This document shows, one piece after another, positions 1 to 64,000 of a stretch of 64,000 nt of DNA. The first letter of the stretch is position 1; every line of letters begins with the position of its first letter. Location of the stretch: NCBI GenBank assembly GCA_964036045.1, contig OZ038379.1, forward strand, positions 115,161,604 to 115,225,603. The letters run 5' to 3'. The translations under genes and the position numbers were made by a program. Origin of the DNA: Eutreptiella sp. 'Long Island Sound 2002'. Lineage: Eukaryota > Euglenozoa > Euglenophyceae > Eutreptiales > Eutreptiaceae. The notes below the pieces were generated by a model. It worked only from the letters and a program-made list of their open reading frames with translations. It was not told where the DNA came from and made no database searches.

Positions 1-2781
1 GGGGATGGACATGTGGTGCACAGCTGCAGGGACTGTGAAGTGGAGGTACCTATGGGCCCCCGGACTATCGCCCATCGGTTCTATGTGATGGACACTGAGG
101 CCTTCGACTTTGTACTGGGGACTGACTTCTTCGTACAGCACTCCCAGATACAATCCCTGACGCTGCAAGCGCCCTACCTCCTCTACGTGGACCACGGCAG
201 TGGCAGAGAGTCTGTGCCACTTGAGCAGTCGGAACATACCTCGAGTTACCTGAGGCTATCGAAGGAGGAGCCCTCGAACATGATGGCGGCCTCCAAAACT
301 GAGGACTATCAACTATTGGGGGAAGTCCTAGACCAAGGTCTGAAGGAGTTGGGTTACTCTCGAGAAGACCTGAGTGTGGAGTTGTTCGCCAGCGACAAGC
401 AGCATGTACTGGACCTGTACTGCAGCAAGGGGAAGAACTGCAGCTACAAATTTTACTGGCCCTTCTTCGGGATGGCCTACGGGAACCCCAAGTTCAGTGA
501 ACTGGGGAAGGTGCTGACCCAGGTGGCCTTGGAACGTTCCCGTATGGTCCTGTGTTTCCCCGATTGGGGAGCCCATGGGGGCAATGAATACTGGCGAAAC
601 CTCCTGGACAGGCTGACTATCAGCTCTGTTCGGTTACCTGATGAGGCCATCTACGTGCCTCTGGGTCGTAAGACGCCTATTGGGAAACCCGGATGGGGGA
701 GTATGCTGAGCGTGGTGGACGGAGGTCTTACCTCCATCCCTTGGGAGGATCTGGGCCCGACTCTGGTCCAGGCTATACAACGAGAAAGCGACGGACTCGC
801 CTTGGATGACTTGAACGATCGCCTACGACCTCAAGATGCTGTTGAGACTACACCTGGAGGAGATGAGTACGTCGTGACTGACACCAACGCCCCCAACTCT
901 CCCTGCCATGTACCCGTTCCTGATGGAGTCTCTGAGTGTGGATTATCTGAGCTACCTAGCTCTATCCACTCAGACGACGAAACTGAGCACGACGCCTCCT
1001 TCGTGCAGACCTGTGTGGAGGAAGTGGAGAACGCTGAGTACGTTGCCCCACTGAAACCCCTACTCTCCATGAGGGTGGAAGACCCCGTGGACGAGGAGCT
1101 GGACCCTCGATCCAGGCTCAGGGAGTATGTGGATTCCAAGAGGAAGTTGGTGGCGAAAAAGCTATGCTACGCGAAGCCTACCCGCAGCTCATGGCCACTG
1201 AAGCAAGGACGTATGGGAGACCTATCCCAATTGAAGGAGGACCTCGAACAGAAGATCACCACCTGGCAAAGGGAGGTAGATCTTGAGCTCATGAAGAGCA
1301 TGTGGGGCGCCCATGTGAGGACCCCACAGGAGGACGACCTCTGGGAGGAATATGTATGTGAAACCCCTCGAGCGTGCCTATGTTGCCATCGTCCACCGGA
1401 GATGGTTGAACAAGACCTTCTATATGCCTACCAAGGGCTGAAGGACACTACCACGGGCGAAGAGTCGGTGGAGGATCACCTCCCGACGTCTATTACTCAG
1501 GGGGCAAGCAACTTACACTCTGACGAGGACATGGAGGACAAGATCAAGGTATTGGACCCGCGGGTACAGAAGCTTATAAGGACCTATCTGGAGGTGTTCG
1601 GAGAACTACCCCCTCCAGCCTCATGTGACAAGCTGGTACAGATGGACCTCAAGCTGAAACCCGAGTTCGTGGGTCACAAGAACCGGAGGAGACCCTACCC
1701 AGCTCCTAAAGAGCAGGCCGACGAGATTGAGCGACAGATACAAGAATGTATCGACGCTGGCCTAGTCCTGGAGTACAAGGACGGGGACTACCCCCTACAC
1801 CGCAGCCCCTGTTTCCTGGTGGTTAAGCCTGGGTCTACAGCCAAACGGCTGGTAGTGGACTACGGAGAGCTGAACAAGAAGACGCTGAACCACTCAGGGT
1901 CCATTCCCAATATGGAGTCTACCCTGGAGAAGATAGCCTCCTGCCGCTACAAGACCAAGATGGACAAGCGGAGCGGATTCTGGCAAGTGGACCTGACGCC
2001 CAACGCACAGGAACTACTGGCCTTCATCACCCCTCAGGGGAGGGTGTTCAAGTGGAAGGTCATGCCGTTTGGCGTGGCTAACACACCCGCTCTATTCCAA
2101 GAGCTGATGAACAAGATCTTGTCCATCCTACGAAGGAGACCTAAGGTGCAGGAGCTCATGTCCCGTGGTGCCCAGATGGAGGCTCACATCGACGATGTAT
2201 GCCTCGGGACCAATACCCAGGAGGATCACCTAATCCTCTTGGGTGAGTTCTTCCCGGTCTGCCAGGAGAACCACACACAACTCAAGCTGGAGAAGTGTGA
2301 GTTCATGCAGGAGACCATGCAGTACCTGGGGTTTGACGTTGGCTATGGGTGGTGGACCCCAGCGGCCTCTAAGGCCAAACCCCTGATGGATGCCAAGGTA
2401 CGACACGAAGACCCCAAGAAAGGACTTCATGATGTACGCAGTTTCATTGGGGCTTGCAACTTCTATCGCCGCCACATCAAATACTTCACCTACACCAGCG
2501 CCGTTCTGACGGACTTGATCAAGAAGAGTACTACTTGGCGCTGGGGCCCACAAGAGCAACAAGCGTTTGACGAGCTCAAACACAAGGTAGCCAACGCTAA
2601 GTGCTTGGGCGTGCCTAGGGCACAAGGGGAGATTATCCTGGTGACTGACGCCAGCAATGTGGGCGGTGGTGGAACGTTGTTCCAATGGCAAGCACTAGAG
2701 AAGGAGGAGTTCGACTCGGCCATTTCCCAATGGGGGACGGAAGCTCTCAACCGAGATGGAACCCAAGCACAGCTACCCTGA
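1..2781 (+). pseudogene. Gypsy copy A pol, first part (protease end, Dam-like domain, RT, RNase H start)
   Basis: The frame is open from base 1, so this is a 5'-partial polyprotein. The first ~75 residues are the C-terminal half of the retropepsin (LGTDFF); the DTGA active site is known only from copy B. Around residues 115-230 lies a domain opening with VELFAS and closing with MVLCFPDWG, resembling the Dam-methyltransferase-like domain of DIRS elements. The RT starts near residue 550: VVDYGELNK, motif A MDKRSGFWQ, FGVANTPALFQ, and catalytic motif HIDDV instead of the usual YxDD or FxDD. The RNase H start carries VTDAS. A 2-base deletion relative to copy B near 2762 (CCCAAGC against CCCTCAAGC) shifts the frame inside RNase H, and reading ends at 2781. 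Confidence 0.9.
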
Positions 2782-4759
2782 CAACAAGTGGGTCCTAGTA
2801 CCTCTGGGCCACTGGAACTGGAAATGGAACCAGGCCAGGGGGAACTACTCCACCTATGAGCAGGAATTGCTCGCGGGTATGCTGGTGCTATCCTCACAAG
2901 CACGACTGTTGGGGAGTAACCCTGTGGTCTGGCTGTGCGACCAAGAACCGGTCCGCAGTTTCCAGAAGGGTCCCCGGCCTGAGAAGGCCAAGCTACGGCG
3001 CTGGTGGACCTACCTCAGTCAACTACGGCTGACGGTACACCATATCCAGGGAGTGAAGAACGAGTGTGCCGACTACATCAGCCGCAACACCTTCGACGCC
3101 CTGATTGGTGCCCGGTCTGAAGCGCTGGCTAAAGAGGCGTTCAGCCGTATGGACGTCCACTTGGACCTCAACATGACGATGATACGCCCCCTGGATGGAC
3201 TCCAACAATCGCAGTACCTGAAGGAGTTTGGGGATATCTACAAGCGCCTGGAGAAACGCCTTGAACCCCTCCCGGTCAACCAAGACCAGTGGAAGAGGGA
3301 CAAGAGCTACCTCTGGCACGAGGACCGCATCGTGGTGCCTAGTGACAGAGTCCCAGCGCTGCTGAAGTGGACCCATGAGTCTAGCGGTCATGTGGGTGCT
3401 GACCGTACCCTGAGGCTGTTCAAGCAGTGGTTCCACACTACGTGGACTGACGACCAACTGCGGAAAACCCTCCAGCCTATCGTGGACAAGTGCCCGTGCA
3501 GGTCCTGTAAACCAGGGGATATCAGGGACAGAGGTCTCTACTCGACCCTGCCCATCCCCCACTGTGCTAACAGTGTTCTATACGTGGACTACACGGAGAT
3601 GCCGAAGTTCGGGGGCTATGACTTCGCCCTCGTGGTAACCTGTGGGTTGACAAGGTTTACCAGGGTGTTCCCATGTACCAAGCACATTACCGGGGAGGAG
3701 ACTATCAAGATACTCCTGGAGGAGTGGTTTTGTGTCCATGGGGCGCCCAAGGAGATCAACTCCGATGAGGACGTACGAGTACGCTCAGATACTTGCTGGT
3801 ACAAGAGGGTCCTGAGATCCCTCAATGTCCAGGTGTCTACGGGGATTCCCTACTCTCACACGAGCAACCCCCTCTGTGAGCGACAGATCCGTGTCCTGAA
3901 GGAGAATGTACGGATATGGTGCAAAACTGAACGCACCAGAGACTGGGTGAGACTACTCCCCGTCATATCCTTGATGATGAACTCCCAAGAGAGTTCAGCT
4001 ACTGGCTACTCGCCCCATGAGCTATTCCTAGGGCGCCCGGCATGGTTCCTACATGCCCCCTATCCAGAGGACACCCATTCTTCTGTGAGTGAATGGGTCC
4101 AAGAGCAACAAGCGAAGGTGGACAAGGCCAAGGCAATGCTCCAGAGAGTGAGGGAGCGTCAGTGGAACAAGAAGAACAAGCACCGAGTACCGGCCACCTA
4201 CCAAGAGGGGGACTGGGTGCTGGTGCACCACAGTCGACTACCTGCCTGGCCCCGCTCTACCAGCGATGACCCATACTTCGGGCCGTACAAGATTCTATCA
4301 GTGGATGGACACCGTATCACCGTGCGGTGTTCTCCCCGTCTAAGGGGGACCCTGGTGTGCGCTGCTCAACACCTGAAGCGCTACCATGATCCTGAAGACC
4401 TCTGTTGGGAGGAGTGGGAGCTGAACGACGAGGAAATGGCCGCTCTGGACCTACAAGGGGCTGCCAGCCCTATGGAAGTTGAAGGTGAACTTCCCGACAT
4501 GAACGCCGAGGAGATGGCTAAGGAGGGCTTCTACCTGGTGAAGTCTGTCCTACGCCACCGCTATCGCCAGGGTTGGCGCTTCCTCACCCTCTGGGAAGGG
4601 TTTGGAATCGAAGAGGCCACCTGGGAGCCCTTCTCTGCATTTGTTCTACCTGAGGGACGCCTAAACTCAGTTCTGGTGGACTACTTGTCCCAGAACAACC
4701 TTGGTGAGTTGCTGAGGCTCGCTGAGACGCTTGCCTCCGAGACTAAAGCTAGGGACTGA
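2756..4759 (+). pseudogene. Gypsy copy A pol, second part (RNase H, integrase, chromodomain)
   Basis: Continuation of the preceding polyprotein after the 2-base deletion; the true junction is near 2762 and the first residues of this frame are out-of-phase. RNase H motifs follow: YEQELLAG (Glu), WLCDQEP (Asp) and NECADYISR (Asp). The integrase zinc domain is HESSGHVGADRT followed by CPCRSC (HHCC). The DDE core shows VDYTEM, INSDEDVR and NPLCERQIRVLKENV. The last ~80 residues form a chromodomain (YRQGWRFLTLWEGFGIEEAT, then WEPFSAF), the mark of chromoviruses, which in this class targets integration to modified chromatin. It stops with TGA at 4757. All catalytic residues look intact, so only the frameshift visibly disables this protein. 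Confidence 0.92.
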
Positions 4760-7026
4760 ACCTTACCCTTACCTGCCAAAGCGTATGTGTGAGTGTGCTA
4801 TTCCTAAGTTCCTGAGAGCAAGCCGCAGAAGTGGTGTCCTAATTATACCCAAGTCTGCACGCTTGCTAAACCTGGAGGGTTGGCTTATTGATGCCACGGG
4901 GTACGCCCCGGGTCTCCCCTCCCCTAAGCGCTCAATTTCTGTGCTGGCGCAAAACCTTTGGGGAATACCCAGCGTACTAATCCAGGTATTGCTTTCCCTA
5001 CCTATCTGTCTACTACAGGGAGGGGTGGCCAAAAGCTATGAAGGCATGAAAACGCCGTTTTGCTAAGTGGCCAAAACACTGACCTAACCACTGCCACAGC
5101 CCACCAACCCTGCTAAAATTGCAGGAAACGGGTGGGACAGTGACACACGCACTACAGGTCCTACACACCCTACAGTGGCACCATCCTGGTGGGTGAGCAC
5201 TGGTGCAACTGGCTCAAGCCCCCACGCAGGACTAAAACTCCTACACGCACACTCTACTGGGTGTTGTTGAAGAATATGTCGTGGGTCCTAGCGACCCTCC
5301 TGTGAAAGAGACAAGAGAACACAGCGCTGCTGAGCAACTGTGGCCTAACAGGGGACGCCACAACGCGTTTCCCCTGCTAGGGCTTGAAGGGAAGAGGTGC
5401 GCTTGCGTGCACGGCGCAGATGTCGATGGAGTCAGACTCCCTGCTCTGTCACAGGCAGAGGGGAGTTACTTGTTTGTGTGATCTGCGCCCTTGTTTAGCA
5501 AGGCATGAAAAAAATGGTACGCTGCTGCACCAATCACCCTACCTGCCCACCTGTAAAGCAAAGGCAAATGAGGGGGGCGTTTGCGGCGGAGGAACCAAGC
5601 CACTCTCCACGTATTATACGCTTCTCAGAGTGACCTATAATACGCTGTCCGCAAACACGCTGAAGAATCAGCTACCCCTGTCAAGCAAGCAAGCGTTAAG
5701 GGACTCCTCAGGTTCTCTTAAAGAACGTACCAAGGAGCCCCTTGGTAGCCTAAACAAGGTTTACCGTGCGCACTTCGCGTGGCCTACCCTTTAATGCGTG
5801 TGTGAATGCGCGAGCATGCACGACGGCGTTGGGCAAACCTGCCCATCTGACTCTCAATCACGAACTCCACCAGGGGGTGGCCCCGCCTGGGCTTACTCAC
5901 CTTACCTACCGCTGGAGAGAGAGAGCAAGTGGGCACGTGAGGGGCGCAAGCGAGAAACGTCACTATGCACTTGTGTGTATGTCTAATCACCCTGATCTGA
6001 CCTCTAATCATCTGCAATCTTTCTAATCCATCCCTCTATCGCGTCCTATCGTTGTTAGCGCTGCTACAAGACTCGTTCACGGAGACACGAGACGAGCAAT
6101 GTGTATGCGGCATACGAGACGAGCATACCTGTAGTTTATACCTGATTCATTGAAGTCTTTTTCGTTGATTTTCGAATTCTTGAACTTTTGATACTTCTAT
6201 TAGTGTAGGTGGAATCTGTATGTTTATTTATTAATGTGTGTCTCGTCATTTTCAAGACTATGTGAGACATAGGTTTATAATGCCATTATTTCTGCATTTT
6301 CCGGCGCTTCGCTAGGAGCCGCTCCTGCGCGCCGCCTTTTTATGCGTAGGAATTTCTGGATTTAGAAAATCTAGAGATGACCAAAATTTTTCTAAAAATG
6401 TGCTTCAGATGCACAATTGGATTCTGCTCAGGTGTGTTGTCTTAGAAAAATTCTAGGCCGTCATTTGACGGATTTTGATGTCGTCGCTTCGTTTTTGCGT
6501 GGATTCGTCCATAATTCTCCCATTCCTGCCTCTGCAGATACCCACGCGCAGCCTCGCTGAGTAGGCCGTGTTTGGGCCGAAACGCAGCAGCCTGGAGAGA
6601 CTGAGCAGAACCCAAGACCCCACCAAGGGGCAAATTATTTCTTTTTACGACTCCCTTCGCCCTAAGACAGGTCACAGGTCGCCAGCAGGCTCAGGAGAAC
6701 CAATGCGAGTGTGTATACTGTGTCTTGCGTTGGGTTTGTGTCGCGCTGCGTCTTCGAAGGAGGGATGCACATGCACATGTTTTGGCATGCTCCCAAACTA
6801 ACCCAACCAAGCCACAGGAGCCCCGCCAGCGCCATGAGCGCTGATTCTTCTGTAGGAAATGTTACAAACAGAGCAGCAAAAGAGCGCCAGCCATGGTGAG
6901 CGCCCATTTTTCTGTGTGAGGGAAACTATAGGTATTTTAGAGTAGATGTGGAAACCAAGGAGAGGCCAAGAAAAATTCCCTTTTTCCTAAAGTGCGACAG
7001 TGGTGGCCACCACAGCACAAGGGGGG
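4760..7026 (+). other. 3' untranslated internal region of gypsy copy A
   Basis: About 2.3 kb between the pol stop and the 3' LTR, with no convincing gene; short ORFs here do not correspond to open frames in copy B. From about 5120 on it aligns with copy B (18236-20130), so it is part of the element. It contains a near-palindrome AGGAGC-C-GCTCCT at 6314-6326, also present in copy B at 19416-19428, and repeated ACGAGACGAGCA motifs near 6090-6125. It ends in a purine run (AAGGGGGGAG, 7019-7028) placed like the polypurine tract that primes plus-strand synthesis. Confidence 0.7.
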
Positions 7027-7803
7027 AGTAAGAAAAAGTGCTTTTCCAATGCTTTGAGGCATACTCTAGTTGTATTAGAGATGCACTGAGCATCCATGCA
7101 TTTCTATCTTAGTATTGGTCCCACCAAAAGTGGTGATAACACATTTTGACCTATGGAACGAAACACCCAATCAGGATATGGAGTGGACCCCTTAATCCCC
7201 TTTCAATGTGAAGCAAATCATCTTTTCCTGAGTCGACTGAGAACTGACATATCCAAGGCAGAGCCTATGAATTTATCTATGTTTTTCCATGAATTCTTAG
7301 CTATCCTAGTGGTATGCACCCTAGGGGGCTGGGCACCTCTTTTTGAGAGGTCCTGGGTTCAATTCCCAGTCAGCCTAGCTAAGTAGGATGATCCCATGTG
7401 ACGTGGCAGTGACCTCATCGCCACATGCCCTGCCATCTCAGCACATATGGGACCCAAAACAAAGAGTGCACATCTCCTGAGATGGCACTATGGAGATTGA
7501 GTGACCATGGGGCAGTTTTCCAACTCTTTTCCAAAACAATTCAGCTATCTTTGTGAATATGCAATCCGATTTGACCTGAGTTGCAGTTTCTGTGAAAATC
7601 CTTTCATCTTTCACTGTTTACACTGCAGCCCTTCATGCTTTGATCCTGATTCTCTTCTCCTTGCACACCTCTGGCTTGGGTTCTCCTGGATTGACTGTAT
7701 TTCAACAAACAAAAGGATTTCATCTCCAAAAACAAGCAGCAGGAAACCCTACACCAGCAGCAAGCAGCAGGAGAGACAAAAACACAGTGCTGAAACCACT
7801 ATA
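7027..7803 (+). repeat. 3' LTR of gypsy copy A
   Basis: A 0.78-kb sequence shared with 10813-11595 and 20543-21323, the two ends of copy B. It starts AGTAAGAAAAAGTGCTTTTCC just after the polypurine run and ends near GAAACCACTATAAA. The exact termini are uncertain by about 10 bases because no TG...CA ends or flanking duplication is evident. It contains a tRNA-like segment at 7299-7376. Confidence 0.85.
7299..7376 (+). other. tRNA-like sequence embedded in LTR (copy A)
   Basis: A 78-nt segment with an A-box-like TCCTAGTGGTATGC, an arm ACCTC-TTTTTGA-GAGGT with a 7-nt loop, and a T-arm CTGGG-TTCAATT-CCCAG containing a polymerase III B-box-like GGTTCAATTCC. The 5' and 3' ends can pair partly as an acceptor stem. 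The region between the D-arm and the anticodon-like arm is too long and the variable loop too short for a normal tRNA. It is therefore called tRNA-derived, not a functional tRNA gene. The same segment occurs at 11085-11162 and 20815-20892. Confidence 0.55.
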
Positions 7804-8213
7804 AACTTTTCTGCAATGATCACTCATGGATTGGCCATGGGTAACGCAATGTATCGATGTAGACAATAAGACGGGAAAATTCAAGCCAAGGGCAAGAATG
7901 TGTTTCAATTGTGGACGCCGGGGCTGCGAGCCAAAAGACAGCCCGTACGAATGGGTGCTTAGCCGAATAATACAGACAGGGAATGATTGCATGTGTTTTG
8001 TTGCCCTGTGACTGAACTAGTGGGGAACTCGTGCCTTCGTTAAAGTGGGAACATATTTTTGACAAGATCGGAGACAGTCCACACAATTTTTTCCAAATGT
8101 TATGAGATGGGAGGACTTGGATATAGCCGCCACTACCGCCGCATAGCCAACTAAGGAAGAAACACAAGAAGGACCAAGCAAGAACAGATCCGCTTTCGCA
8201 CGCAACATGGGAC

Positions 8214-8471
8214 ATGCATGAAGTACTATCAATCACTATAGGAGACGTGACCTATTGGGGAAATTCGAACATCAACCACATCAAGGAGCGTGCCGAAGGA
8301 TACAAGGACATCACCATCGAAGAAGGAAAAGTGGTAGTCACCTTCGAAGATGAAGAGGCGAATCCGAGGCGCTATCCCAAAACCTCCGGGTCCGTGACGA
8401 CATATGGGGATGCACTATCGGCAAAGTCGTTGGCATCACGGCTCATTGAAGATAATGTAACTGCGAAGTAA
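8214..8471 (+). CDS. Hypothetical small protein, 85 aa
   Basis: An ATG-started ORF of 85 codons ending in TAA. The peptide is acidic, with charged stretches ITIEEGKVVVTFEDEEAN, and no signal peptide, membrane segment or known motif. It lies alone in the spacer between two retrotransposons, on their strand. It may be a chance ORF or a remnant of the element that also left the ORFs at 9007-10454. I recognise no family. Confidence 0.25.
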   Translation: MHEVLSITIGDVTYWGNSNINHIKERAEGYKDITIEEGKVVVTFEDEEANPRRYPKTSGSVTTYGDALSAKSLASRLIEDNVTAK

Positions 8472-9006
8472 AGGCCCAAAGTGTTCCTCAGGTAAAAACC
8501 ACGTAAAAACCAGGTACAATGGGTGAAAATTCAATAACTTGCTTTGTGCGTGTTTGCTCGCTTTGTCCTCTCTTATGATGTGTAAAGGACACATTTGCAT
8601 GCAAATAGGCTAAAATATGGGGGAAAGCGGAGGTGTCTTGCCACTTTTACATGTCCCGCACCACACCACCCCCATGTACATGCAATTATTGCCCTTTGCT
8701 GCCCTTTGGCGCGTGCAAAGAGGTGTATTTGCGTGGTTACTATAAGTTTAGCTCGGACGCAAAAAAGGTCATTTACACGAGTAAAAGGGTGCATTTACTT
8801 GTCTCGTGAATTCTGTTGCGGACAGAAAATTAGGCCTTCTGCGCACGCAAAATGCATGTAATTACCTGTTCACTCTTGGGGCTTCTCTTTTATGGGACAT
8901 GCTTGGCAAGAAGTCCAAAGCCAAGGCCGCTGTCTGAGCCCCCGCGAACCCGCATCCATCGGCCAAGCCCGCCCCTCTCCCCCGCAGTACCCACGCGCCC
9001 ACCAAC

Positions 9007-10454
9007 GTGCTTGTTGATGAGTATGTGAAGGTGGTGGGGGTGGAAAATGTGGCGGAAAACGGTATCCGGGTGTTGGATTGTGCACTCTCAGTGAACGAGA
9101 TGAGGGGGTTGCAGGCTATCCCCGAGGATCGTTGCACAATGAGAGAGCGGCTGCCATTATTGCAGCACGAAAAAGGTGAACCTGTGACATGTTTGTTGAG
9201 GGTCAACCTGCAGGCCGGTCCAGTTGCTTTGACCAAGGGAGTTTTCAGCAACTGTGCTCTGGGCCTATACCACTGGTTGAGCGCTGCCCCAATGGGGATG
9301 ATCCTGCAACTTAGTGCACAGACGTTAACGGCATTGTTTGCCATGATGCAACGTGCCCAAGGCCCCCGACGGCAATATGTGTCGGTGTACAATGTGCCTG
9401 ATGCGGATCGGGAAAAGGAGGCCGGTAAGCGAGAGATATGGTCAGACCCCGTCAAGGTGAAACAGTGGGAAGAGCGCCTCAATGCGGACACGCACATTTC
9501 TTTTCCAGGGGTCCAATTTTGCGGACTGTTCGGCCTACTGAGCTACTCAGCCTGTGGGTCAGCGCGAGACGTTGAAAAGACCATCCCTGATTCGCCGCAG
9601 CCCACAATTTTTGTAACACAGGACACATTTTTTTGCGCTTGGTATGGTTTGTCCGCCGCGAGACATCGTAGTGACATGCCCCGTGTCTCGGCATCTGTTG
9701 CCGGGTCCGCCCTCGAGGACCCTCGAGGAGGGCAATGGTTTGGGTGCAGTGGTTTTTGGGGTTACATCATGGTTGAGAGCCGGACGGCCACGGCGGCCGT
9801 TCGTGAGCAAGGGAAGGTGGGAATGAAGGCCCTGCGATTGGAGCAAACTGCCGCGAGGGCATGGGGGAAACAGCAAGGGTCGGATTGCATGCCGACTACT
9901 TGGAGAGTAACAATCTTTCTCAAGTCCAGGTGCAATTGGGGGGGGCTACAATGACATGGATTGCTTGTTGGCATTTGTGGGGAGGGAAATTTGCAGTGAC
10001 TTGTGACCTTGTGTGGAAGGAGGGGAGGTTGGACCTTCGCGATATGAATGTGTTAAAAGGTGCTTTGTCCGAGATGGGGAGTGCCCACAAAGCTTGTGGG
10101 TTTGTGCTGACCCTGTGGGCCCGACTTTGGGTGGACCACATGTCGGGGATCGCAAGAGAATGGCGCAGCCTGTCCGCATTTAGTGCTTTCAGGGTTGAGG
10201 GGAGGCATCAGTTGTTGAAGAGTGAGATCAGGAAGAGGAGCTTCAAGGCGGGAAGCAACAAACGGGGGTCTCGCCTACGGGGGACACGCCGAGCACTCAG
10301 GAAGGGGCAGGCCGAAGTGCTTCGGAACGACAACTTGGACTGGGGGTTGTTTAGCAGGGGTTTCAACGTCTGGCAGCCTTCTTGGACCCGCCAAGAGGCA
10401 TATGGGAATGCCAAGCAGTACTGGGAAAGAGTGGTGTGTAAGGGGAAGTTGTAG
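9007..10454 (+). pseudogene. Unidentified decayed ORF pair, possibly transposase-derived
   Basis: Two overlapping open frames, 9007-9954 (315 codons from a GTG; no ATG start is clear) and 9861-10454 (197 codons), read like one protein broken by a frameshift near 9860. The second frame ends in a basic region: FRVEGRHQLLKSEIRKRSF, then RG/KR-rich sequence and DNLDWGLFSRGFNVWQP. This ending recalls C-terminal regions of transposon-encoded proteins repeated in algal genomes, but I cannot assign a named superfamily. No zinc finger or DDE triad is clear. The location between retrotransposons and the broken frame argue against a host gene. Confidence 0.4.
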
Positions 10455-10526
10455 GGTTTCTCGCATGTTTGTCCTGCAATCCTACAATTTTTTTGTGCAT
10501 ACTTTGGTGATTTGGTGGTGGAATAC

Positions 10527-10812
10527 CACTTGGACATGTGTGACTGAATGATTTGCTACAATGCAAAGAAAGATCCCAGCATCTGCCTCCATTTTTGCTT
10601 GCACGCATGGCATGCATTGGACCCGGGATGTGGGTTTGTGTTTGGGTGTAAGGGGGGGGGTTAAAAATAGGCATTTACCTGGATTTTGCGTACGTAAAAG
10701 GGGTATTTTGCGTCCCGAGTGGAGAAAAACCTCGTGAGTAAAAAGGGCAATTTACGCACGCAAAAGGGCCTTTTTACGCACACAAAAACCAAATAAAATG
10801 CCTGAAGCATAG
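10527..10812 (+). repeat. 5' flank of copy B, duplicated inside its 3' LTR
   Basis: This 286-bp stretch, from CACTTGGACATGTGTGACTG to CCTGAAGCATAG, recurs at 20268-20542 between a truncated and a complete LTR. The copies differ by a small deletion (a GCGTCCCGAGTGGA-like segment is missing in the second) and scattered substitutions. It also includes a poly-G run near 10651 and several TTACGCACGCAAAAGG-type motifs. Confidence 0.8.
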
Positions 10813-11595
10813 AGTAAGAAAAAGTGCTTTTCCACTGCTTTAGGGTATACTCTAGTTGTATTAGAGATGCTCCAAGCACAGAGGCATTTCTATCTTAGTA
10901 TTGGCCGTACTAAAAGTGGTGATAACACATTTTGACCTATCGAACGTAACACTAAATCAGGATATGGAGTGGACCCCTTAATCCCCTATCAATGTGAGGC
11001 AATTCATCTTTTCCTGAGTCGACTGAGAACTGACATATCCAGGGCAGAGCCTATGAATTCATCTATGTTTTCTCATGAATTCTTAGCTGTCCTAGTGGTA
11101 TGCACCCTAGGGGGCTGGGCACCTCTTCTTGAGAGGTCCTGGGTTCAATTCCCGGTCAGCCTAGCTAAGTAGGAAGATCCCATGTGACATGGCAGTGACC
11201 TCATCGCCACATGCCCTGCCACCTCAGCACATATGGGACCCAAAACAAAGAGTGCACATCTCCTGAGATGGCACTATGGAGATTGAGTGACCATGGGGCA
11301 GTTTTCCAACTCTTTTTTCAAAACATTTCAGCTATCTTTGTGAATATGCAATCCGATTTGCCCTGAGTTGCAGTTTCTGTGAATTTTCTAACATCTTTCA
11401 CTGTTTACACTCCAGCCCTTCATGCTTTGATCCTGATTCTCTTCTACTTGCTTATCTCTGGCTTGGGCTATCCTGGATTGGTTGTATTTCAGCAAATAAA
11501 ACATTTTACTCATCAACAACAAGCAGCAGGAAACCCTACACCAGCAGCAAGCAGCAGGAGAGGCACAAACACAGTGTTGAAATCACTATAAAACC
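10813..11595 (+). repeat. 5' LTR of gypsy copy B
   Basis: 0.78 kb matching 7027-7803 and 20543-21323. It ends near GTTGAAATCACTATAAAACC. The next bases (CTTGTAGTAGCAAGAGG) do not offer a clear TGG-type primer binding site, so the priming tRNA is unknown. The tRNA-like segment is at 11085-11162. Confidence 0.85.
11085..11162 (+). other. tRNA-like sequence embedded in LTR (copy B, 5')
   Basis: Same 78-nt segment as at 7299-7376. Here the 7-nt loop reads TTCTTGA, so a formal anticodon would be CTT, against TTT in the other two copies. The T-arm is CTGGG-TTCAATT-CCCGG. Confidence 0.55.
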
Positions 11596-11699
11596 TTGTA
11601 GTAGCAAGAGGCAGACTGTCTCTGCGTACCGGCAGCAACCCCGTGCCGTACAACCAGTGCGCCGAGATCAGTCATATATAAGCAGAAGGGCGAACGAAG

Positions 11700-14193
11700 A
11701 TGGACACAAAGAAAGAGGACACCGACGTGAAGACAGCGCCTGAGGTACCAGCAATGCCAGCACCTGGTGAACCTGGACCTTGACCTAGCGCTGTACCTTC
11801 GGAGCCCTTACATGGGCCAGTGGACGTGGCGGAGGATTCGCTGGAAGGACTCCAGTCGGCCTCTCGGGGCCTCTCAGTCGAGGAGGTGGACACTCAACCG
11901 GTGAAGAGAAAGAGAGAGAGAGAGAAGGATGCTGGAGACGAAGCAGACGAAGGAGCAGACCAAGGGCAAGACCCGACGAATAATCCTACCTTCGAGGGCG
12001 CACCAAGTGCTTCTGGCCTCCACGCATCACCCTCTCCTATAACCACCACACTCCCAATTCCAGACCCAGCCGCTGCAACATCCACACCCATAACCAACCC
12101 GCCTATGGCTGAGGGCACAGGCTTTACTGGTATGCCTACCTACCCTGCCTATGGTATGGGCCCAACTACCACTGCGTTCCCTGAGGCAACTACTGCCAGT
12201 GAGCCGGTGATCTCCAGTTCTGCGCCGCGATGGTATGCGGCTAACTATCACCATCCTCTACCTGCTACGGGAGCCTATGTGGATGCTCCTGGGTATGCAC
12301 CCTTGAGTGGGTTGAGGAGAGGACCTGAGTCTCTTGGATGAAGAAGTAGAGGATCAGGGAGATCCTCCAACAGGTCCCTGACGCGGTCGGAGATCAACGA
12401 GGTGCTCCGAGGAGCCACCTCTAAAATTGTTGGCGACCTCACTCAAGAGATCCGAGAGAAACTGGACCCCCTGATGATACCGCCCCAAGCGTCAGCTACC
12501 ACTGTGGGAGTGTGACCCCATCGAGTACAGGCCAACCACCTGGTGGCAGGGCTGACAAACACCCTGGGGAGCCTGAGGAGCCGACCGATGCCGACCCCTG
12601 CAGCGATACCGAGAAGCCCTTTCGTACCGAGAACGGCCCAGCCCCCCCAGCCACGTGACGAATTCTACGAGAGCCGAGCTGGACTGGCTGGGGCTGACAG
12701 CCTTGAGGGCAATGGTTGACGTGGAGCCCTATGGCTCTAGTGATCTAGGCGGAGACCCCTCCGATGATGAGCCGCCGTCGATGACTTCTGCTTCGCCCTC
12801 GGAGGACAACGACCCGGAGGACCCCGAGAACCCAAGTGGGAAGAAGAAGAAGAAGAAGAGGAAGACCCGACGCCCTGAGGTACGCAGGTCTCAGGAGGCT
12901 AAGGCTATTGCCACCTCGGAGATCGTGGTGAACCTGCCTGAGTTCACAGGCAAGGACCTCAGCGAATTCGCTGAGAATTTTGGCCGGTTTCTCCGATTGA
13001 CCGGCCAAACCCACGCTACTGGACGGGTCAAGTGCGATCTGCTCCTACAGTGCTGCAGGACCAAGTACCTGGAGAAGCAGGTCAGACAGATCATGACTAA
13101 TTCCGCCACGTTTGCCAATGTGTTGGTTGCCTTGGAGAGGCACTACCCAACCTATGAAACCGACCTCTCCATCAGGGCCGAGATCCAGAACCTGCCCGTG
13201 CTGCCCAACAACCCCAAACCTGGCAGGGTCTCTGAGCTGTTGGCTGACCTGGATCACTGGGCTGGACGATTGACGCCCGGTTCCTACAGCAGCGACGACC
13301 TGCTTTTCTGGTTGGTGGCTAAGCTCCCGCGAGAGCTGTGGGACGAGTGCCGTTCGACGGCGGAGCGCCAGGCTAGATCCCTCCGCTACGAGGATCTATG
13401 CGTGCTACTCCTGGAGCTGGCGCTGGAGAAAGAAAGCGACCAGCACTTGAACAACTACCGTCCTGGAGGTGGAGGCTCTGGAAGCCATGGCAAAGGGTAC
13501 CAAGGATCCAGACGTGGGCAGGGGACTACCCCCAAACACGCCCACGCCCGTATCATGGAAAACGTCAAGGAGCTCTTCTGGTGTGATGCCAGAGACGAGC
13601 AGGGACACCTGCAGCACGCCCCTGACTGCGAACAGCGAGACTGCTTCGTAGTCCAGGGGAAGCAGCAGGAGAAGAACACCGGCGCCAAAGCGAAGCTGCC
13701 GGATCATTACAGGTGCACCATCACGTGTGTCTTCTGCTGTAAGAGGAAGCACTACGAAGATGAGTGGTACCACAAGCAACGCCTATCGGCGAAGCTTAAG
13801 GGTGAGGATCCTGGCAAAGGCTCAGGCAAAGGTGGAGGCAAAGGCAAAGGCAACGACTCCAGCAAGAGCTAGTCGAAAGGACGTGGACAAGGGCAAGACA
13901 AGAGTCAAGGTGGACAAGGAGGAGGTGCTAAGGGCCAGCCAGACAAGGACAACAAGAACACGGACAAGAACGGAGGCAACCCCAACCCTAATCCAGCGGG
14001 GAACTCCAAGCCCTCTGGAGGGCAGTCTGGTCCTACCACACGCTCACATACGCAGGCCCAGAAAGAACAAAGGGCCGAGCGGGGGCACAAAGGTGGTGAT
14101 GACGGCAATGCTAAGAAGAGAAGCCGTTTCATGAGGATGGCCCGCAAGCTGCGGACCAAGGGGTTCGAGGTGACCTGTCCCGCGGAGTTCTGA
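11700..14193 (+). pseudogene. Gag region of gypsy copy B, broken
   Basis: Starts at the ATG at 11700 (MDTKKEDTDVK) after a ~100-nt leader. The first frame is interrupted by TGA at 11781, 12339 and 12513, then the reading passes to the next frame near 12710. The body (12720-13860) contains a Lys-rich linker, a helical capsid-like stretch (NLPEFTGKDLSEFAENFGRF) and a Cys/His cluster CVFCCKRKHYEDEWYH. A GKG-repeat tail follows, likely for nucleic-acid binding. After TAG at 13870 the same frame continues, Lys/Gly-rich, through a further TGA at 14191 into the protease. Gag and pol were therefore probably a single fused frame. The gag family is not named; role inferred from position and composition. 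Confidence 0.8.
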
Positions 14194-17100
14194 CGGGGAC
14201 GCTCCGGTGGCACCCCGGACCTGCTGTTTTGGGTACGTATCCGACTAGGGGGACTCGAATACCTGGGGGTATTGGATACTGGCGCCACCATATCTATAGT
14301 GGCCAAGAAGATTTTACCTTGTGGGAGCCTGAAGAACACGATGACCACCGCGGCTATCCGAATGGGGGATGGACATGTGGTGCACAGCTGCGGGGACTGT
14401 GAAGTGGAGGTACCTATGGGCTCCCGGACTATCGCCCATCGGTTCTATGTGATGGACACTGAGGCCTTCGACTTTGTGTTGGGGACTGACTTCTTCGTGC
14501 AGCACTCCGAGATACAATCCCTGACGCTGCAAGCGCCCTACCTCCTCTACGTGGACGACGGCAGTGGCAGAGAGGGTGTGCCACTGGAGCACTCGGAACA
14601 TACCTCGAGCTACCTGAGGCTATCGAAGGGGGAGCCTTCGAACATGATGGCGGCCTCCAAAACTGAGGACTATCAATTATTGGGGGAAGTCCTGGACTGA
14701 GGTCTGAAGGAGTTGGGTTACTCTAGAGAAGAGCTGAATATGGAGTTGTTGTCCAGCGACAAGCAGCATGTACTGGACCTTTACTGCAGCAAGGGGAAGA
14801 ACTGCAGCTACAAGTTTTACTGGCACTCTTTCAGGATGGCCTACGGGAACCCCAGGTTCAGTGAACTGGGGAAGGTCCTGACCAAGGTGGCCTTGTAACG
14901 TTCCCGTATGGTCCTTTGTTCCCCCGATTGGGGAGCCCATGGGGGCAACGACTACTGGCGAAACCTCCTGGACAGGCTGACTATCAGCTCTGTTCGGTTA
15001 CCTGATGAGCCCATCTACGTGCCTCTGGGGCGTAAGACGCCTATTGGGGAACCCGGATGGGGGAGTCATGCTCAGCGTGGTGGACGGAGGTCCTACCTCC
15101 ATCCCCTGGGAGGATCTGGACCCGACTCTGGTCCAGGCTATACAACGAGAAAGCGATGGACTCGCCTTGGGTGACTTGGAGGATCGCCTACGACCTCAAG
15201 GTGCTATTGAGACTATACCCGGAGGAGATGAGTACATCGTGACTGACACCAACGCCTCCAACTCACCCTGCCAGTATCTGTTCCTGATGGAGTCTCTGAA
15301 TGTGGACTATCCGAGCTACCTAGCTCTATCCACTCAGACGACGAAACTGAGCACGACGCCTTCTTCGTGCAGACCTGTGTGGAGGAAGTGGAGAACGCCG
15401 AGTACGTCGCCCCACTGAAACCCCTACTCTCCATGAGGGTGGAAGACCCCGTGGACGAGGAGCCGGACCCTCGATCCAGGCTAAGGGAGTATGTGGACTC
15501 CAAGAGGAAGTTGGTGGCGAAAAAGCTGTGCTACGCTAAGCCTACTCGCAGCTCATGGCCACTGAAGCAAGGACGTATGGGAGATCTATCCCAATTGAAG
15601 GAGGACCTCGAACAGAAGATCCGCACCTGGCAAAGGGAGGTAGATCTTAAGCTCATGAAGAGCGTGTGGGGCGCCCATGTGAGGACCCCAGAGGAGGACG
15701 ACCTCTCGGGGAATGTGTATGTGAACTGCATCGAGCGTGCCTATGTTGCCATCGACCATCGGAGATGGTTGAACAAGACCTCCTATATGCTTACCAAGGG
15801 TTGAAGGACACTACCAAGGGCGAAGAGTTGGTGGAGGATCACCTCCCGACGTCTATTACTCAGGGGGCAAGCAACTTACACTCTGATGAGGACATGGTGG
15901 ACAAGATCAAGCTATTGGACCCGCGGGTGCAGAAGCTTACAAGGACCTATCTGGAGGTGTTCGGAGAACTACCCCCTCCGGCCTCATGTGACAAGCTGGT
16001 ACAGATGGACCTCAAGCTGAAACCCGAGTTCGTGGGTCACAAGATCCGGAGGAGACCCTATCCAGCTCCTAAAGAGCAGGCTGAGGAGATCGAGTGACAG
16101 ATACAAGAATGTATCGACGCTGGCCTAGTCCTGGAGTACAAGGACGGGGACTACCCCCCTACACTGCAGCCCCTGTTTCCTGGTGGCTAAACCTGGGTCT
16201 ACAGTCGAACGGCTGGTAGTGGACTACGGAGAGCTGAACAAGCAATCGCTGAGCCACTCAGGGTCCATTCCTAATGTGGAGTCCACCCTTGAGAAGATGG
16301 CCTCCTGTCGCTACAAGACCAAGCTGAACAAGAGGAGCGGATTCTGGCAAGTCGACCTGACGCCCAACGCTCAGGAGCTACTGGCCTTCATCATACCTCA
16401 GGGGAGGGTGTTCAAGTGGAAGGTCATGCCATTTGGCGTGGCCAACGCACCCGCTCTATTCCAAGAGCTGATGAACAAGATCTTGTCCATCCTACGAAGG
16501 AGACCTAAGGTGCAGGAGCTTATATCCCGTGGGGCCCAGATGGAAGCTCACATCGACGATGTATGCCTCGGGACCAATACCCAGGAGGACCACCTTATCC
16601 TCTTGGGTGAGTTCTTTGCGGTCTGCCAGGAGAACCACACACGACTCAAGCCGGAGAAGTGTGAGTTCATGCAGGAGACCATGCAGTACCTGGAGTTCGA
16701 CGTTGGCTATGGGTGGTGGACCCCAGCGGCCTCTAAGGCCAAACCCCTGATGGATGCCAAGGTACGACACGAAGACCCCAAGAAAGGACTTCATGATGTA
16801 CGCAGTTTCATTGGGGCGTGCAACTTCTATCGCCGCCATATCAAAAACTTCACCTACACCAGCGCCATTCTGACGGACTTGATCAAGAAGTGTACTGCTT
16901 GGCGCTGGAGCCCACAAGAGCAACAAGCGTTTGACAAGCTCAAAGACAAGGTGGCCAACGATAAGTGCTCCGGCGTGCCTAGGGCACAAGGGGAGATTAT
17001 CCTGGTGACCGACGCCAGCAATGTGGGCGGTGGTGGAACGTTGTTCCAATGGCAAGCACTAGAGAAGGAGGAGTTCGACTCGGCCATTTCCCAATGGGGG

Positions 17101-18235
17101 ACGGAAGGTCTCAACCGAGATGGAACCCTCAAGCACAGCTACCCTGACGACAAGTGGGTCCTAGTACCTCTGGGCCACTGGAACTGGAAATGGAACCAGG
17201 CCAGGGGTACCTACTCCACTTATGAGCAGGAATTGCTCGCGGGTATGCTAGTGCTATCCTCACAAGCACAACTGTTGCGGAGTAACCCTGTGGTCTGGCG
17301 GTGCGACCAAGAACCGGTCCGCAGTTTCCAAAAGGCCCCCCCACCCGAGAAGGCCAAGCTACGGCGCTGGTGGACCTACCTCAGTCAACTACGGCCGACG
17401 GTACACCATATCCAGGGAGTGAAGAACGAGTGTGCTGACTACATCAGCCGCAACAACTTGGACGCCCTGATTGGTGCCCGGTTTGAAGCGCTGGCTAAAG
17501 AGGCGTTCAGCCGTATGGACGTCCACTTGAACCTCAACATGACGATGATACGCCCCCTGGATGGACTCCAACAGTCGGAGTACCTGAAGGAGTTTGGGGA
17601 TATCTACAAGCGCCTGGAGAAACGCCTTGAACCCCTCCCGGTCAACCAAGATCAGTGGAAGAGGGACAAGAGCTACCTCAGGCACGAGGACCGCATCGTG
17701 GTACCTAGTGACAGAGTCCCAGCGCTGCTGAAGTGGACCCATGAGTCTAGCGGTCATGTGGGTGCTGACCGTACCCTGAGGCTGTTCAAGCAGTGGTTCC
17801 ACACTACGTGGACTGACGACCAACTGCGGAAAACCCTCCAGCCTATCGTGGTCAAGTGCCCGTGCAGGTCCTGTAAACCAGGGGATATCAGGGACAGAGG
17901 TCTCTACTCGACCCTGCCCATCCCTCACTGTGCTAACAGTGTTCTATAAGCGGACTACACGGAGATGCCGAAGTTTGGGGGCTATGACTTCGCCCTTGTG
18001 GTAACATGTGGGTTGACCAGGTTTACCAGGGTGTTCCCATGTACCAAGCACATTACCGGGGAGGAGACTATCAAGATACTCCTGGAGGAGTGGTTTTGTG
18101 TCTATGGGGCGCCCAAGGAGATCAACTCCGATGAGGACGTATGAGTACGCTCAGATACCGGTTCGTACAAGAGGGTCCTGAGATCCCTCAATGTCCAGGT
18201 GTCTACGGGGATCCGCTACCCAAGAGGAAAAGCAC
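14194..18235 (+). pseudogene. Pol of gypsy copy B, broken and 3'-deleted
   Basis: Begins with the retropepsin, active site VLDTGATISIV near 14270. The Dam-like domain, RT, RNase H and integrase zinc domain follow as in copy A. In-frame stops are TGA 14698, TAA 14896, TGA 16095, TAA 17947 and TGA 18142; frameshifts occur near 15065, 15280, 15710 and 16160. RT motif A reads KLNKRSGFWQ: the catalytic Asp of copy A is Asn here (16327-16329). The HIDDV motif remains. Near 18216-18235 the sequence jumps to the 3' untranslated region, deleting the integrase C-terminal half and chromodomain. Two of the stops are CGA-to-TGA changes relative to copy A. The gene is dead. Confidence 0.9.
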
Positions 18236-20130
18236 GCGGGACAGGAGACACCACTACACTACACACCCTATCTACAGTGGCACCATCCTGGTGGGCGAGC
18301 AGTTCTGCAGCTGGCTCAAGCCCCCACTCAGGATTACCACTCCTACACTCACGCTCTACTGGGTGTTGTTGGAGGTCAAGTCGTGAGTCCTAATGACCCT
18401 CCTGTGAAGAAGACAAGAGAACACAGCGCTGCTAAGCAACTGTGGCCTAACAGGGGACGCCACAACGCGTTTCCCCTGCTAGGGCTTGGAGGGAAGGGGT
18501 GCTCTTGTTGCGTGCACAGCGTGGATGTCGATGGAGTCGAACTGCCCTCGCCACTCCTGGCTGAGGTGCGGTCAATTGTTTGTGTGATCAGCGCCCTTGT
18601 TTAGCAGGGCAAGAAAAAAATGGGATGCTGCTGCACCAATTAGCCTACCTGCCCCGGTGCAGAGCAAAGGCCAATTAAGGGGTGTTTGCGGCCGAGGAAC
18701 CAAGCCACACTTCACGTATTATACGCTTCTCAGTGTGACCTATAATACACTGTCCTCAAACACGCCCTGTCAAGCAAGCAAACGTTAAGAGACACCTCAG
18801 GTTCTCTTAAAGAACGTACAGAGGAGCCCCTGGATAACCTAAACAAGGTTTACCGTGCGCATTTCGCGTGGCCTACCCTTTAATGCGTGTGTGAATGCAC
18901 GAGCATGCACGAGTTTGCGAACAACCTGTTCCAATCACTGTTTTTCCTACAAATCTAACCCACGATCAGGAACTCCACCAGGAGGTGGCCCGACCTGGGC
19001 TTACCTACCTTACCTACCGCTGGAGAGAGAGTGCAAGTGGGAACGTGAAACGAGGCGCAAGCAAAAAAAGTCGCTATGCACTTGTGTGTATGTCTAATCA
19101 CCCTGATCTGACCTCTAATCATCTGCAATCTTTCTAATCTAGCCCTCTATCGTTTGTTAGCGCTGCTACAAGACTCGTTCACGGAGACACGAGACGAGCA
19201 ATGTGCATGCTGCATACGAGACGAGCATACCTGTGGTTTATACCTGATTCATTGAAGTCTTTTCGTTGATTTTGGAATTCTTGGATATTTGATTCTTTCT
19301 ATCAGTGTGGGTGGAATCTGTATGTTTATTTATTAACGTGTGTCTCGTCATTTTCCAGTCTACGTGAGACATACGTTTACAATCTCATTTTTTCTGTATT
19401 TTCTGGCGCTTCGCTAGGAGCCGCTCCTGCGCGCCGCCTTTTTATGCGTAGGAATTTCTTGATTTAAAAAATCGAGAGATGACTACAAATTTTGTAAAAA
19501 TGTGCTTTTGATGCACAATTGGATTCTGCTCAGGCGTGTTGTCTTAGAAACATTCTAGGCCGTCATTTGACGGACTTAGGTGTTGTCGCTTCGCGCTTGC
19601 GTGGATTCGTCCATAATTCTCCCATTCCTGCCTCTGCAGATATCCTCGCGAAGACGTCGCTGAGTAGGCCGCTTTCTGGGCCACAAAGTAGCAGCCAGGA
19701 GACTGAGCAGAACCCAAGACCCCACCAAGGGGCAATTTAATTTCCTGACGACTCCCTCCCGCCTAAGATCTGGACAGCAGGTCGCCAGCAGGTTTCCATA
19801 ACCAGAGCGGATGTCCATACAGAAACTGGCGTTGGGTTAGTCTCGCGCTGCGTCTTGGAGGGAAGGATGCACATCCATATGTTTTTGGCATGCTCCCAAA
19901 CTAACCCAACCAAGCCACAGGAACCCCGGCAGCGCCATGAGCGCTGAGCTTTCTGTAGGAAATGTCACGAACCAAGCAGCAAAAAGGCGCCAGCCATGGT
20001 GAGCGCCCATTTTTCTGTGCCAGGGAAACTATAGGTATTTCAAAGTAGATGTGGAAACCAAGGAAAGGCCAAGAAAAAGTCCCTTTTTCCTGAACATGCG
20101 ACAGTGGTGGCCACCACAGCACAAGCGAGG
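18236..20130 (+). other. 3' untranslated internal region of gypsy copy B
   Basis: 1.9 kb aligned with 5120-7026 of copy A, diverged by scattered substitutions and small indels. No conserved reading frame is seen between the two copies. It retains the AGGAGC-C-GCTCCT near-palindrome at 19416-19428 and ends in a purine run degraded by one or two changes (AAGCGAGGAGCAGG) compared with copy A. Confidence 0.7.
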
Positions 20131-21323
20131 AGCAGGAAAAAGTGCTTTTCCAATGCTTTAGGGTATACTCTAGTTGTATTAGAGATGCTCCAAGCACACA
20201 GGCATTTCTATCTTAGTATTGGCCCAACCAAAAGTGGTGATAACACATTTTGACCTATGGAACCAGACACTTGGACATGTGTGACTGAATGATTTGCTAC
20301 AATGCAAAGAAAGATCCCTGCATCTGCCTCCATGTTTGCTTGCACGCATGGCATGCATGGACCCGGGACGTGGGCTTGTGTTTGGGTGTAAGGGGGGGGG
20401 GTTAAAAGTAGGCATTTACCTGGATTTTGCGTACGTAAAAGGGGTATTTTGGAAAAAAACCTCGTGAGTAAAAAGGGCAATTTCCGCACGCAAAAGGGCC
20501 TTTTTACGCACACAAAAACCAAATAAAATGCCTGAAGCATAGAGTAAGAAAAAGTGCTTTTCCAATGCCTTAGGGTATACTCTAGTTGTATTAGAGATGC
20601 TCCAAGCACACAGGCATTTCTATCTTAGTATTGGCCCCACCAAAAGTGGTGATAACACATTTTGACCTATGGAACCAAACACTAAATCACGATATGGAGT
20701 GGACCCCTTAATCCCCTATCAATGTGAGGCAATTCATCTTTTCCTGAGTGGACTGAGAACTGACATATCCAGGGCAGAGCCTAGCAATTTACCTATGTTT
20801 TCTCATGAATTCTTAGCTGTCCTAGTGGTATGCACCCTAGGGGGCTGGGCACCTCTTTTTGAGAGGTCCTGGGTTCAATTCCCGGTCAGCCTGGCTAAGT
20901 AGCAAGATCCCATGTGACATGGCAGTGACCTCATCGCCACATGCCCTGCCACCTCAGCACATATGGGACCCAAAACAAAGAGTGCACATCTTCTGAGATG
21001 GCACTATGGAGATTGAGTGACCATGGGGCAGTTTTCCAACTCTTTTCCCAAAACATTTCAAGTATCTTTGTGAATATGCAATCCGATTTGCCCTGAGTTG
21101 CAGTTTCTGTGAATATTCTAACATCTTTCACTGTTTACACTGCAGCCCTTCATGCTTTGATCCTGATTCTCTTCTACTTGCCTATCTCTGGCTTGGGCTA
21201 TCCTGGATTGGTTGTATTTCAGCAAAAAAAACATTTTACTCATCAAAAACAAGCAGCAGGAAACCCTACACCAGCAGCAAGCAGCAGGAGACGCACAAAC
21301 ACAGTGTTGAAATCTCTATAAAA
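20131..21323 (+). repeat. Chimeric 3' LTR of gypsy copy B
   Basis: Three blocks: the first ~137 bp of the LTR (20131-20267), then a copy of the sequence flanking the 5' LTR (20268-20542, as 10527-10812), then a full LTR (20543-21323). The switch between the first two blocks occurs at ACACTTGG, where the LTR and the flank share a few bases. The last block ends near GAAATCTCTATAAAACC. Confidence 0.8.
20815..20892 (+). other. tRNA-like sequence embedded in LTR (copy B, 3')
   Basis: Third copy of the 78-nt tRNA-like segment; loop TTTTTGA, T-arm CTGGG-TTCAATT-CCCGG. See 7299-7376. Confidence 0.55.
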
Positions 21324-21512
21324 CCTTCTCATGGTACCAGGCCTAGAAAGTACAAGAGAACACTGCGGGTAGTGGGGGGGGACTACGGTGGCTGTTTCCA
21401 ACATAGAACCCAGACCGTTGTGGTGATTTTAGCATGCCGGTTTTGAATTTCATACCCATTTTTGACCAGAATGATGTTTTTGACCACTTCCTAATTTTTA
21501 CCCCATTTTTAG
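21324..21512. other. Unassigned sequence between copy B and the interrupted ORF
   Basis: About 190 bp with nothing recognised except a short G run near 21366. It is moderately AT-rich and ends in a pyrimidine-rich tract before the open frame that starts at 21513. Confidence 0.4.
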
Positions 21513-21683
21513 TTCTTTTTTTTGCTATTTACTGAGAAACATTACTTCGTAGTTACAAACGGCACACAAAGCTTATGGGAAAGAGAAGACTCGGGTGAAA
21601 ACGCACCGCTAGGTTCACAGAATGCAGTACAAAAAGATCCGGTGAGCATGAAAAGCAAGCAAGGACGTGATGATCAACCACCA
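21513..21683 (+). pseudogene. 5' part of a coiled-coil protein ORF, split by the LINE
   Basis: An open frame runs from after TAG at 21510 to the target-site duplication at 21668-21683; the only in-frame ATG is at 21648 (MKSKQGRDDQPP). The reading continues in phase at 63148 with IDVLLNKIDEKMDKRF, a coiled-coil-like sequence. A pyrimidine-rich run followed by CTGAG (21513-21536) could be a 3' splice site, making this an exon, but the upstream part is not identified. The protein may be a host gene or the ORF1 of another retroelement; I do not recognise it. Confidence 0.55.
21668..21683. repeat. Left target-site duplication of the giant LINE
   Basis: TGATGATCAACCACCA, repeated exactly at 63132-63147. 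The next bases (TTTGG here, ATTGA there) agree at three of five positions, so the duplication could extend to 20 bp with one mismatch. It directly follows the split ORF and directly precedes the TTAGGG units. Confidence 0.75.
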
Positions 21684-21688
21684 TTTGG

Positions 21689-21706
21689 TTAGGGTTAGGG
21701 TTAGGG
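21689..21706 (+). repeat. Three TTAGGG telomere-like units at the LINE 5' end
   Basis: Three perfect TTAGGG hexamers followed by TTTA, within six bases of the left target-site duplication. TTAGGG is a common eukaryotic telomere unit. Three units are too few to be a telomere. Confidence 0.8.
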
Positions 21707-22434
21707 TTTATGCCGCTGTTTGGCGAGGTCGCAAAATTTAGGACACTCACAGAAAACAAAAGAACAACAGAGTCGCGACGGCGACAAAGCTGAGCGTTGC
21801 TTGCCCCAAAACACCTAGCAAAATGCGTGTCCTAGGTGCTAGGGACTTGTGCGCGCTCCAACACCAATAGGAAAAACAAAATAACGAGACAACATAGGGT
21901 AGGCGCCACGTGAACATGCCGGCCGCCGAAACATGTATGTTATATGTTATACGATGCGCCACGATGCCACACGACGAAGGGGAGCTGAGGTGCGCAACGC
22001 ACGAGGGAAAGGACACAACGGCCGCACCGCCACCAACAAGAGGGCACGCCCACTAACATCCCCTGCACGCATAGGACGAGGACGCCATGAGACAAGCAAG
22101 GTTAAGGTGTGTGAAAGCATCAAGGGGAAGAGACCCCCCAAACGCAAAGCGCCACACGAAAAAACAGGGAAACCATGAAACACCATGAAACACACACAAG
22201 AGGCATGCCCATGCACACACACGCCATGAGAGCCGCCGCAAGCACGCCAAGGTATAAACGACCCGCCGCGGGACAAACCGACGCCACGAGCACCGCGCCG
22301 CTGCCCAATCGCCCACGTATGCGTTCTATACTCTCTTTACTCTAGGCCGCCCGCACGGAAAGAAGCATGGTATGAGGGACACCCGCACGGAACCGAAAGG
22401 AGGGAACCACACGCCGCCGGAGAGCACACCACCG

Positions 22435-22439
22435 CCAAC
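22435..22439. repeat. Left target duplication of gypsy element 2 (imperfect)
   Basis: CCAAC before the 5' LTR against CAAAC after the 3' LTR (37049-37053), one mismatch. Five bases is the usual Ty3/gypsy duplication length. Confidence 0.5.
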
Positions 22440-24790
22440 TGAAGCCGGTTCGGACCCCCGTGGCCATCCTGCGGTCACTTGGGGTGTGTATCTATGTGCC
22501 GGCAAGCCGCCATTGGCTGATATCATACTCTCCCGTCCACCTGAACTAACCCGATGTGATAGTGTGATAGGTTTGGCCATTCTGGCTACGAGCGGCCGTA
22601 TTCAGTACCGAGGCGCCGCCAGCGGAGAGTTATATATCAGAATATCAGGAATCAACAGGGCTTTATTATCATTAAGTTTTCCGTAATTTTTCAGCCTTTC
22701 GTTCTGATGGTCAATGTATCGGCGACTGTCAGTTGGCTCGCGATTTTGCGTTAACCGATTGGTTAACTGTTATTTCCAGATATTTTGGCGGAAACCCCGA
22801 TGAAGGGTCAGATTTCATCAGTAAAGGGTTCGTTGCTTCCGCAACTTTCTAAATATGCACTCGAAATTTTATTCTGAATTTTTCGCGATGTCGAAATCGG
22901 ATTTTCGACTTCGACATCGCCGCACTTGATTTGGTCTTCTTCGAGTGGTCATACTCTTTTCCCTATGCCGGAATCAGGTTTCCCTTATACTTGCCACCCA
23001 TTTGACTTGGAGATATAAGGGAAACAAAAGTGAATCGTGGGACCACTTTGAAGGGCCATATCTACGCGCGAGTGTGAGGAAAGAGAATAAGAAAGGTTGG
23101 GTTGCAAGCGCCTTAGTCTCAACTTAATTTAGAAAGCATCAAACGCCTTTGGTGTGTACACATGCCTGGTGTAGCAAGGTATAATGGTCAAGAGGGTAGA
23201 AAGTGATATAGAACTCTTGGATCGTGCAACCGAATATTTTCTTGCGACTTTCGAGTGTACCGTATGAGTGTTGGGGTTGCATAGATACTTTCATTGGGTT
23301 CCCCCGTATTTTTAACGTGAAGTTATGTCCATGGAGGGGCATGGCATACCATGGTGGGAGCCACTTTTGAGGGTATGTGTTATATGCATGGTATGTGCTT
23401 CGATATGCTCACGCCCATGTTATATATCTTCGTGTGGCCGAAGAGATGGGGAGCCACACGTGACAAGGGCTTTGCCCATGTCCCAATTGTGGAATTCAAA
23501 GCGCTAGACTAAGTCTACCGCGTATGTATTGCTCATGGTATGTTTGGCAAAGAGATCCATGAGTGCACTCCCATTTTCACCGGGCATGTAGATACGAGTG
23601 GCGAAGGTATCTTCATGCGCCTGATTGGGGATCCAAGTGGGGGAATTGTTTGCAAATGGTTCCAATCATTTGTATATTGAACCATGCGCGGATATCATGG
23701 GTGAGCATAGAGATATACTATCATGACAACTTTGTATTTGGTCATATTTTCATGTTTTTGACCTCAATTTTTGCTCATTTTTGTGTTTTATGTGCTCAAC
23801 TGGTCTGCTAACAGTAAAGTGCCTAGAGATCTGTGAACTATGGTATGTTGCTTAGATGTTGGCATATGCTTCGGTGTTGTACCTCACCATATGCCGGATC
23901 ACATGGTCACTCTGGCGTGGCACACGAGGCCTCACAAAATTAGGTCTCAAATTCATGAGCTGACTTGTGAAGCATGCCATGTACATAACTGGAGAAGTTT
24001 TGGAGCCAATGATGGGATATTCTTGGGCATGGACCTTTGGTATATATCACCCTTGTATACTACTCTCCGGTTTGACACATGCATGGAGCATTTGAATATT
24101 TGCCGTATGCATTTTTGAGTATATAATTGAATTTTGGGCATTATGGTGTGATTTGCCTGATTTTGCCATGTTGTGAGGTCATCTTCATGGTGCAGTTCTC
24201 CAAGCCCATTCGACCCCAAGTCCAACCAAGATTTTGTCAGGGTAGGGCATGGTCCTGAGTGCCACTCTAGGCCATGACACGCCACCTCCCTGATTGGGCT
24301 AGGATTTAAAGGCTCGGGAGTGAACACATTTTTGGGGTTTGTGTAGTGACTTTTGACACATAGCATTTAGCCATCCTATTTGACTGGGTTCAGGGCATCA
24401 TGTTGGGGAGTCAAGGGAAGGTCTTGACTCCAGGAAATGAGGGGTCTATGGCAGTGATTGTGTAAGTTTCCATCTTTCCTCAACTTTGCTTCATATGTGT
24501 TCATATGCCAATTTCAGGGCTTTCTTCCTTGGTGCAATTCTTGTACATGCCCGCCACCGTGAGACGACCGGTGTGCTGAACGGAAGCCCGCAGCCTGATT
24601 TGGATTCCGAATTGGGTTATTGCTGTATTTGTGGGATCTGGTTGCTGTTTCAGGGTTGAAGGAGGATTTTATTTTCTATATTTTTGGACTTTGGACCCTT
24701 TCGAATTTGAGGAATGCAATCACTGATCCGGAGTAAATCAGCAGGGGTAACAGGCGGAAGGGGCACAGCGGGGGCCGGTCCCTGTAGGGA
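22440..24790 (+). repeat. 5' LTR of gypsy element 2
   Basis: 2351 bp, starting TGAAGCCGGTTCGGACC and ending GTAGGGA, aligned end to end with 34699-37048 with scattered substitutions. Near 22885-22920 it has an 11-bp perfect inverted repeat (GCGATGTCGAA ... TTCGACATCGC). ORFs of 60-90 codons occur in both LTRs, but none has recognisable features. Confidence 0.9.
22885..22920. other. LTR hairpin (inverted repeat), 5' LTR copy
   Basis: Arms GCGATGTCGAA and TTCGACATCGC, 11 bp and perfect, around a 14-base loop. The counterpart in the 3' LTR is at 35143-35178. Possible protein-binding or RNA-structure element; function unknown. Confidence 0.5.
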
Positions 24791-24799
24791 CCTTCTTTA

Positions 24800-24811
24800 T
24801 GGTAGCAGAGG
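24800..24811 (+). promoter_or_regulatory. Primer binding site, initiator tRNA-Met type
   Basis: TGGTAGCAGAGG, nine bases after the 5' LTR, is complementary to the usual 3' end of eukaryotic initiator tRNA-Met including CCA. Position and match fit the minus-strand primer site of an LTR retrotransposon. Confidence 0.8.
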
Positions 24812-27800
24812 CTTACCTGCTGCCCCTACCAACCGCCGACCCGGGGACTTGGGCCCTTATGAGCCCTGCCCAAGTACGCCCCGGGTGCGTATTGTGGAGT
24901 CGGTGGAGACCACGCCGGAGATTGGAGCCATAGAGGAGCGGAGACGTTCCAGAGCATGGCGAACTCCGGAAGTTGAAGCCCGAAGAGAAGTACGACATTC
25001 GGGAAGAGGAGGACGGGACATGGAGGATCTGGTCTCCATGTGTGAGCGTCGCTGCCGAAAGGCATGCAACCTCCGCTCCGCCGCGGAGGACTCTGACGAG
25101 GCCTGCCATTCAGGCAGCAGTGGAGGACACGCCCGGCGCTACCGGAAGCGCGGGTCACCCAAGCCCGCGGCCGGGGACGCCGGGGCTATGGATACGGACC
25201 CCAGCCTGGTCAGGCTGTGGGACTCCGAGCACTCTGAGGGCTATCAGACAGCTTATGAGCCACCCTCGGAGTCGGAGGAGACGGCCAGGCCGCCCACAAG
25301 GGCGCATACGGCCCCTGAGCCCGCCCTGAAGCACGACGCCGAGGGCTTGGAGAGGCCAGCCAGGGCCCGGACGGCACCTGTGCCCCGACACACGGGACCA
25401 GAGACGGACGCCATAGGCGATACGCCCATGGGCGATGAGTCTGAGGCGCCGGGAACCGCGGGATGCGCTGGATCAGGTGGAAGGCACGCTGAGTGCCACT
25501 GCGAGCACATGTCCTTCCTCATGGGCAAGTACCCAAAGATGGGGATGGACGCCATCGTGCATCGTCTCGACCGCCTGGACAACGCGAAGGACGGTCTGGA
25601 GGAGGACGTCGCCGGGATCCTGGATGACCAGTCGGCCGCGGAGAAAGACATGGAGGAATTTGAGCGGAACGGGACCGGTACCGGGAGAATCTGGAGCTGG
25701 CCCTGGAGAAGCAGCAGCGAGTGGTGGACAGCCTCCTCCACCTGGTGGAGGACATGTCGGGACGCCTGAAAAGGCTAGAGGAGCTACAGCCCCTTGCCTC
25801 GGGTCCGGAGCTCCCGGCAAAGCCGGCCGCGGCAGAGCTGGTGGAGCGGGTTAAGACCCTCAGGAGCGCCATGGATAAACCCATGGGCGGCCCTGCAGAG
25901 GCACCATACGCGCCTCCGCGTGTTGACCCGGGTGCGCTGCCGTTTGTTCCCATGTTCAGCGAATCCACAATGCTCGGGGAACAAACGGCACCGGCTGGGT
26001 CCATGCGGGAAGGGCACGTAACCACGGACCCGAGGAGCCTGACGGTACAGATGTCCCACGCCGCCCAGGATCTACCGCCAATTACGAATACCCATGCAGT
26101 TTATGCTGAAGAGGAGATCCAGAGCCAGACCATGCAGGGGCGAACCATGGGAAGCGCCGACGGACATGGTCGAGGCCACCCAGGCGGAAATCTGTGGGCG
26201 AAAGACCCCACGACGGGGATATGGACAGCCGATGGAGCAAGTCCTTCCCGCATTCCAAACCCCATGGGTTCAGGCCCAACTGGACCGCACTCCATGGAGG
26301 AGAGGGATGTACGGGGAGTGTACTCACACCCCCGGCCACAGGTGGTATCCGTCTCGGAGGAGTAGTGGCTGGGGACGTCGGAGACGCCATCAGGATTGAC
26401 GACCTCAGGGGAATCAAAATCCCCTATTACGACGGGAACCCGTCCAACCTTGATGACTTCATCCTGGACTGGGAGGACTTCGCCGAGGAGGTCGTCGGCG
26501 AGATGCGGGGAGCGCCGCGGGACAAGTGGGTATGCCGGACATTCCCACACCGGCTGGCGCAGGACCTGAAGGAGGAGCTGCGGGATCAGATCCGGGAAGG
26601 ACTGATCCGTACAGAGCAGGCCTGCCTCCAGTGGCTGGAGGATGAGGAGCGGGTGGACGCTCCGAACCAGAAGCTGGAGGACCTGTGGTCCATCCCACTG
26701 CCGCTGGACCGCGGTGAGTTGCCCGTCCGGGAGTGGAACCGGTATCTGCGGAAGTACCGCAGATGCCTCAAGCTGGTGGAGGACTGGAACGAGGCCAGCG
26801 AGATCCGCCACCTCCTGAAGGACGTCCTCCCCGGCAACTGGAAGAGACGAGTGGAGGACGAGGAGAAGAAGCGCGCCAAGAAGCGGGTGGCGGTGAGGAT
26901 CATGGCGGCGGAGGATACCCATACGGGTATCATGGAGTTCTTCAGGAGGAACCTGGGCGAGCCCAACCGGATGTTGGGACTGAAGAACGCCGTGTATGTG
27001 GAGGTGTTTGGAGACTTCATGGGGCAAAGGTTGCTGCGCCTCAACAACATGGAGTGGAGGCGCGGGGAGCCGCTGAGGATGCAAGTCATCTTCGCCCGCA
27101 TGAGCCTGGACGAGATCGTGAAGTACATCACGGTGGAGTTGAAGCTCAATGCGAAGAACGAGGCACACGTGCAGGATCGACATGGTCATGGACAACGAGG
27201 CCACCGAGAAGACCGCCATCATCGGGAGATCCAGGAGGACATGGCCAACTCTGCGGAGGATGGTAGTGGAAGTGGCCAAGATCACTGGTCCCGGGAGGAT
27301 CACGAGGAGGCCCATTTCTTCGCGTTTGTGGCGAACAATGTGAGGGACCATGGGCAGGATCAATCCAGATGGAGCCTGGTGGGACCCAAGAAGGGCAACG
27401 CGCCAAGGAGGCTCGGGAACCCACCGCTCTCGTTCCGAGAGTACAGGTCTCAGCACGTCGGGTGCTGGGTCTGTTATGGCAAGGGAAACGACCATGCACA
27501 CGACCACCGTCAGTGCAAGGTGTATGAGGCGGACAAGAAGGCCTACTTCGCCGCTCACCCCGAGAAGAAGCCCAAGGAGCAGCGGATTTCCGATTGGAAG
27601 GCGAAGGGCGGAGACGGGGGAAAAGGCCAAGGCAAAGGCCAAGGAAAAGGCGGAGGAAGAGGCTATGGTGGTGGACCTGGCCAAGACCGACGAGTGAGGC
27701 CGATCGAGGTGGATGCTGAGGACATGTTGAGGACGTTGGAGGAACCCCAGGCCCAGCAACGTGGTGGACAAAGTCCTGGCGGATCGCAGCCGGAAGGGGC

Positions 27801-27819
27801 TGCGGGAAGTCAAGTCTAG
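24812..27819 (+). pseudogene. Gag of gypsy element 2, three frames
   Basis: Coding passes through three frames. One frame is open from within the LTR end (ATG at 24714) to about 25670; the true start is unclear, with in-frame ATGs near 25021 and 25190. A frameshift near 25670 cuts a predicted coiled coil that runs from GMDAIVHRLDRLDNAKDG to LEKQQRVVDSLLHLVEDM. The second frame ends at 26365. The third frame, to TAG at 27817, carries a capsid-like helical region (IPYYDGNPSNLDDFILDWED), a cluster CWVC-x8-H-x4-C (GCWVCYGKGNDHAHDHRQC) and a GKGQGKG-rich basic tail. The spacing is wider than the canonical CX2CX4HX4C knuckle. Gag role is inferred from order and composition. Confidence 0.8.
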
Positions 27820-27899
27820 AGGAGCCCCGGCGGGAGTGGGACCTCGGAGGTCTCTCCTCCGAAAGTCAGTGGAATTCAGAGAAAGCAAAGGCACATCGG

Positions 27900-30482
27900 G
27901 TGCCGAAGAAGGCTCCGGAAGAGCCAAAACCACTGAGTTTCGCCACTCCCAACCCCTGGAGCGCCCTGCCAAGGGAAGTACATGTGGGTACGGGACATGG
28001 CAAGAAGGAAGGAGCGACCACGGAGAGCCCCATGGACGGGCAGGACCAACCCAAGATCTACACCATCCGTGATCATACCCTTGAAGTCCTGATGCACCCG
28101 GACGTGCTAGAGTTGCATGCCGTGAGAGTCGTCCATACACCTCATGGCGACGAGCGGCAGTTGCACTTGAAAGTGCGAGTACGGTGGGGACGAGAGGGGA
28201 GGGTGGTGGATGTGTTGGTGGATACGGGTGCCCAGGTGAGCCTGGTCCGGAGAGGGTTGTTCAAGGAGGAACTCATGCAGCCCAGCCGGAGGCCGGTCCG
28301 CCTGAAGGTCGCCAACGGAGAGATTATGGGTGGTGGCACCCATGAGGCCACTATCAGTATGGAATTCTGGGAACATGAGCGCTTGAACCGCCCTGATCAG
28401 GCGAAGAGAAGCACTCTATCCGGGAACTTCTATGTGGCCGACATCAAAGATTGGGATATGATCATGGGGTATGACTTCATGGTGGCAAACGCCATTGGAG
28501 CCCTTCCCCATCGTGCAACGCTTGTCCGGGAGGATGATGAATGCCTCACATGGCTGTCCACGGACTATGCATGCGGATCATCCCAATGGAATGCTGCGGA
28601 AGAGGATCGGATCGTCCAAGCGGTGCAAGCTGTGGGTGCCAAGTCCAGAGGAGACCGTGGAGTTCAGCTCACGGAGTATGCAATGGCGCCGCAAGTGTAC
28701 GCCAGGATGATTCAGACGCTGGGAGCCGAAGCGCCCGAGACGGACGTCTTCGCTTCCCGGGATGCCCCACTTTTGAGGAAGTGTAGGGGGCATTGGCATC
28801 GAGGAGACTCAGCCTGGCATGGGCATTGGGGTTTGAAGGAGTGGGGGCCCATGTATTGGCATGGCTCCCTGGATAACACCAGACGTACGGTGGAGAAGAT
28901 CGTCGCGGATAGGGCGAAGGGGATCCTGGTCATAACCGGCATAGGATCCACCCCATGTCCGCTGGAGGGTCTCAAGTCGACGCTGGACTCCATCACCCTG
29001 AACGAGATGTCATTCGGGCCAGAGGAGGAGTTGTTCATCGACGCCAAAGGTGTATCAATGCCCTCCCCGGGTCAGGCGTGGGGTACCAAGGCTTTCCTGG
29101 TGGATGGGGCGCAGGCCCAGCTCACGGGTGATGAAGCATTCATCCGTAGGGTGGAGGCGGTGCCCATGAAGGTCATGTTTGAGCCCAAGGAGGGGACGGA
29201 ACAGCCTATTGATGGCATTGACGTCCTGTCCCACGCCGAGATCGACGACGTCGTCAACTACATGCGGATGGGGATGCACGACCGTGTGGCAGCCAAGAAG
29301 AGGCGGGCCATGGTCAGATCTCCGCATTGGTCGGATGACAAGATGTTGGTCACCGGCAAGTACGAGAAGGACGAGTTCGTGGCGAGGGTCATGGATCACA
29401 TCGCGGACCAATACGATGGTCCGGTTGGGTCGGACCCACCAAAATGGGATTTTCCAAGAATGGGTGCCGATAGCGACAGTCACCAGCCCGAGGCCGCAAA
29501 TTTCCGAAGATTATTGGTGGGAAGAGCTCCCCACACCGATGAAGACGGCATGTCGGACGAGGAGAAGTCGGAATCGGACCCAGAAGAGGCCTATACCGCA
29601 GTGCGGTCGGTTGTATCTATACGGAAGCAAGCGTCTGAAGAGGCCCAGGAGAACCCGAAGGTCGCCGAGCTGAAGGAGAGGTTGATCAAGGCCTATCCGC
29701 GGCTATTCAGTGGCGTCGCCAACAAGAACCCTCCAGATCGCCGGCGGTTTGGTACAGCGAAAATCAAGCTGAAGCCGAACCCGAAGATCTATCGTCATCG
29801 GGAGTACCAACTTCAGGGCGATCGGGCCGAGGCCATGAAGAAGCTGTTGGCCGAGTTCATTGAGCGGGGATGGATCGAACCCTCCGACAGTGAGTGGGCC
29901 AGCCCAGCCTTCATCGTGCCCAAGAAGGAGAAGGGCGAGTGGAGGTTGGTGGTGGATTACAGAGGTTTGAACGAGCAGACCGAGCACGACTCGTACTCGC
30001 TTCCCCTGATCGACTCCATCCTCCAAAAACAACAGAAAAAGCGGATCTTCACGGTGTTGGACCTGAAACACGGTTATCACCAGATGCCGCTACACCCTGG
30101 CTCCAGGCCCAGCACAGCAATGTCGACGCCGCTGGGGCCCATGCAGTGGAAAGTGGTGCCTATGGGCGCCAAGAATGGCAACGCCGCTTTCCAGCGCATG
30201 ATGGAGGACCTACTCGGTCCTGTCCGGGACTGTGCCGATCCCTTATTTGATAACATCATCATCGGGTCCGGCACGGAGAACATGACTGATGACGAGCTCA
30301 TCGACGCGCATGAGAAGGATCTGCGCCGAGTGCTCAGCGAGCTGGACAAGCACAACATGGTGTGCAAGCCCACCAAAGCCTCACTCTTCGTGAAGGAAGT
30401 GGAGTTCGCGGGTCACGTGGTTGGTCACGGGCAACGCCGTCCCATGCTTGGGAAGCTGGCCTCCCTGCACCACTTGGAGAAG
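27900..30482 (+). pseudogene. Pol of element 2: protease, Dam-like domain, RT copy 1
   Basis: Open frame from a GTG at 27900 (frame link to gag unclear) through the first repeat of the internal duplication. The protease shows VDVLVDTGAQVSLV near 28220. At about 28690-29010 a domain opens TDVFASRDAPLL and continues to KGILVITG, the same architecture as the FAS...PDWG domain in copies A and B. The RT has VVDYRGLNEQ, intact motif A (VLDLKHGYHQ, Asp 30060-30062) and PMGAKNGNAAFQR. Its catalytic motif reads LFDNII: the second Asp is Asn (30252-30254). The frame enters the second repeat unit out of order at 30483 and ends at 30563. This RT copy should be inactive. Confidence 0.88.
29051..30482 (+). 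repeat. Internal tandem duplication in pol, unit 1
   Basis: 1432 bp from TGTATCAATGCCCTCC to CACTTGGAGAAG, repeated next to it at 30483-31912. The junction at 30482/30483 joins the RT end to the pre-RT linker. Confidence 0.93.
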
Positions 30483-31912
30483 TGTATCAATGCCCTCCCC
30501 GGGTCAAGCGTGGGGTACCAAGGCTTTCCTGGTGGATGGAGCGCAAGCCCAGCCGTCGGGTGATGAAGCATTCATCCGTAGGGTGGAGGCGGTGCCCATG
30601 AAGGTCATGTTTGAGCCCAAGGAGGGGACAGAACAGCCTATTGATGGCATTGACGTCCTGTCCCACGCCGAGATCGACGACGTCGTCAACTACATGCGGA
30701 TGGGGATGCACGACCGTGTGGCAGCCAAGAAGAGGCGGGCCATGGTGACATCTCCGCATTGGTGGGATGACAAGATGTTGGTCACCGGCAAGTACGAGAA
30801 GGACGAGTTCGTGGCGAGGGTCATGGATCACATCGCGGACCAATACGATGGTCCGGTTGGGTCGGACCCACCAACATGGGATTTTCCAAGAATGGGTGCC
30901 GATAGCGACAGTCACCAGCCCGAGGCCGCAAATTTCCGAAGATTATCGGTGGGAGGAACTCCCCACGCCGATGAAGACGGCATGTCGGACGAGGAGAAGT
31001 CTGAATCGGACCCAGAAGAGGCCTATACCGCAGTGCGGTCGGTTGTATCTATACCGAAGCAAGCGGCTGAAGAGGCCCAGGAGAACCCGAAGGTCGCCGA
31101 GCTGAAGGAGAGGTTGATCAAGGCCTATCCGCGGCTATTCAGTGGCGTCGCAAACAAGAACCCTCCAGATCGTGGGAGGTTTGGTACAGCGAAGATCAAG
31201 CTGAAGCCGAACCCGAAGATCTATCGTCATCGGGAGTACCAACTTCAGGGCGATCGGGCCGAGGCCATGAAGAAGCTGTTGGCCGAGTTCATTGAGCGGG
31301 GATGGATCGAACCCTCCGACAGTGAGTGGGCCAGCCCAGCCTTCATCGTGCCCAAGAAGGAGAAGGGCGAGTGGAGGTTGGTGGTGGATTACAGAGGTTT
31401 GAACGAGCAGACCGAGCACGACTCGTACTCGCTTCCCCTGATCGACTCCATCCTCCAAAAACAACAGAAAAAGCGGATCTTCACGGTGTTGAACCTGAAA
31501 CACGGTTATCACCAGATGCCGCTACACCCGGACTCCAGGCCCTGCACAGCGATGTCGACGCCGCTGGGGCCCATGCAGTGGAAAGTGGTGCCTATGGGCG
31601 CCAAGAATGGCAACGCCGCTTTCCACCGCATGATGGAGGACCTACTCGGTCCTGTCCGGGACTGTGCCGATCCCTTCCTGGATGACATCATCATCGAGTC
31701 CGGCACGGAGAACATGACTGAGGACGAGCTCATCGACGCGCATGAGAAGGATCTGCGCCGAGTGCTCAGCGAGCTGGACAAGCACAACATGGTGTGCAAG
31801 CCCATCAAAGCCTCACTCTTCGTGAAGGAAGTGGACCGTGGGTCACGTGGTTGGTCACGGGCAACGCCGTCCCATGCCTGGGAAACTGGCGTCCCTGCAC
31901 CACTGGGAGAAG
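30483..31912 (+). repeat. Internal tandem duplication in pol, unit 2
   Basis: 1430 bp, differing from unit 1 by scattered substitutions and a net 2-base loss near 31832-31845 (GTGGACCGTGGGTCAC against GTGGAGTTCGCGGGTCAC) that shifts the frame. Confidence 0.93.
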
Positions 31913-32500
31913 CCCCAGACCATCAGCGAACTCCGATCCTTCATGGGGTTCTGCAATTACTATTCGGGCTATGTCCGGATGTATACAGAACTGTCGGGGC
32001 CGCTGCACAAGATGTTGCAGGTGGGCAAGTTCGATGGCCGGAAGGGGAGCAAGAAGAAGCTTGCCTGGACCCCTGAGGCTGAGGATGCGTTCAACTGCCT
32101 GAATGAGCGACTCCTGGGGCAGTTGGGGCTGTTCCTGGTGGACCCGGACAAGAGATTCGTGCTACGGACAGACGCCTCGGACTATGCCGTGGGGGCAGTC
32201 CTCGAGCAAGTCCGGGACGACGGGACTCATGTTCCCGTGGCGTTTTGGAGCAGGATCCTGGCCGAGGGCCAACGCCGAACATGGACCGCGAGGGAGAAGG
32301 AGACATACGCCATTGTATGTGCGCTCAGGAAGTGGTCTGGCCACATCGGACTGCAGCCGGTGGTGGTTTGCACGGACCACCAGTCCCTACAGAGCTGGCA
32401 CAAGGAGCATGTCGACACCCCCTCAGGACCAGCGGCTAGGAGGGCCCGATGGCACGAGACGTTCGCCAAGTTCGATCTCAGCGTCGTGTACGTCCGGGGA
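30483..32500 (+). pseudogene. Pol of element 2: RT copy 2 and RNase H
   Basis: The second RT copy is read in the frame ending at 32076. Motif A is VLNLKHGYHQ, with the catalytic Asp changed to Asn (31492-31494), while the catalytic motif LDDIII (31678-31692) is intact: the mirror image of the damage in copy 1. After the 2-base loss near 31840 the frame moves to one that carries the RT thumb (SELRSFMGFCNYYSGYVRM) and RNase H: LRTDASDYAVGAVLEQ, AREKETYAIVCAL, VVCTDHQSL. Another frameshift near 32497 precedes the last RNase H motif (KDNTVADCLSRW). Confidence 0.88.
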
Positions 32501-33840
32501 AGGACAACACTGTGGCAGATTGCCTCAGTCGATGGGCCTACCCCGCGGGCAAGGCGTGGACGGACATATCCAGCCATGGCGACGCCGAGGAGACCGAGGA
32601 GGCCAAGCGCATCATCGAAATGGAGAAGGCCATGGAGCAAGAGGAGGTCAAGTGCTTTGTGGTGATGGCAAACCGTACGGACCTGGCCAAGTTCCGGGGT
32701 GCCCTCGTCCAAGCTATTCGAGAGGAAACCCTCGAGCAATGGATGGTGGCCCCTGTAGAGCTAGTCAGGTCGGTGCTCACAGAGGACTGGTCGGATGACT
32801 ACGCGGCATCCGAGCACTGCAGCAAGTACTGGAATGCCGTGAGCGCCCCGTCGGACGACGAATGGCCCGAGGGCCTGACCGAGGATGGCGACAAGTTGTT
32901 CCTCAAGGACAAGCTGCTGGTGCCCGAAAACCGAGTGGAGGAGCTCATTGACCATTGGCACAACGCTCAGCTCATGCACCCTGGCCGAGACAAGATGCAG
33001 CAAGACCTGGAGTGGCGTTTCAAGTTCCCTCCGGGGTACTACGCCATCCTGGATAGGTACTGCAGCGACTGTGCCGTGTGTCGAGCCACGAAGAGCCCCA
33101 ACCACTCCACAGCGGGTAACCCGGTGTATACGGCTATACCGGAGGCCCCTATGCGGTCCGTGGCCATGGATGTGTTCGCCATGCCGGAGGTCACCGTGGA
33201 AGGAGAGACATATGATTGTGTCATCCTAGCGGTGAACAGGCACAGCGGGTATATCGTGGCAGTCCCGGGCAAGAAGTCCAAGAAGAAGGACAAGAAGGAC
33301 AAGCATGGAGTGGGGCTGCAGGCCAAGACCGTCGCTAATGCCATGATCAGGCATTGACTGACGATTTTTGATGTCCCGGCTGTCATCTGCAGCGATCGGG
33401 GCAGTCAATTTGTGGGGACGTGGTTCAAGACGATGTGCAAGCACATGGGAATTCGGCACGCCAAGACCGTGTCATACCACAGCCGGTCGAATGGCCGGGC
33501 TGAGGTGGCCGGGCGGCAGATGTTCGAGAAGTTCCGCCAGCTGCACATCGACGAACCAGACCGGAATTGGTACAATTTGCTGTGGAGGGTACTCCAAGCG
33601 TATCACGACCTTCCGGGGCCCACTGGACTGTCGCCCCATCGCATCCTGTTCCTACGGGATCGAGTGTCACGCACTCTCCCGTGGTTGAACCATGGCAAAG
33701 TGGCCCGAGATGCGAACGCCATGATGGCTGAGGCGGACGACACGGCGGCCAAGGTGTGCAAGGCACTACAGGACGAGCATGACAAGAGGGCCAAGTACTT
33801 CAAGTCCAGAAATATGCTCTCCAAGACACCGTGTGGGTGG
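32449..33840 (+). pseudogene. Pol of element 2: end of RNase H and integrase
   Basis: Reads KDNTVADCLSRW, then the integrase zinc domain (HWHNAQLMHPGRDK ... CSDCAVC, HHCC). The core follows: AMDVFAMPEVT (first Asp), CSDRGSQFVGTWF (second Asp) and SNGRAEVAGRQMFEKF (Glu). A single TGA at 33355-33357 interrupts the core between NAMIRH and LTIFDVPAVICSDRG; the frame is otherwise unbroken and TGG at this point would restore it. A frameshift near 33822 then passes reading to the 33831-34304 frame. Catalytic residues are present but the chain is broken twice. Confidence 0.88.
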
Positions 33841-34304
33841 AGCGGCACCACAAGGATGTCCTGTCCAGGCATCGGCAGGCATCTTGGTATGTGCCGGGGG
33901 TAATCGTTCGGAAGGTCGGGCAGGATGTGTATCCGGTTCGTGTGGGGAATAACAAGATCCTGGACCGCGACCATACCCAGCTGCGTCCCCGAGCACCAGA
34001 CCCCAGCGGACGTCCCGTCACCTTCGAGTTCACGACCGGCGATGTGGACTCGGACGACGAGGGTGAGGACGACGACTTCACCAGTGAGAAGATCCTGGCG
34101 GACAAGCCGGACCCGGGGACGCCTGGGGGTAGGCTTTATAAAGTCCGTTGGAAGGGATTCGCCGCATACAGGGATTCGTGGGAGCCTCCGAGCAGTTTTG
34201 TGCCGAGGTACACCACGGTCTGGATGGACTACCTGAAGAAAAAGAATATTTCTTCGGATGTCAAGGACGTGTTGGTCAATTTGTTTGCTGCTGTAGCGCC
34301 GTAA
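33831..34304 (+). pseudogene. Pol of element 2: integrase C-terminus and chromodomain
   Basis: In-frame continuation after the frameshift, ending with TAA at 34302. The first part (WVERHHKDVLSRHRQASWYV, YPVRVGNNKILDRDH) is the integrase C-terminal tail. An acidic linker (DVDSDDEGEDDD) follows, then a chromodomain: ILADKPD, RLYKVRWKGFAAYRDSWEP. As in copy A, the chromodomain is at the very end of pol, so both families are chromoviruses despite different gag and LTR sequences. Confidence 0.88.
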
Positions 34305-34687
34305 TGGATCCCCCTTGGCATTTTGTTTGTTTCTGTGATTGAGGAGACGGGTGAGGGCGTTCATCCGGGGATTCTTCGGCCTTGATTGGCCATATACCCC
34401 CTTCACTCGATCTCCACATATATATTTCATTGTGGTATACTTATTTAGGTCGACCGACGACGTTTCTATATCTTTGATCCCCTTGGTCCATGTTGTAGAT
34501 CAAGAGGAGACCGGATATGGCGTAGGGCACCGATTTTCAGTGTCCTCACCCCTTCTTTGGGGCATGGGGGACGCCTACGACGTATGTGGGGCCTCCATGT
34601 GTCCTTGGGACATGGAGGGGGGGGGTTGGAGCCCATTGGGGTCCTCCCGTCCTCTCTTCAATGACCTCCGAGCGGTAACAACGCTCT
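34305..34687 (+). other. Untranslated stretch between pol and 3' LTR of element 2
   Basis: 0.38 kb, AT-richer than pol, with no gene seen. It contains TATATATTT at about 34419 and a G run near 34617-34626. Confidence 0.6.
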
Positions 34688-34698
34688 GAGAAGGGGGG
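34688..34698 (+). promoter_or_regulatory. Polypurine tract of element 2
   Basis: GAGAAGGGGGG, ending one base before the TG of the 3' LTR, as expected for the plus-strand primer of LTR retrotransposons. Confidence 0.85.
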
Positions 34699-37048
34699 TG
34701 AAGCCGGTTCGGACCCCCGTGGCCATCTTGGGGTCACTTGGGGTGTGTATCTATGTGCCGGCAAGCCGCCATTGGCTGATATCATACTCTCCCGTCCACC
34801 TGAACTAACCCGATGTGATAGTGTGATAGGTTTGGCCATTCCGGCTACGAGCGGCCGTATTCAGTACCGAGGCGCCGCCAGCAGAGATTTATATATCAGA
34901 ATATCAGGAATCAACAGGGTTTTATTATCATAATGTTTCCGTAATTTTCCAGCCTGTCGTTCTGATGGTCAATGTATCGGCGACTGTCAGTTGGCTCGCG
35001 ATTTTGCGTTAACCGATTGGTTAACTGTTATTTCCTGATATTTTGGCAGAAACCCCGATGAAGGGTCAGATTTCATCAGTAAAGGGTTCGTTGCTTCCGC
35101 AATTTTCTAAATATGCACTCGAAATTTTATGCTGAATTTTTCGCGATGTCGAAATCGGATTTTCGACTTCGACATCGCCGCACTTGATTTGGCCTTCTTC
35201 GAGTGGTCATACTCCTTTCCCTATGCCCGAATCAGGTTTCCCTTATACTTGCCACCCATTTGACTTGGAGATATAAGGGAAACAAAAATGAATCATGGGA
35301 CCACTTTGAAGGGCCATATCTACGCGCGAGTGTGAGGAAAGAGAATAAGGAAGGTTGGGTTGCAAGCGCCTTAGTCTCAACTTAATTTAGAAAGCATCAA
35401 ACGCCTTTGGTGTGTACACATGCTTTCTGTAGCAAGGGATAATGGTCAAGAGGGTAGAAAGTGATATAGAACTCTTGGATCGTGCAACCGAATATTTTCT
35501 TGCGACTTTCGAGTGTACCGTATGAGTGTTGGGGTTGCATAGATACTTTCCTTGGGTTCCCCCGTATTTTTAACGTGAAGTTATGTCCATGGAGGGGCAT
35601 GGCATACCATGGTGGGAGCCACTTTTGAGGGTATGTGTTATATGCATGGTATGTGCTTCGATATGCTCACGCCCATGTTATATATCTTCGTGTGGCCGAA
35701 GAGATGGGGAGCCACACGTGACAAGGGCTTTGCCCATGTCCCAATTGGGGAATTCAAAGCGCTAGACTAAGTCTACCGCGTATGTATTGCTCATGGTATG
35801 TTTGGCAAAGAGATCCATGAGTGCACTCCCATTTTCATGGGGCATGTAGATACGAGTGGCGAAGGTATCTTCATGCGCCTGATTGGGGATCCAAGTGGGG
35901 GAATTGTTTGCAAATGGTTCCAATCAGTTGTATATTGAACCATGCGCGGATATCATGGGTGAGCATAGAGATATACTATCATGACAACTTTGTGTTTGGT
36001 CATATTCTCATGTTTTTGACCTCAATTTTTGCTCATTCTTGTGTTTTATGTGCTCAACTGGTCGGCTAACAGTAAGGTGCCTAGAGATCTGTGAACTATG
36101 GTATGTTGCTTATATGTTGGCATATGCTTCGGTGTGGTACCTCACCATATGCCGGATCACATGGTCACTTTGGCGTGGCACACGAGGCCTCACAAAATTA
36201 GGTCTCAAATTCATGAGCTGACTTGTGAAGCATGCCATGTACATAACCGGAGAGGTTTTGGGACCAATGATGGGATTTTCCTGGGCATGGACCTTTGGTA
36301 TATATCACCCTTGTATACTACTTTCCGGTTTGACACATGCATGGAGCATTTGAATATTTGCCGTATGCATTTTTGAGTATATAATTGAATTTTGGGCATT
36401 ATGGTGTGAGTTGCCTGATTTTGCCATGTTGTGAGGTCATCTTCATGGTGCAGTTCTCCAAGCCCATTCGACTCCAAGTCCAACCAAGATTATGTCAGGG
36501 TAGGGCATGGTCCTGAGTGCCACTCTAGGCCATGACACGCCCCCTCCCTCATTGGGCTAGGATTTAGAGGCTCGGGAGTGAACACATTTTTGGGGTTTGT
36601 GTAGTGACTTTTGACACATAGCATTTAGCCATCCTATTTGACTGGGTTCAGGGCATCATGTTGGGGAGTCAAGGGAAGGTCTTGAGTCCAGGAAATGAGG
36701 GGTCTATGGCAGTGATTGTGTAAGCTTCCATCTTTCCTCAACTTTGCTTCATATGTGTTGATATGCCAATTTCAGGGCTTTCTTCCTCAGTGCAATTCTT
36801 GTACATGCCCGCCACCGTGAGACGACCGGTGTGCTGAACGGAAGCCCGCATCCTGATTTCGATTGTGAATTGGGTTATTGCTGTATTTGTGGGATCTGGT
36901 TGCTGTTTCAGGGTTGAAGGAGGATTTTATTTTCTATATTTTTGGACTTTGGACCCTTTGGAATTTGAGGAATGCAATCACTGATCCGGAGTAAATCAGC
37001 AGGGGTAACAGGCGGAAGGGGCACAGCGGGGGCCGGTGCTGGTAGGGA
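34699..37048 (+). repeat. 3' LTR of gypsy element 2
   Basis: 2350 bp paired with 22440-24790, from TGAAGCCGGTTCGG to GTAGGGA. The inverted repeat lies at 35143-35178. The following five bases CAAAC form the right half of an imperfect target duplication. Confidence 0.9.
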
Positions 37049-38689
37049 CAAACACACATACCACAAACCCAGGGGCACACCAAGAGCAAGAGGTATACCC
37101 GCACACGCAAGGGCCCGACAAACGCCGCAAGCGCCACAGGTATGGGTAAAAAAAAAGTAAAAAAAGTACACGCAAAGGGCCGCTGCTAATGGTGACGCAA
37201 GCGAACCGCGGCGCCAACGCGCCCACCGACCAAGCATCGAGGCAACCATCCCCATCTCCTCCTATCTCACTCTATAGGCTGCCGCCGCCGAGGAAAATGT
37301 GGACACCGCCAAAGAACACACAAAGAGCGAAAGGCCACCAACACCGCGGAACTGAACATGCGTAGTATGAGGGAGTACCTAACGGACAGCCCAAGCGGAA
37401 AGAAGTGATGGTATGAAACCGGGAAACCACGAGACCGGAGGAGGAAAGCTACACGCTACCGGGGAGCACACACCACCGCCACCGAACACACAAACCACAA
37501 GCCCGAGGGCACAAAAAGAGCAAGTGGTACGCCCACACGCGCAAGCAAGCACAAGCAAGGTATGGAGAGACCCGAGCCGGCCGCCGCAAACGACACAAGG
37601 AAGAAAGGGCCAAGGATGGACTAAAAGAACGAAGCGCACAACGCCGCCACGCGAGCGCACCCGGCGACCGAACAAATGTCATGAAAGCCACCCTCCTCCC
37701 TCGCTCTTTAGGCCAACAACAAGAGAGGAAGCCGCCAACACCAGAAAGTGGACACCGCCAACGACCAAATGAAGAACAAGAGGCCGCCACCGCCGCGGAG
37801 CAAGAGTGGTATGAGGGAACACCCAGGGGCAGCCCAAACGAAAAGAAATGATGATGGTATGAATGGTATGGTTGCCCACACGCGAAAGCATACGCAAGCA
37901 ATGTATGGAGGTATGGCGAAGGAGCACGAACCAGCCGCCGCAAACGACACGAGGAAGGGAGGACCAAGGATAGACAACGAGAGCGAAGTACACAACGCCA
38001 CCCTCCTCCCTCTCTCTATAGGCCATCAACGCGGGTCAAGGAGTGGGAACACAACAAACAGGTATGTCCGCGCAAGCGCAACACAACCGCCACCGCCGCG
38101 GACAAGGACACCATGGTATGGCACGAAGGGTGAGGAGAGTGCGCACACACGTAGACACAAGTGCGAAGACAGGTATGTTATACGCCACGCAACGGAGAGC
38201 GCAGCCGCGCAACGAAGATGGTGCCAACGTGGGTACAGTATGTTACATGATGACCGTGCCCAGCCGCCGAAAGCCCACATACCCCCATCATTCCTTTGTC
38301 TCACAGGGCCCAACGAGAGAGAATGACCAGCCAGCAAGGAGAAAAGCCCGAGACACGCACCAGAGCGGAGGCAGGGAAAAGGTGCCTGCCAGGGAGAAGG
38401 GTAGAGGAAAAGGTAAAGAGCAACGAAGCCACGAAAGAAACAGGGGGTAGCCAGCAGCCGAGCAAGGGACACGCGCAGGGAAGGGGGCACGGCAGGCACA
38501 CGGCGAGCACAACACCGCACCGAAGGCCCGGAGAGGGGAGCACCAGAGAGACAAGAGAAAAGCGGCACCGCGCACCACGACACGCACCGCACAGACACCA
38601 CACACACCGCAAACACCCACACCTGCGCCCACAGCACGTGGCCAGCGAGCCCCGGCAGCCCGCCGAGAGGGCGGGCAGCCAGGGGAGGG
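37049..38689 (+). repeat. LINE 5' region, second block (irregular repeats)
   Basis: Loose repeats resumed after the gypsy insertion. Shared landmarks are GGTATGAGGGA/GGTATGAAACC, CACACCACCGCCACC, and pyrimidine tracts ending in TAGG or CAGG: CTCACTCTATAGG (37263-37275), CTCGCTCTTTAGG (37701-37713), CTCTCTCTATAGG (38011-38023) and TTGTCTCACAGG (38297-38308). The tract spacings are about 435, 310 and 285 bp. Together with GGTATG donors they look intron-like, but no exon is identified. The last ~350 bp lead into the 210-bp monomers. No protein-coding gene is supported. Confidence 0.55.
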
Positions 38690-41600
38690 GGAGCGTCTGA
38701 TCCCAGACGACCCCCACCACGGCGGACGGCAACCCCCCCTGGGAACGCCCCTCCGCCACCCCCACAGGGAGCAACGCCGGCCCGCAAGGGCGCACGCTGT
38801 GGGGCCGGTGCTGGGGCCCCACGCCCGCACCCATCGCACCCGGGACACACGGGTCGCGGAACCCTGGCTGCCCGCTCCAGAGGACGGGCGTCCGGGGGAG
38901 GGACAGCGCCTGACATCAGACGCCCCTCACAACGGTGGCAGGCCACCCCCCCCGGGGACGGCACCCCATCACCCCCGCGGCACGCAGCCTCCACAGGGCA
39001 TGCAGGCCAAGGGGAGTGTGTTCGGCCCCCACACCCACACACCAGCGCCCACAGCACGTGGGTGGCGGACCCCAACAGCCCGCCCAGTGGGCGAGCAGTT
39101 GGGGGAGGGACAGCGCCTGACCTCAGACCCCCGTCACAATGGTGGAACACCCCCCCCCCCGGGGACGCCCTTCCGGCATCCCCACAGCGAGCAACGCCGG
39201 CCCGCAAGGGCGCACGCTGTGGGGCCGGTGCTGGGTCCCCACGCCCGCACCGACCGCGCCCGGGACACACGGGTTGCGGAACCCCGGCCGCCCGCTCCAG
39301 AGGACGGGCGGCCGGGGGAGGGACAGCGCCTGATACAAGGCGCCCCTCACAACGGTGGCAGGCCAACCCCCCCGGGGACAGCTCCCCACCACCCCCGCGG
39401 CACGCAGCCCCCACAGGGCATGCAGGCCAAGGGGACAGTTTTGGGCCCCCACACCCACACGGCCGCGCCCACAGCACGTGGGTGGCGGACCCCAACAGTC
39501 CGCCCAGTGAACGGGCAGTCGGGGGAGAGACAGGGCCTGACCTCAGACGCCCCTCACAATGGTGGAAGGCACTCCCCCCGGGGACGCCCTTCCGCCACCC
39601 CCACAGCGAGCAACGCCTGCTCGCAAGGGCGCACGCTGTGGGGCCAGTGCTGGTTTTCCACGCCCGCACCGACCGCACCCGGGACACACGGGTAGCGGAA
39701 CCCTGACCGCCCGCTCCAGAGGACGGGCGGCCGGGGGAGGGACAGCGCCTGACACCAGACACCCCTCACAAAGTTGGCAGGCCACCCCCCCCGGGGACGG
39801 CCCCCCAATACCCCCGCGGCGAGCAGCCCCCACAGGGCATGCAGGCCAAGGGGACAGTGTTGGGCCCCCACACCCACACACCAGCGCCCACAGCACGTGG
39901 GTGGCGGATCCCAACAGCCCGCCCAGTGAGCGGGCAGTCGGGGGAGGGACAGCACCTGACCTCAGACGCCCCTCACACAATGGTGGAAAGCACCCCTCCC
40001 GGGGACGCTCTTCCACCACCCCCACAGCGAGCAACGCCGGCCCGCAAGGGCGCACGCTGTGGGGCCGGTGCTGGGTCCCCACACCCGCACCGACCGCACC
40101 CGGGACAGACGGGTCGCGGAACCGCGGCTGCGCGCTCCAGAGGACGGGCGGCTGGGGGAGGGACAGCGCCTGACCTCAGACGCCCGTCACAATGGTGGAA
40201 GGCACCCCCCCCGGGGACGCCCTTCCGCCACCCACACAGCGAGCAACGCCGGCCCGCAAGGGCGCACGGTGTGCGGCCAGTGCTGGGTCCCCACGCCCGC
40301 ACCGACCGCACCCGGGACACACGGGTAGCGGAACCCTGGCTGCCCGCACCAGAGGACGGGCGGCTGGGGGAGGAACAGCGCCTGACACCGGACGCCCCTC
40401 ACAATGGTGGCAGGCCACCCCCCCCGCGGACGGCTCCCCACCACCCCCGCGGCACGCAGCCCCCACAGGGCATGCAGGCCAGGGGGACAGTGTTGGGCCC
40501 CCACATCCCCACACCCGGGCCCACAGCACGTGGGTGACGGACCCCAACAGCCCGCGTGGGCGGGCAGTCGGGGGAGGGACAGCACCTGACCTCAGACGCC
40601 CCTCACAATGGTGGAAGGCACCCCCCCTGGGGACGTCCTTCCGCCACCCCCACAACGAGCAACGCTGGCTCGCAAGGGCGCACGCTGTGGGGCCGGTGCT
40701 GGGTCCCCACGCCCGCACCGACCGCACCCGGGACACACGGGTAGCGGAACCCTGGCTGCCCGCTCGAGAGGACGGGCGGCCGGGGGAGGGACAGCACCTG
40801 ACACCAGACGCCCCTCACAATGGTGGCAGGCCAACCCCCCCGGGGACGTCCCCCCACGACCCCCGCGGCACGCAGCCCCCACAGGGCATGCAGGCCAGGG
40901 GGACAGTGTTGGGCCCCCACACCGGCACACCCGCACCCCCAGAACGCTGTTGGCGGAGCCCAACAGCCCGCCCAGTGGGCGGGCAGTCGGGGGAGGGACA
41001 GCGCCTGACCTCAGACGCCCCTCACAATAGTGGAGGGCACCCTCCACAGAGACGCCCTTCCGCCACCCCCAGAGGGAGCAACGCCGGCCCGCAAGGGCGC
41101 ACACTGTGGGGCCGGTGCTGCGTCCCCACGCCCGCACCGACCGCACCCGGGACACACGGGTCGCGGAACTCTGGCTGCCCGCTCCAGAGGACGGGCGGCC
41201 GGGGGAGGGACAGCGCCTGACACCAGACGCCACTCACAACGGTGGCAGGCCACCCCCCCCGGGGACGGCCCCCCACCACCCCCGCGGCACGCAGCCCCCA
41301 CAGGGCATGCAGGCCAGGGGGACAGTGTTGGGCCCCGACACCCACACACCAGCGCCCACAGAACGCTGGTGGCGGACCCCAACAGCCCGCCCACTGGGCG
41401 GGCAGTCGGGGGAGGGACAGCGCCTGACCTCAGACGCCCCTCACACAATGGCGGAAGGCACCCCCCCCGGGGACGCCCTTCCGCCACCCCCACAGCGAGT
41501 AACGCCGGCCCGCATAGGGGCGAGCTGTGGGGCCGGTGCTGGCTCCCCACTGCCGCACCGAGCGCATCCAGGACACACGGGTCGCGGAACCCTGGCTGCC

Positions 41601-42766
41601 CGCTCCAGAGGATGGGCGGCCGGGGGAGGGACAGCGCCTGAAACCAGACGCCCCTCACAATGGTGGAAGGCACCCCCCCGGGGACGCACTTCCGCCACCC
41701 CCATAGCGAGCAACGCTTGCCCGCAAGGGAGCATGCTGTGGAACAACCGGTGCTGGGTCCCAACGCGCGCACCAACCGCACCCGGAACACACAGGTCGCG
41801 GTACCCCAGCTGCCCGCCCCAGAAGACGGGCGGCCGGGGGAGGGACAGCGCCACCACACGCCCCTCACAACGGTGGCAGGCCGTCCCCCCTGGGGACGGC
41901 CCCCCGCCTCCCCCGCGGCACGCAGCCCCCACAGGGCATGCAGGCCAAGGGGACAGCGTTTAGCCCCCACACCCACACGCCCGCGCCCACAGCACATGCG
42001 TAGTGGACCCCAACAGCCCGCCCAGTGAGCGGACAGTCGGGGGAGGTGGAGCGCCTGACATCAGACGCCCCTCACAACAGTGGAACACCCCCCCCCCCGG
42101 GGACGCCCTTCTGCCACCCCCACAGCGAGCAATGCCGGCCCGCAAAGGCGCACGCTGTGGGGCCGGTGCTGGGTCCCCACGCCCGCACCGACCGCACCCG
42201 GGACACACGGGTCGCGGAACCCCGGCTAACCGCTCCAGAGGGCGGGCGGCTAGGAGAGGGACAGCGTCTGACACCAGACGCCCCTCGCAACGGTGGCAGG
42301 CCACCCCCCCGGGGGGCGGCCCCCCACCACCCCCGCGGCACGCAGCTCCCACCGGGCATGCAGGCCGAGGAGACGGTGCCGGGCCCCAACACCCGCACGC
42401 CCGCGCACACAGCATGTGGGTGGTGGACCCTGACGGCCCGCCCTGAGGGCGGGCGACCGGGGGAGGGGCAGCGCCTGGCACCAGACGCCCCTCACAACGG
42501 TGGCGGGCCACCCCCCCGGAGACGGCCCCGACCACCCCCGCGGAGCGCGGCCCCTCGACAGCATTCAAGCTGAGGGGACAGCGCCGGGCCCCCACACCCG
42601 CACACCCGCGCCCACAGCAAGAGTGGAGTCGGACCGACAGCCCGCCCAGAGGGCGGACAGTCGGTGGAGGGGGAGCGCCTGACCGCAGACGCCCCTCACA
42701 ACAGACCCCGTACCCGCACAACCGTGCCCACAGCACGTGGGCAGCGGGCCCCGACAGCCCCCAGGA
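38690..42766 (+). repeat. Tandem array of ~210-bp monomers, about 20 units
   Basis: A landmark GGACAGCGCCTGA recurs (with variants) near 38690, 38901, 39109, 39324, 39531, 39740, 39948, 40160, 40374, 40578, 40790, 40997, 41209, 41418, 41629, 41842, 42049, 42260, 42468 and 42677: spacing 204-215 bp. Two unit types alternate. One reads CCCCTCACAACGGTGGCAGG after the landmark, the other CCCCTCACAATGGTGGAAGG, so the higher-order period is about 420 bp. The strand is C-rich. A related unit is in the LINE 3' UTR (62050-62285). Long open frames across the array on both strands are a by-product of GC content and periodicity. By position this is a LINE 5' UTR with promoter-like monomers. Confidence 0.85.
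42447..42766. repeat. Left copy of ~320-bp duplication flanking the antisense LINE fragment
   Basis: GGGCGGGCGACCGGGGGAGG to CCCCCAGGAGG, repeated at 46132-46453 with equal length and only about three substitutions seen. The sequence is monomer-array DNA. The last two bases (GG) are shared with the inserted tail, so the length is 320-322 bp. Confidence 0.85.
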
Positions 42767-43839
42767 GGTTTGAGGTTTGAGGTTTGATTTTGCGGGTACT
42801 AGACGCTTTTCGGCCCCCGGGGGCCACCTGGTCGGGCCAGGTGATATCCTCCCCACCGGGTCCTAGTGGGGGGCCCTCCAAGACGCACCTCCTGCCTGGT
42901 GGCGGAGTCCCCCGGGTTCACAGAGCTCGGAGCCCCGTCCTTCCCCGGCGTCCCCGTTTCGCCACTCCCCGGTCAGTGCATCAATTCGCAGCCGTGGCCG
43001 CGGGCGCTTACCCACTGCGTCGCCCCCCTAATGCGTGGTCGCCCGGGGCACCGGCGCCGCCGGGCCCGTGCTACTGGCTTGTTGCCAGTGAGACCCCCTT
43101 GGGCTGGCGCGGAGGCTGCCTAGCCTAGGGGTTGGGGCGTGGCGCTGTGCGCCACTACTGCCTTGGCGGGTGCAGTGTCCCGTCTGTGTGTGCGCGGCGC
43201 TCGCGGCCGGTTCGGGGGGGTTCGGGCCGGTACCTGGTGTTGTGTCTCCCCTTCTTCCCCCTTCCCGCCCCGCGTATCCCGCGTTGCGTGTGGCGGGCCG
43301 TCCCGTCCGGGTGTCCCTTATCCTCGCTCGCTGGTACGCCATTCCATGTGGTCTGTGCGTTCCGCGCGCTCGGTCCGGTTGCCCTTCTGGTGGTCCCCGC
43401 GTGTCCTTTTCGTGTGTGTGCGCTCGCGCTCTCGCGGTGTCCGCTCCCCGCTGGGTGGTTCGGCGCGCGCATCTCGCGTGGTCCCGGCACTGGGCGCTGG
43501 TAGGGCCGTTCCATGTGGTCCGTGCCCCTCCGCGTGTCCTGCCCCGGTCCCGTGCTCCGTCTGGCGTGCTTGGGGGGGGGCGGTCCGGTCCCGGTTCCCC
43601 CCTACTTGGCTTGGGGTTGCGGGGGCGGCGGCTGGGCGTCCCCGGGGGGGTGCCTTCGTCCGTTGCGTGGGGCGTTCTGGGTCTCGCGTTCCTCTTCCCT
43701 CATCTGCCCGTCCACTAGGTGGGCTGTCGGGGTCTGCGTTGCGGGCGTGCGGTTGTGGGGGCCCCGCTCTGTTCTTGCGGGGGGGGAGAGAGGTGTCGTC
43801 TTGGTGTCCAGGCGCCAGCCCGCCGGATTCTCATGACGA

Positions 43840-44625
43840 GCCTGATGCGCACGGAGCTTCGCCCTGCGGGATGCGTGGGGGGGTTGGGGTGACCGTGGCT
43901 GGAGTGGTGCTCCACTGTCCCGGTTCATGGCCCAGCAGAGCAGCCCTACCGCGGGCTTACTCTTAGCACAGGGGGAGGGGGTTGCGGGCGCGTTTGTTCT
44001 GTGACCCGGGTGCCGGTGTATCTCTGAAGGCAGCCGCCCCGGAGGTAGCGCACCAGGCGCGCGCCGCGAAGGAGCTGGTTCGAACCCCGGGATCGGTGGT
44101 CTCCCACCGATCCCTTCGAATACCGGGCGAGGCCTCCCATCGACCTGTTTGAGTACAGGTGACGGTGCGCACTGCTGCAGGGGTGGGTGGCTCCCATGTC
44201 TTTTGTTTTTCTCCGGTGGGGGGTAAAACGAACGAGACCTCCACCCGATCCACCGGTATCGGTGGTGGCGCGAGTTGCTGGAGGGGGGGGTGGTTCCCAC
44301 GTCGCCAACTAGAGAGCTCTACGTGCAGGGATCCCAGGAGCACCAACGCCCGGGATCGAACCCCCGCACTGGACGATTGAAGACCGACGCTCTCACTACT
44401 GGGCCGCGGGAGTCTCTTACGCCACTGAGGGGTGTCGTCGGCTATGAATCCAGTCCTGAGGGTGGGGCTGTGCGCTGTGAAGCGTGTTGCGCGTGTCGGG
44501 AGGCCCCAGTCCACGCGCACGGGGTCGGGACAGGGGGGAAGGGGGCTGGGTGGGGTGCGTTGGATCGCCGACTGACGTGCACAGGGGTAAGAGGCGGGCA
44601 GTAGCACCACCGGGTCGCCGACTGA
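43840..44625. other. Extra segment in the antisense LINE fragment with tRNA-like and hairpin motifs
   Basis: Absent from the main copy's 3' UTR. It holds a + strand B-box-like GGTTCGAACCC (44077-44087), preceded by GGTAGCGCACCAGG. It also holds a perfect 11-bp hairpin GGGATCGGTGG-TCTC-CCACCGATCCC (44089-44114) and a smaller one CCACCG-GTAT-CGGTGG (44250-44265). On the - strand there is a tRNA-like stretch at 44345-44412 with CCCAGTAGTGAGAGC (D-arm/A-box-like) and GGTTCGATCCC (B box). Stems of a full cloverleaf do not pair well, so I call these SINE-like remnants. Confidence 0.35.
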
Positions 44626-45324
44626 CTGTAGGGCGGGGGGTCGCTCTTCCTCTTTCCGTCCCTCTGCCTTCCCTGGGCAGGCAACAAAGCGGGCGTCACT
44701 GGCGTTGCGCTGTCCATGGGGGGCGTGGCCCCCCATACCACTCCGGTTCGTGTTCACGCAGCCTCTCCGGGTACGATCTGTGCGGCGTCCCGGTGCGCAG
44801 GCGTGGGCCTGCTTGTTCTTCGCTGCCCCCTTGTGGGCCGGCGGCCGGAGCGGGGGGGCGGGTCACACTCCGGCTCCTCTCTCGGGTGGGGGGGGGCCAT
44901 CCCCCTTGCCTCGGGGGGGGTGTCGCGCTGCGGCCTCCCCGCTCTCGTTCCGGGCGGCGGCCTGCGGTACCCCTTTCTGGCTCTCCCCTCCGGCGCGCGC
45001 GTGCGGTCGGGGCTGAAGTGCCGCCCCGGGGCGGGGGGGGGTGAGGGGCGGCCCGTGGACCGCTCCCCTGGGGGCCCCTGGCTGACCTGCAAACCCCCCC
45101 TCTGTCCCCTCGGAGTGGGCTGTGGTCACGGGAGGGTCATGCGGGGCGCGGCCTCCTTCGTGTTCCGTTGTGCGCGTTGCTCCGGCACGCCGGTGTGGGT
45201 TCGTGGGGGCAGGTCCAGCCGCCGTTGCCCTTACCGTGTCGCCGTTCCTCCTGTGGGTGGGGGCGCCCCCCCGGCCCTGGGGGGGCGGAGGGCCGCGCCT
45301 GTGGCTCCTCAGCTGGGGTGGGTG

Positions 45325-45325
<1 letters not shown>

Positions 45326-45357
<32 letters not shown>
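45326..45357. repeat. 32-base G homopolymer
   Basis: An uninterrupted run of 32 G after GGGTGC, in the antisense LINE fragment; neighbouring runs of 8-12 G lie at about 45390-45475. Prone to length error in sequencing and able to form G-quadruplexes. Confidence 0.9.
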
Positions 45358-46131
45358 CGCACCCCGCTCGCTCTCGGGCCTGTGTGGGAGGGGGGGGGGG
45401 GGAGTGGGGGGGGTCCTTCGGTCCCCTGGCGATGCCCCCTGTCGGCCAAAAAAGGGGGGGGGGGGGAGGGCGGCTTGGCGGTCCCGGCCCCGGGGGCCAG
45501 CCATCGGCCAGGGGGGTCGCGCCCTTCCCCCGCCCCCCTCTACCGAGAGCCGGATCCTCACGCAGTCCCTCCCTGGGGCCCCTCATCTCCCGGCCGTTGC
45601 CGCGCGGCGCTGGCCGGCCGGGGGTGGCCGTGAGGGTCAGCGGTCAGTGGTTAGCGGGTTGCGGGGCCGCTTTCCCTGGGTAGGCAACAAAGCGGGCGTC
45701 CCTTGGTGTCGTGCTGTCCATGGGGGGCGTGGCCACCCATACCATTCCGGTTCGCGCCCACCCGGCTTCTCTGGGCACGATCTGCGCGGCATCCCGGTGC
45801 GCAGGCGTGGGCCCACTTGCTCTTCGCGGCCCCCATTGGAGCCGGCGGCTGGGGCGTGGGGGCGGGTCACACTCCGGCTCCCCTCTCGGGCGGGGGGGTC
45901 CATCCCTTCTGCCTCGGGGGGTGGGGGCCGGGGCCCCCGTGGCTGGCGGGCCGGTGGGGGGGCGGGGGGGGGGGGGGTGTCGCGCCGCGGCCTCCCTGCT
46001 CTCGTTCCAGGCGGCGGCCTGTGGTACTCCTTCCTGGCTCTCTCCGTGTCGCCGGTGCGCTCCCTTCCGGCGCGCGCTTGCGGTCGGGGCTGAAGTGCCG
46101 CCCCGGGGTGGGGGAGTGAGGGGCGGCCCGT

Positions 46132-46453
46132 GGGCGGGCGACCGGGGGAGGGGCAGCGCCTGGCACCAGACGCCCCTCACAACGGTGGCGGGCCACCCCC
46201 CCGGAGACGGCCCCGACCACCCCCGCGGAGCGCGGCCCCTCGAGAGCATTCAAGCTGAGGGGACAGCGCCGGGCCCCCACACCCGCACACCCGCGCCCAC
46301 AGCAAGAGTGGAGTTGGACCGACAGCCCGCCCAGAGGGCGGACAGTCGGGGGAGGGGGAGCGCCTGACCGCAGACGCCCCTCACAACAGACCCCGTACCC
46401 GCACAACCGTGCCCACAGCACGTGGGCAGCGGGCCCCGACAGCCCCCAGGAGG
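46132..46453. repeat. Right copy of ~320-bp duplication flanking the antisense LINE fragment
   Basis: Partner of 42447-42768. After it the monomer sequence continues (AGGGCAGCCGGAGG), as expected if the duplication arose by insertion into an intact array. Confidence 0.85.
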
Positions 46454-46678
46454 AGGGCAGCCGGAGGGGGGAGAGCGCCCGGCCTCGGACGCCCCTCGCA
46501 ACGGAACCACCACGGACCGCGGGGGGGGAGCACCTAGTGCCCACAGGCACACAGGAACGCCGGCCCGCGGAACCGGCGTACGAGCTCCCCCACCCACGCC
46601 CCGCCGCGCCCACAGCAAGTGCACCAGCCACGGGAAATCCGCACCTCACCCCCTGCTCTCAGGCACAGCGACACAACA
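46454..46678 (+). other. LINE leader immediately before ORF1
   Basis: About 225 bp of degenerate monomer-like sequence (GGAGAGCGCCCGGCCTCGGACGC recalls the array landmark), leading to the ORF1 ATG at 46679. No separate gene seen. Confidence 0.5.
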
Positions 46679-49600
46679 ATGGCGGAACCCGCGGCCCAAC
46701 GCAAAGGACGCCCCCGATCTCCGACGCTGGACGCAGCACAAGAGGTCATCAAGGCGCTGGGACTCAGAGATGGCGAAGGAGACCCCCCACAAGGGGACGC
46801 GGGCACGGACTCCGACGTGGAGGAAGTACCGGAGCCCTCCATGGGAAGCGCGCCCGCGGAACCTGCGCCGCCGGCGGGCAGCGTGCCCACCCTCTGCCCC
46901 GCGTGGAAACGGCGCCACTGCACCGGCGAAGGCTGGTGCCCCAAACAGCACCCTCAGCCCGGCCCCGATGACGGAGCGCTGCCCGAGGTGGGACGCGCGG
47001 CCGCATGCGCTGCCCTACGCTACGGGGTGGCGCAGGGCTTGTTCCTGGATGAGACCGCACGCGGCAGCGTCAACATCCAGGAGGCCGTTGACCGAGTCAC
47101 CCACGCGGGACAGGCGGCAGTGGCCTTGCACACCCGGGGCCGCCACGGCGGACTCGCAGAGGGGATCATTGTGGAGCCCCCGGGAATGGTGCTGGTCCTG
47201 GCGGCGGACATGGTCCGATGGTTGCTCAGCGCATCCCGCGTGCGGCGGGCGCGCCCACAGTGGACCATCCAGGTGTACACCCCCCCACGGGCGTGGCCCT
47301 TCTCCACGTGTGCCGTGCTCGCCGTCATGTGCCACCTGGCACCGGAGGACGCCCCCACAGGGACCGCGGAGGAACTCGCGCGGGACCTCCACACCTGGCC
47401 GGCCAACCAGGAGCACCCCTGGCGCAGGCCCCAGGGCGGCCTCCCAGTGGCACCCGCGGCAGAGGGGCTCAGCCTCGCGGCAACCCTCCAACGGCACCCT
47501 GACAAGAGGGCGAGCCACTTCCTGCAGACGGGCACGGTCCCGGCCGCCCCGCCAGACTCTGAGTGGCGATGGGACGCAGGGGAGGCGCAACCGCTGCCGG
47601 GCCCCTGGGACCTCCCGTTGTGGTATTTCCCCATGGGCACTCTGGCCCACGCCACTCAAGCCGTCAAGGGGGCTTTTCCGCAGCCGCTCCTCCCCGGCGT
47701 GGCCCTGCTCCGCAGCCTGCAGGAGGGGGCGGCCTGGGTACGGTGGAGGGAAGGGGGCGGGCGCTCGAGCCCCTATTTCCCCCTGGTCCAGGGCCAGGCG
47801 CTACTCCACGCCGAGGGCATGGGGACCGTGGAATGGGGGCGATTGTGCCCGGCACGGTGTGCAGGTGGATCACTGCGGCCGCCCCACAGCCCATGCGATC
47901 GCCGCCGGGGTGCCACCGCCTCCTACGGATGGTTCCCTCTTTGGCTCCCGAACACGCCCTTACGGGGGACGTATGGAGGGCCATACTGAGCCACACCAGG
48001 GAGTGGCTAACGAACCCGGGTGCACGGTACCCGCGGGGGCCGGTGCTCGAACAGCTCACGGCCCCCACACCCAGGGTCCGCCACGCCCTGCACAGGGCGT
48101 CGGCTCTCACGGAGCAGCTCAACGACAAGGTGCTAGACCTCGCGCTGGAGCCGCTGCGGGTGCTTTACCCGCAGACCCACATCCCCCCCAAGGGCACGTC
48201 GGACCGCCTGAGCCGCCTGGGTTTGCAGCGCCGCATCGAGGCCGCGCACCCGGGAGGCGTGGTGGAACAGTGGCTAACGCTCCACAATCCGTCCGCCGCG
48301 CAGGGCCACTGGTACCTACACCAACTCTTCTTCCTACCACGGGCCGCCCCGGAGCACCGCTGGCAAAACCCGTACCACACGCACCAGGAGCACCGAGGCG
48401 CGCAGAGCTTCCCGCAGCCAGTCCCGCCCGCCCTCCCGCCGGGGCAGGGCCCGGAGGCGCTGCAGCAGGGCCCCCCGCTCGACACTGCCACCACGGTACA
48501 TCAAAGGGTAGGCGACGGCGCGGATGGTGCCGAACCGGACTGCACGAACTGCTGAGTGGTGGCCTGAACGGCGGCCTGCAGGCACCTCGCCCGAGATACC
48601 ACGGGGCTCAGGCAGTACAGACCAGCGGACCGCACGGCGCTGGCGGCCGCGGTCGCGGCCGTCACCGGGGGTCCTGTGGCGGCGTGGCCGGCGCAACTGC
48701 TGCCCCACGTCCCCTGCCGCGACACGCAGCCCCGCCAACCGGCCGCAACGCACGCGCCGACGGCACCCCTCACGGCGGAGCAGCTATACATCGTCGCGGC
48801 GGCGCTGCTGGCGGACGGAGGGGAGAGCTTCGTCCACCACCACGGCCCGGCGCAGATTGCCGGAAGCATACTAGGGCCGCAGGGCGATGCACCCCACCCG
48901 TGGCACGCCACACTCCGCGGGCGCACCCGCGTCTCGGATGCGGGCGGCATCACACCCCCTCCCGGGCCTCAGCAGGGGGAGGCACAGGTGCTGCAGACGG
49001 CAGGCTACCAGGCCATCCTGCACGGCCACGCCGGAGGGTACCGGTTGCACGTCCTGGCTGGGGGCCGCTGGACTGTCTGGCACAGCACCGCCAGGCAAGG
49101 GGCATTTCCGCCCCTGCCCCACGTCGACTGGCAGCAGGGGCCCACCCAGGCCTACTATATGTCGGCGGACCCCTTGCTGCTGGCAGTCCTGCTACACACT
49201 GTCAGCGCCCCAAACAAGAGGCAGGAACCGGGACGGGTCAACCCCCCCGCACTGGTGTGGAGCCCCGACCAGGAGGAGCATCTACGGGCCGCCTGGCAGG
49301 GGACGCCATCAGGGCCACGGACGTCTCGGACCTCCACGCGGGGCCAATCACGCACGCCCGCCCGGCAGCTACCCTGGCGGTGGCCCAACAGGGACAGCAG
49401 AACCCACAGTGGGTGGTCTGCATGTTCAGCCCGGCGGACGTGCACATCGTCGTCTGCGACCCCGAGCGCCTGCCGGGGCCCAAAGCCGTGGTCCGCGCCA
49501 CAGACTGTACCCACATGATCGTCCAGGCGCTACGGGAGGGCGAACACCACGCCCTCCTGCACCAGGTCCGGCTGAAGGACAACGCCCGGGCGGCGAAGCC

Positions 49601-50015
49601 GGGGGTGTGGCCGGCAGCGGCGCACCCCGCCAACCTACAGCTCCAGCTGGCGGTCCCGACCACAGTGTACCACTGGCTACAGGCCTTCCACGACCTGCAA
49701 TGGAGGGGCAAACCGTACCGCCAAATCGGTGCAACGCACTGGCAAGCGTGGCTGCAGGCAGACGCGCAGCGCCATGCCATCGGGAGTCTCCGGCCCGCAC
49801 ATGCGACACGAGCCCTCGATGAGGCGGCCCCGGGCCGAGCGCTGGCGCCACACACGGTTCCACTGGCCAGCCTGCCCTCCGAACCAGCGACAGAGGGCGC
49901 CATCCGGAAGTCGGTGCCGCTCCCCTCGGCGCGAGGGGCCACGGAACCAACGAAATGCCCCCTGTGTGCAGACAAGTACTACACAAGCGGGGCAATGCTG
50001 GAACACCTGGCGTAG
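46679..50015 (+). pseudogene. LINE ORF1 (CCCH and C2H2 zinc-finger protein), frameshifted
   Basis: The chosen start is ATG 46679 (MAEPAAQRKGRPRSP), where protein-like composition begins. Coding uses one frame to about 47860, a second to about 49310 with a gap of uncertain frame near 48550-48680, and a third to TAG at 50013, about 1100 codons in all. Residues 73-91 (CPAWKRRHCTGEGWCPKQH) fit a CCCH zinc finger, C-x7-C-x5-C-x3-H. The C-terminus holds C-x2-C-x12-H-x3-H (CPLCADKYYTSGAMLEH, then a TAG, then His), a C2H2 finger split by the stop, so the original protein probably ran on. By position it is the nucleic-acid-binding ORF1 protein of a LINE. The middle is unfamiliar. Confidence 0.65.
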
Positions 50016-50339
50016 CACGCGGTACACGCTGCAGCCCCGGTGGACGACAAGGAGGCGGCCTCCAACATCCTGGAGGGCACGGAGGTCCCCATGGCACGCC
50101 CCGTACGCCCGACGCCCCCCGCCCCAGGCAGCCGACCACGCAGACGGCGATGAGGAGGCACCCGGAGCTGCCTCGGGGACCGGCGGTGCGGCCCAACAAG
50201 GGTCCATCTCCGCGGGGCTGGCCCCCCTTGCCACCCTGTGGGCCCCGCTGGGAACGGGCTCTCCGCACCCCATGGTCCTGCGCACACGGGAGCCCTGGCT
50301 GCACCGGCGGACCCAGCGGCGATGCCGATGCGGGATTGC
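50016..50339 (+). other. ORF1-ORF2 junction
   Basis: The ORF1 frame is open again after its TAG until a TGA near 50151 (Pro/Arg-rich, ending GSRPRRRR). No further domain is seen before the endonuclease frame that opens after the TGA at 50340-50342. Confidence 0.4.
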
Positions 50340-51165
50340 TGACTCCAGGAGGACACGGCGGACGACGCCCTATGGCTCCTCTCGTGGAACCTGCGCAACG
50401 GCCTCGTACCGCCAGACCAGTCCCTCCGGGACACGCTCAGGCGGCGCCAGGGGCCGGCGGCCTGCACCGACAAGGAGCACCTCATCACCGGCATGCTACC
50501 GCAGGAGGGGGGCTTTGCCATCATGCTCCAGGAAACAGGGATCGCCACCCAGGCGCAGGAGATGCACGTGGCCGGGGCGCTCCGGGACAAGGGGTACACC
50601 CCCTTCCTCAGCAGCCGGCTGGCGGAGACGGGAGCCACTTCCACCTCGAGAGGGGGGGGCCTCCTCACCGCGGTCAGCAGCAAGTACGTGGCGGAGCACG
50701 AGGTGCACAGTTTCACGGAAATCATCCCCGGGAAGGCCGCGGCCCTGGAGATCCGCACAGACGGGGGAGGCCTCACCCTCATCAACGTCCAGGGGCCGAA
50801 AGCAGTCTGCTCCCCGTGGGCGGGACGGGCGGCGTTCTAGGGCCGACGTTCAAATGTATGCCACGGCACGCAGCCTCAGTGGGAGGCACACTTGATGATC
50901 ATCGCGGGTGACACCAACGTGTACATGGATGCCACCTCCAACCCGGCCACGGAGCACTTCCGCGCGGGCTTGGAGGCCTGCGGTTTTCGGAGGGCCACGG
51001 CAGGCGGCGAGGAGGACATGACCCCCACGCTCCACCCGTCCCGACACAGGGTTGACACCTTCATGGTCAACGAGCCCCTCCTGCCGTGGTCCCTGCGGGA
51101 AAGCGTCCGGGCTCGCGGCATGGCACACCCCCAGGTGATCGGCTCGCGGGGCGCGCGGCGATGCC
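50340..51165 (+). pseudogene. LINE ORF2, EEP (APE-type) endonuclease domain
   Basis: Read in one frame with an internal TAG at 50838-50840. Motifs in order are LLSWNLRNGL, FAIMLQETGI (catalytic Glu), GGGLLTAVSSKY, LTLINVQGP, MIIAGDTNVYMDA (Asp and Asn of the GDxN motif), and TLHPSRHRVDTFMVN. These match the order of the exonuclease-endonuclease-phosphatase fold that nicks target DNA in most LINEs. The final SDH motif is not seen; VIGSRGARR at 51130-51160 is followed by a frameshift, so it may be lost or displaced. There is no in-frame ATG before the domain, so the ORF2 start is unknown. Confidence 0.75.
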
Positions 51166-53640
51166 CCCCCCTACAGCCACACGGAGGGCCGCCTCCTCCC
51201 GTACGACGCCGAGGCTGCGCCCGTCCAAAACTGCCTGTGGGCGGCGGTCACCGCCGCGCAGGATGAACCCTCCCTGGCACCCTGGCTGGGTCCCGCAGAG
51301 CAGCAAGCCTACGGGTCCATGCCCACGGCCGCGGTGGACAAGGTGTTCGAACACCTCCACGCGGCGCATGACGCCCTAGCGCGTGTAGTGGGACGCCGGC
51401 AGCCGTCCCCGGCAGGGACGGACCCAGCAGAGGGGGACCCCCCGGAGAGCGGAAAGCGGCTCCAGGCGGCGGTCCTCCGCTATGACACCCTGGCAGCGTG
51501 CGCGCCGGCGGCGTACCAGGCGGACACGGCACGGCATGGCATCCGGTCCGAGGCGGCGCTCCGGCTCGCGGAAGAGCTGCGGGGTGCGTCGCCCGGGTTC
51601 CGCCCAACCACACGTGGCCAGCTACAGGAGGAGCTGGAGGGGCAAGCGGCCGCCCTCGAAGAGGACATTCGCCAACTCCGCGCATTCCTGGCGACAGACC
51701 GCAAGCGCGCCATCAAGGACTTCTGGCGCCGCCACGCCCCAGACATCGCCTAGCGATGGAAAGCCGTGCGGGGAGCCATAGAGGTAGAGGCCCCGGGCCC
51801 GTCAGGCCTCTGGAACGTGCGGGTCCCCAACACCCAAACGCTCCTCACGGAGGCCCACGACGTGATGTTCGCAGTTCGCGCCTTCTGGCGGCAACTGTAT
51901 GACAAACACCCGGTGGACCTCCCAGGCTTCCAGGCAGTCCTCGGCCGCCATGTCCCCCGGGTCCTTGACGGGGCCTGGACACAGGTCCAGCAGTACTCCA
52001 TGCAGGACCTGCAGTCCGCCCTGGACAGGGCCGATGGCAAGGCCCCAGGTCCCAACCACGTGGAGGCCCGTTTCGTCAAGGCCCTCCCGTCACCCGTCCA
52101 GTGGCTCCTGGTCCACTCCTACCGGGCCATCCTCCGCGGCGCTCCGCCGCCGATACCCTTGGGGGACGCGCACATCTGGCTCAGCCCCAAGGTACCGGCC
52201 CTGGGCCAGCTGGACATGAATCTGCTCACGGCCCCCTCACCCAGCGCATCACGGAAGTGCTCATACGGCACGGAGTGGTCAGCGACTGGCAGCAAGGGGC
52301 CCTCCCTGGCTCCAAAACAGGCCCCCCACTGTTCATGGCGCAGCGGCAGCTCCAGCGGGGAAGGCCCAACTACGTTTTCTCCCTCGACGCCCGCAAGGCC
52401 TTCGACACCGCCCCGCACGGCGCCCTCCCCCTCATCATGCGCCACCTCTCCGTGCCGCCAGGGGTCATCGACCTCCTGCTCTTCCTCCACACGTGCGCCA
52501 GGCTGCGCATCGTCACCGCACACGAGCTAACGCAGCCCGTCCACATGCTGCGCGGAGTCCGGCAGGGCAACCCCGAGAGCCCCCTGCTATACGCGCTCCT
52601 CCTGGAGCCCCTGCTCAGGGCACAGGGGCACCGCCTGCGCCCGCCGTAAGGGGCCGAGCAAGGCCTCATCCAGGCCTACATCGACGACCTGCTGGTAGTG
52701 GCCCACACGCTGCAGCATTTCGTCGAGGGCGTGGAGGCGGTGGCCGCATACCTGGGGAAGATAAGCATGGAGCTCAACCCCCGCAAGTGCGCCATGGCCA
52801 CCACGGAGGGGATCCTGGGCCTGCAGCTGTGCCTCTGTCCCGACCTGGAAAACCCATGGGACTGGGTACCAGCGGCAGACTCCGTCCCCTACCTGGGACT
52901 TCAGCTGCAGCCGGACGGGGAGTTCTCCCTGCAGCGCAAGCACCGGCTACGCCTGGCAGCGGTGCACCACTCGTGCCTCAACACCCCCGCGCCATCGAAA
53001 GTGGTGCAGGACGTCATCCTGGCGATTCTCGGGGGGCTGACACAGTACCTCTCCCCTTTCACCGCCAACGACTCCGACACCGCGCGCCACCTGGACCACA
53101 TCACGGTGCAGGTCGCGAAAGACAGGGCGCGGTACGCCTTCGACGCCTCGCGGGACAGCCTGCAGGATGACCGGACCCTGGGGCTCACACGGGTACCAAC
53201 ACGGTGCCAGCAGACAGCGATCGCCCTCGTGGGTACACTCGTTTACCACCGCTCAACCTCCGTGTGCGCGGAGGTCACCAAGATGTTCTGGGAAATAGCT
53301 GGCACGCACGGAAGATGTCCCGAGGTGCACTACCCCGCCCCGGAGTTCGCAACTCTAGCGGGAGGTGACTTGGTCCACCGCATACACCGGGCCCTGGCCG
53401 CCCTGGGAGTGGGGCTGTACAACCCCATCGCGTGCCCCAGGGCGGCCCACGTCCAACTACAGTCCCCACCGGTCAAAAATCGTCACGCTGCACACCGTCA
53501 AGCTGCGACACCGCGACACGTGCTGCCTGACCGTGCCACACACGACGCCGTTGTATGGGCACCACGGGCCACGCCAACCATTCCCCGACAGCGACGACCT
53601 GTGGCCGACGACGGTGCGGGAATGCCTCAGAGAATGCGCC
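51166..53640 (+). pseudogene. LINE ORF2, linker and reverse transcriptase
   Basis: The linker (51240-51750) is Ala-rich and helical and ends HAPDIA, followed by an in-frame TAG at 51751. The RT begins near 52000 (MQDLQSALDRADGKAPGPNH, then WLSPKVPALG), shifts frame near 52215, and continues with LTQRITEVLIRHGVVSDWQQ. Motif A is FSLDARKAFDT (Asp 52386 and 52404). Motif B is RGVRQGNPESPLLYALLLEP. A TAA at 52647 separates it from motif C, QAYIDDLLVVA (52671-52703), with both Asp present. KCAMATTEGILGLQL and YLGLQLQPDG follow, the thumb side. Motif spacing and the GVRQGNP signature are LINE-type, unlike the gypsy RTs elsewhere in the window. Confidence 0.85.
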
Positions 53641-56609
53641 GATGAACACCTCCACTATTGCCGCCGCGAGCAGGAGCCCACCAACCACCCCGGGTGGCGC
53701 GACGCCTTGGTCCACCTCTTCCACGGCACCGGCACACGGGACCCCCGCCTGAGACTCCTCCACCCCACGAGGGCTAAGCAGGACGCCCACACCGGCCCAC
53801 GGGTGACCCCAGACTGCCTGCACCTCCGCGTCGGGGGCTACCGCCGCCTATCCCCCCCCATGCGGGGGGCGGCGTACCACCCGCCGGCAGCCCTCATGTA
53901 CATCCTCCACGACACGAGAGCCTAACGCGGATGTGGCGTGGCGCGAGCCCCTGCGCCCCCGGCCCCACGCGCCGATGCCGGTGTGGTTGGTGACCACGGA
54001 CGACCAATGCACCCGAGCGGCGGGGCAAGCGCAGCTCCAGGCCGAGTAGGTAATAGTGCAGGTGGGAGCAGGCCACCCCAGGCCCCGTGGACTCCAGGGG
54101 TAGCTACGGGGGTGCCGCACGACCCACACATGGCAGTGCACGCGCTGGAGGACCAGCCAGAGGACACGGGACACCTGGTGGTGCACCAGCGCGGAGGCCC
54201 GGCGTGGCTCAAGGAACATGTGACGGCACTTCGGTCCTGGGCAAGCACGATCGCCGGAGCAGAAATCTGGCTGCACGACCACGCGGCGATCAGCCCTGGC
54301 GACACCAGGGCGCTGAGCGTGGACCAAATGATTCCCAGCCACCCCGACGTCCGGTGGGACTCCGCCGACCTCAACGCGGGGTGGCTCAGCCCCACCGGGT
54401 ACTACTGGATCCCGGAGGCCTTGGGCCACACCTCATCCGACGCATCAGGGGGCAGACCCTGCAAACACGACACCAGCGTCGCCCTCTCCGCCGACCTCAC
54501 CCGCCCGTGGGCGGTGGCCATCTCGGGCACGGTACCCGACAGGGAGGGGGTGGCCGCCTCACTCCCCCTACAAAACGGCGCCCACCGACCATGGGTCCAC
54601 ACGGTGGACGCCGAAGTCATCCTCACCTCCTGCGACACGCAGATCGCGAGCGGACCACGGGGGTCCCCGCGGGCGCGGCGAAGGTTGTCAGCCAGATGCC
54701 CCTACGGTGGCTCCGGGACGGCCTGTGCGCGCGAGGGCGACACGCCGGGGACCCGTTCTGGTACGTCCGAGCCACCTCGCACCACAGTGAAGCCCTACTG
54801 CACAAGACGGACTGGGCGGCGTCCCGGGACACCGTCCTGCAGAACACGCCCCCGGACCCTGGCCACGCCCAACTCATTGTCGCCGGTCGTGACGGCCACC
54901 CCGATCTACGGCCCCCCACGATGCGGACGCTCGCCGAGGTCGCGCAGCGGGCGCAGACGGACCATGCGCTGACGCACCGAGGACACACACCTCTGGGCGC
55001 GGCCCACGCCACAGCCTATGTCCACGCCCGGGACCTCACCGCGACAGCCACCAACCGCCGGGCGCTGCGGGCCAGAGACGGCCACACGCCGGTGCAGCGC
55101 AGGCACCGCGTCCGTAAGGAGCGGCTCTCCGGCGTCGCCGTCTTCCCACAACCGTGCCTCCTCTGCGGCGGCCCGGAGGAGCCCCCGGTGCACATCCACG
55201 TGGGGTGCGCCCACTCACGGCTCCTCCGGCCCCACTACCGCCAGGCGGTACACGAGGCGGCCCGCCACCTCCCACCCGGGGACAAAGCCCTGTGGGTGGC
55301 CTCGTGGCGCTCCGCAGGCGCCACATGGACAGAAGTCTTCTGCTCCGGGCTGGTGCCCGAGGACGCAGAGGCGCAGCTCCGCGCCATAGCCCGCTACAAC
55401 CCCCCGGTAGGGACCTCTGTGGACAATTTCCTCCACCACATGCTCTGGCTTGGGGACTTCGCATGGGAGCTTCGCAACCACCGGCTGCAGCAACTCCTCC
55501 GCGAGCCCCTAAGCGCGGCGGCCCGGGCGCACCGATGGCTCACCGTGGCGGAGGGCGACCACCCCCCCCCTCCCCCGCGCCCTGACAAGGACTTCGTAGC
55601 CTCCCTCCGTGTCGTGAATGGCACTCTTGAGTGCCCGCCACAAGAAGGCCCCCACCCGTACCAGGACCTGCCGGAGGGGTTCTCGAAGCACCCGCAAGAC
55701 GCCCTCTTCCAACCGTGGATCATCGGGCGCGGCTCCATGACCGCGTGGGAGGCACGCATAGTGGGTGAGGAGTGGGCACGCGAGTGGAGCCGGTAGTGCG
55801 CCGCGACGCGCGCCCCGGAGACCCCTGCGCAACTATACGCCGCCATCCCGCTCGAGAGATGGGGGCCGGACACCCGGCCGAGACCCACCGTGATCCGCGG
55901 GGCGGGACCTGACCACCCGTGGGACGCGGCGACGGGGGAATGGCTGCAAGCGGCCCCGGGGCCGCAAACAGGATGGACTGGGGACGTGTCCTCACTCGTC
56001 AGGACGCCCGTCCCCCCCCGCATCGTCCTTCACGCCGCCAACGTACTCCGGGCTACGGAGATACGCAAATGGGGACACGCCACGGCCACCGTCTGATGGC
56101 ACCCCCGGGAGGACGGGGCCGCCCAGCTCGCCGTGGCGCACTTCAAAACTGGGGGGCCGGTATACGACGACGCCCTGTCCCGGCTGGGCGACACCCAGGG
56201 GCCTTTGCTCCTCATGCTCCCCACCGACCTTGCAGCCGCGCTGCGCCAGGAGCTGGACGGCTGCGAAGGGCTGCGAGTGGGGTGGGAGGCAGTTGCGGAC
56301 GGCACCCTACTGGCCCTCCTCCACCGGGACGCCGCAAACGGTTGCCAATGGGATACGCTGGCGCCCGACCTCACCGGGCGCCACGTGTACATGGCAACCC
56401 CCTCCCAGGGGCACCCCCTCCCGGCGTGGGACCACCTCATCGCCGCCTTCCAAGACCACGGGATTCTCCCCAACGACACGTGGCGGGAGGTCCAGCGGAA
56501 GACGCTCGGCAGGGACTACCGGCACCGCGTCCGCGCCCGCCTGCTGGAGATCCGGGACCCCCTCCAACAGAGGTGGGACGACCTCTGGCTCCGCCATCTG
56601 GACCCTTGA
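53641..56609 (+). pseudogene. LINE ORF2 C-terminal part, possible RNase H and CCHC-type finger
   Basis: Coding continues through frameshifts near 53460 and 54660 and in-frame stops TAG 55794 and TGA 56094, ending at TGA 56607. Around 54430-54840, TSSDASGG, TVDAEVILTS and WYVRATSHHSEALLHKTDWA recall the Asp, Glu and His/Asp motifs of RNase H, but the match is loose. At 55155-55208, CLLCGGPEEPPVHIHVGC fits the C-x2-C-x8-H-x3/5-C finger found after the RT in many LINEs. The last ~330 residues (to DPLQQRWDDLWLRHLDP) are not recognised. The whole ORF2 would exceed 2000 residues, longer than usual for LINEs. Confidence 0.6.
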
Positions 56610-56954
56610 TCGCCGCCCTCCCACCTCCCGCACACCTGCCGACTCCCCGAGGAATGTGACACGGTGTCCTCCGCAGCGTCGACAGCCGCCAACAGGTGGG
56701 CGCGGTGCGCCCAGGTGGCCGCTTGCCCCTGGCCCGAGCCTCCTGCAGGCCCGCGCAGGCGCACGGAGGAGGAGGCCTTGCACCGGCGCATCGAGGGGGC
56801 ACATGCCCCCTGACACGAACGCGCGGGCCCCGCGGGCGCTGCCCTTCTGTGGATCCACGTGCACCTGCGGGTCCCCACATCTGTTGCACACCTGTCGCAC
56901 GTGTTCGCGCCCTGACCCTCACCCGCCGCCGCCCTTTGCAGAGCCCGCAGTACC
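56610..56954 (+). other. ORF2-ORF3 intergenic stretch
   Basis: 345 bp, GC-rich, with no gene supported. One frame reads CGSTCTCGSPHLLHTCRTC, Cys-rich by chance or as a remnant; I give it no function. Confidence 0.4.
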
Positions 56955-58100
56955 ATGCCACGCCGACGGGGGGATGGGGCGGGACACGCCAGGGCCCGCC
57001 GCAAAGCGCAGGAGGCGACTTTCCTGGGCCTGGTGGCGGACGCGGTGGCAGAGGCGCATGAGGCGCACCCTGCCGCACGACGTGACCTGACCGGCAGTGC
57101 GAGGGCTTTCCTCAACGAGACCGCCCTCCCGGCCGTCCGCGCCCTGAACGGAGCAGGGGCCCCTACGCTACTCCCGGCGATGCACCGGATTGTGGACACC
57201 ATCCAGCCAGGGCTCATCAGCCTGGAGGCGGCCCTCTACGGGCACTGGATGGAGTGGCGCGAGTCCAACCAGTCGGGCCGGCTCCTGTCCATGGGGGACA
57301 CCCTGCAGCTGACGGGAGCGGGGTCTGCCATGTCTCTCCGCAGCAGTGCCCCAGCCCTGCTGCACGCCCTCAGGACGCGCTACCCCGGAGACACGGCCCC
57401 GTACCTGAACCAGGCGCGGGCCACATACCCGGGGGGAGTGTCCGAGCTGGATGCGCCGCTCCACCTTCTACACCCACCGGACGAGGACCTGAAGCTGGGC
57501 GAAATCACGGTGTTCGTGGAAGGCGCGGACGAGGGGCCCGCCCGCCCCAGGCCGACCAACCCGGTGTACGACGGCACCAGGCCGACCCCCCAATACGCCA
57601 TCGTATGCAAGGCGTTCCCCAGGGAGCCCACCTGGTGCCCCGCCCTCCGGCTGGCGACGCACGCGCCCCGCGGCTGGGCCAACCCAGACCTGTCCCCCCC
57701 CCTCTCCAGAACCAGGAGTGCCCACCACAGGGGGCAGGTCCTCCGGCAAGAGCGCCCTGGCACCCCCCTGCTCCTCCTCGTTGTCGCGACCCGCGGGGAC
57801 CCTGAACGGGTCCTGGGGATCACCCCCACCCACCTCTATGGGGCAGCACCCGTAACCCGCCCCCCCCTCCCGGCGCCCGCGGCGCGGGACGGGGTACACA
57901 CCTTCCTGCGAACACAGGAGGTCACCGCCGTTACGGGAGTCCACCTAGTGCGGCTCCCCCCGGCACCACCCGACGACCCCCGAGGGCCCAGGGCCCTGAG
58001 CCCCGCCCCAGACTGTGGCGCGACGCGTGGGCCGCGTGGCTCCCCCGCCTCCCTCCCAATGCCCATGGATGGCCGCCGGCGCCCGCCTGTACGGGGCTGA
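56955..58100 (+). CDS. LINE ORF3, unknown protein, 381 aa
   Basis: The cleanest long ORF inside the LINE: ATG at 56955 (MPRRRGDGAGHARARRKAQE) to TGA, with no internal damage. The basic N-terminus is followed by a helical, globular-looking region (ATFLGLVADAVAEAHEAH, PAVRALNGAGAPTLLPAMHR). A further segment follows with EITVFVEGADEG, QYAIVCKAFPREPTWCPA and LLLLVVATRGDPERVL, typical of a folded alpha/beta protein. The last ~60 residues are Pro/Arg-rich. It has no membrane segment and no motif I can name. It lies 345 bp after ORF2 on the same strand; LINEs usually end with ORF2, so a third ORF is unusual. Confidence 0.5.
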   Translation: MPRRRGDGAGHARARRKAQEATFLGLVADAVAEAHEAHPAARRDLTGSARAFLNETALPAVRALNGAGAPTLLPAMHRIVDTIQPGLISLEAALYGHWMEWRESNQSGRLLSMGDTLQLTGAGSAMSLRSSAPALLHALRTRYPGDTAPYLNQARATYPGGVSELDAPLHLLHPPDEDLKLGEITVFVEGADEGPARPRPTNPVYDGTRPTPQYAIVCKAFPREPTWCPALRLATHAPRGWANPDLSPPLSRTRSAHHRGQVLRQERPGTPLLLLVVATRGDPERVLGITPTHLYGAAPVTRPPLPAPAARDGVHTFLRTQEVTAVTGVHLVRLPPAPPDDPRGPRALSPAPDCGATRGPRGSPASLPMPMDGRRRPPVRG

Positions 58101-58178
58101 CGCCACAGCCGGCCCGCCAACCCCTCCCCCCCTCCCCCCCGCAGAGCACTGCACGGCACTGCCCACGGCACAACACTG

Positions 58179-60125
58179 ATGCACCGGGAGGTAGTGGGAA
58201 GGGCGCGCCTGACACCACGCATGCCTACCAAGATAACAGTGATGGCAGACTCCGATGGCTCCCCCCAGCGGGACGACCACCACCACCGCCGGTCCCGCTC
58301 CCGCTCCCCTGTCTCCCCGGAGTGGGTGGGGGAGACCCCCGCGGTGCGCGAGGAGCGGTGGCTGGCGGAGGCGGCGGTGCTGGTCGGGCCGCCGGCTGGG
58401 CAGCCCCGGGCGGCCTCTGCCGACACCGGGCCGTCGACCCAGGAGCCTGAGCCGACCGAGGTGACCGCCCCCGCCGCCCAGGCAGAAAGCCATGCCGCCC
58501 CGCACCAGGAGGGGGCCACAGAGGCGCGGGGAGCGGAGACCACAGCCCAAGCGAGCCACGCCGCGGCCTTGACCGCGGCCCCCGGCGCGCCGCCGATACG
58601 GGGGGTAGCCCCGGCGCAGGGACCTGGCGCATCGCCGAGGGCTGCCGCAGCCGCAGAGGGGAGCTCGGAGGGCGCGCGAGGGGGTGCGACCGCAGCCCCA
58701 GCGAGTTGCGCCACCGCCTCGGCCGGCCACGCCGCGGCCCCCAGCACGCCACGAAAGCAGGGGAAGGACCCCGCACGGGCCAAGGGCGCCTCGCCGGCGG
58801 CCGCCGCAGCAGCAGCAGTGGGCGGGGAGGGCGCGAAGTACCGCGCCCACGCCAACACCACCCACACCCACACCAGCCCCTCCAAGCCGTTCTTCCCCAA
58901 GCCCTTCCCCCCGGGGCGGACGCGGCACGTCCGCCCCCCGGCACCCGAGCGCTCGCCGCCGGGCGTCACGCTGCCGCAGCTGCAAAGGCAGCGGAACGCC
59001 CGGCGCGTGATCCAGGAAGGAGGGGACGGCGCTCAGGCAGAGCTGCGTGCCAGCCACAGGAGCGCGGAGCGGGGGACAGGAGGCGACAGGGGAAGTGCCC
59101 AGGAGCACGCGCAGGGAGCGGGCCAGGGCACACGCGGCAGGGAGCAAAGGCGCAGCAGCGGAGGGGGACAGAGTGCGGGCAGCGGACGGCGCGACTCAGG
59201 CAGGGAGTCTGGAAGGGGCCAGGACACGGGAAGGGCGCGCAGGGCCGCCGGCAGAGTGCCCAGGTGCATGGAGCGGGGCGAGGGACGGTGGGCGAGCGGG
59301 CAGGCCAGGGCGTGGGTGAGAGGGGGCGGGACCCACGACACGGGCAGGGGGCCGGAAGGGGGCCCAAGGGCAAGGCCAAGGGCGCCACGGGCCCCCAGGG
59401 ACAGGCGGGACGGGGCATGGGAGCCCGGGGGGGGGGGCGGGTCGAAGGGAGGGGGGCAGGGGGCGGGGTGCCCCCGCTGCCCGACGTGCAGCCGGTGAGG
59501 TGCATCCCCCCCGGCATCGAACATATGCCGGTGCACCACACCCACCACCACCACCACCACCACAACCAGCTCTACAACATCGACCCTGACGCCAGCGAGC
59601 TCATCCCCCCCCAACCCCCACGACCCCAGCACCAGCCAGCCCCCCCCGCACCGAGAGCGGAGCTGGCGCGGATGGCCTCGGCGGGGGGGGGGCAGGGCGC
59701 GGCACTGGCGCTGCAGGCACAGGGGCAGCAGGGGGAGCCGGCGCGAGAAGCAGAGGGGGCTCGGCCCTGGGACGGGGACTGGGGCACGGTCCCGGACCCT
59801 CTGGGGGATGAGGCCCTCCCCCTGTGTGGGGGAGGTGTACGGGTGGTTGAGCTGGGCCAACCAGGGGACCACCAGGGGGTTGAGGAACCAGCCCTTCGAT
59901 GCTGTGCTCCTCCGGAGGGACGGAAGAAACCGGGAGGTACCCCCGGGGGGGTGGGCAGCCCCAGAGGACCACGAGAGGGTCCTCAGGTCAGTGATCCGGG
60001 CGGCGTGGCCCGACAGAGGGCCGACGTGGCCGGCCTTCCTGGAAGGGGGAGCGGTACTCCGCATCACGGACGCGGACGCCAACAACTGGCTCCCCCGGGC
60101 CTTGCGCAGCGCGCTCGCCCACTGA
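58179..60125 (+). pseudogene. LINE ORF4, low-complexity protein, frameshifted
   Basis: Starts at ATG 58179 or, more likely, 58221 (MPTKITVMADSDGSPQ). The first part has HHRRSRSRSP and a long Ala/Pro/Glu-rich disordered region to about 59080. Reading then passes to another frame with Gly/Arg/Gln-rich sequence, a run of seven His (near 59545-59570) and LYNIDPDASELIPPQ. Near 59800 it returns to the first frame for a compact C-terminal domain: VYGWLSWANQGTTRGL, then WPAFLEGGAVLRITDADAN, stop at 60123. The Arg/Ser and Gly/Arg composition suggests RNA binding. No family is recognised, and the frame assignments in the low-complexity part are tentative. Confidence 0.4.
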
Positions 60126-63100
60126 CGCTACCACCGGCGCAACCCGCCGCCGCCACAGCCCCAGCCCCCACACAAGCGGCGGCGCAGGTGACCGCCCAGA
60201 CGGCGGACGCGAGAAAGTGGGGGGGGGAGCTGGGCCCCCCGACCCACGCCTCCCCTACGATACGGCAGGACGGAGGAGCACGCGCCACCTCCCGCGGGAG
60301 GGAGGGCGGAGACAACGAAGGGAGGGGGGAACCTACTGCCCCGCAGCCCGCTAACCGCTGACCGCTAACACTCACGGCCGCCCACGGCCGGCCAGCGCCG
60401 CGCGACGACGGCGGGGGGGGACGAGAGGCCCCAGCGAGGGCCTGCACGAGAGTCCGACTCTAGGTAGAGGGGGGCGGGGGAAGAGTGCGACCCCCCAGCC
60501 GACGGCTGGCCCCCGGGGCCGGGACCGCCAGGCCGCCCCGCCTCGTCCATCAGGGGGCGGCGCCAGGGGACCAGAGGGCCCCCTCCACTCCCCCCCCCCC
60601 TCCCCCTCAGGCTGAAGAGCGAACATAGGCAGACCGAAGAGACGGCGGCCCCGCAACCCCCCCTGAAGAGGCCGCTGCACCTGGGGTGAGGGGACACCGC
60701 GGCCGCGGCAAGCGCCCCCGGTGAACCGCCTGCACGCACCCGCCCTGCCCGCTGCCGGCGGATGGCGGACCGGCGGCGCCCAGGACGGCGCAAACAGAGC
60801 GGCCCCTTCAGAAGCCGGCCTCGGGAAGACGGGGGCGCAAACCAGGGCGGGCGCTTTCCCCCCCCCTCCCTCCCCCCCCCCCCCGCCGCACTGTCCCATT
60901 GGCGGCCGACTGGGCTGCGCCTGATGCCCGCGGCCACCCGGCAACCCCGACAGCACGAGTATACCCCGGGGGGGCACGCCAGAGACAACAGATGGCAGGC
61001 CGACACCCGATGGGACGGGGGGACAAGGGGTGGTGGGGCGGCCCCCCCACCCCCCCCCCTGCTCCCCCCCCCCAGCTTGTGGCCACAGGCGCGACCCTCC
61101 GCCCCCCCGGAGCCGAGGGGACGCCCCCCCTCCCCCTGAAAGGACCGCGACGCGGGGGGGGGGGAGTGCGGCTGGACCTGCACACCGTGCGCCCCAGCGC
61201 CCCCAGCCGCCTGCTCTCGCGGGGGTCGCGGCAGACAGGCGAGCCCACACCAGCGCGCCTGAGCAGCGCGCGGACCAAGCCTGGGGGCGGCGCACGGCGG
61301 CGCACCAGAACAGTATGGAGGCCGCGCCCCCCATGACCCCCCCATGACCATTGCCCACTCAGGGAGGGCAGAGGGGGGTTCAGGTCTGGAGGGGCCCCCG
61401 GAAGAGCGGTCCACGGACCGCCCTTCAATCCCCCCACCCCGGGGCGGCCCCGCGACCTGGACCGAACGCGCACGCCGGGGGGGAGTGCGCCGACAACAAG
61501 AGGGGGGCCAGGGTAGGGAGCCCCGGGCCGCCACCCGGAGGGGGAGCAGGGAGGCTGCGGCGCGACCCCCCCCCCCCAGCCCCCCCACCGGCCCGCAAGC
61601 TGCGGGGACCCCGGCCCCCACCCCCCGAGGCAGGGGGGATGGTCCGCCCTCCCCCCGCCCGAGACAGGAGCCGGAGCACGGCCCGCCCCCCCGCCCCAGC
61701 CGCCAGCTCCCACAGGAACCGCGGGGAACAAGCGAGCCCGCGGCAACGCGCCAGGACGGCGCACAGATCGCGCCCAGTGAAGGCGGGCGAGCACGAACCA
61801 GAGTGATATGGGGGGCCACGCCCCCCATGACCAGAACAACGCCAGTGACACCCGCTTTGTTGCCTGCCCAGGGAAGGCAGAGGGACCGAACGAGACAGAG
61901 CGACCCCCCGCCCTACAGGCCCCCCCTGGCCGCACAAACGGGGGGCACGGCGCACGGACCCCCCCCCCCCCTCCAGGCCGCGCCCCGGCACACGAATGCC
62001 ATGGACCCGCCCCACGGGGGGCGCACAGCCCCAAGCCAGGTAGGGGGACCGCCCCCGACCACCCCCGCGGCACGCAGCCCCCAAAGGGCGTGCAGGCCAA
62101 GGGGACAGTGTTGGGCCCCCACACCCACACGCCCGCGCCCACAGCACGTGGGTAGCGGACCCCAACAGCCCGCCCAGTGGGCGGGCGGTCGGGGGAGGGG
62201 GAGCGCCTGACCCCAGACGCCCCTCGCAACAGTGGAAGGCACCCCCCCCGGGGACGCCCTTCCGCCACCCCCACAGCCCCAAGCCAAGTAGGGGGGAACC
62301 GGGACCGGACCGCCCCCCCCCCCAAGCACGCCAGACGGAGCAAGGGACCGGGGCAGGTCACGCGGAGGGGCACGGACCACATGGAACGGCCCTACCAGCG
62401 CCCAGTGCCGGGACCGCGCGAGGTGCGCACGCCACACCAGCCAGGGGGGGGGGAGCGGACGCCGCGGGAGCACGAGCGCACACACACGTAAAGGGCACGC
62501 GGGGACTACCAGAAGGGCAACCGGACTGAGCTGGCGGAACGCACAGACCGCGTGGAATGGCGTACCAGCGAGCGAAGGTAAGGGACACCCGGACGAGACG
62601 CCCCGCCACACGCAGCGCGGGACACGCGGGGCGAGAAGGGGGAAACAGCAGAGACACAACACCAGGTACCGGCCCGAACCCCCCGAACCGGCCGCGAGCG
62701 CCGCGCACACACAGACGGGGCACTGCACATGCCAAGGCAGTAGTGGCGCACCGCGCCACGCCCCAACCCCTAGGCTAGGCAGCCTCCGCGCCAGCCCAAG
62801 GGGGTCCCACTGGCGACAAGCCAGTAGCACAGGCCCGGCGGCGCCGGCGCCCCGGGCGACCACGCATTAGGGGGGCGACGCGGTGCGTAAGCGCCTGCAG
62901 CCACGGCTGCGAATTGATGCACTGACCGGGGAGTGGCGAAACGGGGAAGCCGGGGAGGGACGGGGCTCCGAGCCCTGTGAAACCGGGGGACTGCGCCACC
63001 AGGCAGGAGGCCCGTCTTGGAGGGCCCCCCACTAGGATCCGGTGGGGAGGATATCACGTGGCCCGACCAGGTGGCCCCCCGGGGCCGAAAGGCGTCTAGT

Positions 63101-63131
63101 ACCCGCCAAATCAAACCTCAAACCTCAAACC
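60126..63131 (+). other. LINE 3' UTR
   Basis: About 3 kb, very GC-rich with many C runs, no gene supported; long ORFs here on both strands do not correspond to intact frames in the antisense fragment 42767-46131. One monomer-like unit (62050-62285), in the same direction as the 5' array, is bracketed by direct repeats CAGCCCCAAGCCAGG (62028-62042) and CAGCCCCAAGCCAAG (62275-62289). The last 0.9 kb is the best conserved part between the two LINE copies, as expected for the region recognised by the RT. Confidence 0.65.
63111..63131 (+). repeat. LINE 3' tail, three TCAAACC units
   Basis: Three perfect copies of TCAAACC end the element directly before the target duplication. The antisense copy also ends in three (42767-42787). 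Short tandem-repeat tails instead of poly(A) are known from some LINE clades such as CR1 and I. Confidence 0.8.
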
Positions 63132-63147
63132 TGATGATCAACCACCA
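63132..63147. repeat. Right target-site duplication of the giant LINE
   Basis: TGATGATCAACCACCA, identical to 21668-21683. Confidence 0.75.
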
Positions 63148-63402
63148 ATTGACGTGTTACTTAATAAGATCGATGAAAAGATGGATAAGCGATTCAAGTT
63201 GGTGACGGATGAGCAAACAACACAATTGAAGGTATCAATTGAAAGAATAAACAAATCCCTCGAAAACTTGAATGGGAGGTTGGAGACACAAGAGAATGCA
63301 AAGGCAATCAAAGATCTCCAAGAGCAAAGTGCGGGATCACCGGCAGGAAATAAACGAAGTTCGGGAAGACACGAGACGCCGAATCACACGTGTGGGCAGT
63401 GA
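63148..63402 (+). pseudogene. 3' part of the split coiled-coil protein ORF
   Basis: In phase with 21648-21683 across the duplication. It reads IDVLLNKIDEKMDKRFK, then SIERINKSLENLNGRLE, a heptad-like amphipathic helix rich in Lys, Glu and Leu. The frame ends at TGA 63400. Near 63330 a second frame offers a coiled-coil-like continuation (VRDHRQEINEVREDTRRRI), suggesting a frameshift. AT-rich codon use differs from the GC-rich LINE next to it. Host protein or ORF1 of another retroelement; not identified. Confidence 0.55.
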
Positions 63403-64000
63403 AGGGAATCGGAGATGAGGCACGCATAGTCCATGCCGGCGTAGTACATACAGTAGAGTCTAAGCAGAACGTCCGTGGAAAGACGACACAAGGGGCACAA
63501 CTTGAAGAGATTGCTGATGGTGGCGCCGTGATCGGGGAGAACTTTTTGATGGAGAATGAGCTGATGTTGGACAACGCGGAAGAAGCAGTACCAGCGCTAC
63601 AACGAGCGGCGGTCACAAAGAGGACTCGCACACAAACCGCCGCGTGATGAACATATATAACACCCGGACTCGGACGGGCGCAATAGCGAGGAAGCTGTGG
63701 ACAAGAGAAAGTGAAGAAAAGGGTGAAGGGTCTGGGTCGTCGAAAGAGGATGAAAGAGAAACACCACAAGAGGAGCAGTGGAGGAAACCAACACGGGTAA
63801 GACATGCAGTGGACCGTTGGCAGCTGCCACTACCTCACAAGAAGAGGAGAAGTGGAGAGACACATGCATCAAAAGAAAGCGAGCGCCGGCAGCAACAAAG
63901 AAGCACGAAACAAGGAAGCACCCAAAGGTGACGAATCATTGGGCACTGCTGGCTAGCACGGATGCGCAGCGTCGACGAGCAAGAGCGAAGACACGAGCCC
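63403..64000 (+). other. Right-edge sequence with weak ORFs
   Basis: Two short frames follow: 63390-63647 from a GTG (ends RAAVTKRTRTQTAA) and 63644-63931 (MMNIYNTRTRTGAIARKLW, then Lys/Glu/Arg-rich). Base composition is like the split ORF upstream, so they may belong to the same gene or element with frameshifts or introns. The second frame runs close to the window edge. No motif is recognised. Confidence 0.3.

Follow-up and report, generated by a model that had tools for sequence, protein, structure and literature searches.

Positions 21684-63131 of the window (the whole 64-kb stretch of DNA analysed here) very probably represent a single copy, about 23 kb long without later insertions, from a family of giant LINEs of the autonomous type, inserted into a repeated target by target-primed reverse transcription. 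Subtracting the insertions arithmetically leaves a net element of 23,154 bp, made up of a 2.3-kb leader, an array of 419/212-bp monomers, about 13.6 kb with codon-like periodicity, a 3-kb 3' UTR and a (TCAAACC)3 tail (Table 1). The insertion site, the ends, the order of the parts, the nesting, the size and the domains are shown by the sequences.

Table 1. Features of the giant LINE copy, its target-site duplications and the elements nested within it (window positions).
Feature	Position	Strand	Evidence
Left target-site duplication TGATGATCAACCACCA	21668..21683	.	Sequence repeat, shuffles, empty site in 6/6 paralogues
TTTGG(TTAGGG)3 filler at 5' break, outside family sequence	21684..21706	+	Other leader matches and their flanks
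First part of the leader; 5' truncation of ~110 bp compared with other copies	21707..22439	+	Leader loci, C16
Nested gypsy-type LTR element, foreign to the LINE	22440..37049	+	LTRs; absent from C16
Leader, second part; degenerate repeat modules, intron-like polypyrimidine-AG and GTATG-like motifs	37050..38612	+	Repeat comparison, C16
Monomer array, 419-bp period of two ~212-bp half-units	38613..42766	+	Repeat comparison, C16, C1
Nested 5'-truncated antisense copy of LINE 3' end	42767..46131	-	Absent from C16 and C1
ORF1 region, changing frame near 47850 and again near 49300, with a C2H2-like motif CPLC..H...H at its end	46505..50012	+	ORFs, codon signals, dN/dS
ORF2 region: EEP endonuclease, reverse transcriptase, long C-terminal part; frames broken	50343..56606	+	Profiles, PDB, dN/dS
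EEP endonuclease domain, one in-frame stop	50343..51134	+	PF03372 below cut-off; C16 above
Reverse transcriptase domain	51969..53642	+	RVT_1; PDB matches to R2 and L1 proteins
ORF3, without known domain	56916..58097	+	ORF, dN/dS, profile search
ORF4 region, low-complexity protein, weak support for its second half	58101..60122	+	ORF, dN/dS
3' UTR, one array-like unit at 62044-62277	60130..63110	+	Repeat comparison, 3'-end matches
3' tail (TCAAACC)3	63111..63131	+	3'-end loci
Right target-site duplication	63132..63147	.	Sequence repeat, shuffles

The element is bounded by two exact copies of a 16-bp target-site duplication, TGATGATCAACCACCA, with the flanking match extending on neither side. This 16-mer has two matches in the window, and none of 100 dinucleotide shuffles contained two. 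A 16-bp repeat alone is not rare in 64 kb (we counted 26 isolated repeats of at least 16 bp, mostly in arrays or low-complexity sequence, with one other isolated 16-mer pair at 14139/61590), and it is therefore the position of the copies that carries weight. Indeed, the right copy lies directly 3' of the (TCAAACC)3 tail, while the coding frame of the target (..GRDDQPP) is broken off at the left copy and resumes after the right one as DDQPPIDVLLNK.. The sequence-only reading had singled out this 16-mer pair, with a frame that stops and then resumes, and had suggested a search for an empty site in another allele or strain; the pair is real, and empty sites were found in paralogues. The target is itself a repeat, and all six paralogues returned from the same 2.28-Gb genome (L002-L007) are without insertion at exactly the same position, reading TGATGATCAATCACCA or TGACGATCAATCACCA. 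Since all six cross the site uninterrupted, 21684-63131 is entirely insertion.

Other copies in the genome bear out the reading that this is a single ~23-kb LINE into which a gypsy element and an antisense LINE fragment were inserted afterwards. The copy C16, at another site with other flanks, contains neither: its leader passes straight through the equivalent of 37048 with no gypsy element, the array follows, and the sequence from 46106 to 58038 is then present with no antisense fragment, in the order leader, monomer array, ORF1, ORF2, ORF3 and colinear with the window over 19.8 kb. The copy C1 is a single insertion of 19,407 bp between two copies of its own 16-bp duplication, TATTTTTGCTATATTG; it is colinear with 38771-63131, has no large insertion and begins within the array, a start that is readily explained by 5' truncation. 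In a third copy, C10, the middle of which is unread, a 16-bp duplication, TCCAACGCCTCTGATG, adjoins both a 5' and a 3' end of the family. The duplication is thus 16 bp long in the window, C1 and C10 copies. Nine other copies were sampled at a distance and only C1 was simple. Among the copies sampled, none was seen that is both complete at the two family ends and free of insertions, and the full length therefore rests on the window copy minus its two insertions, together with the overlap of C16 and C1. We had also considered L042, L043 and C10 (L013/L054) as copies lacking the coding body; this was dropped, as the reads do not show such a loss (an array before the 3' UTR may equally be a local expansion, and the middle of C10 is unread).

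These data bear on the suspicion that the locus is an assembly artefact, with unrelated pieces misjoined between two chance 16-mers. The region is repeat-rich and 16-mers can recur by chance in 64 kb; however, the empty site at exactly this position in six of six paralogues, the independent 19.4-kb C1 insertion with its own duplication and the colinear C16 copy leave such a misjoin with next to no probability.

The nested elements, namely the gypsy LTRs and the antisense 3'-end copy, are present as first described, as is the monomer array. Both insertions are later events, the gypsy element having entered the leader and the antisense fragment the array. The LTRs of the gypsy element (22440-24791 and 34699-37049) are 97.3% identical, and the element contains a tandem duplication (29050-30482/30482-31912); the leader module that it splits has an unbroken homologue at 37396-37545. 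The antisense fragment is flanked by a 319-bp duplication (42448-42766 and 46132-46450). Its unmatched part, 43738-44625, was considered as a nested SINE, a reading that we rejected; because L051 matches with 94.5% identity over 44738-42765, this part is a 3' UTR variant.

At the 5' end, the genome held 2123 leader candidates at first look. The TTAGGG repeats, which had been taken for the family 5' end, proved peculiar to the window copy: all 48 other leader matches begin at query position 24 or later, and TTAGGG was found in none of the 29 leader flanks read. Instead, 25 of these 29 loci start approximately 110 bp further upstream than the window copy; compared with L011, 24 of the 28 others start within 10 bp of one another, and three of the 29 start later. 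The flanks of the 29 5' ends differ while the common leader start is kept. The concern that the 5' end of other copies might lie elsewhere was thus justified in that their start differs, but the element is not shortened by it: as the other copies start upstream, the family sequence extends a little further than in this copy, and the TTAGGG run belongs to the 5' break of the window copy. The run sits exactly between the duplication and the element, and might thus have pre-existed in the target or mark the 5' end of a subfamily. We consider this improbable, since the run is absent from all six empty sites, and the 48 matches and 29 flanks argue against a subfamily end; yet only 40 of the 2123 leader candidates were scored, so a small TTAGGG subfamily may exist.

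It may further be asked if the LINE itself starts only at the monomer array (approximately 20 kb), with the leader a separate repeat that a 5' template switch or an adjacent insertion placed next to it. The leader has a GC content of about 45-60%, below that of the array and body (68-76%), it has no sequence in common with the array beyond the edge, and the C1 copy starts in the array. Against this, C16 has an unbroken leader-array-ORF1 order at its different site, leader copies have their own common start amid different flanks, the first-look numbers of leaders and 3' ends (1646 candidates for the latter) are of the same order, and C1, with its own duplication, is readily explained by truncation. 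Only the window copy and C16 were read across the junction of leader and array, and C16 passes from leader to array to ORFs; the possibility that 21684-38690 exists without the LINE was not borne out in the copies read there. On this evidence the leader as a separate element was rejected, and a start at the array appears very unlikely.

The 3' end is fixed. Of 40 scored matches, 37 reach the last query base and the other three reach position 475 or 481 of 482, while the tail was seen in all 12 3'-end loci (twice with one mismatch), the flanks of which differ; the TCAAACC end is thus as originally proposed. Long terminal repeats are absent, the only sequence common to the 5' array and the 3' UTR being a non-terminal, array-like unit of ~230 bp.

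The proposed succession of leader, ORF1, EEP plus RT, further ORFs, 3' UTR and tail was found, with the second half of ORF4 being weakly supported. In the window, RVT_1 matched 51969-52646 with 29.8 bits (cut-off 29.6) and 52650-53642 with 28.5 bits, below the cut-off; the C16 copy gave 58.9 bits (E 7.7e-16). PDB matches of the RT region are to R2 and L1 ORF2 proteins, while PDB sequence searches with a 331-aa RT piece and with the endonuclease returned nothing. PF03372 scored 20.9 bits (E 3.4e-4), below the cut-off, in the window copy and 28.6 bits against a cut-off of 24.5 (E 1.5e-6) in C16; a structure model of the endonuclease was discarded (pLDDT 34.7). Frames are broken in all three copies read at length. 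Between the window and C1, dN/dS was 0.46 to 0.60 across ORF1b to ORF4a and 1.26 for ORF4b; EN (against C16) and ORF1a (against C1) gave 0.79 to 0.80, and the values against C16 were near 1 for ORF1a (1.05) and ORF1b (0.97). ARAGORN and Rfam found no match in the window, and no relative turned up in phages (tblastn) or in two scans of viral contigs.

By its RVT_1 and EEP domains, target-site duplication, fixed 3' end and lack of LTRs, the element is a non-LTR retrotransposon (LINE). Its 5' truncation is variable, C1 being truncated in the array and the window copy by ~110 bp. It does not belong to the R2 group, as it has EEP instead of REL, differing 5' and 3' flanks and no Rfam match in the window. 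EEP (APE-type) LINE groups include L1, jockey and CR1. The element resembles these in that a single ORF carries both EEP and RVT_1 and lies downstream of an ORF1 that has a zinc-finger-like motif; the 3' end is likewise fixed and bears short tail repeats, and both target-site duplications and 5'-truncated copies occur. However, LINEs are usually 4-8 kb, whereas this element measures ~23 kb, with an ORF2 region of ~6.3 kb, one or two further downstream ORFs and a 2.3-kb leader ahead of a 4-5-kb monomer array. Mouse L1 has tandem 5' monomers of ~210 bp upstream of ORF1, a likeness by description only; the present array is a 419-bp dimer, has a further unique, fixed-start leader upstream and has one unit recurring in the 3' UTR.

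Giant size and telomere-linked repair are known together from Terminons, giant Penelope-like elements of bdelloid rotifers of up to 40 kb with extra ORFs, which lack an endonuclease (PMC6431247). The window copy is likewise a giant retroelement with extra ORFs, with telomeric repeats at its 5'-truncation break as reported for Terminons (PMC6431247). Unlike Terminons, it has an EEP domain, an RT matching R2 and L1 proteins, a position inside a chromosome arm and a 16-bp duplication; a Terminon/Penelope-like assignment was rejected on the EEP domain and on the best RT matches among PDB proteins, which are R2 and L1. Hebe, a jockey-clade LINE of Adineta vaga, is like the giant LINE in its APE plus RT, subtelomeric association and 3' UTR tandem repeats, but is of ordinary size with a poly(A) tail and is reported to be without 5' truncation (PMC2861651).

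We propose that a very long RNA would begin at the conserved leader 5' end, from a putative promoter in the leader or the monomer array, and would encode ORF1, ORF2 (with the EEP and RT domains) and at least ORF3. The predicted ORF2 protein would nick the target, reverse transcription would start at the TCAAACC tail and extend in some cases over more than 19 kb, and the 16-bp duplication would be left by repair. In the window copy, synthesis probably ended with ~110 bp at the 5' end still uncopied, and TTTGG(TTAGGG)3 sealed the break, perhaps because telomerase extended the 3' end of the target or because synthesis jumped to telomeric RNA.

Literature searches, covering open-licence papers only and several with poorly chosen terms, found no LINE larger than 20 kb. 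The chances appear even that no larger LINE has yet been recognised, the family being of the multi-ORF EEP kind, ~23-24 kb long and numerous in a big genome, with an RT making more than 19 kb of cDNA per target-primed event and broken 5' ends that telomeric repeats can heal; true LINEs would then also have evolved the combination of giant size and telomere-linked repair. In the usual view, LINE size is limited by poor reverse transcription processivity, with 5' truncation the common outcome. Given thousands of candidate leader and 3' ends and a shared start in most sampled leaders, a ~23-kb family would require either exceptional processivity of its enzyme or strong protection of its RNA, and a giant LINE offers a natural enzyme in which to test processivity. 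Furthermore, the telomeric repeats at the 5' break provide a testable link of LINE integration to telomerase or telomeric RNA. Finally, such elements are divided by nested insertions and by the array and are therefore easily fragmented in annotation, so that their share in large genomes may be underestimated.

The 16-bp repeat TGATGATCAACCACCA occurs at both 21668-21683 and 63132-63147, and the sequence-only reading had taken it to mark the ends of an insertion. The target is itself repetitive: in the genome holding the window (2,280,300,865 bases in 2205 contigs, a size that marks a eukaryote; window at G000:C2:115161604-115225603), 63148-63900 as query returned seven places, the window and six others of 77-79% identity. 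In 6/6 of the others the left flank of the first duplication joins the right flank of the second directly (at locus L006 the left-side similarity is shorter, beginning ~70 bp before the duplication), which bears out that claim. Since these copies are uninterrupted, all of 21684-63131, leader included, is missing from the intact target. The region left of the site (1-21327) holds two related LTR elements, 85-95% identical.

Two further insertions lie within the LINE. A gypsy element, with LTRs (22440-24791 and 34699-37049) that are 97.3% identical, interrupts a leader module, as 22356-22437 and 37051-37111 serially match the unbroken module 37396-37545; the 28-kb copy on contig C16 (L038-L040) is without it, two bases separating the counterparts of 22437 and 37048. 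The gypsy element carries a 1.43-kb tandem duplication (29050-31912, 96.9% identical) that takes in the reverse transcriptase domain. In the antisense fragment (42767-46131) the LINE's own 3' end is repeated as a 5'-truncated copy. The fragment is bordered by a 319-bp duplication (42448-42766 and 46132-46450) whose alignment contains three differences, suggesting that it is young. The 319-bp sequence is single in the C16 copy, and the copy on contig C1 likewise lacks the fragment. This duplication resembles a target-site duplication of great length: it measures 319 bp, against 16 bp for each of the other three insertions. LINEs are usually 4-8 kb; the net length here is 41,448 - 14,610 - 3,365 - 319 = 23,154 bp, and the earlier estimate of ~23 kb after both removals thus holds, with the C16 copy lacking both.

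From the leader as far as 58038, a span of 19.8 kb, the C16 copy follows the order of the window save for one 350-bp insertion; no window match was found in its remaining 8 kb. In the C1 copy (L058, L062, L063, L050), two copies of TATTTTTGCTATATTG enclose 19,407 bp colinear with 38771-63131. It has no large insertion; its array is shorter, 160 bp are tandemly duplicated, and small deletions occur. Together these copies overlap across most of the LINE body; no single copy examined was both complete at its two ends and insertion-free. Three further leader copies, viewed 16-25 kb downstream, were none of them simple: L053 contains a relative of the LINE, diverged to 75-79% identity and lying in two orientations, which shows that older or sister subfamilies exist; L054 has part of a gypsy element followed by array and 3' UTR; and L055 has array, then a displaced 48043-51734. 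Six 3'-end copies were viewed 18-25 kb upstream, one being the C1 copy. LINE sequence was present at L057 (array and 46621-47200) and L061 (53129-55324), and must be interrupted further down; it was absent from the slices of L056, L059 and L060, that of L059 holding part of a gypsy LTR.

The 3' end is fixed. Among 40 scored matches of 1646 candidates, 37 reach the last query base, and twelve loci (window included) bear the TCAAACC tail, ten with three perfect units and two with one mismatch. These twelve 3' ends, the best matches to the window and not a random sample, are 97.7-99.4% identical to their own majority (window, 97.1%). Duplications seen at the window, C1 and C10 copies are 16 bp each; in the C10 copy TCCAACGCCTCTGATG is found next to one 5' end and one 3' end, and the 5' junction includes 16 additional bases. 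One monomer-array unit is repeated within the 3' UTR (62044-62277). Immediately ahead of the 3' UTR in L042, L043 and L054 stands a longer array, produced by either expansion or loss of the body.

The proposal that TTAGGG is the LINE's start did not survive comparison. Scoring 40 of 2123 first-look leader candidates gave 49 matches, and all 48 besides the window itself begin at a query position of at least 24. With L011, one of 29 other leader loci, taken as reference, 24 of the remaining 28 started within L011 positions 1385-1394, ~110 bp upstream of the base matching 21707 (later starts: L015 at 1407; L021, L031 and L036 at 1515-1523), and TTAGGG occurred in 0/29 upstream flanks. The flanks differ among loci except at L026 (C1:95242196) and L020 (C1:95269144), which lie 27 kb apart with an identical upstream flank and are probably a segmental duplication. 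Recurrent GTATG-like and polypyrimidine-AG motifs, ~300-430 bp apart, occur in the leader (37050-38330) and the C16 copy (126-2530), a spacing resembling a string of introns.

Coding signal, from base composition by codon position, extends from ~46,480 to ~60,000, with frame changes near 47850, 49300, 51060, 52230, 53480, 54750 and 59300. The window, C16 and C1 copies are broken at different places, which does not indicate a programmed frameshift, and none shows a working element. The C16 copy retains one open frame of 1620 codons spanning RT and the C-terminal part, with matches to RVT_1 (7.7e-16), PF03372 (endonuclease part, 1.5e-6) and, weakly and below cut-off, zf-RVT (0.042); the window EEP is likewise below cut-off (3.4e-4). 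PDB matches are to R2-type RTs (1.4e-13 to 4.2e-9) and L1 ORF2 (~3e-4). The dN/dS values lend support to past constraint on ORF1c to ORF3, are mixed for ORF1a and ORF1b, and do not support ORF4b.

Features left of the insertion site, and dN/dS of the window copy against two other copies (the C16 comparison does not reach ORF4)
Feature	Window position	dN/dS vs C1	dN/dS vs C16
Partial copy of related LTR element	1-7805		
LTR element (LTRs)	10527-11597 and 20268-21327		
Array	38613-42766	1.08	1.22
ORF1	46505-50012	ORF1a 0.80, ORF1b 0.46, ORF1c 0.47	ORF1a 1.05, ORF1b 0.97, ORF1c 0.56
ORF2	50343-56606	EN 0.50, linker 0.48, RT 0.52, post-RT 0.51, C-terminal part 0.53	EN 0.79, linker 0.51, RT 0.55, post-RT 0.64, C-terminal part 0.68
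ORF3	56916-58097	0.48	0.60
ORF4	58101-60122	ORF4a 0.60, ORF4b 1.26	
3' UTR	60130-63110	0.73 (treated as if coding)	0.94 (piece)

Target-primed reverse transcription, established for LINEs, would be the insertion route here, in keeping with the duplications, the fixed 3' end and its tail of repeats, 5' truncation, and the pairing of EEP with RT. The TTAGGG run points into the LINE from the 3' end of the target's top strand, an orientation that fits extension of that end by telomerase. The LINE RT copying telomeric RNA would leave the same letters, and either of the two may be the source. Template switching is treated in a 2026 paper on LINE-1 chimeras, in which a term search found neither 'telomer' nor 'TTAGGG' (PMC13174262). 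No LINE of such size and layout was found in the open-licence literature searched; in a 2019 review of giant transposons, 'non-LTR' occurs once, about transduction (PMC6431247). The LINE is of a known kind, and its giant size is well supported.
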